From Prolixibacteraceae bacterium (lineage in GTDB: Bacteria > Bacteroidota > Bacteroidia > Bacteroidales > Prolixibacteraceae): DNA of 33,396 nucleotides. This document shows, piece by piece, positions 1 to 33,396 of the stretch; within the stretch, counting starts at the first letter, position 1, and each line of letters begins with the position of its first letter. Where the stretch lies: positions 1 to 33,396 of the forward strand of contig JANQII010000201.1 of the NCBI GenBank assembly GCA_028282195.1. The letters run 5' to 3'. The position numbers and the translations under genes are program-made. Below the pieces are notes generated by a model. That model had not been told where the DNA came from and made no database searches. It saw nothing but the letters and a program-made list of their open reading frames with translations.

Positions 1-178
1 ATATTGCCCCAGTGCTTATTCTTTGAAGCTTACAAGCTGTTGCTTCAAAAACCCGTTTCCAGTCTCGGTCACAGTCTCCATTAACCCGAAACCCGCAACT
101 TCCACAAAGAAAGCTGACAGTAACCCACCCTAATTATGAACTGATCCAAATTTTACCCTTGCACAGACAGTGATCAAG

Positions 179-253
179 TGAGGCATACTGGATTCGAACC
201 AGTGACTTCTACCCTGTCAAGGTAGCGCTCTAAACCAACTGAGCTAATGCCTC
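179..253 (-). tRNA. tRNA-Val (anticodon GAC)
   Basis: On the minus strand the sequence folds into a full cloverleaf. The 7-bp acceptor stem is GAGGCAT/ATGCCTC, the D arm is GCTC/GAGC with a 10-nt loop, the anticodon stem is CTACC/GGTAG with loop TTGACAG, and the T arm is ACTGG/CCAGT with loop TTCGAAT. The anticodon GAC reads GUC valine codons. The discriminator base is A and CCA is not encoded. It lies 33 bp downstream of the rlmN stop on the same strand, so it may be read through from that operon or have its own promoter. Nothing was recognised in bases 1-178. Confidence 0.95.
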
Positions 254-286
254 GCTGAATTTTCTTATAAAATTAGAAAAATGATT

Positions 287-1312
287 TTACTTTTCAATCA
301 ACTCTTTTGTTGAAAGAAGCCCACAGGCCGCATAAATATCTTGTCCCCGGGAAGCCCGAATGGTGGTTGTTATGCCTTTTGCATTGAGTGCATCTTTAAA
401 TTTTTGCAGAGTTTCTTCATTCGTTCCTTCTAAAGGTGTATCAGGAATTGGGTGAAAACGAATTAGGTTGATGCGACATTTAATACCATCTAAAACCTTA
501 GCCATTTCTTTTACATGTGCAGGAGTGTCATTTAGCCCGTGGAAAACAATATATTCAAATGAAACCCGTCTTTGCCTGCCAAAATCCCAATTCCGTATTT
601 CATGAAGAACATCTTCCAGAGGATAAGCAATTTCGACTGGCATTAGCTTTTGCCTTTCTTCGTGAAATGGTGTGTGAAGGCTAATCGCAAGGTGTGTTTC
701 GCTTTCATTTAAAAAACGGACCAATCCAGGAACAATACCAATTGACGAAACAGTGATACGTCGTGGGCTTATTGCAAAACCCCATTCTGCGGTGAGGATT
801 TCGGTACTTTTTAAAACTTCGTCCAGATTGTCAAACGGTTCCCCCATTCCCATGTAAACGATGTTCGATACCTCTTGCCATTCAGGTATGTTTCGAATTT
901 GGTTGACGATTTCACCGGCAGTTAACTGACCCTGAAAACCTTGTTTGCCGGTCATGCAAAAAAGGCAACCCATTTTGCAGCCAACCTGCGAAGAAACACA
1001 AACCGTTTTACGGTCTTTGTCAGGAATCATGGCAGTTTCAATAAATTGCCCATGAACCGTTGGGAAAAGGTACTTTTTGGTGCCGTCTTTGCTTTTCTGG
1101 ACCTTCATAAAGTCGATCAAACCAAAGTCGTATTTATCAGAAAGAAGCTCTCGGGTTTTTTTAGAAAGATTGGTCATTTCATCGAACGAAGACACTTCTT
1201 TTTTATAAAGCCAGTCTGCAAGCTGCTTTGCAGTGAATTTAGACAATCCCAGTTCTGTAACCAGTTGCTGTAGTTCATTCAATGTTTTTCCAAAAAGTGC
1301 TTCTTTGACCAT
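287..1312 (-). CDS. rlmN: RlmN, 23S rRNA (A2503-C2)/tRNA (A37-C2) methyltransferase
   Basis: A 341-residue cytosolic radical-SAM enzyme that methylates C2 of A2503 in 23S rRNA and, in known homologues, A37 of some tRNAs. The cluster-binding motif CKMGCLFC (C-x3-C-x2-C) is present, preceded by VCVSSQVGC, a segment typical of the RlmN/Cfr family. A Cys in AACGLLS near the C-terminus fits the methyl-carrying cysteine of the family. GMGEP, SPRRITVSS and HPIPDTPLEGT are further family signatures. Length is normal. The start gives MVKEALFGK, and 21 bp separate it from the upstream reductase gene on the same strand, suggesting co-transcription. Confidence 0.97.
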   Translation of the reverse strand: MVKEALFGKTLNELQQLVTELGLSKFTAKQLADWLYKKEVSSFDEMTNLSKKTRELLSDKYDFGLIDFMKVQKSKDGTKKYLFPTVHGQFIETAMIPDKDRKTVCVSSQVGCKMGCLFCMTGKQGFQGQLTAGEIVNQIRNIPEWQEVSNIVYMGMGEPFDNLDEVLKSTEILTAEWGFAISPRRITVSSIGIVPGLVRFLNESETHLAISLHTPFHEERQKLMPVEIAYPLEDVLHEIRNWDFGRQRRVSFEYIVFHGLNDTPAHVKEMAKVLDGIKCRINLIRFHPIPDTPLEGTNEETLQKFKDALNAKGITTTIRASRGQDIYAACGLLSTKELIEK

Positions 1313-1333
1313 CCTGAATTCTTTTTGGCAAAA

Positions 1334-2014
1334 TTAGAAATAAATTTCAGCAATAATGTTCTCGTAAGGAATTCCCTTTTTAATCAGTAGGTCTCTTACT
1401 TCAACTACCATTAACGCTTTTCCGCATAAAAAATACTTTTGATCCGTTGTAAAATTTTCCAGTGTATTCAAATAATCAGTGACCCTGCCAGGAAAAACAT
1501 CACATGATTGCTCCTGGGAACAACAACGGATGTAATTTTTTCCCAATGACCAGTCCAGCTCATCTTCAAAATAGAACTGATTTAAATGGCGAACTCCATG
1601 AATCAACGTCTTATTTTCAAACTGACCAGATTGAAACATACTGTAAAAAGGAGCAATGCCTGTTCCGGTTGCAATCCAAAAAGCCGGATCAGAATTCCCG
1701 GTAAAACTACCGTAAGGTTTTGAAATAAGAATCCTGTCCCCCGGGATTAATGTTGCAAGTTTTGGTGTCAGGTAACCATCTTCTTTTATATTGAAAAGAA
1801 TACGCAGCTCATCTTCATGATTTCCGCAGCAAATGCTGTAAATCCGTGGTGGTTCCAGACAGTCTATCCCAATTTTTACCACCTGCCCGGGAATAAAATC
1901 ATGTTTTCTTTTTACCGAAAGCAAAAATACCCCGGGTGATATTTCTTCATTTTTAGTAATTATTTCTTCCGAAAGTTCAGTTTCTTTTTTCCGACTTTTT
2001 TCAGCTTTTGGCAT
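1334..2014 (-). CDS. FNR-family ferredoxin/flavodoxin-NAD(P)H oxidoreductase
   Basis: A 226-residue protein with the two domains of the ferredoxin-NADP reductase superfamily. The FAD-binding barrel carries RIYSICCG (the R-x-Y-S FAD motif) and GDRILISKPYGSF. The NAD(P)-binding domain carries ATGTGIAPFYSM, YFLCGKALMVVEVRDLL and a C-terminal EIYF aromatic end that fits the stacking residue of the family. It likely moves electrons between NADPH and ferredoxin or flavodoxin in the cytoplasm. The N-terminus is lysine-rich (MPKAEKSRKKE) and may not be conserved, so a slightly later start is possible. It is upstream of and co-directional with rlmN, a radical-SAM enzyme that needs such a reductant; that link is only inference. 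Confidence 0.88.
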   Translation of the reverse strand: MPKAEKSRKKETELSEEIITKNEEISPGVFLLSVKRKHDFIPGQVVKIGIDCLEPPRIYSICCGNHEDELRILFNIKEDGYLTPKLATLIPGDRILISKPYGSFTGNSDPAFWIATGTGIAPFYSMFQSGQFENKTLIHGVRHLNQFYFEDELDWSLGKNYIRCCSQEQSCDVFPGRVTDYLNTLENFTTDQKYFLCGKALMVVEVRDLLIKKGIPYENIIAEIYF

Positions 2015-2242
2015 AATGTAATACTACAACTTTTTTATTTATGATGTATTTGATATTAAACTCTATTTCTGAATACAGTTGAAAACTGGTGGAAACAGTA
2101 GAAAACAATTGTTTCCCATCGTTTTCTCATTTCCTTCTATTGTTTTCAAGTTTGCGTCATGCACCAAAGGCCTGAATATTGTTAAGTAGCTTTTTTATCT
2201 TACGAATGAATTTATGTTCTCATGAAAATTAACGCAACTAAC

Positions 2243-2250
2243 TAAGTTTG
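2243..2250 (+). promoter_or_regulatory. Possible -7 box (TAnnTTTG) for the short lipoprotein ORF
   Basis: TAAGTTTG matches the Bacteroidota -7 consensus TAnnTTTG and lies 25 bp before the ATG at 2276. No convincing -33 TTG-type box sits at the right distance, so this is only a candidate. Confidence 0.35.
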
Positions 2251-2275
2251 GTTTTCATCTATAAAAGAAAAAATC

Positions 2276-2467
2276 ATGAAACAGCTTTTTATCTGTTGGC
2301 TATTCCTAAATATACTTTTAGTTGCTTGCAAAAATGACAATGATGATGAAATGGAGCTAAAAGCTTTTCCGGAATCGCTTGAACAAATGACAAGCAGTTT
2401 AAGGAGCGATGCTAATATGTCTTATATATGTACGTTGGTGGTAATGCTTGATAACGCAAAAACTTAG
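2276..2467 (+). CDS. Short putative lipoprotein, possibly truncated
   Basis: A 63-residue ORF beginning MKQLFICWLFLNILLVAC, a short hydrophobic signal ending in a lipobox (LVAC), followed by an acidic stretch KNDNDDE. This is a good type II signal peptide for an outer- or inner-membrane lipoprotein. The mature part is only about 45 residues and ends without recognisable fold, so it may be the front of a larger lipoprotein cut by an early stop. No family was recognised. It stands alone, with a candidate -7 box upstream. Confidence 0.5.
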   Translation: MKQLFICWLFLNILLVACKNDNDDEMELKAFPESLEQMTSSLRSDANMSYICTLVVMLDNAKT

Positions 2468-2523
2468 AATAAAATAGACTATTCCGTTGAGACTTTTGAT
2501 TAGAATAAGACCTTGAATTTTTG

Positions 2524-2531
2524 TAAATTTG
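2524..2531 (+). promoter_or_regulatory. Candidate -7 box TAAATTTG
   Basis: TAAATTTG is a perfect TAnnTTTG match only 4 bp before the ATG at 2536. If used, the transcript would be nearly leaderless. A TTTG at 2495-2498 lies 25 bp upstream, slightly far for a -33 element. Confidence 0.4.
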
Positions 2532-2535
2532 TAAT

Positions 2536-3066
2536 ATGAAAGAGCATGAAAAACAAGGCATTGACATTGAGATTGACGAGCTTGCAAATTCAATCAAGAA
2601 TGTAGTCTCCGGAGATAGTTTTCAGACAGAAATTTCAATTATCACAAAAGCGGATTTAAAGACTGTTACTAAAAAAAATGGTTGGAAATTTGACTGGAAA
2701 TTTGAATTAAAGCAACCTGAAAGAGATGTTTATAAGTTGACGATTGTTAATAATCAGACCATTATTCAGGGATTAATAAGTTTAGGGATAAAGTCTGATC
2801 ATGTTTATATGCATCTTGTTGAGAGTGCTCCATTTAATAAGGGGAAAGAGAAGATTTATTCTGGAGTACCTGGAAATTTGGTCGCATTTGGTTGTAAATT
2901 ATCATTTCAGAGAGGACATGAAGGAAATGTTGCTTTCATATCAAAGACTCAACTAATCCAGCATTATCAAGACAGTTTGGGAGCTATTCATGTAGGAGGA
3001 CGACTGATGATTATTGAGACTGAAGCAGCAAATAGATTAATTAGTAGATATTTTTCAAATCTTTAG
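2536..3066 (+). CDS. GNAT-like conserved protein (possible toxin-type partner)
   Basis: A 176-residue protein. The central part has the look of a GNAT acetyltransferase core: a strand ending VYMHLVESAPFNKG, then GVPGNLVAFGCKLSFQRG (helix after a pyrophosphate-loop-like turn), then GNVAFISKTQLIQHYQDSLGA and a final strand LMIIETEAANRLISRYF. From memory similar proteins are widespread as hypotheticals in Bacteroidota and Firmicutes mobile DNA, often beside a very small charged protein. Here such a small ORF starts 4 bp downstream, so a toxin-antitoxin-like or other two-gene unit is plausible. The acetyl-CoA loop is not a clear R/Q-x-x-G-x-G/A, so enzymatic activity is uncertain. Confidence 0.75.
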   Translation: MKEHEKQGIDIEIDELANSIKNVVSGDSFQTEISIITKADLKTVTKKNGWKFDWKFELKQPERDVYKLTIVNNQTIIQGLISLGIKSDHVYMHLVESAPFNKGKEKIYSGVPGNLVAFGCKLSFQRGHEGNVAFISKTQLIQHYQDSLGAIHVGGRLMIIETEAANRLISRYFSNL

Positions 3067-3070
3067 AACT

Positions 3071-3220
3071 ATGAGAAATAAAAAAGTAGAGTTAGATGTG
3101 GATTTAATTGGTAATCAAAAGGATACTTTGACAACAGAGGAGGAGAAAATGATTAGTGATTTTATTCGTTCCCGAAAGAAGAAGGTTGGCAAATCTTCAA
3201 AGAAGAAAATCAACGCATAG
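3071..3220 (+). CDS. Small basic protein paired with the GNAT-like gene
   Basis: A 49-residue ORF whose ATG is 4 bp after the stop of the preceding gene. It begins MRNKKVELDVDLIG, continues with an acidic helix TTEEEKMISDFIRS, and ends in a strongly basic tail rich in Lys and Ser. The tight spacing indicates co-translation. Similar tiny proteins with a 'VDVDFIG...LTxEEE' core occur next to GNAT-like hypotheticals, as I recall, which supports reality of the gene. A role as antitoxin or chaperone of its neighbour is conjecture. Confidence 0.6.
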   Translation: MRNKKVELDVDLIGNQKDTLTTEEEKMISDFIRSRKKKVGKSSKKKINA

Positions 3221-3257
3221 TTCGCACTACCACACGTAAAAAAACATTGCGTGGATT

Positions 3258-3535
3258 ATGGTAAATTTTGACAACAGAACATTTAATAAGCTTTCTTGCA
3301 AAGGGATTATAACGTAGCACGGAAATGCGCAACGATTTTTTACCGTAGGAACGGTAGATATAATTGAGTTTGACGGGAAGAAATTATTATCACTTATATT
3401 GCCTGACCTGGTTCTGGTGTCTATTGTCATGTATATGATACAGATGGCAATAAAGTAAGTTTTGAGATGGATGACTGGGAAAGTTTTTTGGAGAATCACA
3501 AAATCATCCAAACTGTTCCTATGTGTCGGGATTAA
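3258..3535 (+). pseudogene. Decayed ORF with one stop and one frameshift
   Basis: Starting at an ATG (MVNFDNRTFNKLSCKG) the frame meets TAG at 3315, then continues with coding-like residues (FFTVGTVDIIEFDGKKLLSL). A shift of frame near 3410 gives a sensible C-terminus (GVYCHVYDTDGNKVSFEM, then DDWESFLENHKII) ending at TAA 3533-3535. Taken together this looks like a protein of roughly 90 residues broken by two lesions. I do not recognise the family. The apparent minus-strand ORF over the same bases has no protein-like features. Confidence 0.45.
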
Positions 3536-3550
3536 TTACTAACTCAAAAT

Positions 3551-3569
3551 CAAACTTTTCATTAATTTT
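3551..3569 (+). repeat. 19-bp direct repeat, left copy
   Basis: CAAACTTTTCATTAATTTT occurs here and again, identically, at 18874-18892. The two copies lie just outside the accessory cluster, about 15.3 kb apart. They could be attachment-site remnants, insertion duplications or coincidentally shared promoter-like sequence (the right copy overlaps a TAnnTTTG box, this copy ends TTTA and does not). Confidence 0.6.
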
Positions 3570-4076
3570 ACCTTCTGTCAACAAAGGATTTTTATGCGGG
3601 TTGCTGTTTTTCAGGAAGGTTTTGGCATGGGGTCCATCCACCGGTTAAACCTGGGTTTTTTAGTGTAGTAAATAAGTTTATCCCCAAACACAGGCAAAGG
3701 TAACCCAATAAAATATGTGTTTTATAGCAGGTAGTTTTTGATTGACTGAAGTTGATCGTTGCCCCTCCTTTATATCGTGTTTCTACAGTTTTCCTGTTCC
3801 GGAATGTTGTTTGGCACATTTTATTTTGTAGCCCTTTTTTACATATTTACAATGAATTAGATACCACCCCTTCCAATGTTTAAATTTTCCGGGGTTTAAG
3901 GGAAAAGTGGTTTTAGTAACCTAAAAGAGCTTATGGAGACAATAAATAACCCGCACATTGCCTATACTGCCTTATGGGAATTTTGTATATATCGTTGGCC
4001 TGTCCTATTGGGTATGCAATACCATACAGCATATATTTGCCCACCGATCAATATAACAATATTAACCATTTAAAGC
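3570..4076. other. Non-coding stretch before the accessory cluster
   Basis: About 500 bases without a gene I can support. ORFs on either strand here lack recognisable protein features. A 46-codon ORF (3933-4073) ends just before the first cluster gene, but it overlaps the likely promoter and shows no leader motif. A promoter candidate at 4008-4039 is the only functional signal seen. Confidence 0.6.
4008..4039 (+). promoter_or_regulatory. Bacteroidota-type promoter for the accessory cluster
   Basis: TTG at 4008-4010 and TATATTTG at 4032-4039, separated by 21 bp, fit the -33 TTG / -7 TAnnTTTG pattern of the Bacteroidota primary sigma factor. Transcription would start near 4045, about 30 bases before the ATG at 4077. 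Confidence 0.6.
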
Positions 4077-5339
4077 ATGGACATCCTTTTTTCAGCACAT
4101 ATAAAAAACACTGGACAGGACAATGTTGTTAAGGCAATACTGGAACTATTAAGCAACCAAAAAAACAAACCGGTTGTTTTCCTCAAAGAGGACAAATACC
4201 CCAACACGGTTCCGAAGGAATACCAAAGCATACACGAACTAAAACAATTGCCGGACAACAAGTATGACCTGATATTGGCTTACAATAAGGTTGGATTGGA
4301 ACAAATCAAAGCTTTTGCAGGCAAGTCAGGTACGCCAGTTATTTATATGGTCAATGCAAGTGACATTGAAAAGGAATACCTTGATGATACCAGCAAGTTC
4401 TCCAGGATCATCCTGTTGGGACCGTTGCAGGATTTTCCTCAGGCTTTGTTGCACAAAGAGGTGATGGTTCCACTCAAATTACCCGTTCCTATCTGTAAAG
4501 CCAATAGTTTTGGGTTCAAGGATAAAAAGAGACCAAAAATCTTAATTGATATTGAACACAGAAATATTCAATATTCCCCACTTTACAGGATTGCCCCTTT
4601 GTTGAACACATTGCCCAATTTTGGGATCAAAATCCTGTCCAGCCAGGCATTGCCAAAAATATTCAATTCCCACATTGGTATTTTGGATAGGGATAAAAGT
4701 GATGTTGAAAAATTGATCGATGAAAGTGATATTGTAATAGGCAGTGGCAATGGCATCCGGCAGGCAATCTCTTTGTGTAAACCTTGTATTGTGGTTGGGG
4801 CAGGAGGATATGGGGGCATAATAACCCCTGAGATCTTTGAACTGCAAAATAAAAACGGTTTTCAGGGAAGGGTTGGGAGCTACTTAAATGAACACCTTCC
4901 TGAGAAATTAATATTGGAAGATATCCTTGACCTGTTGGAATGGGGCAATGAAAGGGTAGATAGGATTGTGCAAGCTAACCGGCAATTATTAAAAAGGAGG
5001 AATGACCTGGCACAAAAACAACTCAATAGTTTAATTGAAAAAGTTATAAAGGAGCACCAACTGTTAAATGGACAAATTGAGCAGGTCGGATTAAAACTGT
5101 CCGGTGCATTCTCCATTGCCCCGTTTTCAAAAGAAAAATTTATCCTGACTAATATACAGACCCAACAGGTACACAGTCAAATTGAAAAAGAGGAAGCTGA
5201 AATTATCAATCTATTTAAACAGGGCCGCACTGTAAAAGATGCCAGGATGAAAAGCGGGTACGAAGAAGAACCTGAAGTGTTCAACGGGTTTGTACGTGAA
5301 TTGGTTAATGAAAAAATATTGCTTGTTCATGGAAACTAA
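4077..5339 (+). CDS. GT-B-like protein with C-terminal PqqD/RRE-like domain
   Basis: A 420-residue cytosolic protein, first gene of the accessory cluster. Residues ~1-140 and ~150-310 look like two Rossmann halves of a GT-B glycosyltransferase or 2-epimerase-type fold; the second contains DIVIGSGNGIRQAISLCKP (about 217-235) followed by a Gly-rich turn GAGGYGG, as at the donor-binding end of such folds. Residues ~338-420 form a separate module: strands FSIAPF and KFILTN, then helix EAEIINLFKQGRTVKDAR and a final helix-strand ending LVNEKILLV. That order (strands, 'L..G.rTv.ea', helix, '..L...kiL') resembles PqqD-like RiPP recognition elements. Its stop overlaps the next start by 11 bp, so the two are translationally coupled. 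Domain calls are by eye, without a profile search. Confidence 0.65.
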   Translation: MDILFSAHIKNTGQDNVVKAILELLSNQKNKPVVFLKEDKYPNTVPKEYQSIHELKQLPDNKYDLILAYNKVGLEQIKAFAGKSGTPVIYMVNASDIEKEYLDDTSKFSRIILLGPLQDFPQALLHKEVMVPLKLPVPICKANSFGFKDKKRPKILIDIEHRNIQYSPLYRIAPLLNTLPNFGIKILSSQALPKIFNSHIGILDRDKSDVEKLIDESDIVIGSGNGIRQAISLCKPCIVVGAGGYGGIITPEIFELQNKNGFQGRVGSYLNEHLPEKLILEDILDLLEWGNERVDRIVQANRQLLKRRNDLAQKQLNSLIEKVIKEHQLLNGQIEQVGLKLSGAFSIAPFSKEKFILTNIQTQQVHSQIEKEEAEIINLFKQGRTVKDARMKSGYEEEPEVFNGFVRELVNEKILLVHGN

Positions 5340-6894
5340 GAAGAAGACATACCGGGAAATCCAGCGTTTTAATCAAAGTGTTATCCATAACTTTGACCTG
5401 AGCATTGTCATGTCTTTTTACAAAAGGTATGAAGAGTTCTCAAAAGTATTGCCTAAAAATGCCCATTATTTCCAACGAAACGGTATTGAAGTGATCATTG
5501 TAATGGATGAACCGACAGAAAAACAACAAGTCCTGGATCTGATCAAACAGTACCCGTTTATTAACTGGAAGCTTATAGTAAACGAACAGGAACATGCCCC
5601 CCGTAACCATGCCCCGGTACTGAACGTGGGTATCAGGCATGCTACCAAAAAGTACATCCTGCAAATCGATCCCGAGGTAGAGTACCACACGGATGTTATC
5701 CTGCAAATGCGGGAAATGCTGGAACATTACCCCGGGCATTACGTGTTGGCTTCCATGTCATATATCCCATCTGAAGTCGAAGTATCAAAAGAAAATGCGG
5801 ACTTTTTTTACTTCATGTTCTATGGTAACATCATGGTTGAACGCAAATACCTGGAACAAATACATGGTTATGACGAAAGTTTTTTAAAATGGGGAGGGGA
5901 AGATGATAACCTGAGGGCAAGGTTGGATATGATTGGGCTGAAAAAATTGCTACTTCCTCAGGCCAAAACATTGCATCGGGAGAAGAATTATGATCCCGGC
6001 GAACGCATTGCCAAAGTAAAAAAGTACCCTACCTCCGAACTGCAACGCATGTTTTACCCAAAAACTATAACTATAAATGAGGAGGATAACTGGGGGCAGG
6101 AATTTGATAAGGTCATTTATGACTGGCAAAACAATCAATACGCTGAAGAATTATGCCGTAACTACCTTGACGGATTTATCCAATATAAAATAAAAGACAG
6201 TTCTGTTTTTGAGAAGCAATACAAGAAACTAATCCTTTGCCAGGCTTATAATGAAACTGAATTTATGAAAGGTTTCCTGGAGGATATGTCCAGGTATTTT
6301 GATGGGATCATCTTGTTGGATGATGGCAGTACCGACAATACCTGGGAATTGGCTTCACACGATAAAATCCTACTCAAAGTAAAGAAGAAAAGAGAATGTT
6401 TTAATGATCTGGAGAACCGGAACACCCTGCTCAACCTGGCCTTTTTTTTTAAATCGGAGTGGTTTTGCTTTATGGATATTGATGAACGGTTTGATGAACG
6501 GTATGTTGATTTTGGGGCTTTTGAGAATAACCCGGAAATTGATGTGGTGGCTTTTAAGGGAGTTTATTTATGGGAAGATGAGAGTACCTACGGGAGAGGG
6601 ACACCATACTCAAAAGATGGGATATTAAGGATTATTCGGATGTTCAGGAACAATGGATATGCTCAAATTAAAACCCACAAAGAGAAACTTCATTTTGCAG
6701 CTTGTCCCTACCATGAGAAAATATTTAATGCGAAAATTTTATTTAAAGATTATGGGGTATTGTCTGAAACAAAACGAGAAAAGAAATATGAGATGTATAC
6801 CAAAGAAGATGAAAGCAAAGATTTATCCGACTATGAATATTTAATTAATGGTAACGTGAAACTAAATAAAATTGAAGATATAAAAATTGACTAA
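5329..6894 (+). CDS. Tandem GT2-GT2 bifunctional glycosyltransferase
   Basis: A 521-residue protein from the ATG at 5329 (METKKKTYREIQ), which overlaps the previous stop; an ATG at 5290 would add 13 poorly fitting residues. The first half is a GT-A/GT2 domain: LSIVMSFYKRYEEF, IEVIIVMDE, a DPE at ~114 in the DXD position, and WGGEDDNLRAR (~187-197), the C-terminal galactosyltransferase motif (Glyco_transf_7C). The second half begins again as a GT2: KLILCQAYNE, LLDDGSTDNTWEL (~331) and FMDIDERFD (~383) as the metal-binding motif. Two successive sugar transfers by one protein are therefore likely. The acceptor is inferred to be the neighbouring peptide or its first sugar. Cytosolic, no membrane helices. 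Confidence 0.85.
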   Translation: METKKKTYREIQRFNQSVIHNFDLSIVMSFYKRYEEFSKVLPKNAHYFQRNGIEVIIVMDEPTEKQQVLDLIKQYPFINWKLIVNEQEHAPRNHAPVLNVGIRHATKKYILQIDPEVEYHTDVILQMREMLEHYPGHYVLASMSYIPSEVEVSKENADFFYFMFYGNIMVERKYLEQIHGYDESFLKWGGEDDNLRARLDMIGLKKLLLPQAKTLHREKNYDPGERIAKVKKYPTSELQRMFYPKTITINEEDNWGQEFDKVIYDWQNNQYAEELCRNYLDGFIQYKIKDSSVFEKQYKKLILCQAYNETEFMKGFLEDMSRYFDGIILLDDGSTDNTWELASHDKILLKVKKKRECFNDLENRNTLLNLAFFFKSEWFCFMDIDERFDERYVDFGAFENNPEIDVVAFKGVYLWEDESTYGRGTPYSKDGILRIIRMFRNNGYAQIKTHKEKLHFAACPYHEKIFNAKILFKDYGVLSETKREKKYEMYTKEDESKDLSDYEYLINGNVKLNKIEDIKID

Positions 6895-7103
6895 AGGACC
6901 GGGGCAGGCTTGCCACCTATCCCCGGTCCACATAGCTAAAAACTACAACTTAATGCAGTTGCTGGCAAAGTTAATAAATTAAGATGTATGCAAGTAAGTA
7001 AACAGGTTTTACAAGTTTGCCATGGTTAAGCCTGAAGTGCCATGTTCCCAACAGGCCGATTGCTTAGCAATTTCCTGCGATAGTGGAAGTACAAGGAATT
7101 ATG
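6889..7103 (+). repeat. Long direct repeat R, copy 1
   Basis: About 215 bp that recurs at 8281-8500 with roughly 93% identity in its central 150 bp (about ten mismatches by eye). It starts at the stop codon of the GT2-GT2 gene with a GC-rich hairpin and ends about 20 bp before the precursor ATG. It thus serves as the intergenic and 5' region of the precursor gene. No terminal inverted repeats were seen. Confidence 0.85.
6896..6929 (+). terminator. GC-rich hairpin after GT2-GT2 gene
   Basis: GGACCGGGG (6896-6904) pairs perfectly with CCCCGGTCC (6921-6929); the loop itself holds GGC/GCC. It starts 2 bp after the stop codon. There is no T-tract, so it may be an RNA-stabilising or attenuating hairpin instead of a full intrinsic terminator. 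The second repeat copy keeps an imperfect form (CCCCGGCTC). Confidence 0.5.
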
Positions 7104-7123
7104 AATCCATAAAATAAATAACT

Positions 7124-7357
7124 ATGGAAAAGAAAAAATTGAAATTGAAGAAATCAAATGAGATCTCTTTTTTAACAGAAGGAGAGCTTGATTCAGCAAA
7201 GGGCGGAATGTGGTGGCTTGGTGCAGCCATTGCTTTGGGAAATGCTATGTATAATGCTATTAATGATGGGGCTGAAGAGAACCGTGAAGGATTTGAAGGT
7301 ACTACAGGAGTTTCTTATGATTTATATTTATATGGCGGCATTCCACCAGGTTGGTGA
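7124..7357 (+). CDS. Double-glycine leader precursor peptide (putative modified peptide)
   Basis: A 77-residue ribosomal precursor. Residues 1-28 form a lysine-rich leader ending LTEGELDSAKGG, which matches the GG-leader consensus: hydrophobic at -12 (L17), Glu at -8, Leu at -7, small or hydrophobic at -4 and Gly-Gly at -2/-1. Cleavage after G28 would release a 49-residue core starting MWWLGAAIALG and ending GGIPPGW. The core has a hydrophobic N-half and an acidic, Gly- and Tyr-rich C-half. It has no Cys and no Lys, so lanthionine, disulfide, S-glycosidic and hydroxylysine chemistry are excluded; Thr60, Thr61, Ser64, four Tyr, several Asn and three Trp remain as possible modification sites. 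The C39 exporter at 9650 is the obvious partner. No known bacteriocin family recognised. Confidence 0.88.
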   Translation: MEKKKLKLKKSNEISFLTEGELDSAKGGMWWLGAAIALGNAMYNAINDGAEENREGFEGTTGVSYDLYLYGGIPPGW

Positions 7358-7369
7358 TAGTTAATATTT

Positions 7370-7393
7370 GATATGGCCTGAAAAGGCCATATC
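7370..7393 (+). terminator. Hairpin between precursor and CPBP gene
   Basis: GATATGGCCT (7370-7379), a GAAA tetraloop, then AGGCCATATC (7384-7393): a perfect 10-bp stem. The following bases, TTCTAAAGG, are only weakly T-rich, so partial read-through is likely. Such a hairpin behind a precursor gene commonly keeps precursor mRNA more abundant than the downstream genes. Confidence 0.65.
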
Positions 7394-7442
7394 TTCTAAA
7401 GGTACTTAATTGTCTGTTTTATCCAAATACAAAAATTGTCTA

Positions 7443-8339
7443 ATGGGGAAAAAATATTTATATAAAGCTGTATCATTTAGTTTTCTATTAATTATAGGTT
7501 TAGTAGTTGTTCAGGGTATAGTATCAGTTTCTATTTTAACAATTTACGATTGGACAAACTCTCAATTCACAATTAATCTTGAGTTTATATCAGTAATTGC
7601 CTGGTTCGGCATGATCTATACATTTTTATTGTCTTTTGTTTTTGTAGCTGGCGATAAAAATGTTAAGTGGTCAGAATTTGGTTTAAGGCGTACCGTTATG
7701 AGGGATTATAAAGGGATGTTTTTAAGCATGTTGGTTGTAGTCGTCTTTTTTCTGGTATATTTATTTGTTTTATCTTTAAACGGATATACCCAATTTGATA
7801 TTGATAGGCCTCATAAGTTACTTTTGCTCTTCTTATTTGCATTGTTTTCGAGCCTATCAGAAGAAATACCAATCAGAGGTTATTTGCTAAATCTTTTCTT
7901 AAAGGAAAATAAAAAATTACCTGGAGTTATTTTTACTTCCGTTTTGTTTTCGATAATGCATTTATTAAATCCTAAAATAAATTTTATTTCTATTTTCAAT
8001 CTATTTCTGGTAGGATGTTTTTTGAGCCTGGTCACGATTTATACCGGGAAGGTTTATTTTGCAGTTTCGATTCATTTCTTTTTTAACTTTTTTGAAGCTC
8101 TTCTGGGATTTAATTTACTTATTGGAGATAATAGTTTTTCTATGCTATCATTAGGCAGAGAGCTTTCGGGTGGTATTATTGAAGGTGGTTATAATGGACT
8201 CACAGGTAGTGTAATTCTAACTGGTCTTTTATTCATATCTATTGTTGCGGTATTGATGCTGTTGAAGAAACAACATGTCAGACTAAAAGGACCGGGGCAG
8301 GCTTGCCCCCTATCCCCGGCTCAAAAGCATAATAAATAA
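7443..8339 (+). CDS. CPBP (CAAX-protease-like) membrane protein 1
   Basis: A 298-residue multi-pass membrane protein from the ATG at 7443; a TTG at 7410 could add 11 residues. The CPBP/ABI family motifs are present: EEIPIR (EE at ~140-141, R145), a His in FSIMHLLNP (~173) and a second His in VSIHFFFNF (~211). Family members are intramembrane glutamic-type proteases and are often linked to bacteriocin self-immunity or peptide processing. Its place directly behind the precursor suits immunity. Oddly, its last ~17 residues (LKGPGQACPLSP...) are encoded inside repeat R copy 2, so the original C-terminus was probably replaced when the repeat arrived. Confidence 0.88.
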   Translation: MGKKYLYKAVSFSFLLIIGLVVVQGIVSVSILTIYDWTNSQFTINLEFISVIAWFGMIYTFLLSFVFVAGDKNVKWSEFGLRRTVMRDYKGMFLSMLVVVVFFLVYLFVLSLNGYTQFDIDRPHKLLLLFLFALFSSLSEEIPIRGYLLNLFLKENKKLPGVIFTSVLFSIMHLLNPKINFISIFNLFLVGCFLSLVTIYTGKVYFAVSIHFFFNFFEALLGFNLLIGDNSFSMLSLGRELSGGIIEGGYNGLTGSVILTGLLFISIVAVLMLLKKQHVRLKGPGQACPLSPAQKHNK

Positions 8340-8500
8340 CCACAACTTAATGCAGTTGCCGGCAAAGTTAATAAATAAAGATGTATGCAAATAAGTAAAC
8401 AGGTTTTACAAGTTTGCCATGGTTAAGCCTGAAATGCCATATTCCCAACAGGTCGATTATTTAGCAATTTCCTGCGATAGGGGAAGTGCAGTGAAATTAT
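8281..8500 (+). repeat. Long direct repeat R, copy 2
   Basis: Second copy of the ~215 bp repeat. It begins inside the 3' end of the CPBP 1 gene and runs to about 20 bp before an ATG at 8523 that is in the homologous position to the precursor ATG of copy 1 (offset 1397-1399 bp). About ten substitutions separate the copies in the central 150 bp. Confidence 0.85.
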
Positions 8501-8522
8501 ACACCCGTAAAAATGAAAAGTT

Positions 8523-8628
8523 ATGGAAAAAAGTTAAGAAAGTTAGAAGTCTGGAAATCAAAGTATTTTCTTTGAACAAAGAAGTATTCTTTTTCCCTCT
8601 GTCAATGCGGGTATTTTTAAAAACTTAA
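8523..8628 (+). pseudogene. Decayed second precursor gene
   Basis: At the position equivalent to the precursor start after repeat copy 2, ATG GAA AAA is kept but the frame stops after four codons (TAA at 8535-8537). One base of frameshift earlier or later opens a lysine-rich leader-like reading (KVKKVRSLEIKVFSLNKEVF) to a stop at 8626-8628, with no Gly-Gly and no core. This suggests a former leader peptide gene that lost its frame and core. The call rests on position and partial similarity, not on a clear homologue. Confidence 0.45.
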
Positions 8629-8681
8629 ACACTTTAAACAGTTCTTTTGGTTAAAACACAAATTTCCATTTGTAGGTTACT

Positions 8682-9644
8682 ATGCATACTGGAAATACAT
8701 TATGCGTAAAATATGCAAATCAAAGTTGGGTTAAATATTTGTCAGCTTATCTATTAACTGTTTTTGTAAAAAAAGTATCAATGAGAAATCAATTTGCAAA
8801 CAGCGGATTTGAATTATCAATTCCTAAAGCTTTTGGAATTGTAATCTTATACAGGGCTTTTATTTTGCCATTAGTCAATTATGCTTTTACTGCTATTGGT
8901 TACTCTCAGCATAATTTGCTCATCCAATCATTAATTATAATTTCAGGAGAAGCAATCTCAAATGTTTTTGTTATTTGGCTTCTTTTAAGGAATATTAACC
9001 TAAATCAGTCCCCTCGTCTAAAAATATCTTATACAGGGATGTTTAGTTTTAAGCTGATGGGGATATTGCTGCTCATAACTGCCGGATACATAATTGCCTA
9101 TCATAATTCAATAGGTATCCTGATCAGCAAAATACCTGCGAGTGATTTTATTGACAAGTTAATAGCATCAATTGAAAGGGATTTTGAAAAGAACCCATAC
9201 CCTTTCATAATTTCAACTTGTATTCTAACACCCATTTTTGAAGAGATCCTATTTCGTGGCATTTTTCTAAAAGGATTCTTAAACAGGTACAAGCCACCAA
9301 TCGCGATTGTCCTTTCTGCATTGGTTTTTGGCCTGTTTCATTTAAATATTCATCAACTTATTAATGCTACAATAATAGGGCTGTTCCTCGCGATTGTGTA
9401 TTACGAGACCAATTCATTGATTTTATGTATTTCGATTCATTGTTTTAACAATGTTGTACCATTCCGTTTTTTTTTAATTGATCATGATGATCGTGCAGAT
9501 ATAGGTCAGATTGCAATTGCTGTATTATTCCTTGTTATTGGGTTTGGGCTTTTAATGCGATATCTAAAAAAAGAAGATGTCCACTGGAAAAGTATCAGAT
9601 GGGTCTTGTTAAAAAAGTCAGTTATCATTAAAAGGTTTCAATAG
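8682..9644 (+). CDS. CPBP (CAAX-protease-like) membrane protein 2
   Basis: A 320-residue multi-pass membrane protein with CPBP motifs: FEEILFRG (EE at ~187-188, R192), His in VFGLFHLNIHQ and His in CISIHCFNN. These are the conserved glutamates, arginine and histidines of the family. The first 33 residues are poorly hydrophobic and an ATG at 8781 (MRNQFANSG) is an alternative start. Its sequence is far from CPBP 1, so it is not a recent duplicate even though the repeats around both are nearly identical. It ends 5 bp before the exporter gene, and may act in immunity or in trimming of the secreted peptide. Confidence 0.88.
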   Translation: MHTGNTLCVKYANQSWVKYLSAYLLTVFVKKVSMRNQFANSGFELSIPKAFGIVILYRAFILPLVNYAFTAIGYSQHNLLIQSLIIISGEAISNVFVIWLLLRNINLNQSPRLKISYTGMFSFKLMGILLLITAGYIIAYHNSIGILISKIPASDFIDKLIASIERDFEKNPYPFIISTCILTPIFEEILFRGIFLKGFLNRYKPPIAIVLSALVFGLFHLNIHQLINATIIGLFLAIVYYETNSLILCISIHCFNNVVPFRFFLIDHDDRADIGQIAIAVLFLVIGFGLLMRYLKKEDVHWKSIRWVLLKKSVIIKRFQ

Positions 9645-9649
9645 ATATT

Positions 9650-11854
9650 ATGAAAAACTTCCCCCACTATAAACAACCCGATGCCATGGACTGTGGCCCA
9701 ACCGCTTTGCGGATCGTGGCCAAATATTACGGTAAGCATTATAACCTTCATATATTAAGGGAGCTGGCCTTTAAGTCAAGTGAAGGGGTGTCCTTACTTT
9801 CGTTAAGTGATGCAGCTGAGAAAATTGGTTTTCGTACCCAGGGGGTACGGCTTGGTTTTGACCAGCTGGAAGAAGCCACGTTCCCTTATATCCTGCACTG
9901 GAACCAAAACCATTTTGTGGTTATCTATAAAATCAAAAAAACAAGGAAAGGGGCTGTTGTTTATATATCCGACCCTGCGGTTGGTTTGCTTAAATATAAC
10001 AAAGAGGAGTTCTTAAAAAGCTGGGCAACTACTAAAGAAGATGGTGAAGATAAAGGGATTGCACTTTTTTTGGATCCTACACCTGACTTTTACATTGAAA
10101 AAGGGGAAAAGGCAAATAAAGCCGGGTTCAACTACCTGCTTAAATACATTAAGCCCTACCGGAAGCTGATATTGCAATTGATATTGGGGTTTCTAACCGG
10201 GAGTTTATTAAGCTTAATCTTGCCTTTCCTGACACAGGCCATAGTTGATGTTGGTATCAGTACCAACAACCTGGATTTTATCGTATTGGTATTGATTGCA
10301 CAACTGGTGCTCACAATAAGCCAAACGGCAGTGGGTTTTGTACGGAGTTGGATCATGCTGCACGTGAGCGTACGGGTCGGTGTTTCATTGATTTCCGATT
10401 TTTTGATCAAGCTGATGAAACTGCCCATCCGTTTTTTTGACACGAAGATGATCGGCGACCTCAGGCAACGGATCGATGATAACCAGCGTATCCAGTCGTT
10501 CCTTACCGGAAGTTTGATCAGCATGTCGTTCGGGGTGTTCATGTTTATCATCTACAGTTTTATCATGGCCTATTACGACTGGCGTATCCTGTTGATCTTT
10601 TACGCCGGGAGTATCCTGTACATTTTATGGATAATAATGTTCCTGAAAAAGCGTAAGGAGATCGACTATAAACGCTTTTCTGTTGCTGCGGCCAACCAAA
10701 GTAACGTTTACCAGTTAATAACAGGGATGCAGGAGATCAAGTTAAATAGTTGCGAAAAACAAAAACGCTGGGAATGGGAGGGCATACAGGCCCGGATGTT
10801 CCGTGTGGGCATTAAAGGGCTGATGCTCCAGCAAAACCAGCAGGCAGGCTCACTGTTCATTAACCAGGCCAAGAACATCCTGATCTCGTTTATTACCGCA
10901 AGGGCCGTAATCGAGGGCAACCTGACCCTGGGGATGATGATGGCCGTACAGTACATCATTGGGCAGTTAAATGGCCCGATCAATGAGTTTATCGGGTTTA
11001 TACAGGCAGCCCAGGATGCCAGGATCAGTTTGGAACGTTTGGGGGAAATACATGAACGGGAGGACGAAGAACCTGAAGATGTTTCGAGGATTGCAGAACT
11101 CCCTGTACAATCCCAACGGGAATTGAAAATCGAAAACCTATCGTTCCACTATGAAGGCCCGCGGTCCCCTAGGGTATTAAAAGATGTCAATTTGGTAATA
11201 CCCGAAAACAAGGTCACTGCAATTGTTGGGACAAGTGGCAGCGGAAAGACTACCCTGCTAAAATTACTTCTGGGCTTTTATCCCCCCAATGAAGGGAAAA
11301 TCAGCCTTGGGGATATTGAATTTCAACAATTCAGCATGGATATGTGGCGCAAGAAATGTGGAACCGTAATGCAGGATGGTTATATTTTTTCCGATACGAT
11401 AGCCAATAATATTGCAGTAGCTGATGATATCCCGGATAAAGATAAGTTGTTCCATGCAGTGACAACAGCAAATATCCGTGAATATATTGAAGGGCTGCCG
11501 TTGCGCTATAACACGAAGATCGGGCAGGAAGGGGTTGGGTTGAGCCAGGGGCAAAAACAACGGATACTGATTGCAAGGGCTGTTTACAAAAACCCGGACT
11601 TTTTGTTCTTTGATGAGGCTACCAATTCACTTGATGCGAACAATGAGGAACAGATCATGAACAAGCTGGACGGGTTCTTCAAAGGGAAAACGGTAATAAC
11701 AGTGGCACACCGTTTAAGCACGGTTAAGAATGCAGGCCAGATCGTTGTGCTGGAAAAAGGGGAGATCATTGAATTAGGAACCCATAATGAATTAGTAGAT
11801 AAAAGAGGTGCTTATTATACTTTGGTTAAGAACCAGTTGGAATTGGGGGACTAA
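9650..11854 (+). CDS. C39-peptidase ABC exporter (PCAT) for GG-leader peptides
   Basis: A 734-residue fusion of peptidase, membrane and ATPase domains. Residues 1-~135 are a C39 cysteine peptidase with MDCGPTALR (Cys15), NHFVVIY (His88) and SDPAVGL (Asp108) as the catalytic triad. Residues ~165-310 and beyond give the six-helix exporter domain. The nucleotide-binding domain has Walker A GTSGSGKTT (~526), signature LSQGQKQR (~630), Walker B FLFFDEATNSLD and the switch AHRLSTV. The enzyme cleaves a double-glycine leader and exports the core across the inner membrane. Its substrate is most likely the 77-residue precursor at 7124, and it works with the HlyD-type protein at 12551. Base composition is visibly GC-richer than the sulfation genes downstream. 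Confidence 0.96.
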   Translation: MKNFPHYKQPDAMDCGPTALRIVAKYYGKHYNLHILRELAFKSSEGVSLLSLSDAAEKIGFRTQGVRLGFDQLEEATFPYILHWNQNHFVVIYKIKKTRKGAVVYISDPAVGLLKYNKEEFLKSWATTKEDGEDKGIALFLDPTPDFYIEKGEKANKAGFNYLLKYIKPYRKLILQLILGFLTGSLLSLILPFLTQAIVDVGISTNNLDFIVLVLIAQLVLTISQTAVGFVRSWIMLHVSVRVGVSLISDFLIKLMKLPIRFFDTKMIGDLRQRIDDNQRIQSFLTGSLISMSFGVFMFIIYSFIMAYYDWRILLIFYAGSILYILWIIMFLKKRKEIDYKRFSVAAANQSNVYQLITGMQEIKLNSCEKQKRWEWEGIQARMFRVGIKGLMLQQNQQAGSLFINQAKNILISFITARAVIEGNLTLGMMMAVQYIIGQLNGPINEFIGFIQAAQDARISLERLGEIHEREDEEPEDVSRIAELPVQSQRELKIENLSFHYEGPRSPRVLKDVNLVIPENKVTAIVGTSGSGKTTLLKLLLGFYPPNEGKISLGDIEFQQFSMDMWRKKCGTVMQDGYIFSDTIANNIAVADDIPDKDKLFHAVTTANIREYIEGLPLRYNTKIGQEGVGLSQGQKQRILIARAVYKNPDFLFFDEATNSLDANNEEQIMNKLDGFFKGKTVITVAHRLSTVKNAGQIVVLEKGEIIELGTHNELVDKRGAYYTLVKNQLELGD

Positions 11855-11855
11855 G

Positions 11856-11938
11856 GACGCAGATTGTTATGGTCATGTATGATGAGCACAGGTTTTTTAA
11901 TATCCTAAAAATCATAACCGATCATGAAAATCAGCGTC
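11856..11938 (+). repeat. GxxExxY-associated inverted repeat element, unit a
   Basis: Starts GACGCAGATTGTTATGGTC and ends in AATCAGCGTC; the ends pair imperfectly (one mismatch in the outer 10 bp). It shares the GTCATGTATGATG segment with unit b and the 'CCTAAAAATCATAA' segment with unit c. It begins right after the exporter stop codon. Confidence 0.75.
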
Positions 11939-11953
11939 TGGAAGAATTAAAGA

Positions 11954-12046
11954 ATGAGTAAAAAATATAAATATTCAGACGTAACAAAAAGGATAACCAA
12001 TGCCTGTTACGCTGTTTATAACCGGTTGGGATTGGGTAATCAGTGA
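11954..12046 (+). pseudogene. Truncated GxxExxY gene (N-terminal 30 codons)
   Basis: A 30-residue ORF, MSKKYKYSDVTKRITNACYA onward, aligned almost residue by residue with the first 27 residues of the intact GxxExxY protein at 12130 (both have AVYN-x-LG). It ends at a TGA that belongs to the start of repeat unit b, so a second repeat-plus-gene unit appears to have been inserted into this older copy. Confidence 0.8.
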
Positions 12047-12115
12047 CGCTGATTATTATGGTCATGTATGATGGACACAAATTTTAGTATCATAAAAATC
12101 ATAATAATCTGCGTC
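12045..12115 (+). repeat. GxxExxY-associated inverted repeat element, unit b
   Basis: GACGCTGATTATTATG (12045-12060) pairs with CATAATAATCTGCGTC (12100-12115) with a single central mismatch, making a 16-bp stem around ~40 bases. It sits directly before the intact GxxExxY gene and terminates the truncated copy. Confidence 0.8.
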
Positions 12116-12129
12116 TGAAAAATAAAAAT

Positions 12130-12534
12130 ATGAACGAAAACTATAAGCATTCAGACATCACAAAAAAGATAATCAACGCCTATTATGCGGTGTATAACCA
12201 GTTGGGCTATGGTTTTCTGGAGAAGGTGTATGAACGTGCCATGATGATAGAATTGCCCAAACATGGTTTAACATGCGAAAGGCAAAAAAATATTAAAGTG
12301 TATTACAATGAAATTGAGATTGGTGACTATTATGCAGACATTATTGTTGAAGATTGTGTCATCATCGAATTAAAAGCCGTAGGATCAATTGCCCCTGAAC
12401 ATGAAGTGCAACTGGTCAACTATTTAAAAGCAACTGAGATTGAAGTAGGTTTACTCCTGAACTTCGGTCCAGCCCCACAATTCAAGAGAAGGGTCTTTAC
12501 AAACAATTATCCTAAAAATCATAATCAATCATGA
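12130..12534 (+). CDS. GxxExxY protein (PDDEXK_3-like)
   Basis: A 134-residue member of the GxxExxY family, a small PD-(D/E)XK-nuclease-like fold. The signature GYGFLEKVYERAM (G-x-x-E-x-x-Y) is at about residues 25-37; YYADIIVEDCVIIELKAV gives the D...E-x-K core, and QLVNYLKAT the conserved helix. The biological role of the family is not settled. The last residues (NYPKNHNQS) are encoded within repeat unit c. The gene interrupts the exporter-adaptor pair and is unlikely to belong to peptide production; flanking repeats suggest it arrived as a small mobile unit. Confidence 0.92.
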   Translation: MNENYKHSDITKKIINAYYAVYNQLGYGFLEKVYERAMMIELPKHGLTCERQKNIKVYYNEIEIGDYYADIIVEDCVIIELKAVGSIAPEHEVQLVNYLKATEIEVGLLLNFGPAPQFKRRVFTNNYPKNHNQS

Positions 12535-12545
12535 TAATCAGCGTC
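12510..12545 (+). repeat. GxxExxY-associated repeat, unit c (right half)
   Basis: CCTAAAAATCATAATCAATC followed by ATGATAATCAGCGTC repeats the right halves of units a and b. It overlaps the 3' end of the GxxExxY gene and closes the inserted unit 5 bp before the HlyD-type gene. Confidence 0.7.
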
Positions 12546-12550
12546 TACTA

Positions 12551-13864
12551 ATGAATCGAAAAAACAACATAGAATTACGGAGCGAAGAAGTACGTGAAAT
12601 ACTTGGAAGCCCACCAAACTGGATTATCCGTAGTTCCATATCAATCATACTGTTGGTGATTATTACGTTACTTATAGGGAGCTACTTTTACAAATACCCG
12701 GATTTGATCAATGGGCGTGTGACAATTGTTTCTGTTAACCCCCCGATACCGGTTGTTGCCAAAGCAAACGGGAAATTGGAACGTTTACTTGTTGCCGATG
12801 GGGAGCAAGTAAAAAAAGGCCAGGTAATTGGGATTATTGAAAACCCTGCTGATTATGAAAGCATAAAAGAACTAAGGCTTTTGTTGGATAGTGTGGGGTT
12901 TATTTTTGAAGGGCCGGAAATGGTTACCGGTTTTGTTTTCCCGGATAAATACAGATTGGGACAGAACCAAAGTCACTATTCGGCATTTGTCGGGCAATGG
13001 TCAGAATATGGGAACTTCATCCAATTTGACTACCTGGGGCAGCAGATGGGGTCGCTTTCCAAACAGGTTTCCGATTATGGGAAATACCTTACCCAGTTAA
13101 AAGAACAAACAAAGGTCCTGGAAAAAGACCTTGCTTTGACCGCCAAACAATTGAGACGGGATTCGGTCCTGTACGGTAAAGGGGTCATGTCGGAAATGCA
13201 ATACGAAAAATCCCAGGCAACATTTTTAAAGCAACAATATTCGTATAAAAACTCGGTCTCGGACCTGTCCAATACCCGGATACGGATCAACCAATTAAAA
13301 CAACAAATACTTGAAATCGGGACCCAGAAGGAGGAACGGGGGAAAAGCTTGTTGACAGCCTTAAAGGAACGTTATGACAATTTAATGGCCCAGCTTGCTG
13401 GCTGGGAGCATTCCTTTGTTTTAAAAGCACCCATTGATGGGAAGGTCACCTTTACCGATTTATGGTCAGAGAACCAGCAAGTCCGGATAGGGGGTACAGT
13501 CTTTACGGTAGTCCCCAATGCCAAACAAGAAATAATCGGGAAACTGGCCATGCCCGTTGCAGGTTCAGGGAAGGTGGGAAAAGGACAGGAGGTAAATATC
13601 AAACTGGACAATTTCCCTTATATGGAATATGGGCTGCTGGAAAGTACAATAACCAATATATCCATGGTACCTGTTTTAAGTGCAGAAGGCGGCTATTATA
13701 CCGCGGAACTGGAGCTGGGCGATGGGCTGGTCACCAATTACAATAAGGAATTACCCTTCATTCAGGAAATGCAGGGTACAGCCGAGATCATTACAAAAGA
13801 CAGAAGGCTTATTGAACGGTTTGTACAGCCGGTTATGGCCATATTTAAAAGAAATATCGAATAA
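12551..13864 (+). CDS. HlyD-type membrane fusion protein for peptide export
   Basis: A 437-residue periplasmic adaptor with one N-terminal transmembrane helix (about 25-48, SISIILLVIITLLIGSYF). The split biotinyl-lipoyl domain is seen in VVAKANGKLERLLVADGEQV and, after a long coiled coil (~155-270, heptad-like KQ and QL runs), in FVLKAPIDGKVTF. A C-terminal barrel follows (INIKLDNFPY-like GQEVNIKLDNFPYMEYG). It bridges the C39 ABC exporter to an outer-membrane channel; no TolC-type gene is in the window, so a channel encoded elsewhere is implied. It was probably adjacent to the exporter gene before the GxxExxY unit entered between them. Confidence 0.93.
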   Translation: MNRKNNIELRSEEVREILGSPPNWIIRSSISIILLVIITLLIGSYFYKYPDLINGRVTIVSVNPPIPVVAKANGKLERLLVADGEQVKKGQVIGIIENPADYESIKELRLLLDSVGFIFEGPEMVTGFVFPDKYRLGQNQSHYSAFVGQWSEYGNFIQFDYLGQQMGSLSKQVSDYGKYLTQLKEQTKVLEKDLALTAKQLRRDSVLYGKGVMSEMQYEKSQATFLKQQYSYKNSVSDLSNTRIRINQLKQQILEIGTQKEERGKSLLTALKERYDNLMAQLAGWEHSFVLKAPIDGKVTFTDLWSENQQVRIGGTVFTVVPNAKQEIIGKLAMPVAGSGKVGKGQEVNIKLDNFPYMEYGLLESTITNISMVPVLSAEGGYYTAELELGDGLVTNYNKELPFIQEMQGTAEIITKDRRLIERFVQPVMAIFKRNIE

Positions 13865-13931
13865 TGTAAGATGATTAATCTGGAAAAATAAGGTGTGCAT
13901 GATTGATTATTGATTTAAACTAAAAATTAGT

Positions 13932-14141
13932 ATGGATAAAAATTTTTTAATTGGGTTAGTGACAGAACGTTGCGGAACGATGAGCCTGGCAGCATTATTA
14001 AGCTCACAACCAGGTATAAAGGTTGTCCATGAATATCAGGCGGGTTCATTTCCCCGGAACTTTTCAAAAGGGGGAATTAACAAAAAATTTAAAAGCCTGT
14101 CTCATTCAAATAGGGATATAGCGCTTTATTGTCTAGGCTGA
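13932..14141 (+). pseudogene. Truncated sulfotransferase
   Basis: A 69-residue ORF that matches the first ~65 residues of the sulfotransferase domain of the fusion protein at 15550: ERCGTMSLAALLSSQPG (5'-phosphosulfate-binding loop), VVHEYQAGSFPRNFS and DIALYCLG parallel GRCGTMSLANLLSSQSG, VPHEYQALPLPWDFS and DVGFYYLN. It stops where the homologue continues, and has no 3'-phosphate-binding region, so it cannot bind PAPS fully. It looks like the remains of a duplicated sulfotransferase, deleted up to the start of the CysC-CysQ gene. Confidence 0.8.
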
Positions 14142-14164
14142 ATTATTTATAAAAAAGAAATACG

Positions 14165-15517
14165 ATGAATGGCAATTGTGAAAATATTTTCTCAGGGAAA
14201 ACAATCTGGTTCACAGGACTATCAGGTTCAGGGAAAACCACTATATCTGGATTATTACAAAAAAGACTAAAAAAGGAAGGTTTTTTTTCTGTTCTATTGG
14301 ATGGGGATAGTGTGCGTTTAGGATTAAACAATGATCTGGGTTATACGATTGCATCGAGGAAAGAAAATATTAGGAGAGTGGCAGAGATAGCAAAGATTAT
14401 TAACAACAACGAAATTACTGTAATTTGTGCTTTTATCTCACCAACTAATGAAATAAGGGGCCTTGCAAAAAAAATTATAGGCTCATCAGGTTTTTACCAA
14501 ATTTTTATTGATACTCCATATGAGTTATGCAAAAAGAGAGATGTTAAAGGGTTATATGAAAAAGCACTTAAAGGGGACATAACAAATTTTACTGGAATTT
14601 CTTCCAAATTTGAGCGGCCAGATGATGCCGATTTAATTGTGAAAACAGACTTGCATTCACCAGGGGTATCTGTGGAATATATATATCAACAGATAAGTTT
14701 TTTATTAAACAAGTCTGTGGATATTGATTTAATAAGAAAAGCAGATACAGCCATTAAGGCTGCAATTAATGCAGGAGTGAAAGTATTAGATATTTATAAT
14801 GCCAACACTTTTGAAGTAAAGTATAAAAATAATCGAAGCATGTTTACAGATGCTGACATAACTTCCCATAAAATTATTTTAAAATTACTTGAAAAAAGTA
14901 ATATACCGGTATTAAGTGAAGAAGGTAAAAATATTGATTTCTCTATCCGAAAGAAATGGAACATATTTTGGTTAGTTGATCCCATTGATGGAACTAAAGA
15001 GTTTGTTAACCGGAATGGAGATTTTACAATAAATATTGCTTTAATTCATAACAATTTACCTGTCCTTGGTATTATTTATGCACCTGTAGCAAGTGAATTA
15101 TTCGTGGGCGTAAAAGGTTTAGGGGCTTATAAAATTAAAACCATTGATACGAATATTTCTATTAGTGATATCCAGAGAGAAGGTCAAAAACTTCCATTAA
15201 ATATCAAGAATAAAGAATTTGGTATTGTGGGGAGTCGGTCTTTCATGAATAAAGGAACAAGGGCTTTTATTGAAGATTTGAAAATTGATCATCCCAATGC
15301 TAAAATTTTTGTAAGGGGTAGTTCTTTAAAGATTTGTATGGTTGCAGAAGGAATTGCTGACATTTATCCACGCCTTGGGCAGACAATGGAATGGGATACA
15401 GCAGCTGGTCATGCACTATTGAAAGCAGCTGGAAAGAATATTTATAAGTTTAATGATCATATTGAACTTACCTATAATAAAAAGAATTTAAGCAATCCGT
15501 ATTTTATTGCTAAATAG
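14165..15517 (+). CDS. APS kinase-PAP phosphatase fusion (CysC-CysQ)
   Basis: A 450-residue fusion. Residues ~8-182 are adenylylsulfate kinase: P-loop GLSGSGKTT (18-26), DGDSVR (46-51), NEIRGLAKK and DVKGLYEKAL, as in CysC. Residues ~186-450 are a CysQ-type 3'(2'),5'-bisphosphate nucleotidase of the inositol monophosphatase superfamily: SEEG (251-254), DPIDGTKEF (272-280, metal site) and EWDTAAGHA (409-417). The protein makes the sulfate donor PAPS and destroys the inhibitory by-product PAP in one polypeptide, a logical pairing for dedicated sulfotransfer. ATP sulfurylase (CysDN) is not in the window. Followed by a tight block of three modification genes; this block is visibly AT-richer than the exporter genes. 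Confidence 0.94.
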   Translation: MNGNCENIFSGKTIWFTGLSGSGKTTISGLLQKRLKKEGFFSVLLDGDSVRLGLNNDLGYTIASRKENIRRVAEIAKIINNNEITVICAFISPTNEIRGLAKKIIGSSGFYQIFIDTPYELCKKRDVKGLYEKALKGDITNFTGISSKFERPDDADLIVKTDLHSPGVSVEYIYQQISFLLNKSVDIDLIRKADTAIKAAINAGVKVLDIYNANTFEVKYKNNRSMFTDADITSHKIILKLLEKSNIPVLSEEGKNIDFSIRKKWNIFWLVDPIDGTKEFVNRNGDFTINIALIHNNLPVLGIIYAPVASELFVGVKGLGAYKIKTIDTNISISDIQREGQKLPLNIKNKEFGIVGSRSFMNKGTRAFIEDLKIDHPNAKIFVRGSSLKICMVAEGIADIYPRLGQTMEWDTAAGHALLKAAGKNIYKFNDHIELTYNKKNLSNPYFIAK

Positions 15518-15549
15518 TCAAAGTGTCATAAATAATTAACACATGAACA

Positions 15550-16944
15550 ATGGAAAAACATTTTAAATTTTCATATGTAATAACCCACAGGGAAACAACA
15601 ATTTCAAGAAAGGAAAATTTAAATTTTATATTAACCTGGGTGTCGTCATTAAAGCTTGATATTGAGATTGTATTAGTTGAACAAGATGATTCACCGAAAG
15701 TTGATATAAGGTCTTTGCCTTGCTGCTGTAAATATGTATTTGCCTTCAATGATGGGTTGTTTAATAGAGGGTGGGGATTGAATGTTGGATTTCGTCATGC
15801 ATCCGGGAATAGTGCGATCGCGTTTGCAGACAATGACGTGGTTGTTGATAAAGGGATACTTGCAGAGGTGTTTAATCTTTTTTCCGATGAAAACAAGTAT
15901 GATGCTATAAAACCTTTCAATAAACTGGTTGATCTCACTAAAGAAGAATCAGAATCAATTTTAAAAGGTAGCCATTCATTTACCGATCTTAAACTGGAAG
16001 ATAGAAAACCAAGACTGGGGATATCTTTTGGCTCTGCATTCACTGTTTTTAGCGTCCATGCTTATGAACGGATAGGAGGATTTGATGAAAGATTTGTCGG
16101 GTGGGGAGGGGAAGATGATGCTATGTCAAAATTTAAGATACCTTTATTGAAAAATGCCTATATCTCAGAAGAAGAAGCATACCACCTATGGCATGAAAGA
16201 TCTCATAATGACTGTAACTTACAGCCCAATTACTTGAATAATGTAAAACTTCTTCACGAATATCAGAATTATACGAAAAAAGATTTATTGTTATTGTGCA
16301 AGGAATCTAAACATAATTTTGGCAAGTTGAACAAAAATAAATCAGAAAGAAGCATACCAAAGAAAGTTATTTTTGGGCTGGGAACGGGAAGATGTGGTAC
16401 GATGAGCCTTGCCAACTTATTGTCCTCTCAGTCAGGTGTTATTGTGCCGCATGAATATCAGGCACTACCCCTACCATGGGATTTTTCGCAAACAGCTTTT
16501 GAAAGGAAGATTGAGAGTTTAAGATATATTAATGGGGATGTTGGGTTTTATTATCTGAACTATGTAGAACAGATCGTAGATATTTTTCCTCAGGTTCGTT
16601 TTGTTTGCTTGAAAAGAAATAAGAATGAGGTTGTTGAGAGTTATATGAAAAAAACCAGGGGTAGGAATCATTGGATGAATCATGATGGTAAAAATTGGAA
16701 GAATGATTCAAAATGGGATAGTGCGTATCCTAAGTTCAACGTCTCCGGTAAATCATCTGCAATAGCAATGTATTATGATATGTATTATAAGAAGATAACT
16801 TATTTAAAAAGAAAATACCCAAATAAAATAAGGGTCTTTGAAATAGATTGCTTAAACAATGAAAAAGGCATTAGGGATATTTTATCTTTTTGTGGTTTCA
16901 CCGAAGAAGAAATGTATATTACACAAAAAAAAATTTATAAATAG
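15550..16944 (+). CDS. GT2 glycosyltransferase-sulfotransferase fusion
   Basis: A 464-residue bifunctional enzyme. Residues ~5-225 are a GT2/GT-A domain: SYVITHRETT, FADNDVVVD (DXD at 94-96), and GGFDERFVGWGGEDDAMSKF (Glyco_transf_7C motif at ~184-190). Residues ~272-464 are a sulfotransferase: FGLGTGRCGTMSLANLLS (5'-phosphosulfate loop, ~275-292) and VRFVCLKRNKNEVVESY (3'-phosphate site with R356 and S364). It could add a sugar and then a sulfate to it, or modify two sites. The domain pair is not one I know as a standard architecture. It begins 32 bp after the CysC-CysQ gene that supplies PAPS. Confidence 0.88.
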   Translation: MEKHFKFSYVITHRETTISRKENLNFILTWVSSLKLDIEIVLVEQDDSPKVDIRSLPCCCKYVFAFNDGLFNRGWGLNVGFRHASGNSAIAFADNDVVVDKGILAEVFNLFSDENKYDAIKPFNKLVDLTKEESESILKGSHSFTDLKLEDRKPRLGISFGSAFTVFSVHAYERIGGFDERFVGWGGEDDAMSKFKIPLLKNAYISEEEAYHLWHERSHNDCNLQPNYLNNVKLLHEYQNYTKKDLLLLCKESKHNFGKLNKNKSERSIPKKVIFGLGTGRCGTMSLANLLSSQSGVIVPHEYQALPLPWDFSQTAFERKIESLRYINGDVGFYYLNYVEQIVDIFPQVRFVCLKRNKNEVVESYMKKTRGRNHWMNHDGKNWKNDSKWDSAYPKFNVSGKSSAIAMYYDMYYKKITYLKRKYPNKIRVFEIDCLNNEKGIRDILSFCGFTEEEMYITQKKIYK

Positions 16945-16955
16945 AATATAATCAA

Positions 16956-17735
16956 ATGGAAGTTAATTTGTATAATGATAGTTTCCCGAACGAACTAGGT
17001 AGCCCTGTCTTTTATCATAAACCGCATGGTGATTCATCAAATGGAATAATCAGTCAAGTACATACTGATTTTATCAAATTATATAAAAGAGTAGTTGCAA
17101 ATAAAGACTCTTATATGTTTACACCACCTGAAAATATTCTATTTTTAACTTATAACAATCGGTTAAGTGTCTCACCAATAGAGAAGTGTTATAAAGCTTA
17201 TAATATTCCGCATGTAGTTTTGGCACAGCATGAAAAAAAATGGGACTGGATGGTTAAAATTAATTCAGTTTTGGAATATTTGCAAAAGAATGAAATAGAA
17301 CAGGAATACATCCTCGCAACTGATGCTAATGATGTTATTATGGTGAATGATCCAAAGCTAATTATCGAAATTTTTGAGTTTTACGAGTGCGGTATTCTGT
17401 TTTGTAACACAAATGCAGATTGGCCAGCTAATGAGAAATACAAAAACTTTGAGAGCTTAAAATATTATACACATCAATTCCATTCGCATTTAAGTGCCGG
17501 AGGTTATATTGCACGAAAAGAGATTTTGATTGGTTATTTGGAAGAAATAGTTTCAAGATATAAAAAAAATGATCCAGAATTGTTTTTCCGGGGTAGGTTT
17601 GATGACCAATTATCATGGCGTTCCCTTCATTTTAGAGATTATCCTAAAATAAAGGTAGATTTTCGTTCCCTTATTTTTAAAAGGTTTGATCTGTTTCGAA
17701 ATTTAGACCAGGAATATGTCACCATCAATCAATAA
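16956..17735 (+). CDS. PLOD-like glycosyltransferase
   Basis: A 259-residue protein resembling the glycosyltransferase domain of procollagen lysyl hydroxylases and related bacterial or viral enzymes. Seen are YILATDANDVIMVNDP (an Asp-rich donor/metal motif in the place of 'TDxYDV'), GILFCNTNADWP ('F.aE..cWP' position), SHLSAGGYIARKEI ('LNSGGfiG') and FDDQLSWRSLHF ('DDQ'). These four blocks come in the family order. Family members transfer galactose or glucose to hydroxylysine or to a previous sugar. Since the precursor core lacks Lys, an existing sugar is the more likely acceptor here. 11 bp from its upstream and 12 bp from its downstream neighbour, so in the same operon. Confidence 0.78.
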   Translation: MEVNLYNDSFPNELGSPVFYHKPHGDSSNGIISQVHTDFIKLYKRVVANKDSYMFTPPENILFLTYNNRLSVSPIEKCYKAYNIPHVVLAQHEKKWDWMVKINSVLEYLQKNEIEQEYILATDANDVIMVNDPKLIIEIFEFYECGILFCNTNADWPANEKYKNFESLKYYTHQFHSHLSAGGYIARKEILIGYLEEIVSRYKKNDPELFFRGRFDDQLSWRSLHFRDYPKIKVDFRSLIFKRFDLFRNLDQEYVTINQ

Positions 17736-17747
17736 ATCATTATTTGT

Positions 17748-18404
17748 ATGCCTATATCACATAAATATAAATGTATTTTTATACACGTGCCTAAATGTGC
17801 GGGCACCAGTATAGAGTATGCGCTGGAAATGCATGGAGATAAAACAGATATTGGGCTAAAACCTTATATCAATCAAAAATACGATTTTGATCATCTCTTT
17901 GGGGCAGGACTTCAGCATTTAACTATCCAAGAGATTCGTTCTATAGTCAGCCCTAAAATATTTAATTCATATTTCAAATTTGCTTTCGTCAGAAATCCTT
18001 GGGATAGATTAGTTTCTTATATCACCTGGAACCATAGAAATAAAAATAAGGATAATTGGAATAATATGGAAACCGTGGAGCTTTCCCAGCATATGTTTGA
18101 TATTGAGATTGCAAACATTTTATCCAAAAGTGACCTGGAAATTGATCAAAATCATCACTTGAAAGAGCAATGGAAATATATTTGTGATGATGGAGGAACC
18201 CTTCAGGTAGATTATGTTGGAAAATACGAAGACTTATTACCTGACTGGAATTCGGTTTGTAATGAGCTCAAGATAAATAAACCGTTGGAAATCAGGATGA
18301 AATCCAATCATAAACCCTTTAATTATTATTTTGATTATAGCACAAGGGAAAAAATTGAGAAAATCTACTTAAAAGATATTGATTTCTTTAATTATAAATT
18401 TTAG
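17748..18404 (+). CDS. Carbohydrate sulfotransferase (Sulfotransfer_2 family)
   Basis: A 218-residue soluble enzyme with the two PAPS-binding signatures: IFIHVPKCAGTSIE (5'-phosphosulfate loop, residues ~10-23) and FAFVRNPWDRLVSYI (3'-phosphate site, ~80-94). This resembles the HNK-1/chondroitin-type sulfotransferase family, which transfers sulfate from PAPS to sugar hydroxyls. It lacks the membrane anchor of the eukaryotic enzymes, so it acts in the cytoplasm. It is the last gene of the modification block and the second complete sulfotransferase domain in the cluster. Confidence 0.92.
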   Translation: MPISHKYKCIFIHVPKCAGTSIEYALEMHGDKTDIGLKPYINQKYDFDHLFGAGLQHLTIQEIRSIVSPKIFNSYFKFAFVRNPWDRLVSYITWNHRNKNKDNWNNMETVELSQHMFDIEIANILSKSDLEIDQNHHLKEQWKYICDDGGTLQVDYVGKYEDLLPDWNSVCNELKINKPLEIRMKSNHKPFNYYFDYSTREKIEKIYLKDIDFFNYKF

Positions 18405-18570
18405 AATGAACTATTTAATTGCTCATTTTAGAACTTCAACTATTGAATCGTTAATTAAATGCGAGCTTCTATTTAAAAAAGAGGCTATTTTCAACATAAA
18501 AAGAGTACTAACATAAACCTGTTTTTAACCGATTGTACCGGGGGCTGTCCTGGTATTTTCTTGAAACAGT

Positions 18571-18733
18571 TTAACTTTTTTGGGAGCATGTAATTTTAAG
18601 CATACATTTTAGCAACTCTGTAAGGAAAAATTCAATATCAACAACACCTCTTTGATTAGCCCTGAAAGCTTTAAGTTTGGCTAAAAGATTCAGCATAGGC
18701 ATTTGTGCTACGGTTGTCGAAGAAGTTTAACAT
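18571..18733 (-). pseudogene. Relic of ISL3/ISAon1-type transposase C-terminus
   Basis: Read on the minus strand, one frame gives LNFFDNRSTNAYAESF and, after a frameshift, the next gives LAKLKAFRANQRGVVDIEFF followed by LTELLK and a stop at 18571-18573. 'NRSTNAxAESFxAKxKxFRAxxRGVxDxxFFL' is the conserved C-terminal end of ISL3/ISAon1-type DDE transposases common in Bacteroidota. The rest of the transposase is gone. Confidence 0.8.
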
Positions 18734-18873
18734 CTAGGGTAATGGGAATAAAATGTGGCAGATATTAAAAGAAATCAGGGATTAATTACCAGTTTTTAAG
18801 CATAAAGTTATTAATACATCAAAAAACTGTTTTGCTTTTTGCCCAAAACCTCTGAAACCTGCTCAGGCTGAAC

Positions 18874-18892
18874 CAAACTTTTCATTAATTTT
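18874..18892 (+). repeat. 19-bp direct repeat, right copy
   Basis: Identical to 3551-3569 (CAAACTTTTCATTAATTTT). It lies between the transposase relic and yidD and overlaps a candidate -7 box. Confidence 0.6.
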
Positions 18893-18893
18893 G
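18886..18893 (+). promoter_or_regulatory. Candidate -7 box TAATTTTG for yidD
   Basis: TAATTTTG fits TAnnTTTG and lies 16 bp before the yidD ATG. No clear -33 TTG is seen at the usual distance. Confidence 0.4.
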
Positions 18894-18909
18894 CCCCAAA
18901 AGCTGGGGT

Positions 18910-19194
18910 ATGCAATGTGTTGCTAAATTTATATTGAAGTTGTTGAGCTGGGTTTTATTAATTCCTGTTTATTTCTACAAATATGCAATTTCCCCAATTA
19001 CGCCTGCATCCTGCAGGCATGTTCCTACTTGTTCTCAATACGCTTTGGAAGCAGTTAAAATTCATGGGCCGTTTAAAGGTTTTTGGTTAGCGACAAAACG
19101 TATTGTAAAATGCCATCCGTGGGGCACTCACGGGTATGATCCCGTACCAGATAAAGATCAGGTCAAAATCAAAAAAATCAAGCTAAAAAAATAG
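18910..19194 (+). CDS. yidD: YidD, membrane protein insertion efficiency factor
   Basis: A 94-residue YidD/DUF37 protein. Conserved features: an amphipathic N-terminal helix, YKYAISPITPASCRHVPTCS (normally 'Y...ISP..p..CRf.PTCS'), YALEAVKIHG, KGFWLATKRI and CHPWGTHGYDPVP. It helps the YidC insertase place proteins in the inner membrane. The usual rpmH-rnpA-yidC partners are absent, as is common in Bacteroidota. Confidence 0.95.
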   Translation: MQCVAKFILKLLSWVLLIPVYFYKYAISPITPASCRHVPTCSQYALEAVKIHGPFKGFWLATKRIVKCHPWGTHGYDPVPDKDQVKIKKIKLKK

Positions 19195-19277
19195 TTTGAA
19201 GAATTTCAATTAAGGAATTCAACAAAAGATGGTTTTAAATGGTTATTCCAGAAGTTACCATGATAAAACAATGAGAA

Positions 19278-19654
19278 ATGGGTGAAGCGGAAAATTTTAT
19301 TTACCAATTTGAAGGAAACCAAAGGGAAATAATGCTCTACTTTCATAATTTGCTAACCTGTGATTTGGGTTTAGAAGATAAAATAAGGTTTAAAATCCCA
19401 TTTTATTATCGGAAAAGTTGGATATGTTATCTAAATCCAACAAAAGAAAAGAAAATTGAATTTGCTTTTGTTCGGGGAAATGAATTATCAAATTCCCAGG
19501 GTTTATTAAAAAATAAAGGACGAAAACAAGTTTATAGCATTGATTTTGAAAAAGTATCAGATATACCGTTTCGGAAATTATTCAGGAGGCCATTTTTATT
19601 GACGAAACTATCCCATACGAATCAAAAAGAAAATTTAAAAAATCAAGAGGCTAA
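19278..19654 (+). pseudogene. DUF1801 protein, frameshifted near its end
   Basis: The reading starts MGEAENFIYQFEGNQREIML and shows the DUF1801 (YdhG-like) core: IRFKIPFYYRKSWICYLNP and FAFVRGNELSNSQGLLKNKG. After DIPFR (near 19575) the frame runs into unrelated residues until a stop at 19715. A one-base shift restores the expected ending EIIQEAIFIDETIPYES to a stop at 19652-19654. The gene was about 125 residues long and seems to carry a single indel; a sequencing error is possible. Family function is unknown. Confidence 0.75.
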
Positions 19655-19660
19655 ATGTAG

Positions 19661-19788
19661 GTATATGAGAAGCAGCTTGGCTTGTATTAGATACCAGGGA
19701 TGGGCAATGGGATGACAGGCATTTTACAATACTTGACCCAAGTATTACTGGAATTGACTTTTTCGCAGATATCAAAAAAAGTATTTGA
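19661..19788 (+). pseudogene. C-terminal remnant of a VOC/glyoxalase-like protein
   Basis: In one frame YEKQLGL is seen and, after a one-base shift, LDTRDGQWDDRHFTILDPS then GIDFFADIKKSI ending at TGA 19786-19788. 'FY..qLGl' followed by '..f.l.DP.G..IdfF' is the usual second half of a VOC-superfamily domain. The N-terminal half is missing. Weak but coherent. Confidence 0.5.
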
Positions 19789-19872
19789 TATTATGAACCG
19801 GTAATTTAGGGACAATAATAATTTCTAAACAAACACGAAACCAGGGTCTGCCGTTATCTGGAAGTTTAATTA

Positions 19873-19880
19873 TATATTTG
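19873..19880 (+). promoter_or_regulatory. -7 box TATATTTG of the zinc operon
   Basis: A perfect TAnnTTTG 13 bp before the znuA ATG, so the 5' leader would be very short. No clear Zur box (palindromic) was identified by eye around it. Confidence 0.5.
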
Positions 19881-19893
19881 AAAAAAAAGATTC

Positions 19894-20754
19894 ATGAAAA
19901 AAATTTTATTGTTTTTATTGGTGATAGCTGCTTCATGCGGAGTTAAGGAACAATCGGCAAAGCCGAATTTGACAGTGAGTATTTATCCTCAGAAATTTTT
20001 TGTTGAAAAAATAATCGGGGATTTTGCTGATGTTGATGTGCTTATTCCACCCGGGGCTAGTCCGGCAACTTATGAATTGTTACCTTCACAAATGAAAGCC
20101 TTATCTCAATCAAAAGCATGGTTTCGAATTGGTCATATCCCATTTGAGCATTCCTGGTATGATAAAATCAAGCAGGCAAGTAGTGATCTTAAAATATATG
20201 ATACTTCACTAAATGCTGATTTGGTTGCCGGTCAAAAAATAGACCATGGTGATCATGTTCATGTAGGTGGAGTTGACCCACACATCTGGATGTCCCCGAA
20301 AGAGGTTAAGAAGATCGCAAAACTTACCTATGATGGTCTTGTTGAGCTTTTCCCTGAAAGGAAAGAAACATTCATGAAGAATCATGAAGCTTTTCAACAG
20401 GAAATTGATGAAGTAGACCGGAAAATTGTAGAAAAGTTTAAGGAAATAGAGAACCGTAAATTTTTGATTTTTCATCCTTCTTTTACTTATCTTGCCCGGG
20501 ATTATGATTTGGAGCAAATAACGATTGAGGTTCATGGAAAAGATCCTTCTCCAAAATATATGAGTGAACTAATCGACATGGCTAAAGCAAATAAGCTGAA
20601 AGCTATCTTTATTCAAAAAGAATTTGATAAGGCAAATGCAGAGCAGATTGCCAAAGAGATTGGGGCGCAGGTTATACAGCTTGACCCATTAACTGAAAAC
20701 TGGAGTAAGCAGATGCTTGTTGTTGCTGATAAAATTGTAGAAGTGTCGAAATGA
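19894..20754 (+). CDS. znuA: ZnuA-type zinc/manganese-binding lipoprotein
   Basis: A 286-residue cluster A-I substrate-binding protein. The signal ends in a lipobox AASC (Cys15), so it is a lipoprotein. Metal ligands expected for the family: His in RIGHIPFEH, His in VDPHIWMSP, His in FHPSFTYLARDY and an acidic residue near IQLDPL. A short His/Asp-rich loop (DHGDHVHVGGVDPH) precedes the second ligand, typical of zinc-specific ZnuA. It captures Zn2+ for the ABC transporter encoded by the next two genes. The stop overlaps the znuC start by 4 bp. Confidence 0.93.
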   Translation: MKKILLFLLVIAASCGVKEQSAKPNLTVSIYPQKFFVEKIIGDFADVDVLIPPGASPATYELLPSQMKALSQSKAWFRIGHIPFEHSWYDKIKQASSDLKIYDTSLNADLVAGQKIDHGDHVHVGGVDPHIWMSPKEVKKIAKLTYDGLVELFPERKETFMKNHEAFQQEIDEVDRKIVEKFKEIENRKFLIFHPSFTYLARDYDLEQITIEVHGKDPSPKYMSELIDMAKANKLKAIFIQKEFDKANAEQIAKEIGAQVIQLDPLTENWSKQMLVVADKIVEVSK

Positions 20755-21512
20755 GCGAAAAGCTACTGGATATAAAAAATCTGGATGTAAGGTTTGATAA
20801 AGAGCTTGTATTAAGAAAAGTTGACCTTGAAATTAATAAAAGGGACTTTATTGGGATGATTGGGCCAAATGGAGGAGGAAAGACTACTTTAATTAAAGCA
20901 ATTTTAGGATTGGTAGAACCTGAATGTGGCGAAATCAAATTCAATATTCCTTCAAATAAATTAGGCTATTTACCACAAATTAATCAAATCGATAAGCGTT
21001 TCCCGATTACTGTACTGGATGTTGTTCGTTCGGGAAAGTCGAATGGTAAAAAATTGAATTTGTTCAAAAGCAACCGGGCAGATTTAAAATATGCTGAAAG
21101 TTTATTGGATGAAATGGGAATCCTGAATTTGCGGGATAGAGCTATTGGTGAACTTTCCGGAGGACAAATGCAACGTGTATTTCTTTGCAGGTCTCTAATG
21201 AATCAGCCTGAACTATTGATTTTGGACGAGCCTGAAACTTTTGTAGATAACCAGTTTGAAAGTGAGCTATACGAAAAATTGAAGGAGCTAAATAAGCGCA
21301 TGGCAATTATTTTGGTTTCTCATGATGTGGGTACAATCTCATACTATGTAAAAACCATCGCATGTGTGAACCTTCATCTTAATTATCATCCAAGTAATGT
21401 TATAAGCAAAGAACAGCTGGCGGCCTACGATTGTCCGCTTCAAATTATTACTCACGGCGATATTCCTCACACTGTTTTAAGCAAGCACGATAACCATGAA
21501 CACCATCATTGA
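20751..21512 (+). CDS. znuC: ZnuC-type metal ABC transporter ATPase
   Basis: A 253-residue ATPase with Walker A GPNGGGKTTL, signature LSGGQMQRVFL, Walker B LLILDEPETFVD and switch His in VSHDVG. The C-terminus has a His-rich tail (HDNHEHHH) that may bind zinc and regulate the ATPase. The start overlaps the znuA stop (ATGA) and the end overlaps the permease start by 17 bp, giving a tightly coupled operon. Confidence 0.94.
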   Translation: MSEKLLDIKNLDVRFDKELVLRKVDLEINKRDFIGMIGPNGGGKTTLIKAILGLVEPECGEIKFNIPSNKLGYLPQINQIDKRFPITVLDVVRSGKSNGKKLNLFKSNRADLKYAESLLDEMGILNLRDRAIGELSGGQMQRVFLCRSLMNQPELLILDEPETFVDNQFESELYEKLKELNKRMAIILVSHDVGTISYYVKTIACVNLHLNYHPSNVISKEQLAAYDCPLQIITHGDIPHTVLSKHDNHEHHH

Positions 21513-22329
21513 TCTGTTTTCATATGACTTTTTTGTTAATGCTTTATGGGCTTCATTTTTTGCAGCTTTAAGTTGTGGAATTATTGGGACTTATATTGTT
21601 TCCCGACGCATTGTATTTGTAAGTGGTGGTATAACCCACTCGTCTTTTGGTGGGATTGGGATTGGTTATTTTTTGGGGTGGAACCCTTTGCTTGGTGCAG
21701 CAATTTTTGCTGTATTATCTGCTCTTGGCATTCAGTTCTTTTCGCAAAAAGCCAAGGTACGTGAAGATTCAAGTATCGCCATTTGGTGGTCATTGGGTAT
21801 GGCTATTGGTATTATTTTTATTTATATGTCACCCGGCTATGCACCCAACCTGATGAGCTATCTTTTTGGGTCAATTCTTGCCGTTACCATTACTGAGATA
21901 TGGTTCATGGCAGCTTTGTCCCTGTTCTTACTGTTGATTTTTATAACGTTTTACCGCACAATTTTATATATAGCTTTTGATGAAGACTTTGCAAAAACAA
22001 CCGGATTGCCTGTTGGCTTAATCAATTATTTGCTGATAAGTTTGATCGCGGTTACTATTGTGTTGAATATTCGTGTAGTTGGTATCATTCTTATTTTGTC
22101 TTTACTTACCTTGCCACAAGCCACGGCTAACTTGTTTACAAAGGACTTTAAAAAGATGATTGGCTTTTCTGTACTTTTTGCATTTTTGGGTTCTTTTATT
22201 GGTTTGCTGATTTCTTTCTACGTAGATATTCCATCAGGAGCGTCAATAATTTTTACATTGGTTGTGTTGTTTGGGCTGATGAAGATTTCATCTGTTGTTT
22301 ATTCCCGAAGCCAGCTTAAAAATGAATGA
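21496..22329 (+). CDS. znuB: ZnuB-type metal ABC transporter permease
   Basis: A 277-residue integral membrane protein of the ABC-3 family with about eight hydrophobic segments. Family landmarks: SRRIVFVSGGITHSSFGGIG near the N-terminus and NIRVVGIILILSLLTLPQAT in the second half, the region contacting the ATPase. Pairs with znuA and znuC to import Zn2+ (Mn2+ cannot be excluded). Confidence 0.94.
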   Translation: MNTIIDLFSYDFFVNALWASFFAALSCGIIGTYIVSRRIVFVSGGITHSSFGGIGIGYFLGWNPLLGAAIFAVLSALGIQFFSQKAKVREDSSIAIWWSLGMAIGIIFIYMSPGYAPNLMSYLFGSILAVTITEIWFMAALSLFLLLIFITFYRTILYIAFDEDFAKTTGLPVGLINYLLISLIAVTIVLNIRVVGIILILSLLTLPQATANLFTKDFKKMIGFSVLFAFLGSFIGLLISFYVDIPSGASIIFTLVVLFGLMKISSVVYSRSQLKNE

Positions 22330-22501
22330 GCAGCAAGAAATATTAATCTGCAAAAACTGCAAAGGAAAATTTGAAAAAGGAATCTTACAACGTGACTGTA
22401 GCAACTGCTTTGCTTGTACAGGTTGTGAAATTTACATTTATCCAAATTGCAGGCATGAGATTGTTGTTAAGCCTGTAACTCCAGTGAGAACAAAGAAATA
22501 A
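22322..22501 (+). CDS. Small Cys-rich zinc-ribbon-like protein in zinc operon
   Basis: A 59-residue protein from the ATG at 22322 (MNEQQEILICKNCKGKFEKG), which overlaps the permease stop by 8 bp; an in-frame ATG at 22295 would lie deep in the permease gene. Cysteines are ordered C-x2-C, then C-x2-C-x2-C-x2-C (DCSNCFACTGC) and later C-x-H, giving one or two metal sites. Coupling to znuB suggests a role in zinc handling, for example a low-zinc chaperone, but no function is established. Confidence 0.72.
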   Translation: MNEQQEILICKNCKGKFEKGILQRDCSNCFACTGCEIYIYPNCRHEIVVKPVTPVRTKK

Positions 22502-22558
22502 TGATTGAAATCATAATAATTTAAACATTCAGGTATGAATTATTTGATTGAGATGTTA

Positions 22559-22566
22559 TAAGTTTG
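22559..22566 (+). promoter_or_regulatory. Candidate -7 box TAAGTTTG
   Basis: TAAGTTTG matches TAnnTTTG and lies 25 bp before the ATG of the PHP gene. No clear -33 partner. Confidence 0.4.
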
Positions 22567-22591
22567 CAATCAGAAACTTAACCATTACACC

Positions 22592-23704
22592 ATGAGCAAA
22601 CTAAATCTGATTACTTTATTGCTGATTTTTTTTATTTCAATAAAAGGTTATTCTCAAAACCGAACTGAAATAAATATTCCCGATATTCCAGGCTATATAA
22701 CGTTGAAGTGCGATTTTCATATGCACACGGTATTTTCTGATGGAGATGTTTGGCCAACAGTAAGGGTCCAGGAAGCATGGCTGGAAGGCCTGGATGCCAT
22801 CTCTATCACAGAACATATCGAATATCTGCCTCATTCGCAGGATATTGATGCGGATCATAACCGATCCTATGAAATTGCTAAACCTTTGGCAGATCAATTG
22901 GGTATTATTTTGATCCAGGGAGCGGAAATTACACGAAATATGCCACCGGGGCATTTAAATGCCATATTTATTAAGAATGCAAATTTACTTGAGCGTGAAG
23001 ACTGGTGGGAAGCTTGCGTAGAAGCTAAAGAGCAAGGTGCATTTGTATTTTGGAACCATCCGGGATGGAAGGCTCAACAACCAGACACAACCCTTTGGTG
23101 GAAAGAACACACCCGATTGTTTAATGCAGGGATAATGCAAGGGATAGAAGTTTATAATGAATCTGAGTTTTATCCTGAAGCACTTAAATGGGCTAAAGAA
23201 AAAAAATTAACAGTTATCGCAAATTCGGATGTTCATGGTCCTTCTAATATGGCTTTTTCTGCTGAGAAAAAAAGACCATTTACCCTGGTTTTTGTAACGG
23301 AAAAAACAACTGAAGGTGTTAAACAGGCGATGCTTGATAAACGTACTTTAGCGTATTTCGAAGATAAACTGGCGGGTGACAGAGCGTTTTTAACCCCTAT
23401 CTTTTTAAACTCTTTGGATATAGCTGATAAGCCTGTAGAGCTGAAGAACCACGAAGTAAAAAGAGTACGTGTTACAAACGAAAGCGACTTGACTTATAAG
23501 TTGAAGAAGCGACAACCTTCCATTGGGTTTAAATGCCCTGAGGAGCTTATTATAGAAGCGCATAAAACGATTTTGATTGAGCTTGAAGGTATTTCCAAAG
23601 AAATTGCAAATGCAGGAGTACTGAAAATGTACTATGAAGTTGAAAACCTGATGACTTTAGATGGAGAAGCTTTACCCGTAATATTAGAAATTGCCAATAA
23701 ATAA
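22592..23704 (+). CDS. Secreted PHP-domain phosphodiesterase (Sb-PDE-like)
   Basis: A 370-residue protein with a signal peptide (NLITLLLIFFISIKGYSQ, probable cleavage after YSQ). The PHP metal-binding signature follows: CDFHMHTVFSDGD, then ISITEHIEYL, GAEITRN, FWNHPGW and ANSDVHGPS, which supply the His/Asp/Glu ligands of a trinuclear site. The length and blocks match the periplasmic PHP proteins annotated in Bacteroidota as Sb-PDE family phosphodiesterases, so it probably hydrolyses phosphodiesters outside the cytoplasm. The substrate is unknown. Monocistronic, followed by a strong hairpin. Confidence 0.88.
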   Translation: MSKLNLITLLLIFFISIKGYSQNRTEINIPDIPGYITLKCDFHMHTVFSDGDVWPTVRVQEAWLEGLDAISITEHIEYLPHSQDIDADHNRSYEIAKPLADQLGIILIQGAEITRNMPPGHLNAIFIKNANLLEREDWWEACVEAKEQGAFVFWNHPGWKAQQPDTTLWWKEHTRLFNAGIMQGIEVYNESEFYPEALKWAKEKKLTVIANSDVHGPSNMAFSAEKKRPFTLVFVTEKTTEGVKQAMLDKRTLAYFEDKLAGDRAFLTPIFLNSLDIADKPVELKNHEVKRVRVTNESDLTYKLKKRQPSIGFKCPEELIIEAHKTILIELEGISKEIANAGVLKMYYEVENLMTLDGEALPVILEIANK

Positions 23705-23705
23705 A

Positions 23706-23729
23706 GAAGCGGTGGGAATCCACCGCTTC
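23706..23729 (+). terminator. Hairpin terminator after the PHP gene
   Basis: GAAGCGGTGG, loop GAAT, CCACCGCTTC: a perfect 10-bp stem starting 2 bp after the stop codon. No long T-run follows (ACTCTAAAC), but the position and stability support termination. Confidence 0.65.
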
Positions 23730-24138
23730 ACTCTAAACAAACAACTAAAATTACCTTGAGAACTTTGCATTTTAATCAACCAATCAACCCTACTAAGTCA
23801 TAAAACAAACGCTAAAATGCAAAGTATAATGTTAAATACGTTTAAGTGTATTGAATTGTTTCAACTCTTATAAATTTTTAACAGTTTTTAAATCAGTGAG
23901 ACTATGATTTCAGGATCCGGCCACCGCCGGAGAACTGGAATTATCTAAGTCGAACTGATCCCGATCGCAAGGCGGATCGGGATCTTTGGGTTTTAACTTG
24001 CCATCCCTATCGGGAGGAAATCCTGACGGCAGTCAGGTTTCCCGTTCCTTGGGGCGATAATATGAATAATTCCTTAGCTGATACCCCGTCTGCTTGCAGC
24101 GGGGTAGTTCATTTTATAAAATTTATTATTCTCAAATG
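23730..24138. other. Convergent intergenic region with several GC-rich hairpins
   Basis: No gene seen. Four inverted repeats occur: CCGG-CCAC-CGCCGG near 23917-23930 (imperfect), GATCCCGATC/GATCGGGATC at 23957-23984, CCTGAC/GTCAGG at 24022-24037 inside a larger GGGA...TCCC pairing, and TACCCCG/CGGGGTA at about 24083-24107 with an inner CTGC/GCAG. The last lies just beyond the end of the minus-strand gene and probably terminates it. The others are GC-richer than anything nearby. Confidence 0.6.
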
Positions 24139-25137
24139 CTACCCTTGATACTGGTCTCGCGATTTTTCAAGCAACCTTTTCGTTACAAGAATCCCTTCTT
24201 TATTATCAAATTGCGTGCCCTCATATTCAATGCCAATAAACCCTCGATAGCCTGAATCTAAAACGATTTTGATCATTTTGTAATAGTCAGTGTCAATTTC
24301 TTCACCATTATCATTAAAACGTTGTGATTTAGCACTAACAGCTTTAGCAAACTCCATCAATTCTCGTACCCCTTTATAACGGTCGTACCATTTTTCGGGC
24401 TCACTACTAATCTTAAAATTTCCAAAATCCGGTAACGTACCAACTCTTGGATGATCGGTCATTTTCATAACATCAACCAGCCATTCTCCGTCACTCGAAT
24501 AACCTCCGTGATTTTCTACAAGAATATTAATGTTTTGCTTATTCCCATATTCACAAAGCATGTTCAACCCATCGGCTGCAAGTTTCTTTTGTTCTTCATA
24601 AGATCCCTCGCTCCCTGCATTTACTCGTATTGAATGGCATCCCAATGAAGCAGCAGCATCAATCCACTTTTTGTGATTTTCAAGGGTTTGTTGTCGACCT
24701 TCTTTGTCGGGATGTCCAACCAATCCTTCCATGTCACACATAATCAACAAAGATTTAACTCCTTCATCTTCACATGCCTTACCCAAATCTTTTAGATATT
24801 TCTGGTTTTTTGCTTTGTCGAACATACAAGTGTTTACATATTCTACTCCATTAATCCCAAGTTTTCTTGCATAAGCTGGAAATTCAATGTTTTTCATTGG
24901 GGCTTTCTTCTCAATACTGGCAAAATCTTTTTTCAGCATCTCGGCAAACTTAGGCCATCCCAGTTTAATAGCATCCCCAAAAATCAAGTCATTAATTGAC
25001 CATTCAGCCAGAGATATCTTAAACAAATCTTTTGCGTCTTTTTGAGAAAAAGACCAAGCTGGGGCTCCCATCATGACCCCAGAAGTAACAATTGCAGATT
25101 TCTGCAAAAACGATCGTCGGTTTAGATTAATTTTCAT
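24139..25137 (-). CDS. Tat-exported TIM-barrel sugar isomerase/epimerase-like protein
   Basis: A 332-residue protein with a twin-arginine signal (NRRSFLQKSAIVTSG) and a probable cleavage after the hydrophobic stretch near PAWSFS. The body matches the xylose-isomerase-like TIM barrel family (AP_endonuc_2): GINGVEYVN, VKSLLIMCD, GCHSIRVN, INILVENHGGYS, VGTLPDFGN and FIGIEYEG hold the strand-end Glu, Asp and His residues that bind a divalent metal. A role in periplasmic sugar metabolism is likely but the substrate is unknown. Divergent from the MscS gene. Confidence 0.9.
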   Translation of the reverse strand: MKINLNRRSFLQKSAIVTSGVMMGAPAWSFSQKDAKDLFKISLAEWSINDLIFGDAIKLGWPKFAEMLKKDFASIEKKAPMKNIEFPAYARKLGINGVEYVNTCMFDKAKNQKYLKDLGKACEDEGVKSLLIMCDMEGLVGHPDKEGRQQTLENHKKWIDAAASLGCHSIRVNAGSEGSYEEQKKLAADGLNMLCEYGNKQNINILVENHGGYSSDGEWLVDVMKMTDHPRVGTLPDFGNFKISSEPEKWYDRYKGVRELMEFAKAVSAKSQRFNDNGEEIDTDYYKMIKIVLDSGYRGFIGIEYEGTQFDNKEGILVTKRLLEKSRDQYQG

Positions 25138-25280
25138 GTCTTAATTTATTATAATTAGAAATTTAAAAATAGAAAGAAAGCCTTAAGCTAACAAGCTTAA
25201 AGGTTATGAAACATTGATTTTAAGGTTTTTTCAATTAACTTTTTTCATAGAATCTTGTTAAATAATAAAAATTTTATAGC

Positions 25281-26093
25281 ATGGAAAACTATCAAAACAT
25301 TATTGACAAGGCTTATGAGCTCATTTTGATCTATGGTCCAAAAATCCTACTAGCCATTATTGTTCTCGTTGTTGGTTTGTGGATTATTAATCGTTTCACA
25401 CGTGCTACCCGCAGGTTAATGGAGGCACGTGAAGTTAATGTTTCTCTTATTGGTTTTGTAAGCAGTTTAACTAACATTGGCTTAAAAGTATTGCTTTTAG
25501 TGAGTGTCGCAGGCATGATTGGTATTCAAACAACTTCGTTCATAGCAATTTTAGGTGCGGCAGGTTTAGCAATTGGTTTGGCACTGCAGGGCACTCTGGC
25601 CAACTTTGCCGGAGGTGTTATGATTCTGATTTTTAAACCTTACAAAGTTGGTGATCTTATTCAGGCACAGGGGCATTTAGGTGTTGTAAAGGAGGTTCAC
25701 ATTTTTGTAACAGTACTTTTATCTCCGGATAATAAAACGATTATTATCCCAAATGGTGCAATTTCAAACGGAGACATAACCAATTATACAACAGAAGGAA
25801 CGATTCGTGTTGATCTGACTTTTGGAATAGCATATGAAGCCAATATCAAACAAGCAAAGGACGTGTTAATGAATGTTTTGACCAGTCATCCGAAAGTATT
25901 AAAAGATCCTGTTCCGTTTGTAGGGGTGAGTGAATTGGCTGACAGTTCTGTAAATTTAGCTGTGCGCCCTTATTGCAAACCTGAAGATTACTGGGAAGTA
26001 TATTTCGATATTTACGAAGCAGGGAAAGTTGCATTGGATGAAGCAGAAATTACAATTCCATTCCCACAAATGGATGTTCATTTGGATAAGTAG
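25281..26093 (+). CDS. Small-conductance mechanosensitive channel (MscS family)
   Basis: A 270-residue membrane protein of minimal MscS size. Three N-terminal hydrophobic segments are followed by the pore helix GAAGLAIGLALQGTLANFAG with the Gly/Ala packing pattern and the turn VMILIFKPYKVGDLI. The beta domain contains IIIPNGAISNGDITNYT, and the C-terminal domain ends TIPFPQMDVHLD, all family marks. It opens under membrane tension to release solutes during osmotic down-shock. Probably monocistronic. Confidence 0.95.
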   Translation: MENYQNIIDKAYELILIYGPKILLAIIVLVVGLWIINRFTRATRRLMEAREVNVSLIGFVSSLTNIGLKVLLLVSVAGMIGIQTTSFIAILGAAGLAIGLALQGTLANFAGGVMILIFKPYKVGDLIQAQGHLGVVKEVHIFVTVLLSPDNKTIIIPNGAISNGDITNYTTEGTIRVDLTFGIAYEANIKQAKDVLMNVLTSHPKVLKDPVPFVGVSELADSSVNLAVRPYCKPEDYWEVYFDIYEAGKVALDEAEITIPFPQMDVHLDK

Positions 26094-26230
26094 GAATTTT
26101 CTTTGATTATGAGGTTGTTTGAGAAGTGCTAACAATTATTTAATGAAGATTTCAGTATAAAAAACTTGGTTTTCATTTTAAAAATTTATTCTTTTACAAC
26201 TTAAAGTTCAAAAAGATTATGATATAAATA

Positions 26231-26284
26231 CAATATGGCTTCCGTGGTGGGGTCTTCTTTTATTAGAAGTTAATAGCCATATTG
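26231..26284 (+). promoter_or_regulatory. Nested hairpin in the trp leader transcript
   Basis: CAATATGGCT (26231-26240) pairs perfectly with AGCCATATTG (26275-26284); inside it CTTCT (26254-26258) pairs with AGAAG (26265-26269). The loop carries tgg and tggtgg triplets in one frame that lacks a usable start. It precedes the Trp leader peptide by 20 bp and may be part of the 5' leader structure. Confidence 0.5.
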
Positions 26285-26303
26285 GTATTTTTAAGATATT
26301 AAT

Positions 26304-26372
26304 ATGAATCGAATCATGAATACAGCTTGGTGGTGGCGCAGACACTTTTCACAATACCGTGGAAGGAGTTAG
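26304..26372 (+). CDS. trpL: trp operon leader peptide (three tandem Trp codons)
   Basis: A 22-codon ORF, MNRIMNTAWWWRRHFSQ continuing to a TAG at 26370-26372, with TGG TGG TGG at 26328-26336. A second in-frame ATG lies at 26316. A run of Trp codons in a short ORF just before a transcription terminator and trpE is the hallmark of ribosome-mediated attenuation: stalling at the Trp codons when charged tRNA-Trp is scarce prevents formation of the terminator. Confidence 0.93.
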   Translation: MNRIMNTAWWWRRHFSQYRGRS

Positions 26373-26399
26373 CTGTCATGTGCGTCATGATTCAAAAAA

Positions 26400-26431
26400 G
26401 CGGCTTATCGGACACGGTAAGCCGTTTTTTT
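26400..26431 (+). terminator. trp attenuator (intrinsic terminator)
   Basis: CGGCTTATC (26401-26409) pairs with GGTAAGCCG (26416-26424) with one G-T pair, followed by seven Ts (26425-26431). It ends 29 bp before trpE. Upstream, GCGCAGACA near the Trp codons and TGTCATGTGCG after the leader stop are partly complementary and could form the competing structures. Confidence 0.92.
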
Positions 26432-26459
26432 ATGCAGAAAATAATTCAAAAAAATATAA

Positions 26460-27863
26460 ATGAGTCAAATAGAATTTAAAACATCAGTAAGACAATTACT
26501 GGCAGACATGGTGACTCCGGTCAGTGTTTATTTAAGGATCCGAACACTGTATCCGAAGTCAATTTTATTGGAAAGTTCCGATTACCGGGGAAAAGAAAAT
26601 GCCTTATCATTGATCTGCTTCAATCCTATAGCGCATTTTCAGGTACATGAAAATGAGGTAAAAATGAAAATGCCGAATGGTGAGAAAGGGATTAAACCGA
26701 TTTCAAAAGAAAATAGTGTTGAAGCTCAGCTTGATTTATTTCTGAAGTCTTTCAGGGTCGAGGAAAATGAGAAAGTACCTGTCAATGGTATTTTCGGGTA
26801 CATCAGCTATGATGCCATTAAGTATTTTGAAAAGATTGAAATCAATTCAGAGCAAAAAGACGAATATCAAATTCCTGAAATTCATTATTCATTTTATCAA
26901 TACACCATTGCTATTGATCACCATACCAATCAAATGTTCTTGATTGAGAATTTACAAGAAGGTGAAAAATCGCAGCTTGATTACATAGAACATTTGCTGG
27001 TGAACCTGAATTTTATGACTTCACGGTTTGAGATTCAGGGAGAAGAAGAATCCAATATCAGCAATGAAGAATATATGGAAATGGTAACACGGGGTAAAGA
27101 ACATTGCTATCGTGGAGATGTTTTTCAAATTGTACTAAGTCGTCAGTTTTCTCAACCCTTCCAGGGAGATGAATTTAATGTGTATCGTGCGTTGAGGCAG
27201 GTGAACCCATCACCTTACCTGTTCTTTTTTGATTATGGCGATTACAGGATTATGGGATCAAGTCCTGAAGCTGAGTTGCGGATTATGAACGGAAGAGCAA
27301 TCATCAACCCGATTGCCGGAACATTTAAACGCACCGGTAATGATGAGGAAGACCGAATTTCAGCAGAAAAACTATGTGAAGACCCCAAAGAAAATGCTGA
27401 ACACGTGATGCTGGTTGATTTAGCCAGAAACGATTTAAGCAGAAATGCAGATGATGTGAAAGTGGATATTTATCGTGAAGTTCAATTTTATTCGCATGTA
27501 ATTCACTTGGTTTCTGAGGTGTCAGGGCGATTGCCTGAAGATACAAATATGGTTCGTGTGTTGGGTGATTCTTTTCCCGCAGGAACATTGTCAGGCGCAC
27601 CAAAACATCGCGCCATGCAACTGATTGATCATTACGAGAATCAGCGCCGGGGTTACTATGGTGGTTGTATTGGTTACCTGGGCTTTGACGGAACACTAAA
27701 CCATGCAATAATGATCCGTTCATTTTTGAGTAAAGGGAATTGTTTATATTACCAGGCAGGAGCTGGCGTAGTTGCTGACTCCAAAGAAGAAAGCGAGTTG
27801 CAGGAAGTAAATAATAAATTAGGAGCGTTAAAAAAAGCCATTGAGATGGCAAAAGATATTTGA
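26460..27863 (+). CDS. trpE: TrpE, anthranilate synthase component I
   Basis: A 467-residue enzyme that with TrpG converts chorismate and glutamine to anthranilate. Seen: ILLESSDYRG (the LLES motif that binds feedback tryptophan), FQIVLSRQF, YLFFFDYGDYRIMGSSPE, NPIAGTFKRTG, EHVMLVDLARND, and FPAGTLSGAPK, all chorismate-binding signatures. First gene of trpEGDCFBA, directly behind the attenuator. Confidence 0.97.
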   Translation: MSQIEFKTSVRQLLADMVTPVSVYLRIRTLYPKSILLESSDYRGKENALSLICFNPIAHFQVHENEVKMKMPNGEKGIKPISKENSVEAQLDLFLKSFRVEENEKVPVNGIFGYISYDAIKYFEKIEINSEQKDEYQIPEIHYSFYQYTIAIDHHTNQMFLIENLQEGEKSQLDYIEHLLVNLNFMTSRFEIQGEEESNISNEEYMEMVTRGKEHCYRGDVFQIVLSRQFSQPFQGDEFNVYRALRQVNPSPYLFFFDYGDYRIMGSSPEAELRIMNGRAIINPIAGTFKRTGNDEEDRISAEKLCEDPKENAEHVMLVDLARNDLSRNADDVKVDIYREVQFYSHVIHLVSEVSGRLPEDTNMVRVLGDSFPAGTLSGAPKHRAMQLIDHYENQRRGYYGGCIGYLGFDGTLNHAIMIRSFLSKGNCLYYQAGAGVVADSKEESELQEVNNKLGALKKAIEMAKDI

Positions 27864-27982
27864 AGGCCTTATTTGTTCTTTAAATTAAAAACCATTTTTA
27901 AAGGAAAAGTGAAAAAGGCTTAACAAATCGTGCAATGGTTTATAAAAATGAAACAAATAAAAAATATTAATAGTTTAAAAAT

Positions 27983-28009
27983 CCCCTCCTTTGGAGGGAT
28001 TAGGGGAGG
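27983..28009 (+). repeat. GC-rich inverted repeat before trpG
   Basis: CCCCTCCTTTGGAGGGATTAG followed by GGGAGG: the CCCCTCC at 27983-27989 can pair either with GGAGGG (27993-27998) or with GGGGAGG (28003-28009). It is much GC-richer than its surroundings and looks like the short repeated hairpins dispersed in Bacteroidota genomes. The 3' arm GGGGAGG lies 5 bp before the trpG ATG, where a ribosome-binding site would be. Confidence 0.65.
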
Positions 28010-28014
28010 CTTAT

Positions 28015-28584
28015 ATGAATATAGTTGTTGTAGATAATTACGATTCATTCACGTATAATCTGGTACATGCAATTAAAAAGATTTCAGGAGAGCCGGTTGA
28101 TGTGATCCGGAATGATGAATTGGAAGTTGGGGATCTTGATAAGTATGATAAAATTGTACTTTCCCCGGGACCAGGAATTCCTGAAGAAGCAGGTCTGTTG
28201 CTAGATGTTATCCGGGAATATGCGTCGAAGAAAAGTATGCTTGGTGTCTGTTTGGGACATCAGGCAATTGGTGAAGTGTTTGGCGCAAAATTGACAAATA
28301 TGAACCGGGTGCTTCACGGAATTTCAACACCAGTTAAGCAAACCGACGAGGATAAAGTCCTGTTTGAGGATGTGCCGGAAGAGTTTGATGCTGGGCGTTA
28401 TCATTCCTGGATTGTTGATCAGGAAGATTTACCCGATTGCCTTCAGGTAACCTGCCTGGATGCTGAGGGCATGATTATGTCGATGAAACACAGGGAGTAT
28501 GATGTGCATGGTGTGCAGTTTCATCCTGAGTCAGTTTTAACTCCGTTGGGAGAAAAAATTATTGCAAATTGGTTGAACCATTAA
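28015..28584 (+). CDS. trpG: TrpG, anthranilate synthase glutamine amidotransferase
   Basis: A 189-residue class I glutamine amidotransferase from the ATG at 28015 (MNIVVVDNYDSFTYNLVH, the normal family start); an ATG at 27991 would begin inside the GC-rich repeat. Catalytic Cys79 is in GVCLGHQAIGE and the His/Glu pair in VQFHPESV. It supplies ammonia to TrpE. Confidence 0.96.
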   Translation: MNIVVVDNYDSFTYNLVHAIKKISGEPVDVIRNDELEVGDLDKYDKIVLSPGPGIPEEAGLLLDVIREYASKKSMLGVCLGHQAIGEVFGAKLTNMNRVLHGISTPVKQTDEDKVLFEDVPEEFDAGRYHSWIVDQEDLPDCLQVTCLDAEGMIMSMKHREYDVHGVQFHPESVLTPLGEKIIANWLNH

Positions 28585-28594
28585 AATTCCGATC

Positions 28595-29581
28595 ATGAAA
28601 GAAATTCTAAGTTACCTTACTTCACATCATTTTCTTACAAAAGAAAAAGCCAAAGAAACGCTAACAGGAATTGGAAAAGGGAATTATTCTGAAGTTGAAA
28701 TTGCTTCATTTCTTACTGTTTTCCTGATGAGGCCGATTCAGGCACAAGAGTTGGCAGGCTTTCGGGAAGCTTTGCTGGACTTATGTGTTCCGGTTGATTT
28801 ATCGGGATTCAATACCATTGATGTTTGCGGGACCGGTGGAGACAGTAAAAACACATTTAATATCTCAACACTGGCAGCTTTTGTTGTGGCTGGTGCCGGA
28901 GTGAAAGTTGTTAAACATGGGAATTATGCTGTTTCATCTCCTTGCGGTTCATCCAACCTGATTGAGCATTTTGGCTATAAATTCAGCAATGATCCTGAGA
29001 AATTGAAAAAGGATTTAGAGAAGTCAAACATTTGCTATTTGCATGCTCCGCTTTTCCATCCTGCAATGAAATATGTTGCGCCAGTCCGGGCAGCTTTACG
29101 TTTGAAAACATTCTTTAATATGTTAGGCCCTATGGTAAATCCAGCCCGGCCACAAAACCAGTTGGTTGGCGTTTATAGCCCTGAGGTTATGGAGTTGTAT
29201 CATGGTGTATACAAAGAAACCGGTATGAATTATACCATATTGAACAGTGAAGATGGGTTTGATGAAATCTCATTGACATCTGATGTTCATTACATTTCTC
29301 ATGAAGGAAACGGGAAGTTGGCACCAGAAGATTTTGGATTCAAAAAATGGAAAGAAGAAGATTTATTCGGAGGCGGGACCATTGAAGAGGCAGCAAAAAT
29401 ATTTATGGATATTTTGAACGAAAAAGGAACTGAAGCTCAGGATGAAGCTATTTTAGCGAATGCTGCAATGGCAATTAAAACAGTACATCCTGGGAAAAGC
29501 CTTGATCAATGCGTTGAAATGGCAATAGCTTCCCTGAAAGATGGAAGTGCATTGGAGGCATTTATAAAATTTATTGGATAA
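28595..29581 (+). CDS. trpD: TrpD, anthranilate phosphoribosyltransferase
   Basis: A 328-residue enzyme joining anthranilate to PRPP. Diagnostic DVCGTGGDSKNTFNIST (PRPP loop), VKHGNYAVSSPCGSSNLIEH, and RAALRLKTFFNMLGPMVNP are present. It follows trpG by 10 bp and precedes trpC by 3 bp. Confidence 0.97.
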   Translation: MKEILSYLTSHHFLTKEKAKETLTGIGKGNYSEVEIASFLTVFLMRPIQAQELAGFREALLDLCVPVDLSGFNTIDVCGTGGDSKNTFNISTLAAFVVAGAGVKVVKHGNYAVSSPCGSSNLIEHFGYKFSNDPEKLKKDLEKSNICYLHAPLFHPAMKYVAPVRAALRLKTFFNMLGPMVNPARPQNQLVGVYSPEVMELYHGVYKETGMNYTILNSEDGFDEISLTSDVHYISHEGNGKLAPEDFGFKKWKEEDLFGGGTIEEAAKIFMDILNEKGTEAQDEAILANAAMAIKTVHPGKSLDQCVEMAIASLKDGSALEAFIKFIG

Positions 29582-29584
29582 GAA

Positions 29585-30367
29585 ATGACAATACTTGACA
29601 AAATTAATCAACATAAAAGGTTTGAGATTGAAGAAGCCAAACAAAAAATCAGCCTTGAGGAATTAAAACTTTCCCCTTTTTTCAAACGAGATTGTAATTC
29701 GCTGAAAGAAGCTTTGAAGGTTGAAGGATCAACTGGAATTATCGCAGAGTTTAAAACCAAATCACCTTCGAAGGGAATGATTAATGATAAAGCGGAAGTT
29801 GTTGAGGTAACTTCAGCTTATGCCTCTGCCGGAGCTTCTGGTTTATCTGTACTTACCGATCAGAAATATTTTGGCGGATCATTTGAAAACTTGGCGAAAG
29901 CCCGTTTTGCAAACCCGAAAACTCCGATTCTAAGAAAAGATTTTATGCTGGATGAGTATCAGGTTTACGAGGCAAAAGCCCATGGTGCTGATCTGATTTT
30001 GCTTATTGCTGCAAGTCTTTCCGCAAAGAAAATGCTCATGCTTACTGAAGTTGCAAAGTCTCTGGGAATGGAAGTTTTAGTTGAGGTTCATACCGAAGAG
30101 GAAGTTGAAAAACTAAACCCAATGATTGATTTGGTTGGTGTAAATAATCGCAACCTGAAAACCTTTGAGGTTGATATTGAAACGTCGGTTCGACTTAGTA
30201 AGATTTTACCTGACAATCTTGTGAAAATATCTGAAAGTGGATTGTCTTTAGTAGAAAATATACCCTACTTAAGGGAGCATGGTTTTGAAGGCTTTTTAAT
30301 GGGTGAAAATTTCATGAAAGAAGAAAACCCAGGGCAAGCCTGTAAGGAATTTATTAAGCAGCTATAA
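29585..30367 (+). CDS. trpC: TrpC, indole-3-glycerol-phosphate synthase
   Basis: A 260-residue TIM-barrel enzyme. Signatures: IIAEFKTKSPSKG (catalytic Lys), LRKDFMLDEYQ, EVLVEVHTEEE, GVNNRNLKTFEVD, SESGL and the phosphate-binding FLMGENFM. Not fused to TrpF, unlike in enteric bacteria. Confidence 0.97.
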   Translation: MTILDKINQHKRFEIEEAKQKISLEELKLSPFFKRDCNSLKEALKVEGSTGIIAEFKTKSPSKGMINDKAEVVEVTSAYASAGASGLSVLTDQKYFGGSFENLAKARFANPKTPILRKDFMLDEYQVYEAKAHGADLILLIAASLSAKKMLMLTEVAKSLGMEVLVEVHTEEEVEKLNPMIDLVGVNNRNLKTFEVDIETSVRLSKILPDNLVKISESGLSLVENIPYLREHGFEGFLMGENFMKEENPGQACKEFIKQL

Positions 30368-30375
30368 AGGATACT

Positions 30376-30402
30376 CATCGGATGACTTTAAGTCATCCGA
30401 TG
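30376..30402 (+). repeat. 27-bp perfect palindrome between trpC and trpF
   Basis: CATCGGATGACTT-T-AAGTCATCCGATG: arms of 13 bp around a single base. It covers the first ATGs of the trpF ORF (30382, 30400). It shares the core TGACT...AGTCA with the inverted repeat between trpB and trpA. Confidence 0.85.
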
Positions 30403-30414
30403 ATGATAAAAACA

Positions 30415-31050
30415 ATGAATAAAGAATTAAAAATAAAAGTTTGCGGAATGCGCGATCCTGAAAACATTCAGGAGATTGCTGCTTCTTCACCAGATTATTT
30501 TGGTTTTATTTTTTATCCAAAATCAAAACGGTTTTTAGGGAATAATCTTGAAAAGGATGTGTTCAATGCTGTGCCAACATACATTCAGAAAGTAGGTGTT
30601 TTTGTTAATGAAAATGAAGCTGAAGTTCTTAGAATTTGTAAAACGTACGGTTTGGAAATCGCACAGCTTCATGGTTCAGAATCGCCTGAATATTGCATGA
30701 GAATTCAAAATGAAAAGCTGGTTGTTTTCAAAGCTTTTGCAGTAAATGATGCCTTTGATTTTTCAAAACTTGAATTATACGAAGGAGTAGTCGATTATTT
30801 TCTTTTCGATACAAAAGGCAAATTGCCGGGGGGAACAGGGTTAAAATTCAACTGGGATATTCTAAAGAAGTACCAATTAAAAACTCCATTCTTTTTAAGT
30901 GGGGGAATTGAGCCAAATGATTTGGGGGCAATTCAAAAGTTCGAACATCCCGCCCTTTTCGGGATTGATATAAACAGTGGTTTTGAAATTGAGCCGGCAT
31001 TAAAAGATGTGGAGAAGGTTAAGGAATTTATGAATAGGATTAAAATATAA
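30415..31050 (+). CDS. trpF: TrpF, phosphoribosylanthranilate isomerase
   Basis: A 211-residue TIM-barrel enzyme starting MNKELKIKVCGMRDPENI. The ATG at 30415 was chosen because family members begin a few residues before KVCGM, and because the earlier in-frame ATGs (30382, 30400, 30403) lie in or at the edge of a palindrome. Catalytic Cys in KVCGM and Asp in FLFDTKGKLPGGTGLKFNW are present, with SGGIEP and GIDINSGFE for phosphate binding. Confidence 0.95.
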   Translation: MNKELKIKVCGMRDPENIQEIAASSPDYFGFIFYPKSKRFLGNNLEKDVFNAVPTYIQKVGVFVNENEAEVLRICKTYGLEIAQLHGSESPEYCMRIQNEKLVVFKAFAVNDAFDFSKLELYEGVVDYFLFDTKGKLPGGTGLKFNWDILKKYQLKTPFFLSGGIEPNDLGAIQKFEHPALFGIDINSGFEIEPALKDVEKVKEFMNRIKI

Positions 31051-31071
31051 TCGAGTCAAATAAAACGAAAC

Positions 31072-32253
31072 ATGAAATATCAAGTTAATAAGAAAGGTTA
31101 TTATGGTGAGTTTGGCGGTGCATTTATCCCGGAGATGATGCATCCGAATATTGAAGAATTGCAGCAGAAGTATATGGAGATAATCAATTCCTATAACTTC
31201 AGGCAAGACTTCATTCATTTACTGAAACATTATGTGGGCAGACCATCACCTCTTTATTTTGCCAGGCGTCTTTCTGAGAAGTATGAAACCAATATTTATT
31301 TAAAGCGTGAAGATTTAAATCATACCGGGTCTCACAAAGTAAATAATACAATCGGACAGATTTTATTGGCTAAAGCCTTAGGAAAAGAGCGAATCATTGC
31401 AGAAACAGGGGCAGGGCAACATGGTTTGGCAACTGCTACTGTTTGTGCATTAATGGGTATGAAGTGTATTGTTTACATGGGAGCATTAGATGTTAAGCGT
31501 CAGGCCCCCAATGTGAAAAAAATGCGTATGTTGGGTGCTGAAGTCATTCCTGCTGAATCAGGTAACCAAACCTTGAAAGATGCAACCAATGAAGCCATGC
31601 GCGATTGGATTAATAATCCGGTGAATACCCATTACATTATTGGTTCAGTTGTTGGTCCACACCCGTATCCGGACATGGTTGCCCGTTTTCAGTCAGTAAT
31701 TAGCGAAGAAATTAAGATGCAATTGGATGAGCATATTGGGCGTGAACTTCCAGATCGGGTTATTGCTTGTGTAGGTGGGGGGAGTAATGCAGCTGGGGCA
31801 TTCTATCATTTTCTGGATTCTGAGAATGTTGAGCTAATTGGTGTTGAAGCTGCAGGGAAAGGAATTAATACCGGTGAAAGTGCTGCAACGCTTACGCTTG
31901 GTAAACCTGGAGTTCTTCACAGTGCGAATTCATATGTGATGCAAACCGAAGATGGACAGATTATTGAACCCTATTCCATCTCAGCCGGGCTTGATTATCC
32001 GGGGATTGGCCCAATGCATGCCCATCTTTTTGCTACGGAGCGGGCAAAATATTTATGGGCAACAGACGAGGAGGTTCTGGAAACTGCTTTAGAATTGACA
32101 CAATTGGAAGGAATTATTCCCGCCTTAGAATCAGCTCATGCCCTGGCAGCATTAAAAAAAATCGATATGAAGCCTGAAGAGGTGACTGTGATAAACCTTT
32201 CAGGAAGAGGTGATAAGGATATGGAAACTTATTTAGATCATTTTGGATACTAG
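31072..32253 (+). CDS. trpB: TrpB, tryptophan synthase beta chain
   Basis: A 393-residue PLP enzyme that condenses indole with serine. [13 protein letters not shown] holds the PLP lysine; [24 protein letters not shown] (PLP phosphate loop) and [12 protein letters not shown] are conserved. Normal length for the TrpB1 type that pairs with TrpA. Confidence 0.98.
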
Positions 32254-32257
32254 ATAT

Positions 32258-32296
32258 TTTACTGATAACCTGACTCTAAGTCAGGTTATCAGTAAA
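32258..32296 (+). repeat. 18-bp-arm palindrome between trpB and trpA
   Basis: TTTACTGATAACCTGACT (32258-32275), loop CTA, then AGTCAGGTTATCAGTAAA (32279-32296), perfectly complementary. It fills most of the 64-bp gap between trpB and trpA and lacks a T-run, so it is not an obvious terminator. Confidence 0.85.
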
Positions 32297-32317
32297 TATT
32301 AATCAACAAACTTTATC

Positions 32318-33100
32318 ATGAAAAACAAAATCAACGAACTATTTCAAAATAAAACAGAAAACATCCTGTCAGTTTATTTTACAGCTGGATACCCGGAATT
32401 GGAAGATACTGGTCCAATTATTACTGAACTTGAGAGGAATGGCATTGACCTGATCGAAGTGGGTATGCCTTTTTCTGATCCGGTAGCTGACGGTCCTGTC
32501 ATTCAAAATAGCAGCAATATCGCTTTGGAAAATGGGATGAGCATTAAAAAGCTTTTTGAGCAACTTCAGGATATTAGACAAGAAGTTCAAATTCCGTTGA
32601 TTTTAATGGGTTATTTGAATCCTGTAATTCAATATGGAGTAGAGAATTTCTGTAAAAAATGCCAGGAAATTGGTGTTGATGGATTGATTTTGCCTGATCT
32701 TCCGCTATCAGTTTATCAGGAAGAATACAAAAGCCTGTTTGAGAAATACAGGCTGCATAATATTTTGCTGATTACGCCTCAAACTTCAGAAGCCAGGGTA
32801 AAAGAAATTGGTGAGGCTTCTGATGGCTTTATTTACATGGTTTCAAGTTCTTCGACAACTGGCATTAAAACCAGTGTAGCAGAATTTCAGCAAGAGTATT
32901 TTGAGCGGATAGATAAAATGAAGCTCAAAAATCCACGTTTGGTTGGATTCGGAATCTCCAATGCGGAGACATTTCAAAATGCATGTAAATATTCAAGTGG
33001 AGCAATCATTGGAAGTGCTTTTGTAAAAGCTTTAGATCAAAATATACCTTTAGAAGAAAGAATTTCAAATTTTGTTAAAAACATTCTGGAGAAATCTTAA
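32318..33100 (+). CDS. trpA: TrpA, tryptophan synthase alpha chain
   Basis: A 260-residue TIM-barrel lyase releasing indole from indole-3-glycerol phosphate. IEVGMPFSDPVADGPVIQ holds the catalytic Glu; DGLILPDLP supplies the catalytic Asp; YMVSSSSTTGIKT and LVGFGISNAE bind the phosphate. Last gene of the operon. Confidence 0.98.
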   Translation: MKNKINELFQNKTENILSVYFTAGYPELEDTGPIITELERNGIDLIEVGMPFSDPVADGPVIQNSSNIALENGMSIKKLFEQLQDIRQEVQIPLILMGYLNPVIQYGVENFCKKCQEIGVDGLILPDLPLSVYQEEYKSLFEKYRLHNILLITPQTSEARVKEIGEASDGFIYMVSSSSTTGIKTSVAEFQQEYFERIDKMKLKNPRLVGFGISNAETFQNACKYSSGAIIGSAFVKALDQNIPLEERISNFVKNILEKS

Positions 33101-33348
33101 TGTTTTTCCTTTTTATTATGAAGTTGTCAAAAGTTAAAGGGGAATTTCGATAGTGACATATTGATTCTCAGTGGCAAAGCTCCATTTTTCTTGCATAGCC
33201 ATAGCTACGGAAGAAAAATTAGCTGAAGACCAATGAAATCAAGATGTTGCTCGCAGTTTTTCAATTTGACTTTTGACAGCTTCTATATATGGCTTTGGCT
33301 AGGAGCCTGTCGGACTTTATAAAAACACGAAATTATTATCTTTGAGGC
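33101..33348. other. Intergenic region after trpA with a MITE-like inverted repeat
   Basis: No gene seen. GAAGTTGTCAAAAGTTAAA (33120-33138) and TTTGACTTTTGACAGCTTC (33265-33283) are inverted copies matching at 17 of 19 positions and enclose about 126 bases. This resembles a small non-autonomous element of 164 bp. GAGCCTGTCGGACTTTATAA (33304 onward) may be the end of the IS element whose transposase starts at 33349. Confidence 0.6.
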
Positions 33349-33396
33349 ATGGCAAAATTTATATGTGCAGATCGCAATCAGCAAACCCTAATGCCT
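33349..33396 (+). mobile_element. Start of an IS1182-type transposase gene (cut by window end)
   Basis: The last 16 codons read MAKFICADRNQQTLMP. The pattern 'MaKF...d.nQ..LmP' is how IS1182-family transposases begin. Only the N-terminus is visible, so the call is provisional. Confidence 0.6.

Follow-up and report, generated by a model that had tools for sequence, protein, structure and literature searches.

A candidate gene cluster for a glycosylated, sulfated and C39-exported ribosomal peptide in a Prolixibacteraceae bacterium

Could a bacterium place sulfated sugars, a hallmark of animal and algal glycoconjugates, on a ribosomally made and secreted peptide? The question is raised by a locus in a contig of a Prolixibacteraceae bacterium (JANQII010000201.1, analysed over a stretch of 33,396 nt, here called the window), in which open frames and matches to Pfam and NCBIfam place a precursor peptide, a pair of CPBP proteins, an exporter with its adaptor, and glycosyltransferase (GT) and sulfation genes on the plus strand between 4077 and 18404. 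An earlier note on this DNA had read the locus as a cluster for such a peptide, with nearly all genes on one strand. The latter is true for the locus itself, but the right flank (18910-23704) lies on the plus strand too, so the common strand is no marker of the right edge.

The peptide and export genes are present as the earlier note had claimed. The open frame at 7124-7357 (+) encodes 77 residues with a double glycine at residues 27-28, and by its motif pattern it is a double-glycine precursor with a 28-residue leader and a 49-residue core. The pattern M-x(8-30)-E[LMI]-x(2-4)-GG, which was defined after the peptide had been seen, has the precursor as its sole match among the window's open frames of 45-130 aa, and gave a mean of 0.055 matches (maximum 2) in 200 windows shuffled in two-base blocks. 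The core, with a computed monoisotopic mass of 5309.45 Da when unmodified, has no Cys, Thr at 32 and 33, Ser at 36 and Tyr at 15, 37, 40 and 42, three of the four Tyr standing around an Asp within SYDLYLY. Homologues were found in 1 of 199 genomes, namely its own, with no further copy there; the precursor has no match in Pfam or NCBIfam, and the leader none to TIGR04149 (cut-off 25 bits). Downstream, the C39 peptidase-containing ABC exporter (9650-11854, +; Pfam) retains its Cys, His and Walker A motifs, and the HlyD-type adaptor (12551-13864, +; Pfam and NCBIfam) has one transmembrane-like segment by hydropathy. With a GG leader next to a C39 exporter whose Cys and His are intact, the peptide belongs on gene content with the C39-exported double-glycine peptides. 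The two CPBP (Rce1-like) membrane proteins (7410-8339 and 8682-9644, both +; Pfam) each carry the CPBP motifs EExxxR, FxxxH and HxxxN intact, and the first is a putative immunity protein or protease.

At least four GT domains had been claimed, and four score above Pfam cut-offs. The protein at 5290-6894 (+; likely ATG start at 5326) contains two domains of the GT2/GT7 type, its nearest PDB chain being 7msk. The protein at 15550-16944 (+; Pfam, motifs) is a fusion of a GT7-type GT and a Sulfotransfer_3 domain, and 16956-17735 (+) encodes a PLOD-type, collagen-hydroxylysine-GT-like enzyme (PF25342, 6e-8). The additional GT-B-like protein of the earlier note, 420 aa at 4077-5339 (+), exists as an open frame with remote similarity to GT4-type proteins, but no family scores above cut-off: there was no Pfam match at E 0.05, no PDB sequence match, and the NCBIfam matches were insignificant. 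Its assignment comes solely from residues 163-295, which align with five proteins at E 7e-6 to 1.5e-4, the two scanned being GT4-plus-deacetylase proteins. Homologues were confined to its own genome among 11 chosen genomes, and to its own genome and the five remote matches in a phylum sample of 395. The C-terminal ~90 residues are helical, possibly winged-helix, and look PqqD-like (RRE-like) by eye. Pfam gave no match for an RRE/PqqD-like domain in this protein, hhalign returned a probability of about 5% for the C-terminal part and about 1% for the whole protein, and a low-confidence three-helix model of the C-terminus had an insignificant best PDB fold match (E 1.3); its 17 weak fold matches included two lasso B1 RREs.

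The sulfation genes likewise bear out the earlier note. The APS kinase-CysQ fusion (14165-15517, +; Pfam), both domains of which exceed NCBIfam cut-offs, is predicted to make PAPS and to remove PAP; a plasmid search with it returned 455 records, each below 60% identity. Two intact sulfotransferase domains, the fused one and that of the Sulfotransfer_2 family protein (17748-18404, +), exceed the Pfam cut-offs and keep both PAPS-binding motifs, and the latter is the genome's only PF03567 match. PDB sequence searches gave nothing usable for the Sulfotransfer_2 protein and the PLOD-type GT. Two corrections to the gene content follow. At 13932-14141 (+) lies the relic of a third sulfotransferase, its N-terminal part only, 51% identical to part of the 15550 sulfotransferase, so part of the gene set has decayed. 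At 12130-12534 (+), between exporter and adaptor, lies a GxxExxY/PDDEXK_3 protein (Pfam) that is probably not part of the pathway.

We suggest, with about an even chance of being right, that soluble enzymes glycosylate and sulfate the C39-exported peptide in the cytosol. The locus would make a ribosomal peptide destined for C39 export, on the core of which soluble GTs (5290-6894, 15550-16944, 16956-17735 and perhaps 4077-5339) would assemble at least one short sugar chain in the cytosol. Both sulfotransferases would use PAPS to add sulfate, most likely onto those sugars because one of them is fused to a GT, an arrangement that suggests consecutive steps on one molecule, and the APS kinase-CysQ fusion would supply PAPS and clear PAP. 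The C39 domain would cut after Gly28, and exporter and HlyD adaptor would release the core with the help of an outer-membrane channel, a gene for which is not seen in the window; the CPBP proteins may serve in immunity or further processing. By simple hydropathy none of the five GT/sulfotransferase proteins has a transmembrane-like segment, and a scan of 20 proteins from 4077-23704 found no flippase, polymerase or lipid-initiating transferase, which together argue for an acceptor in the cytosol. Substrate, linkage, order of steps and immunity role are what we infer from this arrangement.

An unlikely alternative, though the one that we take most seriously, is that the GTs and sulfation enzymes act on some glycan, glycolipid or glycoprotein of the cell surface, their genes being no more than neighbours of a peptide operon whose product is exported unmodified. 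The earlier note had proposed to look for co-occurrence of the gene set across genomes, and the outcome is mixed. A genome contig search with 15550-16944 found four closest relatives, all from Bacteroidota and 55-61% identical over the GT domain. Three of the four lie less than 10 kb from a piece of a C39/HlyD-type exporter, each piece being cut by the contig end: the beginning of the C39 domain in locus L010, HlyD and the ABC portion in L011, and the end of HlyD in L012. In both L011 and L012 the gene right after HlyD encodes a GT, which also speaks against a surface glycan, as does the lack of flippase, polymerase and lipid-linked initiation genes among the 20 proteins scanned. For the fourth relative, L013, no exporter was found in 11.9 kb, and the contig extends only 0.9 kb ahead of the match. 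L010 is the one other locus found with the complete GT-sulfotransferase fusion (full length, 56%), and it further holds a Sulfotransfer_2 gene, another GT7C protein, three GG precursors and the start of the C39 gene at the contig edge; its genes are on both strands, with fusion and precursors opposite. Beyond these close relatives the picture is different, since no C39/HlyD match occurred in 23 stretches examined around distant relatives of the fused GT or in 18 around other Sulfotransfer_2 loci of the order, so that neither enzyme family is peptide-specific. Two plasmid-borne relatives of the fused sulfotransferase domain were inspected and have GT genes or a nucleotide-sugar dehydrogenase as neighbours, and the core, without Cys and with few Ser/Thr, resembles a plain hydrophobic bacteriocin; both points suit a surface glycan. 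At E 1e-20 relatives of 15550-16944 occur in 2 of 344 genomes of the order (its own and one 34% match), and six plasmid records match part of it, none covering 80%.

It is improbable, in our judgement, that the enzymes instead modify several C39-exported peptides in trans, for example Cys/Ser-containing TIGR04149-like precursors elsewhere in the genome, the 7124 peptide being a bacteriocin of separate or recent origin, served by CPBP immunity genes of its own. Contig C26 of the same genome (locus L042) carries two TIGR04149-like precursors, a C39 exporter, an HlyD adaptor, a GT10 relic, an APS kinase and a GT2 gene. No sulfotransferase was found within its 10 kb, which would fit modification in trans, but C26 possesses its own exporter and adaptor, and the gene order of 4077-18404 is continuous on one strand. 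The 7124 precursor is unlike those of the sister loci: seven of eight sister precursors match TIGR04149 at E < 0.01, two of them passing its 25-bit cut-off (L042 9947-10150 at 26.6 and L012 9341-9526 at 28.2). It also has an upstream region (6893-7098) of its own that is duplicated at 8286-8495 (90% over 168 nt) and present in just two copies in the genome; behind the second copy, a weak, AT-rich alignment hints at what may be a degenerate remnant of the precursor's 5' end (8523-8585, +). Our main reading, for its part, is favoured by the gene content of C26 and by the placement of the APS kinase genes: two of the three in the genome lie less than 5 kb from a C39 domain, for which random placement, computed after the fact, gives a probability of about 0.0006 (0.002 at 10 kb). 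L010 and C26 together suggest a recurring, quickly changing gene set. As to the proposal that sugars and sulfates are placed on the exported peptide, then, exporter, precursor, GT and sulfation genes do recur together, but the tie between enzymes and peptide is one of context. Against our reading stand the lone precursor, its Cys-free core with few candidate acceptor residues, the differing sister precursors, the lack of a significant match to a leader-binding domain, the strands in L010, the exporter-free relatives, the fragmentary state of the sister exporters in L010, L011 and L012, the decayed sulfotransferase and the failure to find a sulfotransferase in C26.

Each half of the proposed pathway is already known separately, peptide sulfation from raxX-raxSTAB of Xanthomonas and peptide glycosylation from the glycocins. 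RaxB is an exporter of the C39 type and RaxA an adaptor of the HlyD type. Like the window, the rax cluster unites a GG-leader precursor, a PAPS-dependent sulfotransferase, a leader-cutting exporter and an adaptor, whereas its four genes include no GT and no CPBP pair, with PAPS coming from core genes elsewhere (PMC6637879). The window, for its part, has two sulfotransferases, one of them GT-fused, and its own APS kinase-CysQ fusion. The RaxX-type set of sulfotransferase, GG precursor, C39 exporter and adaptor is found in the window, a likeness of gene content. That a sulfotransferase sulfates the core Tyr directly, the sugars being a separate matter, is quite doubtful: three of the four core Tyr surround an Asp in SYDLYLY, and RaxX is Tyr-sulfated by RaxST with its double-glycine leader removed by RaxB (PMC6637879), but here the Sulfotransfer_3 domain forms one protein with a GT, the two plasmid relatives inspected lie near sugar genes, and PDB sequence searches returned no tyrosylprotein sulfotransferase (TPST).

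Turning to the other half, we return to our reading of a sugar-bearing core. Glycocins such as sublancin (sunA/T/I/S) share with the window a GG-leader peptide, a C39 exporter and a glycosyltransferase, and O-linked glycocins use Ser/Thr; the window has several GTs, not one. With 0 Cys, 1 Ser and 2 Thr the core lacks a Cys acceptor, which makes a SunS-like S-linkage to it impossible and leaves just three Ser/Thr and four Tyr. When the second GT domain of 5290-6894 was searched by itself, SunS (TIGR04195) was its best NCBIfam model (8.2e-8), scoring 31.5 bits where the cut-off is 350, and it was absent from every model list of five control GT2 proteins (three lists being limited to the 25 top families, and one of the controls coming from L042, thus from inside a C39 locus). 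A glycocin identity based on this similarity was dropped, the score being far below cut-off and the core being without Cys.

Closer to home, the TIGR04149-like C39/HlyD loci L010, L012, L042 and L111, all from Bacteroidota, have an exporter or adaptor related to the window's. GTs occur in L010, L012 and L042, with none noticed by reading in L111; as to sulfation, L010 has sulfotransferases and L042 an APS kinase. Unlike the window's precursor, those of the sister loci have Cys, and most of them match TIGR04149; LanC-like proteins are encoded in L012 and L111, and L010 has a weak LanC-like match below cut-off. Predicted Bacteroidales RiPP clusters with C39 exporters and GG precursors, some with accessory GTs, are described in PMC10352776, BGC9 having a C39 exporter and a GT; the nine clusters selected there carry rSAM, LanC, YcaO or LanM enzymes, unlike the window, where Pfam scans of 4077-23704 found none of these. 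The main text of PMC10352776 contains neither "sulfotransferase" nor "sulfat-", and among the open-access papers listed (titles and abstract starts, in three cases 20 of 31, 20 of 87 and 20 of 59 hits) we found no report of a sulfated and glycosylated RiPP cluster. We put forward tentatively, at somewhat less than even odds, a new class of secreted Bacteroidota ribosomal peptide bearing sulfated oligosaccharides, with a cytosolic GT/sulfotransferase set, its own PAPS supply and C39 export. If this is true, such a peptide would widen what ribosomal peptides can become, and the locus would offer a single-polypeptide GT-sulfotransferase enzyme and a compact genetic system for producing sulfated glycopeptides. 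The idea is directly testable, as a concrete precursor, a core mass and an enzyme set are named.

As to expression, a Bacteroidota promoter pattern matched five times in the whole window (3.0 expected), an uninformative result, and scans for sigma-70 promoters and terminators were at chance level. Directly 3' of the precursor, folding energy points to a hairpin (7370-7393, +) that is a possible attenuator, the region 7355-7415, picked after inspection, folding at -23.3 kcal/mol (z -5.5).

We find that the gene set which the earlier note had described at 4077–18404, namely a precursor, a C39 exporter and HlyD adaptor, a pair of CPBP proteins, glycosyltransferases (GTs), a PAPS fusion and sulfotransferases, is indeed present by family scans and intact motifs, and by ORF calls every accepted gene there lies on the plus strand. 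The series opens with a GT-B-like protein (4077–5339), which had no significant match in family scans and for which a leader-binding domain found no clear support in Pfam, profile alignment, a predicted model or a fold search. Family scans identified a protein with two GT2/GT7-type domains (5290–6894), the CPBP proteins (7410–8339 and 8682–9644), the C39 exporter (9650–11854), a GxxExxY (PDDEXK_3) protein (12130–12534), the HlyD adaptor (12551–13864), a GT7-Sulfotransfer_3 fusion (15550–16944), a PLOD-type GT (16956–17735) and a Sulfotransfer_2 protein (17748–18404), and each half of an APS kinase-CysQ fusion (14165–15517) scored above its own NCBIfam cut-off. A truncated sulfotransferase (13932–14141) has no family match and is 51% identical to part of the later fusion at 15550–16944. 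Intact motifs were seen for the CPBP proteins, for the exporter (C39 and Walker A), for the GTs (WGGEDD, DxD-like) and at both PAPS sites. The cluster is flanked on the left by short ORFs and by what we take to be rlmN and a ferredoxin-NADP reductase-like gene, and on the right by yidD and a zinc-uptake operon, on contig C109 of a draft genome (5.84 Mb, 348 contigs, 98.4% complete, 2.95% contamination).

The 77-residue double-glycine precursor (7124–7357, plus strand), called as an ORF with a GG-leader pattern, is the sole ORF in the window that fits a strict form of this pattern (mean of 0.055 in 200 block shuffles), which was defined post hoc with the precursor already known. Its core, MWWLGAAIALGNAMYNAINDGAEENREGFEGTTGVSYDLYLYGGIPPGW, with a calculated monoisotopic mass of 5309.45 Da when unmodified, contains no Cys, two Thr, one Ser and four Tyr, and a search of 199 genomes found no homologues beyond its own genome. 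A strong hairpin (z −5.5) lies 3′ of the gene. The upstream region, 6893–7098, is copied as a direct repeat at 8286–8495 (168 nt at 90%), with no further copies in the genome. Behind the second copy, a decayed, leader-like sequence precedes the second CPBP gene, which weakly suggests that a precursor-plus-CPBP unit was duplicated.

A scan of a contig collection with short peptide patterns from the GT-sulfotransferase protein gave 27 matching loci, of which the four closest relatives (L010 to L013; 55–61% over the GT domain) are all from Bacteroidota. L010 keeps the entire fusion (56%), with another GT7C gene on the same strand; the opposite strand encodes a Sulfotransfer_2 protein, three GG precursors and, where the contig breaks off, the initial portion of a C39 exporter. 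A C39-VKOR protein and a weak LanC-like match are also present at L010. L011 carries HlyD and an exporter of which the ABC part is visible (62% identical to the exporter of the window), the C39 half falling past the contig end; HlyD overlaps at its stop with a GT7C gene, and a GT10 protein is also encoded. At L012 the end of HlyD stands at the contig edge, with a GT7C gene next to it; the stretch further encodes STELLO-type and GT4 enzymes, a GG precursor and a LanC-like protein. A GT7C gene also adjoins the match at L013, with no exporter on its 11.9 kb, where the contig ends. The co-occurrence with a peptide exporter that the earlier note proposed to check is thus seen, as exporter pieces, beside three of the four closest relatives, but it does not extend to the other 23 loci (none labelled Bacteroidota), which gave no match to C39, HlyD, APS kinase or a related sulfotransferase domain at E 1e-3, several of their contigs being short or ending close to the match. 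With the Sulfotransfer_2 protein as query, one of the 23, L019, matched weakly.

Nor does it extend to Sulfotransfer_2 itself. Among 393 genomes from the order, 16 carry this family, one of them being the window's own, whose single match is the one in the window. C39 or HlyD matches were found in none of 18 control stretches of 4 to 20 kb, covering all 21 other Sulfotransfer_2 matches (E 1e-3), which indicates that sulfotransferases of this family are not, as a rule, peptide enzymes and that the window is atypical. As for the sulfate acceptor, six plasmid records match the fused protein, two of them its sulfotransferase half; the Methylomagnum relative has GT genes around it and an NRPS nearby, and the Paracoccus relative adjoins a nucleotide-sugar dehydrogenase. 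These sugar-gene neighbours favour a sugar, rather than tyrosine, as the likely acceptor.

The gene content, motifs and recurrence are established, and we regard the locus as real and recurrent in part, with the peptide as a putative substrate. Hydropathy gave no transmembrane-like segments in the GT and sulfotransferase proteins, and no flippase, polymerase or lipid-initiating enzyme was found among 20 proteins scanned at 4077–23704, which argues that these enzymes would modify their acceptor in the cytosol, before its export. For this acceptor the C39 substrate would be the obvious candidate. Since GT and sulfotransferase are fused, the sulfate may go onto the sugar just added, and the CPBP proteins could confer immunity. 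Whether the peptide is a target of this gene set, or of some of its enzymes, we hold to be evenly balanced; that the peptide itself carries a sulfated sugar, as the earlier note had it, is somewhat less probable.

Glycocins, which are GG peptides encoded with a GT and a C39 exporter, resemble the window in all three components. Taken alone, the second GT domain of 5290–6894 has as its best NCBIfam model the peptide S-glycosyltransferase SunS (8.2e-8), with a score that falls far short of the cut-off for this model; when the protein is scanned in full, two other GT models outscore SunS. SunS was absent from the model lists of five GT2 controls (in three lists, the best 25 families), one of which itself came from L042, a C39 locus. 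Among PDB chains the closest match is 7msk (2.5e-5), which we take to be the glycocin enzyme ThuS, and the protein GT GmaR is also among the matches. Given the low SunS score and a core without Cys, the linkage could at most be an O-linked analogue. A second likeness is to raxX-raxSTAB, described as a sulfated GG peptide with a sulfotransferase and a leader-cutting exporter (PMC6637879). Sulfatyrotides and glycocins are treated as separate classes (PMC9484694), and among the matches listed from the open-access literature there was no report of their features in one system. In a survey of Bacteroidales ribosomal peptides, two of nine selected clusters have GTs, of which BGC9 also encodes a C39 exporter, and sulfotransferases go unmentioned in its main text (PMC10352776). 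Each half is already known; what looks new, as a variant, is their combination, together with a GT-sulfotransferase fusion and a PAPS supply encoded in the cluster.

The genome of the window has eight C39 matches. One, at L042 (contig C26), is accompanied by two TIGR04149-like precursors (one above the cut-off), HlyD, an APS kinase, a sulfatase-like protein and a GT2, with no match in its 10 kb to the sulfotransferases of the window or L010 at E 0.01. For two of the three APS kinase genes in the genome, a C39 domain is found less than 5 kb away (random placement p about 0.0006 at 5 kb and 0.002 at 10 kb, computed post hoc). A GT adjoins C39 at two more loci (L043 on contig C100, L044 on C201), and at the remaining four none was seen in the ORFs, which were read throughout and family-scanned in part. 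An 84-residue ORF at L042 3461–3715 appears to be the relic of a GT10 fucosyltransferase lacking its middle; together with the truncated sulfotransferase of the window it suggests that decoration genes at C39 loci may turn over quickly.

Some further arrangements were observed. At L042 1187–2692, adjoining the APS kinase and C39 genes, a single protein carries a sulfatase-superfamily domain, and the N-terminal region before it matches GT7N very weakly. Also in the genome of the window, at L041 13782–16181 (contig C327), the gene for a TPR-repeat protein resembling Wzy_C/O-antigen ligases lies directly 3′ of a C39 exporter gene and overlaps it. C39-domain proteins adjoin LanC-like proteins at L044 1–3002 and L010 11335–13599, the latter with VKOR and thioredoxin domains, and no LanB was noticed near either in the partly scanned stretches. 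A GxxExxY (PDDEXK_3) gene stands between a C39 exporter and an HlyD-type gene at four separate loci in two genomes: the window's copy (12130–12534) was family-scanned, and those at L040 1442–1720 in the same genome and at L108 3062–3445 and L109 6159–6572 in another were recognized by resemblance. A similar short stretch lies at 11954–12046 of the window.
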